From Galaxea fascicularis (lineage: Eukaryota; Cnidaria; Anthozoa; Scleractinia; Euphylliidae): a stretch of DNA of 64,000 nt. Under the pieces are notes generated by a model, which saw only the letters and a program-made list of their open reading frames with translations, made no database searches and had not been told where the DNA came from. Of the stretch, positions 1 through 64,000 are shown piece after piece. The DNA lies in the NCBI GenBank assembly GCA_948470475.1, contig OX419337.1:28276372-28340371 (forward strand). The letters run 5' to 3'. A program made the position numbers and the translations under genes. Position 1 is the first letter of the stretch. Every line of letters starts with the position of its first letter.

Positions 1-704
1 ATCTCATTAAAGTACCGCCAAGCTAAGCAGCTTTTTCCGACCAGGTATTAAGACCATATAGATGGCGAAGAGACACGCAATCAGGCTATGTTCTCCAGCC
101 GCGACTATCGAATTCAAAATTTTGCTGTGGACTTGACCACTTCAAATTGCATATAAAGAGGTTACTTAAGCACAAAAACAATGTGTTTTATGTAGCGAAA
201 GCATTTGGAAATGGAATCGTGATGGAGCAGTAAACAATCCCCTATGCTATTAAATCAAAGAAAGATAAAGTTGGAGAGCGGATTTAAAACTCTTACAACT
301 AAGACTGGCTAATTCTGTCAGATATGTCTACCATGGTATTAAATGCGTTTCAGTTCAGCTGAGAGGTCACATCTGAGTGTTGCCAGCCAAAGAAATATTA
401 TTTTTTGACTCTTTATTTATTAGCACTGGTCAGCATCTCTGAATTCGCACTGAAATGAGTTTTTGAAAATCTAGCAGTAAATTGCGTAGCTCACTTGATC
501 GGCATTTTTTTACTGGTCACGTTGTTCTTGGTAAGACAGAAATTTTTGCTGTTTGGTAAGTTTGGCAGAAAGTAAATATATCAAGTAATTGTTTAAGCGA
601 GCTTTGGCAAAGAATATCAGGATTATGAAAGTGAACCATTCACCCGACCCTGATTTTAGTAACCTCAGCTTACTGACAGAAAGTTACGTCGAGAACAATT
701 AACG

Positions 705-890
705 CTTTAAGTTCTGACATCAATATGCATATTCTCTTAACTGGTGTTCTCGCATCTCTCATAGTACCAGATAAGAGAATTTGGTTAAACATCAAGACAT
801 TTTTGATGATCATTTTCTTTATTCTCATAACCTGTGTGTTAGCTACAATGGGGAAACTGAAAGGAGATAGTAGGCTCTGGTCATTGTGAT
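705..890. repeat. Dispersed repeat, copy A
   Basis: Contains CATCAATATGCATATTCTC, then TTGATGATCATT and TATTCTCATAACCTGTGTG. The same blocks recur in order at 63055-63240, and a partial copy is at about 36035-36175. No coding potential. Elements of this type are probably old MITEs or SINE tails; the class is not settled. Confidence 0.7.
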
Positions 891-1419
891 ACCAGGACGT
901 TGTTACTACCTGCACAACAGCAAGAACTAGTTGTTGTTGTAGTATTGTCTCATACAGTATTAACCTTTTGATCAGGTTTTGTTTTCGTTTCCTTTTTCAA
1001 GCCCTTTTCTGTGAAACAACTGACAGAGAGAGCAAATAAAATCCTTCATAAAGTTACGCCAAATCGATGGTCAACCGATTGGACAATAATATTTGAGTCG
1101 ATATTCGAGTCCTAAGGGGTTAAAAATCACATTTCACAGACCAGTTTCCAAGTGGTAAAAAAGACTTTATTTACCCCCAAAGCAGCAGAAACTCGGACAC
1201 TCGTTTGAGAGAGGCCATGCAGGGCCGTGAAATATGACCGGAATAAATGAAATTTATTAAACCCGGTATGAAATGTTCACATTTGTCACGGGTAATATAA
1301 ATGAAAATGAGTCCTGAATTTCACCTGCCGCATGACACAGTGTTATCGTATACAAGTATACAAGATTATTTTCCTGTTTCCTTTTCATGATGTACCCCCT
1401 TACGTATTGAATAAGCTTG

Positions 1420-2031
1420 AAGTGCCCCTAACGCTTGAACTTGTTTCCTTTTGGTAGACTTCCATATCTTTCAAAAACTCATTTTCGAAAAAAAAAATTC
1501 AAAAATATTGAATTCTGATTTTTTTTTTACGAGCGCTTGAGGTTACAGAAATTTTTAATTTTTTACGCGCTATAACCCCCACTAGACAAATTATTGTCTC
1601 GTAGGCTCATTAGGAACGAGCCAATGAGAAGCGTCCGATATTTGACACTTTTTTTTAGCTGTGACGTAAGAAAAGGACACCATTCCAAAGCACGAAGCAT
1701 TGAAAGTATAGTGCGATTTTGATTATTTGTAAAGCATTTTTCAACCATTTTCTCCGTTTAACAAAAATTATTGACGCGAATCTTCACATATTCCAGCATC
1801 TCAAGCTTCCACGATGTCCTTTTCTTACGTCACGCACCATATATGGACACATTTGGCCGAGTGGGAAACTAATGCGAACGATAGGTGAAATTATGGTCAA
1901 GACTGCCTTCACTTTTAGCGCCCGTAAAAAAACCAGGATTCAATATTTTTGAAACTTTTTTTCGAAAACGAGTTCTTGAAAGATATGGAAATATACCAAA
2001 AGAAAACAAATTCAAAGCTTAGGGGCACTTT
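1420..2031. mobile_element. Non-autonomous DNA transposon with about 115-bp terminal inverted repeats
   Basis: AAGTGCCCCTAA at 1420 pairs with TTAGGGGCACTT ending at 2030. Similarity continues inwards through CCATATCTTTCAA and TCAAAAATATTGAAT on both arms (to about 1545 and from about 1905). The interior has two short frames of 61-77 codons that I do not regard as genes. Confidence 0.75.
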
Positions 2032-5000
2032 AAAGGAGTGATGTCACGAGTTTTAAATAGTACTTTGAAAAGCTGAAATGATATTGGAAGCAAAAACAAC
2101 CCAAAGATAAATGTTTCAGTTTTGTTTAAGATTATTTTATCAATTTATCAAAATTTTAAATGCGCCTGTTTGGCTAAGGGTGGCAAAGATTCATCTTGAT
2201 TGCAAATTGAACCTCACTTGGGCCACTGTTTCCAAGTTCCTCGTCTTGTGATTTGGAAATACTAGCCAGATACATTTAAGGTTGCTTATTCTTTGAGAAA
2301 ATCGCTTGGTATATTTGTGGTGTTCTTGGGGCATTGTGGGTGTGAGCAATGGTACTTGACGGTACTTGGTTTTAATTTGACATCTAAAACATAGAAATCA
2401 CCATGCCAAAACTTGTCAAATGTGTGTTGCCTAAAACTCTTGACCAAGATAATTGGTTTTCTTCATGCCGACTCATTCTTAAGATGATGTACTTTAAATG
2501 AGACGTTGACAACTGACTATGAACAGACTGAGGTGTTTGCAGTCATCTTGGAAACTTTGGCTCCGAGGTACGAGAAGCAAAGAGTGGAATATCCAGGCTA
2601 ATCGACAGAGTATGTCATTCAGAATAAACTAGGAGAAACCGCCATGAACTTGTAAGCGAACGAATAATTACAAGATTTTGCCTATTATAGCAGCGTGTTG
2701 TCAATTTTACTTGTCATTTCCTGTACCTCGCTTCAGTAACAGGTGATTTTGTATTTTTTCGAGGACAACCACAAGTCCCAGTGTTTTATCTCTCTCGTGA
2801 GCTACGCGGCTTTTCATTTGTTTTCTACTGAACATTGGAAATGTGTAAAAAGTGCAAAAATTGTTGCACAGATCGGATTATCCTTCTCAGTAAGCAAAAA
2901 AACACAGCAGTGATGATAAATTCCTGTAGCTGTGAGACCCTTATACGTTCATGGTCATTCGTAAATACATAAATTTGTTTTTCTCCACAAGAATTTCACG
3001 TTTGTTTACTCATCGTTCTAGAACTCTCTAAAGAGCACGCGCAGATCATCTGCCACATTAGATGTTTACTCTTTGGAGACTGGATCCGATCATGTGACTC
3101 CACGGATTGTCTCCTTCTGTAAACAACTCGACTCCTATTCCACAAAGCGGAAACGTTATTTATGAAATGTTTTTGAACAAATGCTATGTCGATGGCTGTT
3201 TTCATTATTTACGGAAGGCCTTTAAAGTGCGGAAGAAGAAGTATGCGTTGACGAAAGTAAATGCTTGTCGCTCTTAAAACAAGCGTGTCAAGGGATGTCT
3301 AAATCTACAACAGACAGGTCGTACACAGGTCAGGCTAATGGTTTTAAAAGAGATACGTTAATTACAACAGTGCGTTCAGTCACGATAGAAGACAGTTAGA
3401 ACACGTTCACAGCTCTCAATGAACTGCAAAAACTGTACTAAGAACAGTCGAACCTCTTTCTGACGCGTCAGCGCCATAACAACAAGTGTGGAGTGTGGAG
3501 GCGTTATGTGAAGATAACATGGGTGGAGTTTCTGAGGAGAGCAGGAGTTACCTCCTTGTTTGGATGGTGACGCGCCAGACACGACAAACAGTTTCGAGTT
3601 GAAGTTCCGGATTATAATAGTGGGAGTGGGAATGTTAACTGTGAAGGTGAATAGTGTTTGGTTCTTGGGACGTAAATAACGCAAAAGTTGTTTTTGGATG
3701 TCGCTTCCCAAAATAGCATTCTCAAGAGTTTGTCAAGTAAGGCGTTGATGAGTTCACTTGACGAATTCCATGCATTGAAAAAAGTGCCATAGACTTCTCT
3801 CTCTCTTTCTCTCTTTCTTTCTCTACAATGTTTCACTGGTCTGCTCTCAAAATTAACACCGTTACTGTTCTCTGTTTCTTCTACAAATCTTTCCTTCGGG
3901 TACATTTTGAAAAATACATTTAATCCTGTTGTCCGTTTTCTCGTCTAAACTGTCAACTCGCTTGCCATACTTATGTCACATTTTACGTACAAGAAGGAAT
4001 CAGTGTTCTGCTCGCAAACAAATTAGCAAGTGAACCAATAAGGGGACACTTCAGTTTAAGCCCCCTCAGTAAAAATGGCTCAAATCTGTTGTTATCCGAT
4101 TAGCTTGGGCGGTGTTGGGATCTCAATTAGATTTTATTGCAACTGTTTCGCTATAGTGACGCAGTACGGCATTCAATGTTGGCTCGCAATGATCATCCGA
4201 TTATACTCTACAAAACGACCGACGTCTGAAATGGAATCCAATAGGACCAAACACTTCAAAATTGGCCAAATGTTTTTCCCAATATTCAGTCGTCAGTGAT
4301 ACGACTGTAGTGTTCTTGAGGGCCAGGGCTGTCAATGAGAGAGTAAGAGAGATAAAGATTTCTGAAGTTTGAATTTCAAAACAAAAATGTCAAGATGCAC
4401 ATTGAATTGGAGTATTACCAATTATTCACCAAAGCAGAGCCGACAGGCAGGGAGTGAAATACATCGGTATTCGTTTTCTCTTAGGTTCAGTTTTACTAAC
4501 TATATCGTAAATTCACGTGAGACTGTTGTTACCTGAAGATCGACCTGAGCTAGAAAACAATCATTAAACAATATGATGTCCTTTGATAAAGTTGACAAAG
4601 CTTTCCTGCAACTTCCGTTGCGAAGAATTAAACGATAAGTCCCTTATCCTGAAAAAAGTCAGACACCAGAGGTATAATCTCTGTTGCACTTTGTTCTCAT
4701 TATCACTTAAATTTTTTAGACAGTTTTCTCTTGACAGCTTCGACAAAGAAATCCACCGGGATGTCAAAGCACTATTCATCGGCATTGAGGGGAAATATTG
4801 TTAGTTTGTTCCCAGCCTATAGCCATGTTGAGTTAGGGACTTTGTTTTGAAGGATAAATTGGCTGAAATAACTCGCGTGTGACTGGATAGCAAGGCCAGT
4901 CCAAGAAGGAGAACAACAAATGATTAATATCCGGTGTTTAAGTGGCCAATCGTGGTCGCCAAAAAACACTGTCCATGGGTCTGGTCTACTGTGAGGTGGT

Positions 5001-7149
5001 ACTTTATAGCGTGCGTGACGACACCCACTACACACAATGAAAAAAAGGTTCAGGATTTCCTGAGAAGATCTATCACTTTAGTCGACTTAGACTGCTAGGC
5101 TTTGGTGTTATCTCTTCCTACGAGGTAGCATCAAGGACGGGAAAGCTCATAGGTTGTAACTCGAGTGGAATAAGTCTTGATATAGTATCCGTGTTGAATG
5201 GGCCGATTAGTTCAAGAAACTGATACTGTAGAATCGGCGCGACGTGGATTGCTTTTGACCTTTTAACCACTCTTGAGACATGCCTCCTTATCTACCCGGC
5301 CTCTGCACTGCTGTGACTGTTGCATTGCAGTCTGTTTCTGGATTTCAACAGTGTGGTGATGAAAACATGAGGTTGAAGCGAGGCCTCGTAAAAAGGCGTC
5401 TTCCCCCTCCCCCCCCCCCAGTCTCCTCGCTTTTTGTATCCTCTCTCCATCCCGCTCGCCTAACCAAAACAGGGACTGTTGTAAGCTAAGCCATGGGTAT
5501 TGGTCATAAAAAAAAAAACACTACGTCAAATGCTCATCCATTTTACGGTTTTTCCAATACTACTTGACCTCGGCAGGCTCCAAGGTCCAGCCGGAAAACC
5601 GCATCAGACTCGTATTAGTTTCTACGTTATAGCGCGTGATATTACTTCTTGTCAGCGTCTCTACATAGAAGCTGCTGGGAATATATTTTTTTTTTAATAA
5701 TTGACCGCGGTTCATAAATAGTCCTGGGAACGAAGCACTGATGCTGTACTCTCGGCTCCAGTTCGAGGTCCTTTCCATGCTTCTCTCTCTCGGTGCGCGG
5801 TTAAGCTAATGTGTGATAAATATTTAGGTAACTTTCTAAGCAGCTGTGAGGTTGCAAACAGGCGAATTACAGTTGTTTGTGAGAAGCTACTGACTTTGTC
5901 AATCAGAGAAAATCATGTCCTTCTGGACTTTGTTCACAGCGAATGGTGTACAAAAACATTGACTGCCTTCGTGCTTGTTAGTTGTTTAGTTGTGCTCGAA
6001 ATTATTTTTCCTGGCGTTTGTTTCCCAAAGCAAATGCAGTACCTACAGCTGTGATCATCCCGTAGGTTGTACAAACATCCCATTGATTTAACCCCCTCCC
6101 CAACTCCAAAAAGAAATAAATAAGAACGATAAAGATAAAAAGGGGAAAACTAGACGTGTTTAACCCCATTAAAGTCTGGTTGACAGACAGCTGATGTCAA
6201 AGCTGATAAAGGAACAATTGGGTGGCCACTGATCAATTTTGAGTTTCTCCAAATATTGTCATAGCAAATATCATGGAAATTTGGAATAGATAATTTTTCG
6301 CTCTCCGACTGATTGGCAAAGACAATCATCAATCAATTTGAGACCTAAACGGTTCTGTCAGCTAGTTTAGTACTGTGCAAAAGGTCTCTAACATTGACCC
6401 TTCGAGCGTTCATTGACAGTAAACGTTAAAGTTGTCCAGACGTGTCACGCCATTGGCACCGATCGTCGATGATGTCGCCGGTCGTGTACCGCAGACCGAT
6501 CGCAGGCCATTACCAGGCTTTAAATTAGGCAGTATGACGCATTAGATACGATCACACAAGCTAATCTGGTACCCAGGTCTCTCACAATCAGCAGTTTCAA
6601 GGTGGTGTATATGCCCTCTCCTATTGATTTCACTCGAGTGCTCAAGAAATCGCTCCTCATTGTGACAGAAGGGGCTGTTACGCAAACTAGAAGTGACTTG
6701 AGTACTCTTAATCACTGTAACAACTGACAAGGCAGTTACATGTCGCAAGTCGCCACTGAAAAATTAAAAACCGGTCAGTCTTTATTTTACACCTGCAGAC
6801 CACACAAAACTGTATCTAACACCTTACACATTCTCCCAAAAGCCTCCACTGCAAGCTATTTCCAGTTCAAGACTGAGAATGGGAATAGGTTTCTCACGAA
6901 AACGAATAATACCAAAATATGAAAATACAAGATAGTCCTTAAGAGTAACAACTCATCGGATTCTTCAACAAGCTCATTAAAGGCTTCGGATTCTTCGGAA
7001 TCTCCACCAAAGAACACAACACTCAAGTCCTCCATCTTGGTTTTGCAAAGTACCGTGCGTGAGAATGGGCAATAGGTTTCGTCGATCGGAATGTGTCGTT
7101 CCATTTTTCAGCGGTTGGTCCTGAGTTCTCTGACCGGTCAGTTTTGAAT
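2032..7149. other. Intergenic stretch, no gene recognised
   Basis: Only short frames without motifs. A poly-C run is at about 5409-5420 and a CT-rich tract at 3792. AT-rich background elsewhere. Confidence 0.5.
3792..3826. repeat. CT-rich microsatellite
   Basis: Runs of CTCTCTCTTT. The region around it (3376-3905) has two overlapping minus-strand frames of about 100 codons that lack any recognisable motif. Confidence 0.6.
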
Positions 7150-7345
7150 AATGGAAAGCACCCATAAGCTCGACGGAATCGGTGTCGGAAGAATCAGAAC
7201 GTTTCCATTTTCTTCCGACTCCGGTTATGACTCCGTCGCTTATGATCCAATGAAAGCGGAAGAACCAACCAATCACAAAACTTGCTCTCACGCTCTCCGA
7301 TTTCAGTTTGATACCAAAATAGTGCTTGCGACTACGACAGTCTAG
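7150..7345. repeat. Dispersed repeat with GACTCCGTCGCTTATGATCC, copy 1
   Basis: AAGCTCGACGGAATCGG, then ACTCCGTCGCTTATGATCCA, then GCGGAAGAACCAACCAATCA recur in the same order at 10143-10430. A short flanking piece with ACGACGGAGTCATAAACG follows to about 7400. Probably a non-autonomous DNA transposon; the ends were not defined. Confidence 0.65.
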
Positions 7346-8333
7346 TTTTCACGAGATCATAAACGACGGAGTCATAAACGGAATAGCCGTCTGATCATAA
7401 CACTCTTCACTTCTAATTACTCCGACTCTGACGTCAGTGAAAACCAGGCGCAATACAACCAGAAGTCCAGCTTTTCGGAATCGGATCTGGCGTGCGTTTC
7501 TCGAATTTTACACTTTCGTATCTCAAAATCATTTTAGAATACCAGCTTTCAGGAATAAGAGGATCGTATTTTTGGGAATAGCTTTTCGGGCCTGGAGCGT
7601 TTTCGGGACCTTCGAGAAACGGGCCCCTGGCTGCCGGACATGAGGAATGAAGACCGTGTACTCTATGAGATTGGAGATGCCTCCTGTTGGTACAGCGCAT
7701 ACTATCTGCGCATGTCGGGATTGCCCGAAAACGAAGGTATCTTTGTGTGGTCAGGTGTTAACTTTGTGGAGAAAGCGTTAAGGACGACTTGAATGCCAAA
7801 TAAAAATCGGGTGTGATCAGACATGTTATAGAGATTCATTGCGCTTAAAGTCTGAAAAAAAAAACGTAGTCATACCTTGGTACGTACTTTAAACGTTTTA
7901 AAATTATTGATATTGATTAATACTTTTATCTTCGTGTATTTTCAGATATAGTATCAGTTTTCCATAGCTCTTGCATTGTTTTTCTCTCGTAGCCATCACC
8001 CATCTTTGTCAGGTAGGAGGTACCGTCCCGAAGTGAAAGACGATGCTGGAGTGTTTACCCAGAGTCCAACTCTTTAATCTCCCAGAAACGATTAGTTTAT
8101 AATTTCTCCTTATAATATCAACATATTGTCCAGCAGACGAGTGATAAGAACAAAGTTATCAGCCAGAGGGTGTTATATTGATGTAACCACAAATTCTCTT
8201 AACTAATTTACAGGAAACTGTACTGCAGCCAGAAAGGAGAATTAATAATCAGATCTTGAGAGTTAGAGGGTTGAGAAGAAATCTCTAACTTTACACAAAA
8301 CGTAGTACATGTTTAAGAACATGTAGTTTGATC

Positions 8334-8390
8334 TCGTTCCAAAGCCTTTTCCCTTGGAAAAGGGACCGAGGGGGCCCTGGGAACGAACTT
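8334..8390. repeat. Short hairpin repeat, GTTCCCAGG family
   Basis: TCGTTCCAAAGCCTTTTCCC faces GGGAAAAGGG and CCCTGGGAACGA. Related hairpins occur at 10085-10143, 15120-15185 and 25864-25955, with a half copy at about 27251. Confidence 0.65.
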
Positions 8391-8442
8391 AAGGTTCTTG
8401 ATCACGCGCGACTTGGCGATTTGAGTAAATGATGTTGCTTAA

Positions 8443-9438
8443 CCCACTGACTACCGTGCCGGCCAAAACCGGCCGCAAAAGACTCCCATGCTTCAAAACG
8501 TTGCAACTTTCTCAATCGCGCGAATATTGCCTCAACTGTCAGTTGTTAGCATGAAATGGGATGCCCTTTAAATCTGGATATCCAATAAACGCAAGAAACG
8601 TAGCACTTTTGACCAAATATGACCTTTTCAGTTTGGACAAGAACAAAAATGACCATTTTTAGCGTCAAACAGAAACGACGAAAATGCCCCTTTTTACTGT
8701 TATGTTTCTTAAAGAAATTATCGTCGAAAAACAAAACTTCGACCATCATAGTAAAATTCAATCCTTGTTGTAGCTTAGAAATGACTTTTTTTGTTCATAT
8801 TCTTTTCCTGAGCGTAGAGACAGCCTTTTGTTCCAGTGCAATCCAGTCTTCCTGCTATTTTCAACATCTCGACCGCATTGCATGCTGGGAGATAACGATA
8901 ATTTTTGACAGCACCCGTCCTTTCCCCCAAATCTTTCACATATAAACTCAGCCACTCCGACCTACCGCCAAAAATTCGTGCTTATGAGGATTTTCAGTCC
9001 TTGCAAATTCCAAAATATGCGGCGGTAGGTCGAGAAATTCATCCAAAGTCGAGTCCCAAAGGTACTAAGTGTCTGACGATCCGAATTCCCAGTTCGTGGA
9101 GTAACAAGCCAAATTTGACAACAAAGTACATCACCTTGCTCGCTTCTTTGAGAAAGTGGACTCTTAGCAACCGTCACGCTTAATGATGCTCATCAGGCAG
9201 CCACTAAAGATGAAAAATGGCTGTAAACTTAGCAAAATTCGCAAACAAACCGAACTTGGGCCGTTCTTGAGTTCCACGATAGCTGCGTCACAATGACGTT
9301 TTCAGAAACCTTGAGCCTTCAGTACTTTAGGGCAGCACCACTTTCCGTGGTAGTTTCAAATATAGTCACGAAATGCTATGGATCGTTTTTGCTGGAAAAT
9401 CACTCCGGAAAGCGTAAAAACGTCTGTTAGTCAATGGG
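8443..9438. mobile_element. piggyBac-like non-autonomous element flanked by TTAA
   Basis: TTAA at 8439-8442 is followed by CCCACTGACTA. TAGTCAATGGG at the right end is followed by TTAA at 9439-9442. The TTAA duplication and the CCC/GGG ends are the piggyBac signature. The 996-bp interior has no transposase and only short unrelated frames. A lone similar terminus, TTAACCCGTTAGTC, is at about 9636. Confidence 0.65.
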
Positions 9439-9824
9439 TTAAAGGGCTAACAGTGGATTTTGTTTCTGAAGAAACAACTATTGCTTCATGAAATCTGCTG
9501 ATGGAACCTTTTTTGGCCAAAATTCTCACATCACATCATAACTGCGATGATCGCGTTATTCCCGTACATCGCTTTATTCATAAATCCGCAGTTCAAACAC
9601 ATGATTTCATATGTTCACTTTGACCTATTGCCTTTTAACCCGTTAGTCATTTAATCATATCAGTGTTTGCCTCGATGATTTTCACTCGGGTAAAACTCCC
9701 TTCATTTGAATAATTTAGATTGAAGGAATTTGCTGCAGCTTAAAAGATAAAGGCGTGCCCTGCACTCTTCTTGGAAGCAAAGGACAAATGCGCCACACCT
9801 TTGTCCGACAGCCAAGCTGATGGG

Positions 9825-9882
9825 GCCTAAGAGAGCGTCTGAGGAAGGGCGAACGCTCGAAACGTCAACTTTTAGAATCCCA

Positions 9883-9920
<38 letters not shown>

Positions 9921-9944
9921 TACCAAATTTTTGTGTACTACTTC

Positions 9945-9980
<36 letters not shown>

Positions 9981-9990
9981 CCCCCTTTAT
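9825..9990 (+). repeat. Retroelement-like 3' fragment with a hammerhead-like core
   Basis: Contains CTGAGGA, a short GGGC/GCTC stem and GAAA at 9839-9862, followed by a tail (GCAGCACCACAGTTTCTTTA) that I recall from repeats of marine invertebrates. The motif order resembles that near Penelope-like elements. No reverse transcriptase frame is present. Confidence 0.4.
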
Positions 9991-10019
9991 TGATGGGGCC
10001 TAAAGCCTGGTTTTTAGGA

Positions 10020-10430
10020 GCGACGGAGGCGGAGTCGTAAGAACGCTTACGACTTCATGTAAATCGAAAGATGGAGTGATAAACTCGCAACCTTGTTCCC
10101 AGGACCTTTTCCTTCGAAGGGAAAGGTCCTGGGAACTAGGTTGATAAGCTCGACGGAATCGGAGTCTAAAGAATTAGCGCGTTTCCATTTCTTTCGATTG
10201 TGCTTATGACTCCGTCGCTTATGATCCAGTGAAAACTATGTTGTCGGAGTCGGGAGCAGAAGCGGAAGAACCAACCAATCAGGCTAGTTTTCAGGTTCTC
10301 CGACTACTGTTTGATGAAAAAAAAACAGCTTGCGATTCCGACAATCTGATTTTCACTCTATCACAAGCGGCAGAGTCAAAGGCAGATTCGGTATGCTGCT
10401 TTTCGACTGCATTGGTTTAGTTTTCATTAG
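10020..10430. repeat. Dispersed repeat with GACTCCGTCGCTTATGATCC, copy 2, with an inserted hairpin
   Basis: Shares blocks with 7150-7345. Here the repeat is interrupted at about 10085-10143 by a hairpin of the GTTCCCAGG family, separating the GGAGCGACGGAGGCGGAGTC part from the AAGCTCGACGGAATCGGAG part. Confidence 0.6.
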
Positions 10431-11004
10431 ATCTTATCGTCCTGTGCTTCTGATTATGACTCGGGCTCCGTCGTTCAGTTGGTGGAAATCAGTCTTAACA
10501 AGGACGAAACAGCAGTCCCATGGCTGCTCCTCCACGGGTGACATGGATGTGCGCATGCGTAAGGTACTGGCGAGGCTTTCTTCCCGTTGTCGATATTTAT
10601 GGTTATAAAAGAATTAAGCTCAAGGTAGCGAAACGTTAATGAGTTAATACTTGAGGACGAATACCTTTTGCAACCATCTTGGTCAGTTGAACAGTGATTA
10701 AACTGGAATCAGAGTTTTAGCTTAATTGTGTAAGAAGCAATCAACTGGAAACCCCTAGACCTGATCTTTACAGACTGAGGTCGGACAGAGAAAGTCGGGG
10801 ACGATTAAGATGGTGAATCGCGGCGAAGAGAAAGTAAGGGTACATATATATGTTGTGCCGCGTAGCACTATAAACACATACAAGTGATGGAACAGAGAAT
10901 TAACTCTGAAGTGTAAATTGAAGTGCTAATAGAAACCCACAAAAAACACACTGGGCGTTAGCCCGGTATCAGGGAACCACACGAGGCAAAGAAAAAATTC
11001 TTAT

Positions 11005-11077
11005 GACCTCAGTGGGAATCGAACCCACGACCTCCGGATTAGATCTACCGTTGCTCTGCCGACTAAGCTACGAGGTC
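11005..11077 (-). repeat. tRNA-like sequence (left arm)
   Basis: 73 nt with an A box (TAGCTTAGTCGG) and a B box (GGTTCGATTCC), a near-complete acceptor stem GACCTCG/TGAGGTC and a T arm. The anticodon stem pairs poorly and T33 is absent, so it looks like a tRNA-derived repeat head rather than a working tRNA gene. Confidence 0.6.
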
Positions 11078-11175
11078 GGACAGAGAAAGTCGGGGACGAT
11101 TGAGATGGTGAATCGCGGCGAAAAGAAAGTAAGGGTACATATATATTCACCATCTTAATCGGACTTTCTATGTCC

Positions 11176-11248
11176 GACCTCGTAGCTTAGTCGGCAGAGC
11201 AACGGTAGATCTAATCCGGAGGTCGTGGGTTCAATTCCCACCGAGGTC
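11176..11248 (+). repeat. tRNA-like sequence (right arm)
   Basis: Inverted copy of 11005-11077 with a perfect 7-bp acceptor stem GACCTCG/CGAGGTC, but a changed B box (GGTTCAATTCC). The same weak anticodon stem argues against function. Confidence 0.6.
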
Positions 11249-11420
11249 ATAAGAATTTTTTCTTTGCCTCGTGTGATTCCCTGATACCCTTTACTAGGGC
11301 TAACGCCCAGTGGGTTTTTCATGGGTTTCTATTAGCACTTCAATTTACACTTCAGAGTTAATTCTCTGTTCCATCACTTGTATGTGTTTATAGTGCTACG
11401 CGGCACAACATATATATTTT

Positions 11421-13233
11421 TGCCAACTGTTTCCTTTTGCGAGTGAAATTTTCTGGTGACGTTTCGCACAGAGAGAGGGTCTTCCGGCCATTCCCGATGT
11501 TAACGTTAATGTGCGGGTAATTTCAAATAGAATTTCATATTGGAATATTAGCCAATTATTTGCGAGTAAACAATATTTCTTTGACGATCGGAAGGAGTGA
11601 TCGAATCAGTGCTTACGCTGATGATTGCTAAAGCCTTTGCAACAACTGACTGAAATTGCGCATTAGCTATTGATCAAAGCTTAGCCCTAAAGAATAGTCA
11701 CGTGATGTGAAAGTGTTTATTTGCGCTAGCAGGACCTCTGTCGATGACGAGAGTTTTTTACTTGCTTTGTCATTGTTGTTTTTTATATTTATCATTGTCT
11801 GTGTTTAAATATAGTAAAGAACTCTTTCTGCGGAGAGGAAACGGTGCGATATGAAAGAAATTTGCTATATTGTGTTGTTTATTATCCGACTTTATTTATT
11901 TACAGAACTCGTTAACTATAGTGTCCATAAAAATCTATTCAAACAAGGTCCTTCTCGTGGGAAGTCACAGAGTCGGTTCCAGTTTCAGTGATCATGTGCA
12001 TTCCACAGACAATTATTGACACGAACCGACACTCTGTTGTTGGTCTTCGTAAAGAAATAATGGCAAGAAAATAATCACTGACTAGAATTATATGGTATGA
12101 GTAAGGGTGGTAAATATTGCTTTTCTCTGGCGTCTTGCCTTGTACATGTATTAGCCAATATCTGACCTCCTCGTTGAGTGGTCTGTCTTCTGATGTTGCA
12201 TAACAACATCAATCCCTGTACCTCGTAAACGGAAAACCAGGCCATTTCCCTTTGAAAGAGATCGTAAGTCTGAGTTTCATACATTATTTACGCTTGTGTG
12301 ATATCTTGCCTGTGTCTTAAGATAAAATCGTAGCAGGCTTTTAGTAAGCCAAACATCCAAAACATTGAAGTGAGGCATTTTTCATTTTATAACCAAAACA
12401 ATATTAAGAATTCAAATTGAAAAGAATGGCCGTGAGAATGGACTCGCTTTCTTAAAAAATGTATGTTAAAATAGAGTTATTTGGCCCACCAAGCAGCAAA
12501 GGTTCCTACGATGGCAAGTAATTTACCACTGAGATGTATTTATAAAGACGTTCAGTGAACTAAGTGATTTTCACACTGAGTCCCAGTTTCCTCACAGTAT
12601 TCACAGGTTGTGTAGGGACTGTGTCGAGATGAGCGCGTAAAACAAAGAAGAAAAGCAAATTATTTGTCGGCTTATGATACAAGTACAAACAAGTTTTGAA
12701 GAGATAATTGTTGAACTTGGAAAAATGTTTTTTCATCTAATACTTGAAAAGAGGGGTTAATCAATAACGGAATGAAATTTTGAGGAGCCCTAATCCTGAT
12801 AGCAATGGTTAATTGAGAAGGAATGAGGTTCTCTTAACGTTTCCTGTCCGTGGATCTGATTTATGCTACCGTATGTATACACACACTAGCAGTCTATCAA
12901 AGCCGCTGTGGAGGGGTTAAACTACTTTCTTCCACTGGACTTAAGCGTTAAGTGACATCGCAAACTCTTCTCTCAAGAAACTGCCCTCCATACAGGAAGA
13001 CGCAAGAGATCTGGGTACGAGATTACTTGGCATCCCCTCAGTGGAATTATATTCCGAAAAACCCATCGAGTTTACACACTTACTGAAATCGTAAACGAGT
13101 TAGCACGGTTAACAAGAGCTCTCGTAGTTGAAAATTTTATATTTTAAGGCGTAAACTTCTGAAGTAAAAACCTTTGTTGCTGTGCCGATTAAAGTATAGC
13201 CAATCAGAGTGCACGAAAGGCGTTACCGTTGTT
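11421..13233. other. Intergenic stretch, nothing recognised
   Basis: AT-rich sequence with no frame over 70 codons, no clear repeats and no RNA gene signature that I could see. Confidence 0.5.
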
Positions 13234-13377
13234 GGTATTCCATCGAACCCTCCACATCATCTGACAGTGTAGGGCTATGTATTTTCTGGCATTTATAATA
13301 TTTCTCATGATGTACTATGGAATATCTCACTTATCACTAGTATTTTCTTTGCATACACACGAGCCTTTAGGCGAGTA

Positions 13378-15073
13378 CTAGCCTGCAAACAGGCTCTCCG
13401 TATGGGTTATTCCGAGATTTGCTTTCTAATGTCGCGCAGTCAAAAGCTAGCGGATTGGGGCGGGTGGGGGAGAGGAGAGCCTGCAATGGTCCTTGTACGA
13501 TTTGGGTATTTACGTTCAGATTCTGAACGTAAATTGCTGATTGGCCAGTTCGACTTGACACATGTCAAATAAGTGAACAGAGGTATTTCAGTAAATTCGA
13601 CATGGCGACCGTGAATGCGGATTGAAGCTATCTCGTCTTTGAATTTAAGATCTTCAAATTAAAGCGAATTGATCTGAAGAAAGAGCAATAGCTGGCAATT
13701 AAGAGAGGATGTACTAACCGTGTTGACTACAAGCATTGGAAAAAGCTTTGTGTTTCAAGTTTTCGCTGTGGTGAAATCGCTGGACTCCTCGAGAACAACA
13801 CTGCAGATCAGATGGAAGAAGATGCGAATTCTCTGAGGATTGAAAGCAGTGGAACTCGAAAGCTCAGACATGTTTGGAAACCTCCCTCAGTTGCCTGATT
13901 TTTTACTTGCCTTGGCCGAAGCGGTGTGCCCTCGACCCACGAATGCAGGCGTTCCATAGCGGCAAATACACTTCATTTTTCTTCACAATGAGTTTGTTCG
14001 AGAACGTTGCGAGCTCGTCAACGTCTCTGCATTTCAAAATACATGTAGTGTCAAACTCTTTGTTTACAGTCTTAACTGGTGCGATAAGCGCGCATAGCTT
14101 TGTGTACAATAAAAGCATTTGCGGCTGCTTTCCCCCTCTTAAGTGCCCGATTCTTTATTAGGCAAATTGTAGCTTTATCTTCAGGTGTTCTAATCATCAC
14201 ATCCCCATTTGATGACAAAACTAAGACTTTGACGCTTGCGGTGTTGTCCAGAAGGTCGTCGATATTGAGATGTGCCAGGAGATTCGAATCGGATAATTGT
14301 GCTCCACTCTGACAAGGTGGATCGTTTTCCTTGCCAAGGAAGATTAAAAAACTACATTTTAAAATCCCTCCCTGATACAAGGTTTGAAAACGTTCACAAA
14401 AGACCCCAGAAAGCCTTATTTTGTCCTCAATGAACACTTGCAAATTCTGCAAAATTCGTCAACCGATTTGACGCTTTGTGGTTTCCTTCCAGTTTTGCGT
14501 CTATGGGTGCTTTCGATTGGGAAATCCGGATTTAGATCTTAAAATCCGGATCTTCGGATTTCCAATCGAACACAAAATCCGAAAACGGATTTCGCGACGG
14601 ATTTCGTTAATTGAAATCCATGTGGGGGAAGGATTTCAATTAACGAAATCCGTCGCGAAATCCGTTTTCGGATTTTGTGTTCGATTGGAAATCCGAAGAT
14701 CTGGATTTTAAGATCTAAATCCAGATTTCCCAATCGAAAGCACCCTATATGTTTCGTTGGAGTTTCTGGATCCGAGTTCATAACAAAACAACTTACGTGT
14801 AAACAAGCGGATGTGTCGCAGAAAAGTTTTTTGACAGCCGCCTTGACCCAAAAGGTCATTTCCGGTTCGTTCTGATTGGTTCATTTCACTTTGATCATTT
14901 GACAGATCAGTCAAGCGGAAAAAGGGGGCAGAACTCAAATCTTACAAAGACCATTGCAGGCTCTCCCTTCTCTTGCCCACCCCAATCGCCGATCTTTGAC
15001 CGCGTGCCATTTAGAGCAAGTCGACACGACCATCTCTCGGAATACCCAAATTGAGAGCCTGTTTGCAGGCTAG
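13378..15073. mobile_element. DNA transposon remnant with CTAGCCTGC ends and long inverted repeats
   Basis: CTAGCCTGCAAACAGGCTCTC-type end at 13378 (21-bp palindromic tip) is mirrored at about 15054-15073. Similarity continues inwards on both sides over GGCTCTC, GGTTATTCCGAG and the GAGAGCCTGCAATGGTC block, so the inverted repeats are about 180-200 bp. An 8-bp duplication (GGCGAGTA) flanks it, as for hAT or P-type elements. The interior holds a 126-codon minus frame (14072-14452, non-ATG start possible) with no recognised domain; it may be a transposase relic. Confidence 0.65.
14505..14745. mobile_element. Near-perfect 241-bp palindromic MITE
   Basis: Arms 14505-14619 and 14631-14745 are almost exact reverse complements around an 11-bp spacer. 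The ends are GGGTGCTTTCGATTGGGAAA, flanked by TAT on both sides, a likely 3-bp target duplication. It lies inside the CTAGCCTGC element, so it inserted last. Confidence 0.9.
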
Positions 15074-15119
15074 GCGAGTACGAGGAAAATGCACGTGACT
15101 CGTGGGATATTCCATGGTA

Positions 15120-15185
15120 TAACAACTTCGTTCCCAGGGCTTTTCCCGGCCATTTTCCTTTCTAGCGAGAATCCCTGGGATCGAG
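15120..15185. repeat. Hairpin repeat, GTTCCCAGG family
   Basis: TTCGTTCCCAGGGC faces AATCCCTGGGATCGA, flanking a GC-richer centre with TTTTCC. Same family as the hairpin at 8334. Confidence 0.55.
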
Positions 15186-16646
15186 TTTGATGGTGTAACT
15201 GGCACTCCAAAACATTGCATAACTATTAACGGCCGGACGTTTGGCATTTGGCTGCGTTTGATGTCCCTACACGTACTTCTCTCTAGCCCACCCGAATTAT
15301 GAGACAATGAGACTAGTATGTGCAGCATAAACGTCATGGTAACTTGGCGGCCTGTGTCCCTTGATCAGTCCCCAGCGAAACAGTGGTAGGCCTGTGTACA
15401 AGGCCCGCATCAAGGCCAAAGTAACTGGGGGCGAACAAATTAGCCAAGGGAAGCTTAGACATTAGGGAGTTTAAGGTTGCACCATGGCGACGACGACAAC
15501 TTTACAAAGCAAACCATCAACTTTGCACGTTCATCAATCACACTCATTTTGCCTGGTACATTTCTCTGGCATCTCTGCAACACTACGACGTGAAATTTCC
15601 TAATTCCTCTCTCTGTATATGGAGGACATTAACACGCGACGGCGAATTTTTGTTTTTCTTTTAAACTTGGGACCGATCGTTCGACAGTTCGTCACCGTTG
15701 ACAAATTTAGCGAGCTTAAAAGAATTGAATCGCGCTGAAGTGTGAAAGAACGCGAATTCGATGATGTTTCCGCAACCGTCACAGGTGCGGATCCATACCG
15801 GTTTCCACCGTTTTACGGAAACTAGTCAGAATTTTCATTAAAAAAAAGTATTTTAGTGTTTTTTAAGGGCACTTTAGGTAGTGAAAATTGAAAAAAAAAT
15901 TCCCGCGGGAGCATGTCCCCAACCCTCATAACTTGGAAACGTTAACTTGCACAGGCAAGCTGTCAAGCTGTCTGGCTATGCTTTTAATATCAAAATGGTT
16001 TTCAAGATTTTCGAGTCACAACTATATTTGGTAAGTCACGTGACCAGAACAGAAAAAGTCAAACTCAAATGACGTACATACGCACACTACTGGATATCGA
16101 AATGGCGCCAATGGTTAACAATCGCCAAGGTGCAAAACTCGTATCGATTTTTTCAAATTTGCGTTACTGTAAGATTTATGACGTCATAAGTAGGCAAATT
16201 CATACCATTTCGTCATTATCACTGCAGTTATGTACGTTAACAACAATTGCTTACGAAAGTTTGCGGAAAAGATTCGAATATCTTCGATTGGCAAAAAAAA
16301 AATCGGAACTACACATAATTTTCTCCAAGTGTCCTCTATAAAGCGTGGTTGAGGCCTGGGGAAAGTTGCGCATGCGCAATGACAATTTCACATGTTCACC
16401 TTAAAAACACCGAAAAAAAAACAGTGTTTTACAAATACAATCCATAAAACTCCCTTAGCAGCAACGCTTAGTCTGTATTTAAGTTAGTCCCCCCTTACTT
16501 CGTCAAAAAGAACACCTTTATGGGGCATCATTCACTAAAAATTTGGAAAGTTTAAATTGTATATTTCTGGGTATTTCCACAAATCTGGGCCGGTTGGAGC
16601 CTCCCCTGCCGCTCACCCTAATACGGACCTGCTGGGTCGAGTCACT
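15186..16646. other. Intergenic stretch, nothing recognised
   Basis: No convincing frame. GGGCACTTTAGGTAGTG at about 15867 loosely recalls the ends of the 1420-2031 element; no partner end was located with confidence. Confidence 0.4.
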
Positions 16647-16858
16647 GGAGGGGGGAGGAACAGTAAATCTCCCTTCTCCCCACTTTCTGAGCCAATTTCT
16701 CCCTCCTCCCTACTCATCCAGGTCCATCCAGTTCAATTCTCCCTACTCCCAACTTTTCTTTTTCTTCCTCCTCCCTACTTTTCCCCCCTATTTCTCCCTC
16801 CTCCCAACTTTTTTTGGGCCATTTCTCCCTCCTCCCTATTCTGTTTCTCCCCCCTCTT
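16647..16858 (+). mobile_element. Pyrimidine-rich repeat element, copy 1
   Basis: A strongly strand-asymmetric (CT-rich) element of about 210 bp with inverted ends GGGGGGAGGAA and TTCTCCCCCC. Its reverse complement is at 36286-36500. It creates two overlapping Pro/Ser/Phe-rich false frames of over 100 codons. Confidence 0.8.
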
Positions 16859-18057
16859 ACTGGAAGCGTGATACTTGCTGACCAGGGTTAAGTAGCGTTA
16901 ACCGTCGGCCCTGACTGATAACCAATTTTTTAGTGTCCTACTAGTTCTACTATCATATTTTTTGATAGCACTGGCTGAGTAACCATATAGAAAGAAGATT
17001 CATAGGAGGTCTTAACGAACTGTGCGCAATTTTTTTTGTCAAGTTGATCAGACCACGTCACCTTCAACGCAACCGCCTGGTGTTAAATGAATCTTGCGTA
17101 CATCTCTTACAGTGTAAAATGCCAGACTTTATAATCTTAAAATGCCCATGTGGCCTTCTGACTTTTAGAACGTTGCGGTATTTTCCAAAATATTTTACCA
17201 AGAAGAGAAAAAGAAATAAAGGGGCCATCGTAGTTTTGAACGCAGTTTTAGAAGATGCAAAGAAAGCCTAAAACATTAACCAATAAAATTCCATGGATGT
17301 CACTTGCACAGAGACTGTGTGTAATAGTTTATTTGGTAAATAAGGCCACAACACCCAAAAACAAGTTTATAACAATAATAGTAATAACGATTAATATATA
17401 AAAATGGAGCAACGAACCTGCGAAGTCTTGTAGTCGGAGTATACAGTTTATTGGTGAAAGGCAAAATATCTAAGGCATCCTTGGGATTTATTAAGTCAAA
17501 AGTCAGTAGATCAATACAACAACCCCCCCCCCTTCCCCCCATTCCTCATTAGCATATTTTGGGGGTGCATGAAAAAGGGTTGGATTAATTTTATTTCCCT
17601 AATAGAATCGATAGGTGAACAGGTGGAGTCTGTAAAGTTGGTGGTGTGGTTACACAGGTAAAAATCATGTGATCTGAACTTTTAGCACTTAGACAAAGTG
17701 TACTTTGATCAGTGAACAGGAAGTAGGCAACATTTGTGGTTAATTAATAGTGTGTCATCTGTTGTAATTTGGTTTTAAAGGAAAAGCCAGGAGAGGCAGG
17801 TTGAGGATGGCTTCATTACTTATACACTCCAATTGGGGCGAGAAATTCAGAGGGAAAGAGATGACGGGGTTTTTTTTGTCAAGGTTGGGGGAGGGGGAAC
17901 TTAATTGAAAATTTACAGTAAAAAAGTCATCCCTGCCTTCATAGCAGTGGTCACCATTGCCTCATGCATAGTCATTTTAAGCAATGCAGAAACAGCAATA
18001 AGCTCTCCACAAGTGAAGAGAAAAAGGAAATCATTAAAAAGGAGGCTAGGGCATAAG

Positions 18058-18459
18058 ATGCCAATAGAGTTCTAAAGTGATAATGTCACAAAAATAAAAT
18101 TATGGGATATGATACCATATTCTTATAGAGCATCCTAAAAGACGCCCTCATCCAAAAAATTAGCTCCGAATTGCAATTCCCGGTAGAGATATACGGGATC
18201 AAAGTTTGATGGCATTCCATACAAACCCTTCAAAATTTGTTTCAGTTCCTTCAGTTTAGAGCAGACTCAAAATTAGAGAGATTTATGTGGGGCAGTATCA
18301 AATTTCAATCCTTCATATTTCAGCTGGGAATTACAATTAAGAGCTAAGTTTTGGCAAGGACCCTTTTTTTTAAGGATACTCCATTCGAAAATGGCGCCCA
18401 ATCCCATAATTTCACAAATTTAATTTTTTGTGACGTCACACTTTAGAACTCTATTGTCA
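18058..18459. mobile_element. MITE with about 50-bp inverted repeats
   Basis: CAATAGAGTTCTAAAGTG at 18062 is mirrored by CACTTTAGAACTCTATTG ending near 18456. The match extends inwards through TGTCACAAAAA and AATTATGGGAT. No coding frame inside. Confidence 0.75.
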
Positions 18460-18668
18460 TGAACGTTGGTATTACCCTTAAAACCTCAAGTGTGATCAGC
18501 ATCAAATTTCTCCTTGTGATATCAATGTTTATAAAACAGTGTTCACAAGAATTAAGGGTAGCATCATTCAAGGTGAATTTGCTTGATATTTTAACAATTT
18601 CTCCCTACCACCTCTTCAGGAAATGTGTGGAAGCAACAAGTGAGAATTTAAGTCCAGAATATCACAGG

Positions 18669-18858
18669 GCATACACCTTATTCCAAAATGGCTCCCATTC
18701 TAAGATTATTTTGTTTTTGTTCAAATTAGCCCTTTTGCCTCATTCTCAAGAGCAAAATTCAAAAGAATATTTTACCTTGAATGAGGCAACAAGGGCCAAT
18801 TTGAATAAAAACAAGAGGATATTAGAATGGGAGCCATTTTGGAATAAGGTGTATAGTG
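18669..18858. mobile_element. Foldback MITE with ACACCTTATTCCAAAATGG arms
   Basis: CTTATTCCAAAATGGCTCCC at the left is mirrored by GGGAGCCATTTTGGAATAAG at the right, with ATGAGGCAAnAnGGGC in the centre. A 170-codon frame at 18459-18971 runs through it but is explained by the repeat. Confidence 0.8.
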
Positions 18859-18971
18859 TTTTGTCAGTTATCCAAACACAGATTTGGCTGCACCTCCTTT
18901 CTTCAACTGTCTTCCCAACCAACATTTGGATATCTGATCAAACACTCTTGCTTGGGTCAAATAATATTTGA

Positions 18972-20712
18972 TATCTTTCCAGTGAGGTCAGCACCTTTCT
19001 CGGGATCAAGAAAAAAAGCTTAAAAAAGGTTCTTTGTCATTCAATTTTCTTTGCCCTGCATTTTTCCATGGCATTCTGGTTGCCATGATAAAAATAGAGA
19101 GTAACCCTAACATAGTGGATCACACAATAAGTGCATTGTGATGTGAAAAAATAAAAAGACTGGCCTAACATTCAGCACAGGCTAAAAGAGTAAAAAGGAA
19201 ATAATACACACAAAAAAATAGCCAGATGGTCAACTTGTAGTCTATCTCCTCAAAATTTAATTAACCTTTCACTGGATGGCTAGTTATGATGCAATGTTCA
19301 CAGTTTCTCAACTGGTAACGTCAATGACAAATGGCAGGCATCATTTGTTAACTAAAACAACAAATCAAGGAGGGAACAATTGTTATTGAAAATTATAATC
19401 TATTTCAAGTACTTTCAGGTGCCATAATTGAGGAAAAAAAGTCAAATTAACAAAAGACAGAGGAACATTCTTTGGATACAACAAAATAGACAGTCAAATG
19501 TCGTTCAGTGGACAAAACGAAAACTTTAAACTTTTCACAAACGTCTACAGATGATGCATGCTGTTCACTGTTACCCTTACGTAGTTACAGTCTGTTTTTA
19601 ATCAAATATTCATCTTTTTCTGTTCTTCACTGAGGCATAACTTTAAGTCTGTGTTTTTAAGAGCGTTAAAGTCGGCTTAATGTAAAATTATCTATACAAT
19701 TGGCTTTGTTTTTAAGTAAGAACTACAAACACTTGGTATAAATGATGGTATTTTGTTCATATCCTGAAAAATATCTACACCCTTCCTTAGCAGACATCGT
19801 TAATGCATTTACAGTCTGTAGGGACAAGTGTTCTGTTGCCAATTAAAGCATGCATATCAACAATTCTAACCAAAAACTATAAATCCTGTAAAGAAAATAA
19901 TCTAACTAAGAAATAAGCAGAAATAAGCTACACGTCTAATCTTCTGGAAAATTCAACATATTAAGGATTTACCTTAAGTCTTGTGAACAGTTGGAAATCT
20001 TATCAGGGAATAGTAAAAAAACAATGTACAACCTTCACTTGGGGTTTCGTTTTAATTGAAACAACCTGGAGCAATAACGTTTTCAAAAATGTTACGAGTC
20101 AGGATATGCGAAAACTTGAAAACAACAATGATAATGAATGACTTATACTCTTTGCGTCTCTAAACAGCCTGTACAAAGCTAAAGGTGTGTTTGATGTTTA
20201 AAATATATCTTTATCCACGCAAAAATAGAATTTAATAGCTGTTTCAAGCACTTTGCATGCAAATCACAATTTATACAATTGCTTACAACAGAAAAATGAA
20301 TAATCAGCGGCAAAACATCCGTGGGATTGGTAGCGAACTCAGAAATGACAAAAATTTGGCGTGTGAGTCCACAACAATTCTTCCCGGGAAGCCACTTGAA
20401 AAAGTAAAACAGGTCGGCATGGTGTGTCGTAAATACTGTACTTTTGCAATCACGCGATCAGTGAATAAATTTCTCCCTGTGAAAGCTGTTGATCTTGAAA
20501 GCTTGATGAAATTAAGTTTACTGCATGGCACCATGCCGAGATAAAAGGACAGTTTCATCACCGGGTCCACTGTCATACCGCCTAAATTTATTTCAGTGAC
20601 GCTGTTTTCGGCATCAAATATGTAAACCCTGCTCTTTGCGTACGACGGGCGAATCGTTTGCATTCAACCGTGTGCCAGTTGTGAATGTTTTTGGAGGATC
20701 GGCTGTTCACGA
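18972..20712. other. AT-rich 3' flank of Frizzled
   Basis: No gene seen. Part of it is presumably the 3' UTR of the minus-strand Frizzled gene. A pair of overlapping short frames near 20.3-20.6 kb lacks motifs. Confidence 0.5.
20587..20592 (-). promoter_or_regulatory. Candidate poly(A) signal of the Frizzled gene
   Basis: AATAAA on the minus strand, about 120 nt after the Frizzled stop codon. It is placed suitably for a short 3' UTR, but a longer UTR running towards 19.8 kb is equally possible in this AT-rich sequence. Confidence 0.3.
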
Positions 20713-22356
20713 TCAAACCAGCGTATTTCCGAACGGGCCCAAAAATCTGTGCTTCACGGAGATGTAAAACTTACTCCACGCATTGATAGTCTTTGTTGAC
20801 CAAATCCAAAATCCCGATGTTATGCCAACGATCAAGAACATCAGATACTTGACCATAAATACGGTAAAATCCGGCTTGTTATGGGCTATTGGGTGTCTAG
20901 GACAAGGCCACTCGCTAGGCTGTTCAATGCATTTTTGTTGATACACCCAACCTTCTCGCCACGAAGCTTGCCAGCTTTCACGATTTGCTTGCTCGTAAAA
21001 CAAACACCCCAGCACAGAAACGGCTGGTAGAGTGTACAAGATTGAAAACACGCCAATACGAATCATCAGTTTCTCGATTTTCTCTCTCTTGCTATAATCA
21101 TCTTTTAAAACCGATCTCACTCGAAAGAGCGACACAAATCCTGCTATTAGGAATGTAGCGCCGACAAAAAAGTACACAAACAAGGGTGCCAATACGTAAC
21201 CTCTTAGGGCACTTAGATCTGAAAGCCCAACAAAACAAACGCCGCTAAGTTCGTCTCCATCAACTTTTGTCATCAGCAAAATGGCGATCGTTTTGACCGC
21301 AGGAATCGCCCATGCTGCGAGATGAAAGAATTGTGCGTTAGCTTCGATTGCTTCGTGTCCCCATTTGAGCCCAGCTGCCAAAAACCAAGTAAGCGTCAAA
21401 ATGACCCACCAGATTGAGGAAGCCATGCTGAAGAAATACAGCAACATAAAAATTACAGTACAGCCTTCGTGTTTGGTTCCCTGAACAAGAACATTTGAGC
21501 CGTCATCGGATTCCGTACAGGATAGAGCGTCTTGAGCGGCAAAGCCGATGATAAAGGCGACAGAGACCATAAAATAACAGCCCGACAGAAAAATGATCGG
21601 TCGCTCTGGGTATCGAAATCTCCGCATATCAATTAAGAAGGTTAGAATTGTAAAGAGTGTTGAAATGCAACAAAGGATTGCCCAAATGCCGGTCCAAAGG
21701 CGAGCAATTTTCCGTTCTTTCTCGTCGAAATAAATGTTTTCGCACTTGGCAGCACAATTTTTCCGTCCGAAGAAAGTGTATTGATCATTATCAATTTTTT
21801 GATCGTCGGGACATATGAATTTCACCACGCTGGGATCAAATAGCTCCTCTGGTTCTGTTTCGTTGTCTTTAGTTTCTGGTTCTTTCGTTGGCAAGCCACG
21901 ACCACTGCCTCCTGTTGTATTCTTACCGACACAAAGTTCTTTACTAAACATCATGGGAAACTTCTCGCAGCTCAGTGATTCGGGCCACGTAAATCCAAAA
22001 CGCTTCATAAGATCCTCACATCCGTCTCTGGCGCTATTACAAAGCTCTTGACATGGCGGTACTACAGTCTCTAAAACTGTACAAATGGGAGCGTAAACCG
22101 AGCACAGAAAGAACGCCAGATATTCAGAACAACCAACTTTGACCAGAGGAAAAAACTGGTGGACTTCGAGGGCCGCTTCGTCTTGCGTTCTGTGTTTTAA
22201 CATGTTTGGATATAAAGTGGTGTTGTACTGTAAACCTAAGCATAGAGGAATTGTCACTGCTTCACACTTCTTTTGGCACAAGAAGCAGGGTAACAAGCAC
22301 ACCCCAAAAACCAGAACGGGGAGTAGAAATCGCCTGGCAGAAGCTTCTGTGAACAT
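20713..22356 (-). CDS. FZD7-like: Frizzled receptor, FZD1/2/7 subfamily (intronless, complete)
   Basis: Seven-pass Wnt receptor of the plasma membrane, 547 aa from the ATG at 22356-22354. The frame stays open upstream to a TTG at 22404 but has no further ATG, and the chosen Met directly precedes a hydrophobic signal peptide (about residues 9-27). The cysteine-rich Wnt-binding domain covers about residues 31-142 and has all ten cysteines. An acidic linker follows, then seven membrane segments from about residue 222 to 520. The TM1 region reads [19 protein letters not shown] and the TM3-4 region has [26 protein letters not shown], split here by position only; both are closest to FZD1/2/7 rather than FZD4, FZD5/8 or FZD9/10. 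The Dishevelled-binding motif KTxxxW is present as KTINAW (522-527). The protein ends in TLV, a class I PDZ ligand. The gene is a single exon, as in vertebrate FZD1/2/7. It lies head-to-head with the PFTAIRE kinase gene, about 11.7 kb away. The subfamily call is from recalled family sequences, not a tree. Confidence 0.97.
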
Positions 22357-24849
22357 CTTGCTACTTTCACAAGAAAAAGAAGAATTCAACGCACTTAGTT
22401 TCAACCACGACGCTGAATCTTTTCATCTGCGATAGCAAGCGACGACCTTTGCATGACTGAAATTGAAGTGTCAACCGAATTAGCATACCTTTGTGCACAA
22501 AATGTGATTGGCTGGCGGTGACAACAAAGGAAAATTGGAATACAAAACGCGTTGTGATTGGCTAGAATAGCATGATCTTCTAATTAAGAGTCAAACAACG
22601 TCTCCATGTTAAGGCCTCCGGATACTCGATCAGTTCCCATGAAAGCTTTTTGGTGTACTTTTTCACAGTGGGAATTTACACGCAAAAGCGGCTTACTATT
22701 GAGTTGGGTTTTGAATACACATTAATGCGCACTTTGCACAAAACACCACAAGATTAATCCGATGGATTGCTATACTTTTGATCTTTAAAGACACCCTTCG
22801 CGAAAACTAAACAAAGAAAGCCCCTTGCTGTTTTCACTTATGAATGAAGGAAGGCATCTGTGATGCGTTTCTTGTTGACGTTTTTAGAGCATGGAATTAA
22901 AAAATTGTGACATCAAACTCTGCGGGGAGTGAATTACTAGAGCAGTAGATTTGGGTTTACATTTGATAAAGCCCTTCTGTAGGATAAACAAAATCTCATG
23001 GCTTTGATAGAAGGTCCATTGTGTTTAATATAAACCAGACGCGAGCTTACTCTCATTTCCTTGGTCCTACAGAAGCCTTTGTTTGGTGTGGTGAGGTATG
23101 GGCGTTCTTCGCATTCTTGAGTGTACCGCTTTCTTCTGCCTCTTTTGTTAAGCTGTGTTGATTTATATATTTTTGATGAAAAAAGACTTTGCCGACGTCT
23201 TCTTTATTGCTTTAGCGGAATCGCCTAAAGTGTTATGTAAGGTAGATATCTCAAACCACAGTATTTAAAGCCATCCACTGAACATCGCGAAAAAAGATTA
23301 ACTGTACTAACTGGCTTTCTGTTTTACGGTAAACAGAAAGTTAGTTTTCGGTAACTCTGAGATTTGCCGCTTCCCACAATTTAGGCTAATGCACCGCGGC
23401 CGTTCATTGGAAAATTTAAATGGCGATGTTTTGAAAAACATTTCGCTTTATTCGTTTATTATAGAATTGAACAAGAACTCGAGTGTACCGAATAGAAAAA
23501 ACTAGCAGAACTAACACAATTAGGGCCAATTAGTTCTTGAGTAGAAGGCCGCTTAAATCGGCACCATTCACAATCAACGCACCGAGAATAGTATTGCGGA
23601 TTCTTACCTCTTATCAGCTTGGATACAAACTTTTCAGACGTGCGCTTGATGAAAGACGTTATAGACAACCTTTCGTTATTATTATTATTATTTTTCATGT
23701 TGCATTCACGAGCGATTACTCAACGAGATCGGCTAAATTGATTTAATTGCCGTGAGCATGATTTGAAAAGGCTACCGTATCTACAATAACTTTGAGGAAC
23801 AGTTCTCCCTTTTGTAATATTTAGACATGAAAGCTGCCGATAATAAAGCTCTAAAATGCCCCTTCAAGGTTTTTAATTTCAGAAATCAGCGAGGCTTTTG
23901 TGGCGTTTTGCCCCAGTAGCTCCTAAAAAGATAAAATGGATAAAGTTATATAACAACTGCAATCTCTTTAAATTGGCTTTTTAAAGCTGAAACGAATACA
24001 ATTAAGGCAGATTTATTTAAATCCAATTTGTTAATTTGTATTAAATGGACGCCGAGCGTGAATGGTTCGAAGGGCTGTGTACTAGAACATCATGCTTCGG
24101 CCGGAAAACAGTACTGAGGTTTCGGGATTTGATTTGTATCGGGAACTGTTTAAAAGTTGAACAGTGGCCTTACTGTACAAAGTTAGTCACCTGAAGTGAC
24201 AGATCAGTGATTTATCTCGAAAAATCCGTTGTCTTCAATAGCGTATTAGATAACAAACTGCCCATTTCCCGTGTAGAATTTCGAAGCTTCCGAAACTTTT
24301 TTTTAACGAAGTTTTAGACTATTTTTCTTTTGGTTAAAATGTTTCATCTGACATACAGGAAACCATAAGGATTTTTCAGCAATAACATAATTTTTTGTCC
24401 ATGTCGGGACACACCGAAGTGCCTCAAAATTCAAGAAATCATCAGTCACTGCTTATGCAACGGTGAATTGGAGTGTTTCTTGACAGAATAAATGCATGCG
24501 CTAATGTACTTACTTGCTGCTGAATTAGACGCACTTTAAGTTGGTAAATTGGATAAAAAAGAGCTTCGTTCTTTTGTTGTCATTAATAAGGCCCTTTAGC
24601 TCAAGTGAGAGATGTTTCCGGCTAAAGCCATGGATCTTTTCTTTCCTACAGCGACAGCTGCAATGTGTGCCTCGCGGTCCTTGTGACCAGAACCTCATTT
24701 CTCTGCACCGAATCCCTGCCAGATAAAGTATACAGATCACGAAAAGAAAGAGAATGATCACTTAAGGTGATATGTCTTCGTACTCACCTTCAAATTGTCC
24801 CAACTTATAAGATTAAAATGCATGGAGATAAGTGACCAGTGTATGTTAT

Positions 24850-25085
24850 TCACCGGCTGGGAGGTCCGTATAGGAAAAAAACTGAACCCAAGGTCTTGAG
24901 TACGGCCGCAGGCCAGGGGCCGTACAGACCCCCCAGCCAGTGAATATGGTTCAATTTTACTATTGGTACAAATTGGTATTTTCATTTCATGGTTAGAATA
25001 GTGACTTCATTATTATATATTACAATACACCAGAACAACGGAAACTACCAATTTGTACCAAAACGGTAAAATGAATTGAACCGCA
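24850..25085. repeat. Two nested inverted repeats
   Basis: ATTCACCGGCTGGGAGGTCC (24848) faces CCCCCCAGCCAGTGAAT (24945). Next to it, TTCAATTTTACTATTGGTAC faces GTACCAAAACGGTAAAATGAATTGAA near 25083 (positions given; the motif is split by mismatches). Possibly one compound MITE. Confidence 0.6.
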
Positions 25086-25574
25086 ACATATAAAATGAAT
25101 GGCGGTCTCTGATTGGCTATGCTACTCGCTGTCTATTCTGTGATAGACGTGGGGAGAATTTAGATAATTTTCTTGTTTAGTTTTGAACAACCAGTGGATT
25201 TATACTAAAACAATTAGAATATTTGCTCTCGATTTCTATCAGCGAGAGCTGATTCGGGGTAGGCCCTCATCAGCTATCTCGAGCTCGTAATCTAATTGTT
25301 AAATATATTAAGCGTTAAGAGTTAACAATAGTGTAGTAGGTCAGACAAATGGTGCTCATGATCAGAGCATCGTCTGTAAGATTTCCCATGGATCTATGTA
25401 CCTAGTGTGCTGGTTGTCGCTCTCAGAGCGAATCTAAAACTGTGGCCATTTTAAGCACGTCTTTAGTTTGCTTACATATAAACGCGCAACTGATGTGGAA
25501 TAGCATTAATTTGGATATCCGGCTTCTCAGTGGCAAAGTCTACTTCGCATAAAGGCTTTAAACAGATTATTCAT

Positions 25575-25738
25575 GGGCGTAGGCAGGATTTTTCAAAGGG
25601 GGGGGGGGGGGGCGTTCACACTGTGTCAAACACAGGGTACTCACCAGATTGTTACCTGAATATTGTAGTTTGTTTGCTTAAAAAAAAGGTTACAAAGGGG
25701 GGCTCACGGGCACCCCAGGACCCCCTCTTGCGACGCCC
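25575..25738. mobile_element. Short MITE with GGGCGTAGGCAG ends
   Basis: GGGCGTAGGCAGG at the left and a degenerate mirror TTGCGACGCCC at the right. A 14-G run and a G-rich block lie inside. This resembles a common repeat in marine invertebrate genomes; the class is unknown to me. Confidence 0.55.
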
Positions 25739-25863
25739 TTGTTATTGATGCATAACTGGTCGCTTTAGCCATTTATGAGTCGTTTGCATCTGCTGTCAAG
25801 TATTATCAATTGATTCACGAATGGAAACAAACGAGTGCTTGGTTGGCCTTCTGAGTTGGGTAC

Positions 25864-25955
25864 AACCTCGTTACCAGGGTCTTTGTTCTTCCCGTCCCGT
25901 CCTCCCTCTCGCTCCACGGGACGGGAAGAAGAGAGACCCTGGGAACGAGGTTGAG
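25864..25955. repeat. Hairpin repeat, GTTCCCAGG family, GC-rich stem
   Basis: AACCTCGTTACCAGGGTCT faces AGACCCTGGGAACGAGGTT, with an inner TCCCGTCCCGT/ACGGGACGGGA stem. This is the best hairpin of the family in the window. A single half (TAACCTCGTACCCAGGACCC) is at 27251. Confidence 0.75.
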
Positions 25956-28698
25956 TTGGGTGTCCGCTAAATCATTGGAGATTTCCGATAATAGGCGAGG
26001 GAGGAAGCGCTAAGGCAAATCTATGGATGGAAAGAAATCAAGAACAATCTGTTTTAGCTAACACAGGGATCCACTTGTTCTCAAAAATTTCAATTCTTTG
26101 CAAGAATGGGATTCCTTTTGCTGAGGTGGTTGGTCGGTAAATTCAGCGAAATTCGGTGTACACGCTACCAGGCAGTCATCTGAAATTATGGCTGATAAAT
26201 TCGATTTGAAAGATATATTTTGGTACACGTCCAGAGTTAGCAGATATTAAATCCATACAGTGTAATTCGTCACATTCCTAGGATTAAGTTATATTTTCCG
26301 GTTATGCAAACATTTTACTCATCCTCCCACACATTTCCTCCCCACCCCCGTCCCACGGGTGACAAAACGAGAACCACGTGTGACCTTTGGCGTTGGCGAC
26401 CTGACCTTCTAGATCCCAGACGTTTGTTTATTTTGTAAACAAGGAATGGTAATGCGCCTTCAATGGTTTGAAAAGGAAACGCCCGGCGACTACTCTTATC
26501 TATTAACGGAGGAAAGAGAGGTGCAGAAAAAAACAAATAATTATCAAGCACTTCTCCTTATTTGCGTTTCATTTATCTCATGTTAGACATGTAAGAATAG
26601 CCGGCCGTTATCCGGAAAAAAGGGCAACCGAGGTACGTGTGCGTGCCAACACGTCTGATAAGCTTCCCTTTCGAATGTAAAAAGGTGCTTATCTGCTCAT
26701 TCATTGTACTGACATTGCATGTATTGTGTGGGTGTAGTGTTCTCCAAAGCTCTTATTTTGTGGTTAGTATCGTTTTAGGCTACCGGATTTAATACTTAAA
26801 TTCCCTGCATGTGGGAAGATTCAGTTTAGAACTGAGATGAGAGGAGAGGAAGCGAAGAATTTCAGACAGCACTTCATTCAAATTTTCACTCTCTTCGATT
26901 CTCCGACTACAATATTGCCATGTTTGTCCCAAACAATCTATATTTTTCAAATAACTTTCGATTGATCAGAAAATAAAATGAGGAAAAGTAACTGAGTCAA
27001 AGAATTGATGTTGGGGGGGAAGCCAAAAAAAAATCATGCCAGGAGCATGGGCTCCTGTCATGCAAGGAGGCAAAACAAAACCAATCGTGCCAAGACAGAA
27101 GGGAAAGAAAAGAAAAGAAAATGGATACACCTACAAATAACTCCTGCAAAAACAATGGGGAAAATGTGAAAATATTGAAGGGCCGAAAAATAAACATGAA
27201 AATTGGAAATCCCCCACCACAACATTCATCAGTACACCGTACTCAGACAGTAACCTCGTACCCAGGACCCTCCCTTCTCTTTGTGGGTGGGGCATCGGCG
27301 GGGCGCCCAACCCCCAAAGCATGAGTAAGGTTACACAGCCCACAGCTATGACCATCATGGACAGGTTTGTCAATAATACCCTCATCAATGTGGGTTTACT
27401 GCTCAACTTTCCGGTACTTGCAGTTGCAACGAAATTAAATTCTTTTCTTTTCTACCATATTGTAAGAGCTTCTACGTTTTACTGGTGATGATGAAACACA
27501 CACAAACACACCAAACACACAACAAATTCAAACAATGGTGCATGGCATAAATTCCTAACCAGTTGATGTCCGTTAACAACTATTATGTAAATACGCAGTT
27601 GATCAATATTTGTTTTCGTCATGTTTTCAATTACGTAAAAAAGTCTGTCTCAATTCCTGATGAAATCTTGGTTGGGTAAGCTTGTGTTTTATGGTCACGC
27701 AATGAAACCACTTGTTCTTGCCCAAAAGAAAGTCTTTGTCAGGAGCCACCGTTATCATAGCCGGCAACTCACTCTGCCGACTGACTTTTAGGATGACTTT
27801 CCACGTCCAAAGTTTCATATTCTTTGTGTTGTTTTGGCTTCCACCTTAAGTGAGTGGATTTTACTTCACGGTGGTTTACATCAAAAGTGTTTTCCGGGTC
27901 ACGGGTGAGCACAATCAATATCGGCTTCACATTGGGTCCACAATAACGTACAAAAGAAATAATGAACTTTAAATTATCATATCAAGTTGTTAGTTTCCTG
28001 CGGTTTCTTTTGCGTTAATGTGCATCCAAAGTGATGGACTCCACAGCACAGTTTTCGTGTGCTGAGCTCGTTTGTACGCGAGCGTATCTAAGTTATGGTC
28101 ATGTATTACGTAACACCGTTGGCTTGGAGAGCATGGGCCAAAACTAAACCTTCATAACTTGGATGTTGAGTCACTCAAAATAAAACACACATCTTTGGAG
28201 TTTATTAAATCTATGAGCCGTGTGTTGGAAAGAGGAAAAGAAGACTGCGGCGGGAAGTTAGCACTTTTTATTAACTTTGTTGTATAAGGATTTGGAAAAA
28301 GATTGTCTGCTTTCATGTACGGTAAGGTTATTGAAAAATATCAACGGGATTATTTTATTGCACAACCATTGTCTTTTGTAATAAAAAAAACATATACCTC
28401 AGTCTTTCACAAGTGCAGATCTGCCAGTCTGTTGGAAAATTTATATTACAATAGGCGTATCCAGCGAGAGTAACTTAAATAGACAAATTCGCCTTCAATG
28501 AATTTTTTATAGCCGGCTACACGAAAACAACACGGAATTTTCAGTGACGCACTTTGTAGAGAAAATTTAAATTACTTAACGTTTAGTGTCTAAGTATCTC
28601 AAGCTCTTGTTTTTTGTTCAATCTCGCACAAAACACTTATCTTTTTCTTCTTTTTTATCCTGTACTAGTGTAATTTAATCGCCTCTGTTTAAGTTAAA

Positions 28699-28813
28699 AT
28701 TTAAAAATTAAACGAGGCTTACCTGTAAGGTGAAGTTTGATTGTAATTCTACGAGTTATTGGTCAGGAGCGGAGAAGTCACGTGAGATAGCGCGCGGCAA
28801 GCAAGCAGTCAGT
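28699..28813 (-). repeat. DIRS inverted terminal repeat, 3' end of the element
   Basis: The 40-bp inner part (28774-28813) is an exact reverse complement of 33137-33176. The outer part is only loosely related to the other end. The outer sequence reappears in inverted form in the internal complementary region. Confidence 0.9.
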
Positions 28814-28894
28814 CTTTAAAGGTTTTACGGCTCATGGGCATTCCCATAAATGAAGGGTAGGGAGTGAGAAGAGTACATCACATGCGGTGGGCGA

Positions 28895-29021
28895 GTGACT
28901 TCTCCGCTCCTGACCAATAACTCGTAGAATTACAATCAAACTTCACCTTACAGGTAAGCCTCGTTTAATTTTTAAATTCTACTTCGTCATTGGTCAAAGT
29001 CGCTACGAAGTCACGTGAGAT
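28895..29021 (-). repeat. DIRS internal complementary region
   Basis: 28895 to about 28978 is the reverse complement of the outer left terminus (28699-28780). From about 28970 to 29021 it is the same-strand copy of the reverse complement of the right terminus. The two meet at a shared TTTAAATT. This is the template arrangement proposed for DIRS replication. Confidence 0.92.
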
Positions 29022-29093
29022 TTTAAAGCAAATGCCCATGAGCATCAATGCAATATAGAATACTCTTGTGGTAAAGCAAAACTTTTATTAACA

Positions 29094-30077
29094 TTAACGC
29101 TGAGCTTTCAAGAGGTCAACCCCAAAGTTAGCTGAATCAGTAGTGCTGATTGGCTTGTCATAGAACTTACTGAAAGTTCCAGCATTGGCCCATCCAGCTG
29201 CATCCATGATTGTCTTCACGGAAACATTGGCAGCTTTGGCAGCCGACGTGGAAGCTGCCCGTGTGCTGTGTGCACCATACTTGTTAATGTCAATACCAGC
29301 GTTCTCTAGAACCTTTTTTAGCCAACGAGCAATTGTATCGATGGATACAGGCTTAAAAGGTTTACAGAAACTTAATAACAACTGGGTATAGCTCCCTCTG
29401 GTTAACTTGGTACGATTAACATATTCTGTAAGAACTGTAACAATGCATAACTTTTTATCTTCTTCAAAGGAGCGAAACTCCAAACGTCCCAGGTGTTTAC
29501 CTGGTTTAGAGGTTTTAAGTAATTTCTGTATGTAGAATATACAGTTTTTATCCGTAAGTGTCATGTGAGAAACCTCTAGGGAATGTATCGTTTGGCATCT
29601 TTGTCCTGATAGGAGTGCAAGCAACATGGTTGTCTTGAATGTCAACAGCTGTAAACTTAGGCTCTCCAGAGGGTGGAGCGTTTTTAGATAAGACAAGACT
29701 GTAGAGACATCCCAGATTTCTTGGTAACGAGGTAAGGATGGTCGGGTGGTGAAAACACCTTTAAGGAACCTTGTCACCAGGGGATGGTTGCCAAATGTGC
29801 CACCCTCAGTGGGAAGGATGACAGTGGACAATGCAGAGCGGGCGCTATTGATTGCACTGTAGGAAAGTTTCTTTTGGTACATGTCACCCAAGAAGTTTAT
29901 TCCATCAATTACAGATGCTGAAACAGTATTAATTTCCTGTTCACGACAGTACAGTTCCCATCGTTGTAAGTATGATTTGTATTGTTTTTGGGTTCCCGGC
30001 TTCCACGCTTGCAGGATGACGTCTGTAGCTGTTGTTGAAAGGCCCTTGCTTGTGAGGTGTTCCCGGACAAATGGCAC
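29094..30077 (-). CDS. DIRS element tyrosine recombinase
   Basis: About 327 aa counted from a GTG at 30077; the frame is open back to about 30157 with no ATG. It replaces an integrase and inserts the circular DNA copy by strand exchange. The catalytic residues of the phage-integrase family are visible: Arg in LSGQRCQTIHSLE (about 167), the box HSTR (270-273), Trp in AGWANAGTF (about 296) and the nucleophile Tyr in FSKFY (306). The N-terminal part looks like the SAM-like core-binding domain (KQYKSYLQRWELYC). It is the last gene of the element and overlaps the end of the RT frame. The stop at 29094 is about 70 nt from the internal complementary region. How it is translated without an ATG is unclear. 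Confidence 0.93.
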   Translation of the reverse strand: MPFVREHLTSKGLSTTATDVILQAWKPGTQKQYKSYLQRWELYCREQEINTVSASVIDGINFLGDMYQKKLSYSAINSARSALSTVILPTEGGTFGNHPLVTRFLKGVFTTRPSLPRYQEIWDVSTVLSYLKTLHPLESLSLQLLTFKTTMLLALLSGQRCQTIHSLEVSHMTLTDKNCIFYIQKLLKTSKPGKHLGRLEFRSFEEDKKLCIVTVLTEYVNRTKLTRGSYTQLLLSFCKPFKPVSIDTIARWLKKVLENAGIDINKYGAHSTRAASTSAAKAANVSVKTIMDAAGWANAGTFSKFYDKPISTTDSANFGVDLLKAQR

Positions 30078-31975
30078 AGAAGAAGTTTTATTGTCTTGTG
30101 AAGTGGGTGGAGAAGGGCTGGGTTCGATGGTAGGTGGAGAGTGTCCTTTTTCCTAGGGAGAATAAGAGGTGGTGCAATAAGCATGTTAGCAAGGTATGGC
30201 CACCATGGTTGAGTAGGCCAGTGAGGTACAACAAGAAGGCCCGTTGCTTTGTCTTCTTGCACTTTTTGCAGCACTTTCTGAATTATACAGAATGGGGGAA
30301 AAGCATAAAAGGAAAATTTGGTCCACTGTATATGAAAGGCATTGACAGCATACGACCCAGGGTCGGGTTGATAGGAAACATATCTTTTACATTTGTAATT
30401 TAGCCGAGATGCGAAAAGGTCAATGTCCGGCTGAAATTTTATCTCAGCTATCGCCTTCTGAAACACAACGGGATTGAGGCTCCATTCAGTCTCCCGTCGT
30501 GTTTTGCGTGACTCAGCATCTGCAGCAGTATTGTTTATTCCTGGGATGTGGGAGGCAGTAAGCCAGATGTTATGTGTTATACACCACTCCCAGATATCAA
30601 TAACTAGCCGATTAATAGTGTTTGAGTGGCACGTTCCCATTTGATTTAAGCATGCCACTGCTGTCGTGTTATCAATAAGGACAGTGATTGATTTCCCTGA
30701 TATTATATCCGAAAAGGATTTTAACCCTAGGAGAACTGCTTTGGTCTCTAGGTAGTTGATGTGATTTTCTGCTTCATCTGCAGTCCAAGACCCACCTGTG
30801 GGAGTACCCTGGCATGTGCAGCCCCACCCTGTTTTTGAGGCATCAGTAGTCATAGTTACTTTTGGTGTATAATGACTGATTGGGTTGAAAGCTGTCTCAA
30901 TTGATTCAATCCACCATCGAAGGTCACTGATCGCGTCTGGTGATAGGGACATAGGGCTCTCAAAGTTACCCCTACACTGCTTTAGGGCCTGGGTTTTATC
31001 AATCTCAATCCACCGATAATGGAGGGGCCCATACATTACACCAGGAAAGCTGGATGTGAGAAGACCTAAGACCTGTGCTACTTGTCTTATTGAAGGTAGA
31101 AATGAATCCACAAGTTGTTTACAGGCATTTTTAACTCTACATGCCTTGTCAGGCGTAAGAGAAATTCTCATCAAGATAGAGTCCAAAATGAAACCCAGAA
31201 ATACCAATCGTTGGGTGGGAACCAAAACAGATTTTTCGGGATGCACTACAAGACCCAGGTTGTCAAACAGTGTAACTGTATCAATGATATTTTGGACACA
31301 GTGATCATGAGTAGCAGCTTGCAAATATGAATCATCAATGTAGGCAACTGATAAGTGGCCCATTTGTCTGAGTGTGGAGTATACAGGCTTAAGAAGCTTG
31401 GTGAATTTTCTGGGGCAAAACGCTAGTCCATTAGGAAAGCATGTAAACTCGTACAAATCGCCCCGCCAGGAGAATTTTAGGTATTTCCGGTCCTGTTTAG
31501 CAATAGAAACGGAGTAGTATGCATCCTTTAAATCAATAGATGCCATATAGCATCCAGGTGTCATCATCGCAACAGCAGTCCAAATCGTATCCATTTTAAA
31601 ATGGTGGTATACTACGTACTGATTCAGCGATTTCAAGTTCAGAATCATTCGGTACGAGCCATCTTTTTTCGGCCGCAAAAATACAGATGAGATAAAGTCA
31701 CCCTTCTCGTGTTTCGACTGCTGAATTACGCCTTTTGCGAGCAGTGACAAAATCTCGCAATCAATAAATTCTGCTTCCTCCTGGGACCATGTTGGTTGGT
31801 ATGGAGGTTTAATTTGTAGAGGAGTTTGGGTAAACTCGATGCTTTGCCCAGCTACGGTTTCCAGAATTTCTGGATCCGAAGTAAGGATACGCCATTGCTC
31901 AATGTGGTCAGTAAGCTGACCAGCCTGAAAATGTTTGGCCTTAAACCTGTAATACTCCACAAGACCTGGTAGCAA
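29909..31975 (-). CDS. DIRS element reverse transcriptase / RNase H
   Basis: About 688 aa. The RT domain lies in the first third: SIDLKDAYYSV near residue 145, FPNGLAFCPRKF, and the catalytic box YIDD near 212. RNase H follows at about 370-510 with the four acidic positions visible: TTDASKTGWG, ETKAVLLG, LIDNTTAV and NNTAADAE. A third region (DLFASRLN, then YAFPPF, then PHWPTQPWWP) resembles the segment after RNase H in DIRS elements that has been described as Dam methylase-like; a canonical DPPY motif is not seen. The first codon listed is TTG, and the frame is open further upstream into gag with no nearby ATG. Translation therefore probably depends on -1 frameshifting, reinitiation or a non-AUG start. 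The 3' end overlaps the recombinase frame by about 170 nt. Confidence 0.93.
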   Translation of the reverse strand: MLPGLVEYYRFKAKHFQAGQLTDHIEQWRILTSDPEILETVAGQSIEFTQTPLQIKPPYQPTWSQEEAEFIDCEILSLLAKGVIQQSKHEKGDFISSVFLRPKKDGSYRMILNLKSLNQYVVYHHFKMDTIWTAVAMMTPGCYMASIDLKDAYYSVSIAKQDRKYLKFSWRGDLYEFTCFPNGLAFCPRKFTKLLKPVYSTLRQMGHLSVAYIDDSYLQAATHDHCVQNIIDTVTLFDNLGLVVHPEKSVLVPTQRLVFLGFILDSILMRISLTPDKACRVKNACKQLVDSFLPSIRQVAQVLGLLTSSFPGVMYGPLHYRWIEIDKTQALKQCRGNFESPMSLSPDAISDLRWWIESIETAFNPISHYTPKVTMTTDASKTGWGCTCQGTPTGGSWTADEAENHINYLETKAVLLGLKSFSDIISGKSITVLIDNTTAVACLNQMGTCHSNTINRLVIDIWEWCITHNIWLTASHIPGINNTAADAESRKTRRETEWSLNPVVFQKAIAEIKFQPDIDLFASRLNYKCKRYVSYQPDPGSYAVNAFHIQWTKFSFYAFPPFCIIQKVLQKVQEDKATGLLVVPHWPTQPWWPYLANMLIAPPLILPRKKDTLHLPSNPALLHPLHKTIKLLLCHLSGNTSQARAFQQQLQTSSCKRGSREPKNNTNHTYNDGNCTVVNRKLILFQHL

Positions 31976-32025
31976 TGAACGATATTCGCTTACCTTGAGT
32001 GCTGGTAATACATCGACAAAGGGAT

Positions 32026-33084
32026 TTATTTCCTTTGTTGTTGGTCTGCACGTTTCGTGCGGGGATAAAATGGCTTGCCCTTGTGCTGCCGACTCTGCGT
32101 CGGCGGCGCTCGTGATAAAAAAGGCCTGTTGTGTTGTTTATTCTGGTTGAAGTTTTGACCATAATAGGCACGCCGCGGAGGATGAGAGGAACTTGTTGTG
32201 CTGCTGATCTTGTTAGTGGCTCGGATGTGGGTCAACTGTGTCTGCAGTTCGTCGCCAAATAGGAGCTCTGTCAAAGGCACGTTCGCCGAGCAAAGGTCAC
32301 CGTAGTCCTTATGAAGGTTTGGTTTGATGTCTTCACGACGAAGCTGAGAAAGCTCAAAACTGGCATGGCCTAGCAAGGCTATAGCATCTGTAGTCATTAC
32401 TACAAGCTCGTTAAATTCCTCGGCAAAGGTGCTATCAACTTTGGCTTTCAATGTTAGCAGCATTTCTGTGGATTTCACAGCGATGTGACCAACCTTAGTC
32501 AGATTGGTCTGAAGGCGGGAAAACTTGAGATCTTTCCCTCGTGCTGGCCTTGGAAGCTTGCTCCAAATCTCTTCGTTCACTTTAGGCACAACGATCTTTG
32601 CACAGTTGACAGGGCGATGGTATTTATCGACCTTCGCTTTCAGCTGGTCGTCGCTTAGTTTGTGTAGCCAGCTTTTATTAGCGACTGTTGCGAGCTTTTC
32701 TGAGACCGGTGCAGCGGTTCGCTCGGCCTCGTCTAGTGATTGAGCAATATCGTCAAGCACGTCGTCCTGACTCTCAGCCGTGTTCAGTGGCTTATCTTGG
32801 GCTGATTGGCCCTCAGTAAGGAGGTCATTTACCTCGGTAGAAACACCTGATTCAGGCGAACTACGTAGCCTTTTAGGAGCAGATTCTGCCTCTTTACCGT
32901 CGTGGTCGTCCACGTTGCGGAGACGTTTGAGCGAGTCACTCATTGCGGCCATATTCGAGTTTAAACTGGCCAACACCGGAGTCAACATTCGCAGGAGGTT
33001 GTCCTGTTGAGCATCCATTCGATCGTCTGAAATTCCATCAGCGAGGAGGGCGGTTTCGTCTTCTAGGGAAATATTAACGTTCAT
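32026..33084 (-). CDS. DIRS element ORF1, gag-like protein
   Basis: 352 aa from a true ATG at 33084, about 130 nt inside the element's 5' end. The N-terminal third is acidic and polar with a predicted helical stretch. The middle has the repeated Leu/Lys pattern typical of nucleocapsid-type DIRS ORF1 proteins. The C-terminus from about residue 300 is rich in Arg, Gln, Asn and Pro and could bind nucleic acid. No zinc knuckle was seen. Its role as gag is inferred from position and composition, not from a recognised domain. The RT frame is open beneath its last 80 or more bases in the -1 frame, so gag and RT could be joined by a frameshift. Confidence 0.8.
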   Translation of the reverse strand: MNVNISLEDETALLADGISDDRMDAQQDNLLRMLTPVLASLNSNMAAMSDSLKRLRNVDDHDGKEAESAPKRLRSSPESGVSTEVNDLLTEGQSAQDKPLNTAESQDDVLDDIAQSLDEAERTAAPVSEKLATVANKSWLHKLSDDQLKAKVDKYHRPVNCAKIVVPKVNEEIWSKLPRPARGKDLKFSRLQTNLTKVGHIAVKSTEMLLTLKAKVDSTFAEEFNELVVMTTDAIALLGHASFELSQLRREDIKPNLHKDYGDLCSANVPLTELLFGDELQTQLTHIRATNKISSTTSSSHPPRRAYYGQNFNQNKQHNRPFLSRAPPTQSRQHKGKPFYPRTKRADQQQRK

Positions 33085-33136
33085 TTTATCTCGGAGGCCA
33101 ACTTTCGTCGGCCTGACTGCTTGAGAACCGAACGCA

Positions 33137-33213
33137 ACTGACTGCTTGCTTGCCGCGCGCTATCTCACGTGACTTCGTAGCGACTTTGACCAATGACGAA
33201 GTAGAATTTAAAA
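33137..33213 (-). repeat. DIRS inverted terminal repeat, 5' end of the element
   Basis: Inner 40 bp identical in inverted orientation to 28774-28813. The outer part (ATTGGTCAAAGTCGC read on the minus strand) is specific to this end and is copied once at 28970-29021. It probably carries the element's promoter; no core promoter motif was recognised. Confidence 0.9.
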
Positions 33214-33235
33214 TGTATACCAGCACTAAAAAGAA

Positions 33236-33440
33236 CACCTTTTCTTTACTAACCCTGCAAAGTTTCAACATATCAGGTGTAATATCAGATGAGAAAATGT
33301 AAGTTGAAATTTGACAAATTTACATACGTTTTGATTGGGGGTATACGCCCGAACGTCTGTAAATTTGTGAAATTTCAACTTACATTTTCCCAGCTGATAT
33401 TACACCTGATATGCTGAAACTTTGCAGAGTTACTCAAGTA
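33236..33440. mobile_element. Palindromic MITE next to the DIRS element
   Basis: CTGCAAAGTTTCAACATATC at the left is mirrored at the right with one change; TCAGGTGTAATATCAG and AAAATGTAAGTTGAAATTT also pair. The total is about 205 bp. It starts about 20 bp beyond the DIRS boundary and about 600 bp upstream of the kinase start codon. Confidence 0.85.
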
Positions 33441-34036
33441 AAGGCGTTCTTCCTATTTCTGATATCAGTTTTTCATTCAGTTCAATTTTAACTCATTCAA
33501 ATAGATTGCCGCCATTTTGGAGAAGGGTCAATTTACTAGCCTGTCACGATTATCTAAGCTACCTGCAGGTTAGTCTAAATTGTAACATTTCTATTCATTT
33601 TATTTTAATAAACCTTTGTATAACTTATGAACCCATCAATGTTGGCGTTATGAAACTCCCAAATGTTGGGATCCCCTGGGAGTGTTATGAATGTCAGCTG
33701 TCAGTCACGCAGGCAGTGGACAGTTGAAGTGGACAGTCACGCCATCAAGTGCACTGTGGGTAGTCGACTGTTATCATGGCGGATTAATTTGTCTTGCACG
33801 AATTGTGAATTGACTATGGGTGTTGTTACTTAACTTTGTTCAAACAATAGAGTGTTATTACATGTTGTATAGGCGAGAAATACTTAAGAAAAGGGTTCCT
33901 TCCAGCGGCCTGGTGAAGTAAATTATGGACCGGTGTTAAATTGTGAAATTTGTCCGTCATCACAAGAGCAGTACACCACCGATCCTTTGATTGAAATTGC
34001 TCGACGTTTCGCTGACGAAATTTTGCTCAGTACAGG
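33441..34036 (+). other. 5' flank of the kinase gene
   Basis: Probably contains the kinase promoter and 5' UTR. No TATA box or other site could be assigned. It is bounded upstream by the palindromic MITE and the DIRS element. Confidence 0.4.
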
Positions 34037-37000
34037 ATGGCTTCGGCTGCAGAAAGTAATGAGATATGCGAAGAAGATGAAGACAATACAGCTAATAACA
34101 ACGAACAAGTTTCAGTTCCCAGCGAAGGTTCGTCTATCTCAAACTGGTTTTCTATTAGTAAGCTTAAGCTTATTTATTATTTGTATCTGCCATTGGCACC
34201 TTTGGTCTTGACTTCTTGATCCCTGCATTTAGTAAATCTTGGTGTCAATTTTTTACTTGTCTTCTCTCTAATCAGGATTGAGAAGGTCGTCTTCGGACTC
34301 AAAAATCAAGAAATTACGACGAAAAATATCTCAGGGCCTACGACTCTGTGAGTATGAATGAAGCTGGCTAGAAAGCCAAAATATAAAAGTTTCGTGCATT
34401 GACTACAGATCGATTTTTTTGTAGAACGAAACTACCGTGAACTAATGCTATTAGAATTTTTTTGACATTGTCACTACATATACTTGTGGGCTACCGAAAG
34501 GTATAGATGTTGTTTGTAAGTGGAGTCTTTACGGATCAATATTCCAGCCGCAGGCAAGAAGGTTGTTTTGAATAGATCCATAGACCTTCTCTAGTACTTG
34601 GACTAACTTACTCAGGTGTGAAGGCTTTCATGACATGAATATAACTACTGAGGCGACGAAATTTTAGAGGAGATATGTTCTATGAAGCTGTCGAATTTCC
34701 TTGTGTTGTGTTTTCAGCATTCATACGGGATGAAACTGAAGGAATTGATATCGCATCAGAAAATAATCATCTGCATGTCGAGGTTAGTGGCTTCATAATT
34801 TATTCATTTTTTTGTTATTTAATCGTTATATTAGTTTTCCGCGATAGATCATTTATTGACCGAATTCCGAAAACATCTGGTAACGTGGTGTCAGATTTTA
34901 TTTCTTTTTAAAACATTAATCCACAACAAGCTTTATTGTGGGACTATAAAGAAAATGACTCCTAAAATAAAATTAAGGTCACACATCATCACATGCATTA
35001 ATTATTCTCCTCTTTCTTACTGTGACCAATATTCGAGAGGTATAGGTGTTTCGACACTTTTATTTTCTTCACAAAGAAATAAACTGAAACCACCAGACTA
35101 ACTTCATAAGAACATTTTTGACATGAATTATACTTTAATTTACCTTTTGTGTATAATTGCTTAAAGAACAGGAATACGTCATTGTTATAACATATGACAA
35201 AATTTTATTGTGAAGCCAATATTCACATCAATGACATATGGTATGTGGTGAGTATTGCTATTATTATAACTTGACACATATGCATTCACTTTTTATTGTA
35301 TTTTGCAATAACATCAGACAAAACATGTTATTATGATATTGCCAGCATAATAACCCTTAATCATCCATAAATGTTAATTTCTAATCACATTATCCCCCTC
35401 AGACTAATTAGGCATGTGACATAAATCGAAAAGAATGTTCTGCTCCAAGTAAGGCAGAACAATGTTCTCGGCAAGTCATGTTTTTAATTTGAATTCATTT
35501 ACTCAATTAGACATACAGTATCAACTTGAACTTTCTTAACTGACACACACTGAAAGGTTAAAATCCAGTGCAACAATTTGTATACAGTAGCACAGCCATA
35601 CGACCACCCAGTTAATATGACCACATTTCTGTGGCCTGAATAGCAAAAACCTACTTATTTTCTTATTGGAAAACCTTGTTCAAGGTTGCAAATAATTTTT
35701 TTTCAGAAGCAGGTCATTTGTCAGGTCAGAGACCAGACCTGATTGGACATGGAAACAGTCTTGTCGGACAAAAAAAATGCTAAGTGAAAGAGCAAACTTA
35801 AGAATTCAACAAAAAGTGCCTGGTCAGAGTGACAGACCAGACTAATACTTCGCCGGTCAAAACGTCTGTTATTTGCAGCCTTGTTGTTAATCCAACCGCC
35901 CCATACGGCCAAATTTTCATTTTCTGACAATGGTGGTATTAATAGGGTTCCACCGTTTGTTAAATGAGACATGTCTTTAAGTGCTAATAATTTGTATGAG
36001 CATGATTATCCTCTTTACTTTTGTTCATATATCTCATAGAACACCAGTCAAGAAAATATGGGTAAACTTTAAAGGCATTCTGTCCTTAATGATCATTTCC
36101 TTTATTCTCATAACTGTGTTAACAAGGAGTTGAATTGTAAAGAGAAATTAATTTTCATCATCAGGTCTTAAAAATCCGAAAATCAACATGCTTATTCTCA
36201 CCACATTTCTCTATAAATTTCTTCTGGCACTTGTTGAGAGAATGAAAACATTCCACCTACAGCAATCCCTCTCATTGATCTTACAGAGGGGGGAGGAACA
36301 GAATAGGAAGGAGGGAGAAGTGGCCCAAAAAAAGTTGGGAGGAGGGAGAAATAGGGGGAAAAAGTAGGGAGGAGGAAGAAAAAGAAAAGTTGGGAGTAGG
36401 GAGAATTGAACTGGATGGACCTGGATGAGTAGGGAGGAGGGAGAAATTGGCTCAGAAAGTAGGGAGAAGGGAGATTTACTCCCCTGTTCCTCCCCCCTCC
36501 TTACAGTGTGTGTTTGTACTGTAGCCGTTACACTTTTTTCTTTATGCAGAATGATGTTTTTGAAAGTGATGGCACTGTCCCATCACTAGTTTCAAACAAG
36601 ATTGGAAGACCAGGTGTTAGAAGGACTGTGTCTGACTCCATTGGTGCGCGACTGAGAAAGATCAGCTTTGAGATTGGAAATGGCAGAAGAAGCTCTGATG
36701 AGTATATGAATGATGAATTTAAAAACATACCACAGGTGTGTATTACAGCAGTGTTAGTAAAAAATACATCAAGTGGGGGATGGTTGTAGTATAGTTGGAT
36801 GTGACAATTGAGCCATTAAGGCCCATAAAGGAAGGGGCGATAATGCTCCAATTGTCACATCCAGGCAGAGGAAGTGGGTATGGTCCTTAGATAATTTTGA
36901 AATCTGGAAGCTTGGAAATTTCCAGCATTTAGGGAACCAGATTGGGCGAATAGATTTAAAGGTAATTTTCTTGTAACAACACCAACAATGACATTATTAT

Positions 37001-40000
37001 TAAATTGTTTCAGGGTTCTCCCTAAATTTTGGAGTAGAAGGAGAATAAAATGGAGTAGCCGGCAGAGGAATTTATTAAGGCGCATGGGAAGGGGGGGGGG
37101 GGGGGGGTGTGAGGAGGGAAAAGCTAGGAGAAGTGCTGCTTTTCCTCCATTTCACACGTGTTGAATACAGAGTATGTTGTCTTATATGGACTGTTTTTCG
37201 TCGGTAACCGCTGCCTCACAATCTCAGCCTGTTTGCTTAACGTTCAATCTATGTCTGCAAGCAGATTCAAGCGTGGTGAAATTCTCGACGAAACTTTAAA
37301 GTTTATTCAGTCAAAAACAATAGTTGGACACTTAGCTCTTTAAGGAAAACTTTATTTATTTGCGAATGTATTTACCCAAGGGAAAGTAGGCGTTGCAAAT
37401 GGAAAAGTTGCCGTTGGATGTAAAACAAAGTATTTTTTAATTTTTTTATTTGGATCTGAGTAGCCGGCGCGCACGAGGACGACTAGCTGGCGATTTTTGG
37501 CGGTCGCCAGGGCTTACAGAGGTCTCTGTTGTTTACATGACTGATTGGCAGAAAATTGCAGGTCGTGTGTATTTTCTTGTAACTTTGAGACCATTCTGTA
37601 CTCTATTGTTGACTTTAACAGTGAAAAAGAAAATCAAATACTTATAATGCTCACTCACTTGTAGGTAATAACATACTATGATATATAGTGCAGTGCATTT
37701 TTCCATTTCTCTCTGCCATATTCTTAAAGCATGAGAGTAAAACATGTAATTGAGCATGTAATTCATTATCAGTTCTTATTTTATCTCTCAGTTAGTACAC
37801 GCGCTGTGACTGGTCAATTTTGCAGGCCGTATTCTACTGTACGGCCGGCTAAATTTGAAAGTTTCCTTTTCCGTGTGCCTGATTAACCTCAGAGAGTGAA
37901 TGATGCATATGAAATAAATCGTATCTGAACTGCGGATATGAAATCAAACGAGGAATGATCATAGCAATTTTTACAATTGCGTAAAGAAGCCTGAAAAAAA
38001 TTCAGGACTTCAATGGGGCTTGAACCCGATTGACCTCGCGATTCCGGTGCAATGCTCTACCAACTGAGCTATGAAACCACTGACATTGGGAGCAGGTCAA
38101 TTTTGGGTTCATATGATCCCGTGAAAGATATGTAAGTGAATGATGCATATGAAATAAATCATATGTGAACTGCGGATATGAAATCAAATGAGGAATGATC
38201 GTGGCAGTTGTGATCGCAATTTTTACAATTGCTTAAAGAAGCCTGAAAAAAAAAATCATATGAACCCAAAATTGACCTGCTCCTAACGTCAGTGGCTTCA
38301 TAGCTCAGTTGGTAGAGCATCACACCGGAATAGCGAGGTCACGGGTTCAAGCCCTGTTTAAGTCCTGAATTTTTTTCAGGCTTCTTTACGCAATTGTAAA
38401 AATTGCAATCACAACTGTGACGATCATTCCTCATTTGATAACCTCAGAGATATAATAAATATCTTACTAACCTTGTTTTCTCAGTCCGTACTTTAAGTTA
38501 CAGATCCTTGTTTTTTCCCATTGATTTATGGTCTGTGCGTTTTGCGCTTGGGCCATAAGTGAACGAGAAAAAAACTTGGTCCGTAACTTACAGTATGGAC
38601 CTCAAACTCAGTTAGTAAGAGGTATATTGTCTCGACCACATCTACATCTACATGATTTCAGCACTCGGCAAAGTCCCATTGACTTATGGCTGTTATGTGT
38701 GTGGCCTCATACACCATAAGCCTTTTAGGGATATCACGCCAAGCTGGCCACTTGCTGAATAGAACAGGTCAGCACTAGGGGTGGTCACAGCCAGGGTTTG
38801 TTATGTCCCTAGTGGTTCTTAAAGTCCCACAGAATTAATTGTGAAGAGTTGTGAGATGGGACCTCCAGTTTATCGTCTTTACCCAAGAAGACTAGAAAGT
38901 CTAACCATTTGCAGATGTCATTGCAAAGGAAGCAGTTTCTCCTCAGTTATTTAAAGATTCTGAGTGTTGGTCCGGTTGGGGCTTTGAACCCACGACCTCC
39001 TGCACGGTAGTCCGGCACTCTACCAACTGAGCCAACTGGTTGGACCATTGTTTAATGTTACAATGATCCAACAACGAAAAAAAATGAGGCAAAATATTTA
39101 TTGGCAATTGCCTTTGCTTGCCATTTCAAGAAAAACTTGAAAAGCCTTCAAATTAACAAATCAGAGTTGGGAGATGGAATGAGAAAAGTAGAGGGTACTG
39201 ATGTGGAAAGAAGCCAACGCAGTTTGTAGGTTGCTGGCTTCTGATGAAATCCCTGTATACGTATGGATTAGCATTCATTGGCTTGCAAAAAAAACAAACT
39301 GGCTTTAGGTTTTTAGGCATCAGATCTCTTCATTTTCAGTTTTCTTGAGCTATTCATGATCATCAGTTACCATTTTGAGTGTATATCCTTAGCTTGATGC
39401 TCTAAAAGTTTCATATTTTAGCCATTGTACATCAGAAAGGTGAAGATAAAGGACTTGGCTCAGTTTAATAATGACTGACTGACTGGCTTTATTTTAACAC
39501 AGTAAAATAGTCAGCAGATCATTAAGACTGAAATAAAAATGAGAGTGTACGTGAAAAATTTAGATGGAAGTCCTAACAATATACATTATTATTGTCCTTG
39601 TGTTTAACTCCTGAGATGTACTATGTTCATGTAAACTATGAATTTAGAATCCTAATAACATGCATTTAATCGTCTTTGTTTAATTACTGCTGCTGTGGGA
39701 TCAAGCAGATGCTTAAATGCGTTTAAGTTAAATTTGCTACCAATTCCTTGCTATTGCTCCCCTGTTGAATGGGGTTTCTAATAAAATTTGTCTCTAGCCT
39801 TGGGAGCACACTTCCTCCATTGAGAAGGGAAGGGGTAAAAACAAAGAAGAGGATATACCTGTAAATTGTGTCAAAATTTTAGAATACTCTCCACCTACCG
39901 CAGGGAGAAGGTCGAACCCCCTTGTACCCATGTGATGTGTACCATCCGTAACACAGATGCTTATTAAAATAAACTGATCTTGTTTCATTGAAAAGCATCT

Positions 40001-43000
40001 CACTATTATGAGTTTAGAATCTAGATATTCTTGGCCACTGATTCGTTCTTCTGTGCAAAAACTGTTTCCATTTTGCCAGTACATTATTTATATCCTTTCA
40101 CAGAGTCGGCAGAACAGCAGGAGTATAATTATAATTTTATGTTGTACCTTAAAATTGCACTGACCCCTCTTTTACAATCACTGCCTTGGCTTAATCTGTC
40201 TTTACAATAAACGTAAGTGTTTGAGCTAACCTGTTTCACATTGTCTAAGAACAGCCTGTAACTTAAATTCACCTCTCACTCAATATTTTCGACAATATCT
40301 TATATTTTAATTTTTGTGAAAGACATGTCACAAACGTTAAGGCAAAGTTTTGCAAAATGTTAAAAAGATGTAATTTTATTTAAAACCCAGAATATCGTCA
40401 ACAATTTTATGGTTAAAAAGGAAAGGCCATTCTTCAAATAAATCTTTCTAAGAAATGGGGAAAAGTTTTGTATAAGAAATCAGATTAATTTTGTGATAAA
40501 TCAAATAATCAAGGTAAAAGGAAGTAGTTAATAATACATGCCCTGTCCTTTAGAACAAAATTTGTACGTATTTTGAAAAATAAAAAATTAATGTGTTGGA
40601 GTCCCGCTTTTTATAGTGTCAATTTATGTAATATTTTCTTTTTTTGTGAGTGTTAGGCGTTTTTGTTAGTTTGCATTCTTTTAAGATAAGTTTAGCTCTA
40701 GCTGTCTGTTTTTAATTGAGGTAATTGTGGCTACAGCTGTATAAGGAATCAGCTAACAATATCTAATGTGTCATGTGGGCAATAGTAAGAATTGTCTGGC
40801 TTATCTCCAGCAAGAGCCATGAGACTTGTGGAGACATACAAAATAAACATCAATATTAATTTGTCTAGTGTAGTTTGCCCAACTAGGGAAGCAGCTGATC
40901 GTTAAAAGCCTCCTGTCACCTATGACAATGGCAATGAATACCCTCAAGTTCCAACAATTTGCTTCTGTCATCCGGCCATCATAGGTGCTAATTATCTAAT
41001 ATCATCTGCGTAAATAATTAATCCATTATCATCAGCATGAAAATATACTTTTAAAATTAATACTTAATGATTTTGGCAATAATTTCTTTGGATTTCTTTG
41101 AAAAGCCAGTCAGATCATACTCAGTCATACATCAAATGTAAAAACAAGCTTCTTTTTTCTGAAGAACTCTAATTTTCATTACACTTTGGTTATTACTCCT
41201 TTTAATGTGAAGATTTATTTTTTGAACGTGAAATGGTTCTGTTCATCTTATCAGATTTGCTTGCTTGTTGATGCGGGGAGACGTCACTTTATCATACCAA
41301 GGACTTGTAAAATAACTTGTGGCATATGTGTTTTCCTTCAGTCTATGCATATTAATAAGCATTTCCAAAGGAAGAAGTCAGCTCATAAATTGCCAGTTTG
41401 TTGGGCTTGTATGATTTGCAGTCATGTTTTTAATTCGTCGAAGAACCTTTGTGGTAGGTTTCACATCTGATTCTAACTTTGCCATAGCTGCCATGGTGTG
41501 TGTTTTATTTTTCAACCAACATTGCTATATTTTGTTCTTACCATGACACCAGACAGCTGTCAGTCTTTGCTTCCTCAAATTTAAACCTTCTCCAAAATGT
41601 TTCTTACAAGCTGTGAATCCTGCCAGTTGGATCTTTGACAAGCATTGAGTGATAGTTTATAAAAGAGAGTCAAATTGTACAGCTGCTTACACTGGCAACC
41701 ATCTGAATTTGAGCTGTATGTGCATTCATCTATTGTTTGAGACATTTGAACCTAGTTTTTTGAAATGTGTATAGGATTCATGATAATGGCACATTAAAAT
41801 TTGGTCAAGTACGGTACATGTGAGGTGCCTAAAAAATTTGTTCATGTTATTCAAGCTTGTTTTATTTTATGTGCATAAGTGAGAAGATTATTTACTTTGG
41901 ATTTTACATGTATGAACTTGGTTATTTTTGAAAACTACCTGCATGCATCAATACATGTGATACTTCACACTCCCCAAAAATACAGTTCTTGAGTATATAC
42001 ATGTATCATAACCTTTGCATTTTGTCAACTGCAGTGACCTTCTTGTTGGTTCTACTACAGCAATCTCCTTCTTGTCGTGTCTTGTCAGGAACTATCTGCT
42101 GTCCTTGCTTGTTTCTATACAATGGTCAATTTAACAAATTGAATGTGGTTTAGTGTTGTCTGTACTCTTGTTGACAACGATGTTCATCATCACAGTTGTC
42201 AAAATGTTGTGGACTCATGAGGTGCAGCCAAGTGAGTGCACAACACATTTTGACCACTGTGATGATGAACACCATTGTTGATAACAGAACAGACAATGCT
42301 AAACCACATTCGGTTTGTTTTTACCACAATATCAGCGTCAAAGAAATGTTTATTTCAGAGCGCGAGAGATGAAAAAGGCATAGCATGACAAGTTGATGCA
42401 AGTAGCGTTGTCTAGACTCTTATTGACAATGGCAAATTAGCCAATCAGATTGCGAGAGTACCAGCAATTGTGGTAAAAAAACCTGCATCCAAGAAACTGC
42501 TACAAAGTTCTTTCCACTAATATGTAGTAGGATCACCCCTAAGATCAGCATGTATATTCTCTGCACTGTTCTCAGTACATTTTCTATGGTAATGATGAGG
42601 AGAATTTGTTATACAATCAAGACATTTGTTACAGTTGCCTATTTCTTTTTTCTCACAACCTTTATGTTTGATTGAGAAGTGTTATCATAACGAGAAATTA
42701 AACAGTGGTCACTTTTAGGAGTCATGGGGTTAAGGGCCATTACTTTAGGGTGCTGTCTGGAAAGCTAGAAACATGCTGTAGAGTCATGAGGTGGACAGTT
42801 ATCTCAAATCTTTAGGAGCTTTATATCTAGAAAATGGGGATCAGTTTGTGGGTTCTTTAACATCCCACAAAGTTATCATAAGCAAGGGTTGTATCAGTAT
42901 TCTCTGCATTAGCTCATTAGGAGGCGATCAGTGAAACGTTGCGATAGCTCAGTTTAACGCCATCTTTGGCCAGAATCTGACTATCAACCAGGATGTTGGT

Positions 43001-46000
43001 ACCCTTTGGTATGTTGTATCTTGCAAAACCTGGTGCTGATATAAAGTAGAACTGTACTGTTACATGAAAAATTCTTTTGCAGCCACTGTCGCCTCCCTTT
43101 GGTTGCCTTGATGCTTATCAAAAGCTTGAACAGCTTGGGGAAGGATCATACGCAACAGTGTTCAAAGGGGTTTGTAGGTATGTGATCAGCTATAGTACAT
43201 TAATTTTGTAATAATAGCAATATTAGTGATAATGCTAAAGATAATTAATTTAGAGATAGAAAACATGTGCCGTGTTTCTATCGAGTTATAGGAACACAAA
43301 GTGGAAGTTTGGGAGAATGAGAAATGCTGTGGGAACATGAGCTGCAGGCTAGTGTTTCCACAGCTTTTCCAAGTTCTCCCAAACTTTCACTAGTGTTTCT
43401 ATAACTCAATAGAAACACGGAGAACATGTTTTATTTTTCTTTTAGAAAACACCACAACGAAAAAAAGGAAAACAACTTGTTAACTTTGATTATCAAAATG
43501 TAAATTCTCTTTGCTTGCATCATCATTACATCAACAGCTCATGCTAGTTCTGTGTTTCTATCAAGTTATAGAAACATGATTTCTAACCAATCAGCGCATG
43601 TATTTTCTTAGAACTGTTTTCTAAATTGATATAGAGCACACATTCCATAAATTTGCATAAAGATAGTTGTCCTTTGTACAGTTATCAAATGATTGACACT
43701 ACTAATGAGGTGCAAATGTTTCACCCTTCAAAAACTAAGATCAAAATTGAAATTCTCATTTGCTGCTCTCGTGTATTTTCTATAGAAGTAGTGGGGAGAA
43801 GTTGTTGAAATATCAAGAAAATTTATCTTGAGCAATAAATTCTTGTGACGATGCTGTTTTATTAAGTGTTAACATTACAAGGAGAAATTTGATGCTGATC
43901 ACTCCTAGGGTTTGAAGGGTTAGTGAATGCTTGAGGGTAAAAGTGGAACTAATGGAAACTATGTTAGATCAAGATTCCTAAGATTACAGTTTGTATTGTT
44001 ATCACTGAGCTTGGTAAAAGAGTCATCTCAGATTTTCCTGGCACATCATTAAATGCAAATCTTCTTGATGCTACAATCATGTCGTGAAGTATATGTAATT
44101 AAAACACTTTGGTCCTGTTATCCCAGTGCGAACAAGAAAATTGTAGCCTTAAAGGAGATCAGATTACAAGAAGAGGAAGGAGCGCCATTCACTGCAATCA
44201 GAGAAGGTATATATGCAGAGGTTTACCAAAGAAGACACTAAACATTGCACATTTGTCATTGTCAATCTTTGAGCAAATCTTTCAAAGCAAGGCTGCTGCC
44301 TAAGAACATTTTAAAGGGGCCCTGAGAGCTACAGTGTAAATGCTGAGAACTTAGGAGCCAACATATGAAGTGAGCTATTCTTTGGGTGCCCCAGGCTACT
44401 GGGCTCCTGTTAAGCAACAGCCTTGCAAAGCTTACAATATTAATTGCTGCCTTGTTGATTTCCATAATTTGGGATTTAGTTTTTTTTTGGCTGGTGCTTG
44501 TAGCTAAAATTATATAATGCGCACTTTGGTTGACTAAGTGCAAGGGCATTATTCTCCCGTAATGCCCACGGGCTGATTATGAATAATGCAAAAACAAACA
44601 AAGGATAATTCAAAGGCCAAATTGTTTTGTTTCTCTTTTCTGAAAATTGATGGATAGATAGAGCTAATGACACTCACTCTGAAAGTGAATTCTATTACCC
44701 TTATGAGCTTGAATTTCAGGAGAACAACAAAGGCACAGGTTTAAACTGCAACAAGCTGGTACTGTAGATCAAGTCTAAGCTACAGTGTATTTTTTTAATG
44801 AAAGCCATATAATAAACAACTTAGTAACCTTGAACATTCATACTTTATGGGAAAATGTCAAACTTCAGCCTTGCCATATCGCTCGGTCAATACAGCAAGG
44901 CCAACATGTGATTTAACACTTTTGAATTAGATACATCCCTGTTTATAATAGAACTGAAATTTCCAACCATAGCCTTGTCACAATATTTTATCGCCGTTTT
45001 ATTGCATTGATTTGTAAAGTTGTGCATTCTTTGCCTTGTAGCATCTCTGTTAAAGCAGCTGAAGCATGCCAATATTGTCACACTTCATGACATAATTCAC
45101 ACCAAGGATACACTCATGTTTGTCTTTGAGTTTGTGGTGAGCCATTTTTATAATGCTGATCTTGTGAATCAATTCAGTGATGACCATTGTTATGGAACTA
45201 AACTTAAAAACTGTTTTCTCACCCCCTTTTATTGCAGGACACAGACTTAAACGTGTATCTTGAAAAGTATCCAAGAGGGATTCCTCCATACAATGTCAAG
45301 GTTAGTTATTGAAAGTCTGATTCCAGATGAAGTTGCCTGTTAATAATTCAATGATTCTAAAAAAGTTGTAAACTTTTGTTAACTGGCTGGTTCATCATTT
45401 CAGTGATTCAAGACAGTGTTTGGCAACAGTAAAGTTACTTATTGTTACACAAGTTCTTTCAGGAATTATTGCTGCATCCTTGAACAGCATTTTTATGTAA
45501 TGTATATAGCATGGAACAAAGCAACCTAAATAAAGAAACTGGTTTGAAAGTTTCCAACCAAAAATACAAAAAGAAGATTGACAGTAATCTTATGGTAAGT
45601 TGGGCATTAAAAGAAGATTTTTATTCTATTAGGTGGTGATGTTAAAACAGGTTTACAAACTGTAGGTTGAAATTCAGTTTCTGACTGAAATGCAATCTCC
45701 AGTCTACCTCAGACATTTCAGGTTAACCACCTCTTTGGTGTTTTCAGCTCTTTTTGTTCCAGCTGTTAAGAGGTCTGGCTTACATCCATGAAAGGAAAAT
45801 TCTTCACAGGTGACTTAACATGCTGGCAAAAATGTTATTTAGAAATGTTAAATGTTATTTAGAAGTACAAGAAATGTGAGAAGACCAGTTACGAGAATAT
45901 GCATGTTGATGTTAGGGCTTCAATTGGTTTGATACTCCTTCATAAACCTTTGTGATCCAGTGGGTTTCAAGGACTATGCCCAGATTTTCTTTATTTGTTT

Positions 46001-49000
46001 GTTGTTATTCTGCTAGTACACATGGAGACACACAACATAGAGCACAAGACCACTTAACACATTGCAGAAGCCAGGAATAGTATTTCATATTTATTTCATG
46101 TGGTCTGTGATGCATTTACACCTGTATCATGACATAAACAACCTTGTTCCAAAAATATAAAATACTTTGTTATCAAAGTAGGAATCGTACATGTACTAGG
46201 TTATTGTTTTTATTGGTCATTTCAATTTTCGTCTCTGTAGGGACTTGAAGCCTCAAAACCTGTTAATAAATGAAATTGGAGAATTAAAACTGGCTGATTT
46301 TGGTGAGTTTTGTGACTTGTTTTCCACTGGCCATTAGAGTAATATTCAGAAGAATGTTAGCAATGCTGCTGTTTGTACATATAATATACATACATACGTT
46401 GTTTATAATCGAGAACCGGAAGCTTGTTAGGCCTCATTGTATACTGGCAAGCTGTCATTTAGTTTTCTTTCAGTAAGCCAAGTGAGCCCTTGCAACTTTG
46501 CTTGACTGTTTTAAAAAAATGAGAGAGTACCGTTACTCTCAGTCACAGAAGATGTCGCAATACCAGTGCGATGCTCTAGCCAACTGAGCTATGAAGCAAG
46601 GTCACGGGTTCAAACCTTGTTGAAGTCCTGAATTTCAGGCTTCTTTATGGAATTGCATAAATTGGGTTCACAACTGCGAGGATCAGTCTACATTTGATAA
46701 ATTTACCTGTAGTGAGCGGCATTTGCTGGAGAAATGTTTCAGGCATTGTTTTTGAACACCTTTGATTTTAAGTATTCTGCTTATGGTATCACCCTATCCT
46801 ACACTGTATCTAAACTTTTATGGTATTTTAATTTTTTGTCTTAGGTCTAGCCCGTGCCAAATCTGTTCCCAGCCACACATACTCACATGAAGTTGTCACA
46901 CTGTGGTAAGGAAATGTTTGTTTATGTGTACTTCTTTCTTTGAAACATTGCTAACCATGGTCTTGCTGAAAAACTTACAAATGGTTTACTGACAGGTATC
47001 GACCTCCAGATGTTCTGTTAGGGTCAAAAGATTACACAACATCCTTAGATATCTGGTGAGTCACACAAGTGTTATGAATCAAAAGAGCAACTGAATACTG
47101 TGGCACTGTTATTGTCTTTAGATTATTTACTCTGATTTAAAGTGGTTTGCAGTTGAGTGGCAAAAGTAATAATGTTGGCTTTTGCTTTGGTATAATTTGC
47201 AAAAGTTGTGCAGCTTTCAAAGCTGTTGAAAAAAGACCTACAATCACTCAACAAGAAATGTTTACTAGGAATGTTGCATTTTACTTGGTGACTGTAGTAC
47301 AGTGTATACATGTAAGGGCTGTTCTCTAGCAGTGCCTGGTCACTCCTGGTGACATACGTTTGCCTTTGGACAACCAGGAAGTATTAGTTTTTGCACCAAA
47401 CTGATATGCTGGCTGCCCTGGATTTCAAGGGTTTAGAGATTTTGCGCACCCAACTACTTTTCTTAGAGCACAGCCTTGCATGTACATAATCCTCAAATGA
47501 TTTTGTATGAGAACATTGTAATTTAATACTGGAACATAAAGAGATGTCTGATTTAGTCAATTTTGATTGATAACCAGATAACCTGTTTTGACTGTACCTT
47601 TTCATGTTGTTGCTGTTGTTCAGGGGCACCGGCTGTATCTTCGTAGAGATGGTAACTGGGGTTGCTCTGTTTCCTGGAATGAGAGATTCTGTTGATCAAC
47701 TCAATAAGATATGGCAGGTACGAAATGGTTTAAACTGGACTATCATACATTTAATGAAAGATGGACGTGTAACACCCAATAAACTTTCCACCTGAACGGT
47801 GTACATGTAGCTCCCTCATGCTTTATGTAATTCCTCAAGAAATGTAGGTTGATGTAAAGTTCACTATGGTTCATTTAGTTTGGTTGTAGATATTAAAGTT
47901 CTTAAAAGAAAATGTACAGTTACATTATTTTTGGTAGTGTTCCAGAAAAGAGAGGGGTCTTGGGTCAAAATCCCCAGATTGTTGGCTTCTTAACTCAACA
48001 GACTGAGTGACAAACTTAAGAAGAGGAATGCAAGGAAGACATATACTGGTACTTAAGACACCAAAAGTCGTCATTGACCTACTAACTTGGAAATTTATAT
48101 GGAACACTGATTGAGCTCTGTCAACATTACAACTTTTACAATGAGTGACAATTTAATAAGTTTTTTGTCAAATCTTAGATATCAGGAACTGCGACTGATG
48201 AGACATGGCCTGGAGTCACCAGGCTACCTGAGTATAATACAGGTTAGTAAGTTTACTTACTTATCATGATTGCAAATCACAAGTTACACACATGAGCCAA
48301 ATAGTGTGGAGTCAGTCAGTCAGTCGGTCAGTCAGCCAATCCATCAATACTTGATTTGTTAATCCATCAATCCATCAATCAATCAGTCAGTTGATCAGTC
48401 ATTGAGTTAGTCATCCAACCTTTCATATGTGACTTGTTGCCCTGTTTCCTATTATACTTTCTCTTGCTCAGTATTTTTTGGTTACATGTATGAACAGAAA
48501 TACTGGCATGTTGAGGTTATGAAGTTGTTAGGAAACACCATTTTAAACATTTGGTGTTCTTTTGTTTCCAGACTTGTTTGTTGACTTCCCACCTCAACGA
48601 CTTGGCATCATTGCTCCAAAGTAAGTAATTTATTTAAAAGTCTAATAATAGTTTTTATAGTATGCTTGAGAAGTCAATACATGGTATAGTAAGCTGGCAA
48701 GAGTTAGTTTACCAGAGAATATAAAATATATCATACTGTTTATTTCCTGTCTCTGCAGGTTGTTACTTATTCCTGGAGCTGAATCCCTGGCTACAGAAAT
48801 GGTCCAGGTAAATAAACAGAGATACTACGTTTTATTCCATACAATCAGAAAAGGGAAAATATTATAAATTATAACAGGGTTAAATGCAATTTAACTTAGT
48901 TAACGACTAGGAGCAAGTTGCTCAGTTTGTTTGGCATGGTGTGGCGTGGTGTTAGCATTAGTTTTATTAGTATATTTTTGGGGTGTGCTGGCAGTGTTAA

Positions 49001-50463
49001 GCACGTGTTGTTTGTGTGGTGCTTCTTCTTGGCATCTTCTAGTGATAAGCAGTTCTTGTGTACTTTATGCATGCGCCTTCACATGTGCTCGTGGTTTTGC
49101 TTAGCTCAGTGTTAGGTGTGTTGTCGCTCATGTGCTTTCCAGTGTTTTCCCTCCCTCCTCTCCCCTCCCTGTTAGGGAGAGTCAGGGTCTCTCCTTAGTA
49201 GTATTTTCTATTGAACTCATTGTTCAGTGTGATGGGTGCTTAGTCAGGGGTGTCTGGTGTGGCGGGCAGGGCTCATGGCTGGGTTGCAGGTACAGAAGGC
49301 TTATGGGGTGTTCCACCAACCTGGGTTTGGGTCGGTGGTACCAGTCCTCAGATCCTTGAGCACCCAACCTCCATTTATGACACAGGCGCTAATTTGTGGG
49401 TATTCCACCGAACCTTCCCATTGTGCACCACCTTGCTTGTGTAGGGCTATTTATGTCATTCCTTTACTAGCGTCTTATGCATGCTGGCATTGCATGGTGT
49501 GGGTAGTGTGCTATACACTTGTTATGCAATGCTTTTGAGTGGTATACCATTGAATATCGCATGAGTTACTTGTATTTTCTGTGTTCACTCAAGCTTTTAG
49601 GTGAGTGTGTATGGAATGAAAATACAAGTGACAAGTGGGACATCCCATGGTATATCACAAGAAAGTTTTACATAATTACCGGTATTTTATTCCATGCGGT
49701 AGAAAATGCATAGCCCAACACAATCAGTGTAGTGCATTATGCAGATGTTCAGTGGAATACTGACAAATTTACAATGGCCTTCCTGAATTCTGATTAGCTG
49801 TGTTTTCTATACCATGGTATAAAGCGTCCAACACAATGCATAGCATGGCATAGATAGTGTAACATTTTTCACAAAGAGACTAAACAATGTTATTTCTGAA
49901 TTTCAGTGTGTTCCAAAGAACAGAATCTCAGCCATTGATGCTATGAGACATGTGTATTTTAGTGACTTACCAAAAGAAGTCTTCACACTGCCAAATGGTA
50001 CAGCACACCTCTTCCACTTGTAATTTCGATACATTCTTTTGTTCCTCTTCCTTTTGCCTGATGTCGTTCCAAAGAAATGTGAACATTGTTCAATTCCATT
50101 TGGATCTCTCTCTCTCTCTTTTTTCTTGTTACTCTGTTCTTTTCTCTTTCCCTGTCCTTGGATTCTTGTGTTTATACAGATCATTTAGGGAGTTATTTTC
50201 GTTACGGCAAACCATTACCTCTGTGTTCCACAACAAGGAAGAAATATCCATTATTTATTTACTTATAATAACACGGACGAACTGAATCCTTGTATGACTG
50301 TAAGCCAATCTCCCAAACATTAATTCTAACCCGTTCTTATAATATGACACTTTTGAACGTTCTTTCCAGGCGGTCTGGCGGTGTATTAATGTTGTTTTGT
50401 TGAATTTCAGTGTCATCAATATTCACAGTAGACGGTATTGCGCTTTGTAAAGATGGGGAATGA
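34037..50463 (+). CDS. CDK14-like: PFTAIRE cyclin-dependent kinase, CDK14/CDK15 type (18 coding exons)
   Basis: Ser/Thr kinase of 473 aa (human CDK14 is 469). Exons: 34037-34157, 34276-34347, 34718-34782, 36550-36735, 43083-43177, 44127-44206, 45042-45136, 45238-45300, 45748-45809, 46241-46302, 46845-46905, 46996-47055, 47624-47717, 48179-48242, 48572-48620, 48759-48807, 49907-49997, 50411-50463. All introns are GT-AG and phases agree throughout. Seen motifs: Gly loop GEGSYA (exon 5), VALK and the name motif PFTAIRE (exon 6), HRDLKPQN across exons 9/10, DFG across 10/11, WYRPPD across 11/12, and SSIFTV near the end. The N-terminus has basic-serine patches, including RRTVSDS, that resemble the phosphorylated leader of human CDK14. 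In the family, CDK14 binds cyclin Y at the membrane and phosphorylates LRP6 in Wnt signalling; the same role here is inferred. It appears to be a single gene predating the CDK14/15 split. The first three exons are less certain than the kinase exons. Confidence 0.95.
36286..36500 (-). mobile_element. Pyrimidine-rich repeat element, copy 2 (in kinase intron 3)
   Basis: Reverse complement of 16647-16858 with high identity over the full length. TTACAG occurs immediately outside both ends, a probable 6-bp target duplication. It lies about 50 bp upstream of kinase exon 4. Confidence 0.8.
37080..37110. repeat. Poly-G tract in kinase intron 4
   Basis: GGGAAGG followed by about 17 G residues. Intron 4 (36736-43082) has no exon-like frames apart from repeats. 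Confidence 0.7.
38005..38080 (-). repeat. tRNA-like SINE head (minus copy)
   Basis: A box TAGCTCAGTTGG and B box GGTTCAAGCCC in correct order, about 75 nt. Acceptor pairing is poor and the sequence runs directly into the SINE tail, so it is not called a tRNA gene. Confidence 0.65.
38294..38366 (+). repeat. tRNA-like SINE head (plus copy)
   Basis: GGCTTCATAGCTCAGTTGG start, TAGAGCAT, and B box GGTTCAAGCCC. Sister of 38005-38080 in inverted orientation, with separate base changes. Confidence 0.65.
38785..39057 (-). mobile_element. tRNA-derived SINE, full-length copy (kinase intron 4)
   Basis: On the minus strand it starts at about 39056 with GGTCCAACCAGTTGGCTCAG and TAGAGTGCCGGACTACCGTG, then the B box GGTTCAAAGCC. 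The body continues with CTGAGGAGAAACTGC and AATGGTTAGACTTTCTAGTC, and ends near GTGGGACTTTAAGAACCAC. The tail is shared with 55880-55955. Confidence 0.75.
42134..42318. mobile_element. Palindromic MITE (kinase intron 4)
   Basis: ATGTTCATCATCACAG/CTGTGATGATGAACA and GAATGTGGTTTAG/CTAAACCACATTC pair across a 20-bp centre. Arms are about 82 bp. Confidence 0.8.
43260..43432. mobile_element. Palindromic MITE (kinase intron 5)
   Basis: CGTGTTTCTATCGAGTTATAG faces CTATAACTCAATAGAAACACG with AGTTTGGGAGAA inside (21-base stem given in part by position: 43270-43290 and 43399-43419). A partial extra arm is at 43551-43575. Confidence 0.75.
46553..46700. mobile_element. Rearranged tRNA-derived SINE fragment (kinase intron 10)
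   Basis: The 5' half of the tRNA-like head is on the minus strand (GCTCTAGCCAACTGAGCTAT), while the B box GGTTCAAACCTTG and tail GCTTCTTTATGGAATTGCA are on the plus strand. It is the family at 37895-38438 with an internal inversion. Confidence 0.7.
48313..48420. repeat. Degenerate CAGT/CAAT tetranucleotide repeat (kinase intron 14)
   Basis: TCAGTCAGTCAGTCGGTCAG followed by ATCCATCAATCCATCAATCA and similar units. Confidence 0.8.
49398..49657. mobile_element. Uninterrupted copy of the outer repeat at 13.2-15.1 kb (kinase intron 16)
   Basis: Matches 13234-13377 and 15072-15122 in order with no insertion at GGTGAGTGTG. Divergence is moderate, so it is a family member and not a recent duplicate. 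Two out-of-frame stretches of 60-100 codons overlap it and are not genes. Confidence 0.6.
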
Positions 50464-50548
50464 ATGAGGTTGGTACCAAATGACAGTGTTTACAGTCAGA
50501 TTACCTTACGGATGTGCAGGGGTTTTATCTATTGTAGAAATAGCTGGT

Positions 50549-50553
50549 GGTGG

Positions 50554-50600
<47 letters not shown>
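50549..50600 (+). repeat. GAT trinucleotide microsatellite, kinase 3' region
   Basis: (GAT)n with about 14 units, then interrupted GATAATGATGGTGGTGATGA. It lies about 90 nt after the kinase stop codon, so it is probably in the 3' UTR. It yields a false poly-Asp frame. Confidence 0.9.
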
Positions 50601-50606
<6 letters not shown>

Positions 50607-50976
50607 GTGGTGATGATAACAACAACAACGATGATGGTGATGATGAGAATGATGGTGTAGCTCTTCAGCTACACAAGCCTACAGCGTTGTCAGACAGACT
50701 AATTTAACCTTATCAATCACTAATCTCCAATGACCTCAGCCGCGATGCACATCTAACCCGGATTGTTTTGGCCCTTTCAAAGTAACTGTTTTGATCATTC
50801 TCAGTTGTTTCTTACAGGACTGCTGTCATGGCAAATGGTTATTTTCCAAATAGAAGAATATCAAGGATGACCTTACTTTGCCATCACACCTGTCGGTCGT
50901 TATCTGCAATGTTGATATGAGCCTTGTTGCGAGAAAGTCCGAATTTCACTTTGTTGTTGTATCTTGTGTTTTCATT

Positions 50977-51225
50977 AAGCCGATGACACACGGTTCAACA
51001 TTTGTTGATCAACATATGTTACGACTCTTCGACAAATGTTATAGAGTGTATCAAGACATGTCATGTTGAATGTTGAAATAGGCCATTCAACATGTTGAAC
51101 GTTGTTGAACAAAGTTGAACGAAAGTTGAGACGACCTCAATTCCGTTCAACAAGTTGATGCAACATCGTTCAACATTTGTTGAGAAACAAATGTTGCACG
51201 ATGTTGAACCGTGTGCCACTAGCTT
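50977..51225. mobile_element. MITE built from repeated TTCAACA/TGTTGAA words
   Basis: Imperfect 25-bp inverted ends: AAGCCGATGACACACGGTTC at the left and GAACCGTGTGCCACTAGCTT at the right. The interior contains at least eight TTCAAC or GTTGAA units on both strands. Confidence 0.75.
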
Positions 51226-54200
51226 AAAAAATAATTCCTTGGGATGTAATTTTAATTTACTGGGTCCATAAAAGTCGTGCGACGTTGTTCCAAGAACGTG
51301 TGGCTAAATCAGAACTTCCCCAATCCTCTCATTTCTGAAAAACACGTTTCATTGAAAAGACTGTTGAATTCTTTCAGTGGACCAGTTCCCCCTAGTTTTA
51401 AGAGTCATGTCTATTTGTCCTTTGGTTCCTTAAAAAATTTCGTCCCAAAAGTAGCTTTACATTTTTTTTCATACTAAGGCAGTTTTAATTATGAACTTTC
51501 TTTAGAATTGTCAACGGCCAGTGTTTTATTTATAAAGATGCCGCCAGACTGTTACGCGACCATCTTTGTTGAGAAAATATTCTTAATTCAGGGCTCAAAA
51601 TAGTTTTCGTACAGTTGGCGGTCATGAAGTTTTTGAAGTGCAAAATTGTGGTAATGTTAGTGCATGAGATTTGTGATCTATTAACAGTTTATTCCAGATT
51701 TGCTAGAAATAACATTTTTTCCTTTTTTTTTTTTTTCAATGACCGACCAACCGAAAGTTTGTTCGGACATTGTCCGTTGACTGGTCGATATTTTGAGCTC
51801 TGTAATTGCAATATGCATTATCTATGTATATAGTTTTACAATGCAGTAACTGCAGTTTTTTTAGCATTTCTGCCATATAGTATGCTTCTAAGTTATTAAT
51901 ATTAATATATTTGAAGTAGAGTATACATTTTCTAAAATTGAAGTGGTAAATTTTGGATATGGCCGGGTGTAAACTTAACAAAATTTCAATTGCTTTCTGT
52001 CTCTGGTTAAGGATTTGAATAAGATATTAATTCTTTTATTCAAATTATGTGCTTCCTAGTTGTATACAAATCCTTGAAAAAATATCATGGTTTGTTGCTG
52101 CTAATCATGTTCGATTTTGTTTTAGTGAGACTCAGAAAGTTAGGAATTTTTGCAGCGCGTTCTCTTTTTTGTTTCTGTTCAATTTTGTTTTCGAACCTTT
52201 TATGACCCGTTCGCTTATCCTTGAGTTATAACGGTGATAACCCCGAAGCCCCAAACGTGATCAACATCTTACTTCGTATTAGTTACACGATAGGGACCTA
52301 TAGAGTTGAGACCGAGTACAAATTTAAACCTTTAGCCTTCAAAGAACTCTAACTCTTCCTCTGCTTACCAGCGGATCAGGGCCAGACGTGGTCTGTGATT
52401 GGAGAACGAAACAATAGATGACACAACACAAACAATACCCTGATAACAAAAGAAGCTACAGGTCATAGGGACCAATGAAAACATAGATCTGGAAGAGCTA
52501 CAGGATTACTCGGATCAGTAGATTGTAGAAATAAGATTCAGAAGATTGGTGTCACAAGTGATTATCTAAAGCGGTGAATTAGATTTGAAAACTCGTACAC
52601 TTACTCGCACTCGTATTCGTACTCAAATCTAAAGCAGAGGGCTTGACGTGTCGATAATTTTGTGAAACCGAAATCTCCTAACTTAGCTCTAAAACTTTGT
52701 ACGAGAACATGTAAAGAGAATGTGTATGTTGACCAACCGGCTTGAAGGTTTCAGTTTTGCCACTTCGTCACATTTACTCTTGACTGTTGTGTTTGCTGTA
52801 TCATTTTTACCATTTTTAAAGTTTTTGTAATGAGTTATTTCATTACCCAACAAATTCATGGTGTATTGACTTTATCAGTTGTACAAATACAGCTTTGGTT
52901 CAGGCAGCAAAGGCTCGCCAAGTATATTTAAGGAGTTAAGGAGTTGTATATTTTGAATTTGAACAATGCGCGGAAAGTATTTATTAAAATAAAACCTTTA
53001 TGTCAACGATACTTTGGTGGGTGTTACCTTTTCTTGCGTGTTCGTTAGCATAGTCCATCTGGAAATCCTACATTTTATGATACTGTCATACGCAAACTCG
53101 GAAAAACAAAATTCCAATTTCTTTTCACAGCAGTCAAACCTATGACTGGAACTTGTTGTTTCCGTGTATGCGTGTCACTTTCTTTCGTTTACCAAACTAA
53201 AAATATTTTTCGCCGCACTTCATTTTCATTGCTAAAATTTATTTTTCCCTAGTGCTGTTTTTTCAGCTTCCCTTTTGGTTAACTGATTTTTTATCCCTGT
53301 TTGAAGAAAGTACAGATCAAACATTCCAGTCTCGTACACATTGTCAGTGATCGCAAAATACGGTTCGATTATTGCTGATTACAAGTTGATTTTCGGTATG
53401 AAGGAGCCTTGTCACAAGTTTTTGATGTGTGGTTCTAGAAACTACCTAGATCCCCCACCCGCCCGCAAGGAAGTTCTTTTTGGCTTGCATCTCCCACCCG
53501 TCCGGAAATTCCAATGTAGCTCCATACTTTTCTTTAAAAGGTTTTGCTTTTGGCACGCCCCCCCCCTGCTTCCCCTTGGAATTAGGTAAGGAGTTACTGT
53601 TTTTAAAATCTAATAAATAACTGGGATTTACCTTTTATCTGAGATTCCTTGGGGATCCAATGTACCTTTCGTCTAAGTCGTGATTCACATTTTGCTGTGT
53701 GGTGATTGCGGTATAGTTTTGAATAACTACATTTTTCATTTTCCATGAGACCTCACTCTGATTGCAAAGATGAGGGATCATCATTACTTCCCAGATCTTG
53801 GAAGTTTTTCTCGGATTTGCTTAACCTTCGATCAGGCCTTCTCCTTTCGAGGCGTAGAAAAAGAGAATACCTGATCGCAGGTTGTAGAATTTATGCTGGA
53901 CATTCTCGGGATATTATCGCCTGTATTGTGCGAATGCAATTAGGTCTGACTGCTGATTGGTTGATTAAGCTCAAATGAACAATACCTGTCTGGAATAAAT
54001 TAATAAGTTAGTTATGAAAGAGAAGCAGTCTATGGCAACCGCTTGCTCAACAGATTCCGGGTAAAGGACAGTTCATTCCATGCCTTAGCTTCGAGGTTTT
54101 TTTCGGCAATGTCTTGTTTAGGGGAGTCGCTGCCATGATGTTTTCCATACTTAGTCAAGGATATGGGACATACGACGGAACAGCGAAGAAAGATGTGCAA

Positions 54201-55639
54201 GAAATCCCATCCGAGCAAAAGGTAAACACAGTAACACATCGTGTGGATGAATGCTGCCGGGAACAGTCTTATGATGCAGTTAACTAGATTGTGTTTCAAT
54301 ATTATTTGCTAAATCGGTGTTTCTTCGTTTTGTCGTTTCACCCAACTTATTTTGTAGCCAGAACCGCAAAGGCGTTCAGTCATAATTCGCATCAATTCAT
54401 CCACCACTAATCCGTCAAATATTTTCTTCCTTCGACCTATCATTTGTTTTCTGTGGAGAAAGTGCACTGTCAATACTGTCCCTTTTGCTTACAAACGAAT
54501 AGCGTGAGTGTCGGTGAATTTCTAATTTTCAGCACAAAAGACCGGTGTTTCGTCACATGCAAGTTAAACCGATCTTCTGTTGCCAACACGCACACGAAGA
54601 CTGCGAGCGCAAAGATTATTCCTTTACAAATATATATAATGAATTTTAACACGTACATCGAAATCCCTTCTCTGGTTTCAGACGCGTCTTGCATTCTGAC
54701 AAGACTCAATAATGTTTCCGAAATATTTTGCGTTCCAATATTATCAAAGACTTATATTTCAGCTGTAGTTACATGTAAACGGATTCATCAGGTGAAAAGT
54801 TAACAGTCGATGTTGATCAATATTAATATAAAGCGTTGAACTTATTTCACAATTTAAACAAACAAATGGTGTATAAAGTTTAATAAAACTAAGGACAATG
54901 GTAAAATTAGTGACGCAAAAAATCTTCTGAAGTCTTCAATACCAGCGCTAATATCTTTGTTTAATTGTTCGAATTTCTATTGTTGATATATTTTTGGGAA
55001 ATTGCTTTCTAAAATTGCTTTTAAATAACGAATATTGTGCCCCCACAGTTCAATAATCTCTCTTGGCTAGTTTACACGGAAGTCCGAAAAATTAGCTAGC
55101 GATTCGGGGAAGTTGTTTTAAATTTAAAAGTTAATTTCAGTAAATTGGTCTCGTCCATGACGTAGTTTTGACATCAAACTTGTCATGGGCCAAATTATTG
55201 GTGCTTGAGTAGATTTTTTAATCAATTATTATTAAAATTAATTCAAATGTCCGACTTTTTATAAAATCACATATATTGTATAAACCTGCTTTAAAAACAC
55301 CTTGAAGGATGAAGCAACTTCACCACAAAAAGAGTGACCTGACCATTTTCAGGGAAGCATTTCAACATACTTTTGGCCTTCTAAGTTATGGGTTTGTCAA
55401 TGATTTTTTGTTTGGCCAGACAATGTATATTAAAAAGAAATGCCCACCAGCTTGTGGTAAAAATTGTGTGTGCCGTGCTCTTCGTGTGAACAAGGGAAGC
55501 AATTACCTGAAAAAAGAAATTCACTGATGTGTATTTTATCACAAAGGTTTGGACTGACACATTGTCTTTGCAATAATGGTACTTGTGCAAGTTTTTCTGT
55601 ATACTGGGAGTGCAAGTTGTTGAAAAGTAATAATAGTTA
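51226..55639. other. Spacer between the kinase and KIAA2012-like genes
   Basis: Kinase 3' UTR at the left end. The missing first exon of the KIAA2012-like gene may lie here or in 55956-56317. I found no in-frame ATG exon with a donor that fits. Frames at 53745 and 54444 (about 75-120 codons) have no motifs. Confidence 0.4.
52988..52993 (+). promoter_or_regulatory. Weak candidate poly(A) signal downstream of the kinase gene
   Basis: AATAAA 2.5 kb after the stop. The real site could be nearer and use a variant hexamer. No other support. Confidence 0.2.
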
Positions 55640-55643
55640 TAAC

Positions 55644-55679
<36 letters not shown>

Positions 55680-55955
55680 GATTTATATAGCGCTTTTTCC
55701 CAAGGCTCAAAGTACTTTACAACACTTTATGGGGGACTTTGCCAGACTGCTTTTTATAGGTGCAAATTGCAGCCACGCAGTTTATAATCTTATTAGAATG
55801 AATAGTAGGATCGACACAGGTGCCCTCAGAACAGAATAAGTTATAGGCCATCACACCAGGGACTACGTCCCCTACTCTTTCCGATCAGTGTGTGGGTTCT
55901 TTAACGTCCCACACCAGTACTGTGAGATGGGACCTCAGGTTATGTTGTGTTGTCT
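55640..55955 (+). repeat. TAA microsatellite plus dispersed repeat with TTTATATAGCGC
   Basis: (AAT)n of about 11 units at 55642-55674, then GAGGATTTATATAGCGCTTT, then a tail with GTGGGTTCTTTAACGTCCCA and GTGAGATGGGACCTCAGGTT. The tail is shared with 38785-38900 and about 42840-42870. Confidence 0.7.
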
Positions 55956-56317
55956 ATTATAGGCATAAAAAATCACTCAAGTAATCAGCTTTTAGGCAAT
56001 GTTGAGACTAAAGCATGCATTATGTAACAATATGCTTAACACTCTACACACCAACAGTGACCACCTTCTAACTTCTCTTGCGATATTACAGTTCATCAAT
56101 GATACAGAGCATGAGAATACAGAAAAAGATCACCAGGGATCAGTTGAGTTAATGTTTACACAAATTCTCCCAACATGTAACATATCAAATATATGATTAC
56201 TGTGAGGAGAAAACACATGTTGATACTGGGATTAAAAGGGGAGCTGCACCCCTGTAACTAACTTGTAGAACAAACTTTGCATCAGGAATGAAAGAGTTAC
56301 TTACATTTCTTTGGTAG

Positions 56318-59300
56318 GATTTCTTTTCTCTGGAGGATCTTCACTTGCCTCCCATTGGATCAAACTACAGAGCACCATCAACAATGGAGGTATCTGAGTA
56401 CCAAACTGGACCAAGATACGAGAACAAGCCATTTACACTACCTAAGGTGGAAAACACAAAACAACATGCTATACATGTACCAAAAACTTATACCACAAGG
56501 AAAGGAGCATTGCTTTTGTATGCTGAGGACTTTTTCCTTCCTGGCTCTCCTAAGCCAAGAAAGAAACGGCGCAAAATTAAAAAGCAAACTTCATTAAAGC
56601 TTAGGACAATGAATGATTTGAGGAACTATATCTTGGACTACAAGAATGGGGTATGTATGTATGTAATGATACCATTGAAATTGTTGGCCATTCCATGTTG
56701 GTTCATCAGCGTGATCAGTGATGCCCTAGAAAGATCATGATTATTAAGGAAAATCAAATGTCTGGACCATACAATAAATAAATACGTTTTGTGATTGTGT
56801 TTTAAGGAAGTATTATGACTGTCTTTGTGGTTAAAATTTCTCCCATTGTGATCATTAATCTTTTGATTTTTTATTTATTGTAAGTATGGTGAGCCCCTCC
56901 ATTTTGCAACACTAGTTGTCCCTATTTATCAATCAGGTATTGATCCATTTGTACTGTTTTCTATTGATAATAGGGTGATCCTCTCTTCCTTGCATTGCTT
57001 GAGAAACGACTTAGTGGTTACAGAGATTCTGTCAGACCGGGCTTCTCACCAAAGCGTTATATCGCTACTCTTGGAAATTCATTGCAAGGGGAGATGTGGA
57101 ATCGACTTGCAGCAACAGGATCTATCAAAGACCCCTCCCTACTTGGCTACAACCCCAAACTAGCTCCATTGCATGGTGATGCAGCTATGAGTACTCTTTA
57201 TCCAAATAAACCTCAGCCGTACAGTACCATGTCTCTGCCTCCACTCTCGCCGTCAAGCTCAATGTTTGATAGTTCATTTCATTTTTACAAGAATGGAATG
57301 TCAACTGGAGCTGCATCAATGATTTCTTTGAGCAGTGAAACTGAGGAGTACGCTCCATCGTCAAGAGCTTTGAGTCCTGCAGAATCTTTGAGTAATAGGC
57401 TTCCTGAAGTGGAGTTCCTTCCACAAAGAAAAGACCCATATGCAAAGTTGAATGCTAGGGAGAAAGAAGACTTGTTGTCCCAGCTTTTACTTCAGAAAAC
57501 ATTAAGCTCAGATCTCTCAGATCTTCAGGGATGGGTGACAAACTACCCAGACCACGGGCGTGAGGTTGAACAGGATCCTGCTTCCATGATTACTTTACAG
57601 AAGAGTAAATCCAAGCATAGAGGAAGTCTGAAGTCAGGCTCTTTAACATCAATACCACGTCTACCCCCCATTCAATCAGCAGGGGCTAGACCAATAACAC
57701 CAGTGGAATTAACAGAGGAGAGGTCATCAGCACAGACATTAGCTGATGTTAAAGCTGATGAACAAAAGGAGTATTATTCAAGTAAAGAGGGAGAAAGAGA
57801 CAACATTCTTGACCCGGGTTCCATACAATTAGACCTTAGTTCATTTGATGAAAGTTCTGCATTACCCAATCAACATGTCTTAGGCAATGACAGCGTTGTT
57901 GCTTCTGAAGAAACTGCCGATGACATTAAAGAGGGAGAAAGTGAACAAGACGATTCAACTGGAAAGATGAATCAGTCTCTTTCAAGACACTCAAGTGAAG
58001 AAGGTATCTGCTTTCTGAAATGGAGTTCTTTGTATGTTCTGAGAAGTTCTAAGTATGATGCTAGCATACTCTAGACAGGGGTTTCCCAATAGTTTGGAAG
58101 TAGCTGTCAGAGTTAGCCAAAGTTGTCGGTTATCTTGCTTATAAGCATCTACATAATGTCTATACAGGCCTGTAGCAAGGATTACATATATAACAGAACT
58201 ACCCCCCCCCCCCAAAGAAAAATATGGGTGGGGCTTACCCTCCTCTCCTATCCCTGATAAGAGTCTGCTATAGTAAGAAAATATGCCACATTACATCAAA
58301 TACAGCAGCACACTTTTGAGAACCACATACTAATGATTTTGAGTAACTTGTGTTAATTTGAACCATCATTATCACTTGAAAATAAGACACCATGTCAAAG
58401 TGCCCCCAAAAAAGGATCAAAGCCAGACTTTTGGCATAGGATGTGGGGGAGTCTATTTGCAGTACCTTCCATAAGGTTCCATAAGGTATTTCGTCAGAAA
58501 GATTAATCTTGTTTAAGTGTAAGATGAGGCAAGTGCTGCTGGTCTGTGGCTCAGATCAATCTCCACATTTAACATTAACTGGGTATCCTTTGTCTCCAAC
58601 ATGAAATAATTTTGAATCAAGTGTATTTTGTTGTAGTTAACAACCTGTGGCTGTCGACCTAGGCTTACCCGACCCCTGTTTAAAGATTTATGCTTCTGTA
58701 TCCTTTACTTAAAGGTGTATTCTATTGTATTGTAATTTCAGCAGTGGAGCCTTTGGATGTTGCCAGAACTGATGTTTCAGTGTTTGAACCTGAAGAGGCC
58801 TCCAGTAGTGAAGATTCCATTGCAGATCAAGGTGTAACACAGGGTGATGCTGCTGTAGCTCTTGATGACATAATTTTCAATGATGATACTGCTCAGGGTG
58901 ACATTAAGGACACAACGCAAGATAGTGAAATGGGAGATAATGCCGAGGACCTTGCAACAGAAGGTGAAGAAACTTTATCAAGAGCAGAAGGTGGTGTAAC
59001 AGGCATGGAAATAGGTAGTAACAAAGGTGCAGCACAAGCTGAAAAAGAACCATTAATGACAGAAGAAGCTGATGTAGAACCTGGAGAGTTGAGATCAGAT
59101 GACGAGGATGAAGGAATTGGTCTCGATGGAGAGGAACTTGATGACAATAGTAGGCATGAAGGAGAAGAGGAATCAAAAGCTGATGGGACAGTGATAGCGG
59201 AGGAAGGTAATCACTTATAGTATATTGCTTTTGTTAATAAAGTTTATAACTCTTCCCTTCACAACAGTTCACACGATTAATTGTAACCATGCTGCTGAAA

Positions 59301-62300
59301 GTGAAGATGCATGTAATGACAACCAATCTTACACAATTGAGTCCAGTCGCTAAAAAAACCCCAGAGAAAGTGAGCTTGCAGAGTTATTTTTTAAAGAAGG
59401 AAAAACAGTCTCATTTGTTTAAATGCCAGTTTTTGTGTTTTAATGCAAAGCTTCCTCAGCAAGGATTCTCACTCCTTGTTTTCATCAGGTGCACAGATGC
59501 CAGAGCTAGTGGAACCACCTCCTGCTATCAGCTTTGAGGAACTGCAAGGTGCTGCCCGGTCTGTTGCCAATAGGGTCCTGAGTCGCCCACAGTCTGGAAT
59601 GGTGTTCATGGAAGATGCAAGAACTGCTATTGCAATGTGGGCTGATCGTTTGACAAACCTTTTGGGACCACCCCAGCAAGGTAAGGAGATTGCTTTTGCA
59701 GGGCTGAATTTTTAAGATTATAAGTACAAATTATTCGTACTTATAATCTTAAAAAATCTGGCCTGAAAATGCAATGAACAGCACAACTCAATGTTTGGTG
59801 TGACTGCTGAATAAAAGCACTGAGAACACATTTATAGGGGTCAATCTCCATCTGAAGTGAATATAATTCACAAATTTCAGTGAGATGATGACCGGTTTAC
59901 AACTGTCTATTGTTTATTTTTCAAATTCCAGGCACCTTCCCACCATTATTATATCTCTCAGTATGTATGCTGTGATTGGTCAGTTTTGTGGACAGTATTC
60001 CACTGTACAGCCTGCCAAATTTGAAAGTTTCCTTTTCCGCATGCCTGATTAACCTCAGAAATATAATAAAATATCTTACTAACCTCATTTTTTGGTCTGT
60101 ACTGTAAGTTATGGATATTACTTTTTTTTTCCTGTTGATATATGGCCCATGCACTTTGCACTTGGGCCATAAGTGAACAGGAAAAAACTTGGTCCGTAGC
60201 TTACAGTATGAACCTCGAACTCGGTCAGTAAGATTTCTGACTGTATTATTTTGTGTATATTTTATTTTAGGTCTAGACTAGCCCTATATCGTTTGTGGCT
60301 CACTGCAGCTCACAAGGCGTCTTTTGTGCAGTCAATTTAATTTGATTCCTAAATGTCTTCCAAGTGTTTCTTAACCTGAGGGATTCTTAATCGATTATGC
60401 CCGTCTTAATTCATGTTAAGTTAATTCAAAGTAAGGTACACAACACCATTATCTGTAGGTAAAATTGCAGTAAACTTAGTTTTGCAAGAAAAACGAACTT
60501 AACCTTCCTACTTTTTTCCTGACAAAGATCTCTGAAATGGCTTCCCCTCACTTAAACGACCATCGGTGGTTTTCCATCTCTAAAAGGAGGGAGATTTGTT
60601 ATTCATTTTCTCTGGTATTGTTTGTTGTAGATGCACGTGTCAGCTCAGCCAAGCAGAGACCAGACCCGGCTGCTCAGGGAGGCTTAAGCCGTCCCACAAG
60701 GCAACGCAAAGTGAGCCGCTCGGCGGGTCCTTCAGTGGCTGCTTTGAGGAAAGCTCTGTTCATTTCCGGAGGTGAGTGTTGGATCAATAAACTTCCATTC
60801 ATTTGAGAAACATATCGTATCCTGTTCAATGGATTGGATACGACTGACTCTTCTTATGGCCCTTTCAAGTTACGACTTGACTTGAGAGCTGAAAAGAATG
60901 ATTGGTTGTACCGCCTGAAACACAGCGGAAATGTGGAAAGGCATGGTCAAAATTTGTTTATAATGGAGCTTATTAGAGTTGTTTTCTAAAAATGAATACG
61001 TTATACTTCAGTGGTTAGCATTTTTCATTCCAAGCGTTGGAAGTAACTTTTAAGGTCGACAACCTCGAATCATGTTTATACCCCATTTTGAACCCCTTTT
61101 GGTTTCCCAACGTTCTTAGGAGAAATACCGGAAATTGAAGCCTTAAAGAACTTGCCACCACTTCCGGAGAGCTTCGGTAAGCCAGTGCGGCCACACCCTC
61201 CCAGTGGAGTATCCAGTGGGCATGCGCGACGTGAAGCACGTGAGTAAAATGTGTTTGTTTCAGTTTATGTGCATCTTTCTGATGATGTGTTACTGAGTTT
61301 GGGTTAGTTGTAGTTTTTCATCGTCAATCAAGTCGCAGTTAGGCAATGTACGTATTGAATTTGGAGACGTAAAAATATTATGTTTCTGCATGGAATATAT
61401 TGCTACTAAAACGTTCCTTACAACATGGGAGTGGAATGTAAAAGGGAATTTAATCATCGACAGGAACTTCTTGTTTTTGGATGTATGGAAAAAAGGAATG
61501 ATACTCCTTGTCACAACAGAATAGTAGTTTTGGAACCCATGCAAAAGGTAATCCTCTACTCCAGAACTTGACCAGAAAATCCCCCCACCCACAATTTCAA
61601 CACCCACAAAAGGCCTTTAAACTTTCACGTCATTAATTCCCTGTCTTGCTCTCTCCTCCCCTCCCTCAATAATGTCCCTGGGTATCGCCAACCGTTTGAT
61701 CAACGTAGCTTTCTTTTCCAGTTAAGGATGGATCAATGTCAACCAAAGGATCTGCTTCTTCGGGTGCTGCTCGCTCAATTCCCTGGGAGAGAATCTCCAG
61801 CACTGATTTCCAAGCTGACGTTTTTAGTTACGCGTCAATGGAGCCGACTTTACAGCGTTTGCAAGCGGACGAAATCGCTGATGATGAGTCAGACGGGGAC
61901 GGTGAACAATTCAGAACAGCTTTGGATGCGGTCGTGACCGAAGTCAAACCGGACTATGTCGAGGCAAGTTCAAGAATGGCGATCTCATCTCCAAAAAAGG
62001 ATCAGCAGCCGTTTAAGTTTCCTCGTCCAGCACCTACCAAACCACCTGCTGGCATACAAAATAAACAGACCACAGGACAAGCCAAACCGAAAACCAAACC
62101 GACACCTCCAAAGAAAGCACCGCCCGCGAAAAAGAAGGGTGGGAAGAAGCCAGCAAAACAAGCTAAACCAAGCAAACCCGCTAAAGCTACTAAGGGGAAA
62201 ACGGGGGCGCCGAAGAGGGAAGAACAACCGGAGAAAGTGGAGGAAGTCAAGGAAGCGGTCGTTGAAGAAGTGCAAGAGGAAACAACTGAAGTTGCGAGAG

Positions 62301-63962
62301 TCGATTCGGAAACAGGCGAACGTGAGCTAGAAATATTGGACAGTACTGTCATATCCTCTAATGTTTCCAGAGATACATCGGCGAGAATATCTTCCAAAGC
62401 CTCTGACGAAGTGACTGAAATCAAGTCTGTTGAACCTCATGAATCTCCCGTATCTTCAGTTCCCGAGATACCTCGTATTGTCCCGAAACCGCCCGAACCA
62501 CAATCTGTACCGGAAGTTGCATCGGAAGCTGAACCACGAGTAGAGCAACCTTCTCCAGCGCAAGAACAGAAACAACCTCAGGAATCCAGAGCCGCCAGGA
62601 GGGCCGCAGAACGGGCAGCTGCCGCAGAACGAAGACGGCAAGAGGTGGAGCGCAAGAGGAGGGAGAGGGAAGAGGCAAAGAGGAGAGCTCTTGAAGAGGA
62701 AGCTAGATTGGAGCAGCTCAGACTAGAGGCAGAAGAAGACATGAAGAGGAGAGAAGAGGAACGAAGGTTAGAGTACTGCCTCGAGAAATGAAGTAATAAC
62801 GCACGGAAGACGTCAAAACATGTTAACGACACCAGTCACGCTATTCGCCTGCGCTTCGTAGGACACTTGTACCTTACCATGTTTTGACGTCATCTGTGCG
62901 TTATCAGGGAACACACGCACGGCCAAAACGGAATTTGTTTTTAAGTAGCGTTCATTTGAGGGTGACAGTTACCGTGTCGGATTTTTTTTTGTTTCAGTCT
63001 GATTAGTATTCCAAGGCGACGTTTGATCTTAGCTTCGTTGTTTGTTCACCAGTTCAACCCTGACATCAACATGCATATTCTCCTAACTCTTCTTCTCATA
63101 TTTCTTATAGTGCTCAGAGAAGTTGGTTAAACATGTTTGATGATCATTCCCCTTATTCTCATAACCTGTTTGTGAGCTAAAATGGTGTTTCTGTAAGGAG
63201 AAAGTAGGCTTTGGGCACTGTTAGGGCTTAAAGGGTCAATAAGGAAGACAGACAACTATTACGACGGTAACTTTAACTTGCATTGCCAAATTTAAACGGT
63301 GGAGTTTTTTGTTTTCGTTCGTTAGATTGAGACGCCAAGAAAAAGAAGAAGCGAAACACCGAGAACGTGAAGAGGAGCTGGAGAGAGAACGGCAGGCCAA
63401 AGCGAAAGCGGAAAAGGAAAAACGCGCGCGGGAGGAGTGGAAAAAACGACAATTACAAGTGATGGCGCACAGGAAACTGGAAGAAGAAATGAAAAGGGAG
63501 CAGGAAAAAATCGAGGCCGAGTTAGAGGCTGCGAGACTCAGGGAGGAAGAAGAGAGGATAAAAGCCATGGAGGAATCTGAGAGGATCGCTTTCTTGGAAA
63601 AGATGCGTCAGGAAGAGGAAGAGTTGAGGCAGAGACTAGAGGAGCAGAAACGGAGAGATGAAGAGGAAAAGCGAATACGGGAAGAAGAAAAAAGACAGAG
63701 AGATGAGGCACTGGCTTTACTACGGCAAAAGCAACTACAGAGACATTTATTTATTGCAGGGCTTTTAAAGGAAAGTCAATATCTTGCTTTGGGTCAGAGA
63801 CTTACTAAAGCATTCACGTTTTCTTATTTTGATCTCCTTCCATGGAATCATTTGCAACATTTAATCCCTCCCCCCTCCCCTGTACGTGACTTGATTGCTT
63901 CGGTAAAGGACGCCATTCCTCCGACTATAGAGGAAGAAGATGAGAATATAGACGAAGATTAA
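56318..63962 (+). CDS. KIAA2012-like: KIAA2012 homologue, charged coiled-coil protein (5' incomplete)
   Basis: Exons supported by frame and GT-AG sites: 56318-56650, 56974-58003, 58742-59206, 59489-59680, 60631-60771, 61120-61239, 61722-62766, 63326-63962 (stop TAA), giving 1320 aa. The 5' exon with the start codon was not found. It should lie upstream of 56318, where the frame is open into a good acceptor. The N-terminal part has [17 protein letters not shown] and then a segment with GFSPKRYI and SIKDPSLL. These match, in order, the N-terminal region of vertebrate KIAA2012 as I recall it. The middle is acidic and low complexity (exon 3). Exon 7 starts with a Lys/Pro/Ala-rich stretch. The end of exon 7 and exon 8 form a long Glu/Arg/Lys helix. 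The C-terminus (LLKESQYL, then FSYFDLLPW) matches the conserved KIAA2012 tail. Human KIAA2012 is about 1180 aa and its function is unknown; I assign none. Confidence 0.85.
59712..59754. repeat. Short perfect hairpin (KIAA2012-like intron 4)
   Basis: TTTTTAAGATTATAAGTAC faces GTACTTATAATCTTAAAAA across a 9-nt loop, immediately after exon 59489-59680. Confidence 0.8.
59935..60232 (+). mobile_element. Unbroken copy of the repeat at 37.8-38.6 kb (KIAA2012-like intron 4)
   Basis: Collinear with 37787-37894 plus 38439-38633. At the position of the SINE insertion it reads GATTAACCTCAGAAATATAA without interruption. Confidence 0.85.
62790..62906. mobile_element. MITE in the last intron of the KIAA2012-like gene
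   Basis: TAATAACGCACGGAAGACGTC at its left end (21 bp, positions 62793-62813) is mirrored by GACGTCATCTGTGCGTTATC on the right, with CAAAACATG/CATGTTTTG inside. The intron lies within the coiled-coil coding region. Confidence 0.75.
63055..63240. repeat. Dispersed repeat, copy B
   Basis: ACATCAACATGCATATTCTC, TTGATGATCATTCC and TATTCTCATAACCTGTTTG, ending in TTAGGGCTTAAAGGGTCAA. Same family and orientation as 705-890. It ends about 85 bp before the last exon. Confidence 0.7.
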
Positions 63963-64000
63963 CTGAGAGAAAGGGTGTGGTCGGTTGGTTGGTCACATTT

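What the first reader, a model, noticed from the sequence alone, without database searches (positions are those of the whole stretch)
20713..63962. Frizzled - PFTAIRE kinase - KIAA2012 block looks like ancient microsynteny tied to Wnt signalling
The window holds one FZD1/2/7-type Frizzled, one CDK14/15-type kinase and one KIAA2012 homologue as consecutive genes. From memory, human CDK15, FZD7 and KIAA2012 are neighbours at 2q33, and CDK14 and FZD1 are neighbours at 7q21. Finding the same trio in what appears to be a cnidarian suggests a block retained since before the cnidarian-bilaterian split and duplicated in vertebrates. CDK14/cyclin Y phosphorylates LRP6, the Frizzled co-receptor, so two members act in the same pathway. 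A shared regulatory landscape could be what holds them together.
Basis: partly seen in the sequence, partly recalled or inferred. Interest (0 to 1): 0.88.

Follow-up and report, generated by a model that had tools for sequence, protein, structure and literature searches.

The report
Ancient Wnt receptor–kinase gene block
In what is likely a stony coral's genome, two Wnt-receptor genes, the gene for the kinase type known to prime their co-receptor, and a gene of the KIAA2012 (cilium protein) family sit next to each other within 68 kb; parts of the same set are neighbours in humans, so the neighbourhood likely predates the split of corals and bilaterian animals and would be a test case for why some genes stay together so long.

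Summary
The window carries a one-exon FZD1/2/7-type Frizzled, an 18-exon CDK14/15 (PFTAIRE) kinase and an 8-exon KIAA2012 homologue, each apparently single copy in the 416.6-Mb genome; trees and motifs support the orthologies. Papers (passages) place CDK15, FZD7 and KIAA2012 together, CDK14 beside FZD1, CCNYL1 beside FZD5 and CCNY near FZD8. Cyclin Y is CDK14's partner, so these four Frizzleds each lie beside or near a part of that kinase. Coral cyclin Y is on the same chromosome, 2.46 Mb away. Chromosome-level linkage appears in 3 of 4 informative species (Nematostella, a hemichordate, a sea urchin); a crinoid has Frizzled and KIAA2012 on different scaffolds. Order differs from human. What holds the block is not shown: TCF-like sites are not enriched, and a DIRS-like retrotransposon lies between Frizzled and kinase. 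KIAA2012, reported in motile cilia, looks like a bystander.

The parts
20713..22356 (-). FZD1/2/7-type Frizzled, single exon, ATG 22356 to stop 20713
   Evidence: ATG position counted by hand
34037..50463 (+). CDK14/15-type PFTAIRE kinase, 18 exons: 34037-34127, 34276-34347, 34718-34782, 36550-36735, 43083-43177, 44127-44206, 45042-45136, 45238-45300, 45748-45809, 46241-46302, 46845-46905, 46996-47055, 47624-47717, 48179-48242, 48572-48620, 48759-48807, 49907-49997, 50411-50463
   Evidence: last exon read by eye from the letters printed
56318..63962 (+). KIAA2012 homologue (DUF4670), exons 56318-56650, 56974-58003, 58742-59206, 59489-59680, 60631-60771, 61120-61239, 61722-62766, 63326-63962 (stop); start codon or an upstream exon not settled
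1..20712 (.). spacer between the stop of FZD5/8 (C3:28274429, 1.9 kb before window base 1) and the stop of FZD1/2/7; the two Frizzleds are tail to tail
   Evidence: eight of its longer frames match no Pfam family
22357..34036 (.). 11.7-kb head-to-head spacer between the start codons of FZD1/2/7 and the kinase; holds the DIRS-like element
29094..33159 (-). DIRS-like retrotransposon (reverse transcriptase and tyrosine recombinase frames) inside the Frizzled-kinase spacer; the name DIRS is recalled from the domain set

Best explanation
The window's FZD1/2/7-type Frizzled, CDK14/15-type kinase and KIAA2012 homologue are neighbours, with a FZD5/8-type Frizzled just outside the window, and this four-gene block was likely inherited from the common ancestor of cnidarians and bilaterians and likely kept together by regulatory DNA of the Frizzleds lying among the neighbouring genes. 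Shown: the four genes, their classes, their apparent single-copy status, spacing and strands in this genome. Shown from papers: in vertebrates the CDK15/FZD7/KIAA2012 and CDK14/FZD1 neighbourhoods, and the separate CCNYL1/FZD5 and CCNY/FZD8 neighbourhoods. Inferred: one ancestral block that the vertebrate genome duplications copied and that later fell apart into receptor-plus-kinase and receptor-plus-cyclin pieces. Inferred and untested: the holding force. I think it most likely that the Frizzleds are the developmentally controlled target genes, while the kinase and the cilium gene are neighbours through which their control elements run, so that content is kept while order and strand drift. 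The kinase product would still serve the same pathway, by priming LRP6 at G2/M with cyclin Y.
For: Four apparently single-copy genes in 67.5 kb. Orthology: solved-structure ranking of all four full-length coral Frizzleds, Frizzled tree with the FZD1/2/7 clade at 100/99, kinase tree at 100/99 and PFTAIRE in 120 of the 120 homologues listed, KIAA2012 alignment of 11 sequences with an invariant N-terminal and a conserved C-terminal block. Vertebrate neighbourhoods, from passages: PMC6455049, PMC10137620, PMC6834745, PMC4686014, PMC11203018, PMC5054932; a mole-rat record in which a CDK15-like kinase and FZD7 are fused into one model, as neighbouring genes would give. For a regulatory cause: KIAA2012 is placed in motile cilia and has no known function; FZD8 is contacted by an enhancer (HARE5) for which CCNY and GJD4 were among the other candidate targets; Nematostella Fz5/8 has elaborate spatial control.
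Against: Order is not conserved (strand neither, human strands being recalled). The spacers are short, and one holds a retrotransposon, so spacing is not protected. TCF-like sites are not enriched (5 found, 6.47 expected). HARE5 does not lie in CCNY but about 400 kb from it. No conserved non-coding sequence, chromatin contact or expression data could be tested. The crinoid Anneissia has its listed Frizzled and KIAA2012 proteins on contigs of different length. Slow rearrangement alone would also explain the data.
Confidence: 0.5

Rival explanations
1. Neutral retention: the block is ancient, but nothing holds it; cnidarian and vertebrate genomes rearrange slowly inside chromosomes, and some neighbour sets survive by luck.
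For: Same-chromosome linkage in Nematostella, Glandiceps and Diadema is what chromosome-scale conservation alone predicts; order has drifted; KIAA2012 has no known pathway link; a retrotransposon sits in one spacer; no TCF-site enrichment.
Against: Under free shuffling within the chromosome, three given genes within 70 kb of a fourth has probability 4e-8; parts of the same set are neighbours again in vertebrates, where CDK-FZD pairs survive on two human chromosomes.
Confidence: 0.33
2. Functional cluster: the receptor and the LRP6-priming kinase (and, ancestrally, its cyclin) stay together because they are used and expressed together.
For: Cyclin Y-CDK14 phosphorylates LRP6 at S1490 at G2/M (PMC8473786); C. 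elegans CDK-14 binds Dishevelled and acts in a Frizzled-dependent Wnt response (PMC8496196); CCNYL1 lies beside FZD5 and CCNY near FZD8 in vertebrates; coral cyclin Y is on the same chromosome.
Against: In the coral cyclin Y is 2.46 Mb away with other neighbours; in the C. elegans response neither cyclin Y nor kinase activity was needed; the block includes a cilium gene; Nematostella Fz5/8 is aboral while Wnts are oral, so simple co-expression of the block is unlikely; LRP5/6 was not mapped.
Confidence: 0.12
3. Chance or artefact: the genes are misidentified, or brought together recently or by misassembly.
For: No independent assembly or read data of this genome was examined; adjacency was not seen directly in a second cnidarian.
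Against: Orthology tests; the same three genes on one Nematostella contig length; vertebrate neighbourhoods in papers.
Confidence: 0.03

Closest known systems
Conserved ancient metazoan microsynteny blocks (gene neighbourhoods shared by cnidarians and bilaterians; general notion recalled, no catalogue was read)
   Same: Unrelated single-copy genes kept as neighbours in a cnidarian and in vertebrates
   Different: Here order differs, and the set ties two receptors of one pathway to a kinase that primes their co-receptor; whether existing catalogues already list this set was not checked
Genomic regulatory blocks (developmental target gene plus bystander genes; concept recalled)
   Same: A developmental receptor gene with a functionally unrelated neighbour (KIAA2012) kept alongside; long-range control is reported for FZD8
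   Different: No conserved non-coding elements or contacts have been shown here, and coral distances are tens of kb, not hundreds
Vertebrate CDK15/FZD7/KIAA2012 and CDK14/FZD1 neighbourhoods
   Same: Orthologous genes
   Different: Coral keeps one copy, adds FZD5/8 beside FZD1/2/7, and has FZD1/2/7 outside the kinase-KIAA2012 pair rather than between
Vertebrate KLF7-CCNYL1-FZD5-PLEKHM3 neighbourhood (PMC4686014, passages read)
   Same: A FZD5/8-class receptor beside a component of the CDK14 kinase complex
   Different: In the coral, cyclin Y is 2.46 Mb from FZD5/8

Membership tests
FZD1/2/7 Frizzled class | Fz cysteine-rich domain plus Frizzled seven-helix domain | tested here: met
FZD1/2/7 Frizzled class | closer to FZD1/2/7 than to other classes, with separate genes for other classes in the genome | tested here: met
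   tree (no non-coral outgroups of the other classes, long branches)
FZD5/8 Frizzled class (gene just outside the window) | best solved relative FZD5, ahead of FZD1/7 | tested here: met
   678 against 547 bits
CDK14/15 (PFTAIRE) kinase | PFTAIRE motif instead of PCTAIRE or PSTAIRE | tested here: met
CDK14/15 (PFTAIRE) kinase | groups with CDK14/15 apart from CDK16, CDK5 and CDK3 | tested here: met
   100/99
CDK14/15 (PFTAIRE) kinase | binds cyclin Y and phosphorylates LRP5/6 | not testable with these tools
   reported for CDK14 (PMC8473786, passages)
KIAA2012 | DUF4670 and conserved N- and C-terminal blocks shared with named KIAA2012 proteins | tested here: met
   no row was named as human KIAA2012
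Ancient microsynteny block | same neighbours in cnidarian and vertebrate | tested here: met
   for this genome; papers for human
Ancient microsynteny block | neighbourhood kept in further cnidarians and invertebrate bilaterians | tested here: inconclusive
Genomic regulatory block | conserved non-coding elements or enhancer contacts across the bystander genes | not tested
   no second animal genome available; only a TCF-site count was made, without enrichment

The most novel reading that the evidence does not exclude
The last common ancestor of cnidarians and bilaterians carried one Wnt-reception locus: two Frizzleds (5/8 and 1/2/7), the PFTAIRE kinase and its cyclin Y, with KIAA2012 as bystander. 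This coral keeps receptors and kinase together with the cyclin on the same chromosome; vertebrates duplicated the locus and split it into FZD-CDK (FZD1-CDK14, FZD7-CDK15) and FZD-cyclin (FZD5-CCNYL1, FZD8-CCNY) halves, so that four human Frizzleds still lie beside or near a piece of the kinase that primes their co-receptor.
Probability: 0.4. Interest if true: 0.82.

Novelty: new member of a known kind. Interest (0 to 1): 0.6.

Why it matters
If the block is ancient, it is a compact test case for why gene neighbourhoods last for hundreds of millions of years: it holds two receptors, a kinase of the same pathway and an unrelated cilium gene, so shared regulation, shared function and plain inertia make different predictions. 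I saw no paper that points out the extra pattern, that FZD1, FZD5, FZD7 and FZD8 lie beside or near CDK14, CCNYL1, CDK15 and CCNY: searches returned nothing, and none of the 20 rows listed (of 29) held the word synteny; the single pieces are in papers on other subjects.

Tried and rejected
Considered and set aside: (1) cyclin Y directly beside FZD5/8 in the coral, as in vertebrates: no match in the window, 60 kb upstream or 60 kb downstream; it lies 2.46 Mb away with a TPR-like gene and a receptor-like frame as neighbours (these two identified by eye). (2) Wnt-responsive sites: SCTTTGAWS 5 found, 6.47 expected. (3) SUMO1, KLF or CREB near the block, as near the human loci: no match in the loci held then nor around cyclin Y. 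(4) Further genes in the flanks: 9 of the 90 frames listed were profile-searched; one is sulfotransferase-like, 51 kb upstream of FZD5/8, four match retroelement or SAP families and four match nothing (one of the nine lies on C4). Ten spacer frames match nothing. Spliced genes may have been missed. (5) A second animal locus through the genome collection: none, as expected for a prokaryote collection. (6) Mapping CREB and PAR3 genes to test the wider chromosome: not completed. (7) Literature: searches gave no paper; one search gave three (one read by passages: nothing on this block; two seen in listing only); one search gave 29 with at least three of four terms, 20 listed, none of these with 'synteny'; one search gave one, seen in listing only. 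A weakness: the kinase query lacked exons 1-3, 15, 16 and 18 of the later model and ended in one residue read into an intron.
Full report
What is there. The window lies at C3:28276372-28340371 of a 416.6-Mb genome in 170 contigs. The nearest named relatives listed are stony corals: kinase 80% identical to Oculina, Frizzled 78% to Acropora, KIAA2012 homologue 66% to Montipora; that the genome is a stony coral's is inferred from these. The Frizzled is one open frame, 20713-22422 on the minus strand, with its first ATG counted by hand at 22356, and with Fz and Frizzled domains. The kinase has 18 exons between 34037 and 50463 on the plus strand, with AG before and GT after each internal exon; exon 18 was read by eye from letters printed. 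The protein is identical to database protein P0001 at 459 of 463 positions. The KIAA2012 homologue has 8 exons from 56318 to the stop at 63962; its start is not settled. Ten of the longer frames in the spacers match no Pfam family; small or spliced genes there are not excluded.

The missed fourth gene. A search of the whole genome for the Frizzled domain gave eight matches: four full-length frames and four exon pieces at C3:22.61-22.62 Mb that may belong to Smoothened (not followed up). One full-length frame lies at C3:28272798-28274429, plus strand, 1.9 kb before the window. It is FZD5/8-type: FZD5 678 bits, FZD1 547. So the order is FZD5/8 (+), FZD1/2/7 (-), CDK14/15 (+), KIAA2012 (+) in 67.5 kb. 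The other two Frizzleds lie 30 kb apart on contig C4; one ranks FZD4 first (555 against 427 bits), the other is best matched in its ligand-binding domain by FZD10 (149.5 bits; no full-length FZD9/10 structure was listed) though FZD4 leads among full-length structures. The four full-length coral Frizzleds therefore lie in two close pairs.

Orthology. The window's Frizzled scores FZD7 693 and FZD1 677 bits against FZD5 471. In a tree of 19 rows (4 coral Frizzleds and 15 of the 120 proteins listed), it groups with cnidarian Frizzleds, and these with bilaterian FZD1/2/7 at 100/99, apart from the other three coral genes. Those three have long branches, and no other-class outgroups from other animals were included. 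The kinase has the PFTAIRE motif, as do 120 of the 120 homologues listed (7985 were found), where human CDK16 has PCTAIRE. In a tree of 20 rows (15 of the 120 proteins, one part of a protein, three human kinases and the window) it falls with CDK14/15 at 100/99, within cnidarians. The KIAA2012 search listed 54 proteins; names with KIAA2012 are shown for Montipora, Patiria and Hyla. An alignment of the window protein with 10 of the 54 shows an invariant N-terminal block and a conserved C-terminal block.

Copy number. The KIAA2012 domain matches once in the genome. Kinase exon matches to P0001 reach 94% identity at the window; elsewhere the highest is 71%, over 34 residues. The tool warns that such counts are lower bounds. 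As a yardstick, random placement of three given genes within 70 kb of a fourth has probability 4e-11, or 4e-8 within this chromosome.

Other animals. No second animal genome was available, so I used the contig length printed for each database protein; equal lengths within a species are read as one contig, which is an inference. The informative species are those listed with contig lengths for at least two of the three families. Nematostella kinase, Frizzled and KIAA2012 homologue are all on a contig of 22,031,953 bases; Glandiceps kinase and Frizzled on 21,295,702; Diadema setosum kinase and KIAA2012 homologue on 30,926,319; Anneissia Frizzled and KIAA2012 homologue on 2,134,876 and 1,048,692. 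That is 3 of 4 in favour, at chromosome scale only. Only the best 120 rows of two searches were visible, and the species were matched by eye. A mole-rat record (Fukomys, P0177) joins a CDK15-like kinase and FZD7 in one predicted protein, as neighbouring genes would give.

Vertebrate neighbourhoods from papers (passages only). CDK15, FZD7 and KIAA2012 are consecutive in a list of human bone-density genes that appears to run in chromosome order (PMC6455049). CDK14 and FZD1 are consecutive in a 7q21.13 duplication (PMC10137620) and in a chromosome 7 list (PMC6834745). KLF7, CCNYL1, FZD5 and PLEKHM3 keep one order in human, mouse, zebrafish and carp (PMC4686014). CCNY, GJD4 and FZD8 follow each other in a table of a 10p deletion (PMC11203018) and are described around the FZD8 enhancer HARE5 (PMC5054932). 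FZD7 and FZD5 are both placed on sheep chromosome 2 (PMC9140571). The human strands, and the closeness of FZD5 and FZD7 in human, are recalled. In human order, FZD7 lies between kinase and KIAA2012; in the coral, FZD1/2/7 lies outside that pair, so content is kept but not order.

The cyclin. Cyclin Y and CDK14 phosphorylate LRP6 at G2/M (PMC8473786). Landing that close has probability 0.012 genome-wide, and 0.12 once on the chromosome. The coral thus supports chromosome linkage, not adjacency, for the cyclin; the ancestral five-gene locus is an inference from vertebrate CCNYL1-FZD5 and CCNY-FZD8 plus coral FZD5/8-FZD1/2/7-CDK14/15.

How it might work. KIAA2012 is placed in the cilium of motile-ciliated human cells and has no known function (PMC12772120), so its presence speaks for a bystander. 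Nematostella Fz5/8 is restricted to the aboral side by beta-catenin and Six3/6 while Wnts are oral (PMC4874479), so simple co-expression of the block is unlikely. C. elegans CDK-14 binds Dishevelled and acts with a Frizzled, but there neither kinase activity nor cyclin Y was needed (PMC8496196). I therefore prefer regulatory entanglement around the Frizzleds, with neutral retention close behind. Against it: no enrichment of TCF-like sites, short spacers, and a DIRS-like element in the Frizzled-kinase spacer. No direct test was possible.

Novelty. Ancient neighbourhoods are a known kind. Searches combining Frizzled and CDK14, or FZD1 and CDK14, with synteny terms gave no paper; a looser search gave 29 papers, none of the 20 listed containing the word synteny; searches for cnidarian Frizzled linkage gave three papers (one read by passages, with nothing on this block) and one (listing only). 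The library holds open-licence papers only, and published lists of conserved pairs were not checked.

Noticed in passing
C4:11377869-11413710 (loci L003, L004): The FZD4-type and FZD9/10-type Frizzleds lie about 30 kb apart on the same strand, so the four full-length coral Frizzleds form two close pairs, which may be a relic of tandem duplication.
   Followed up: partly
window 29094-33159: DIRS-like retrotransposon with three long overlapping frames (two with reverse transcriptase or tyrosine recombinase matches, one without a match) ending 0.9 kb before the kinase start codon.
   Followed up: partly
L013:257-4168: A further retroelement-like stretch upstream of FZD5/8 with a SAP-domain frame and a reverse transcriptase frame.
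   Followed up: partly
window 16483-16881 (+) and 36211-36582 (-): Two stretches whose frames read similar proline- and serine-rich peptides, probably copies of one repeat.
   Followed up: no
window 10777-10851 and 11072-11146: 75-base direct repeat, 97% identical, 295 bases apart.
   Followed up: no
G000 C3:25800001-25830000 (L039-L041): Cyclin Y gene, probably with an MGN start, beside a TPR-like gene and a receptor-like frame (both judged by eye).
   Followed up: partly
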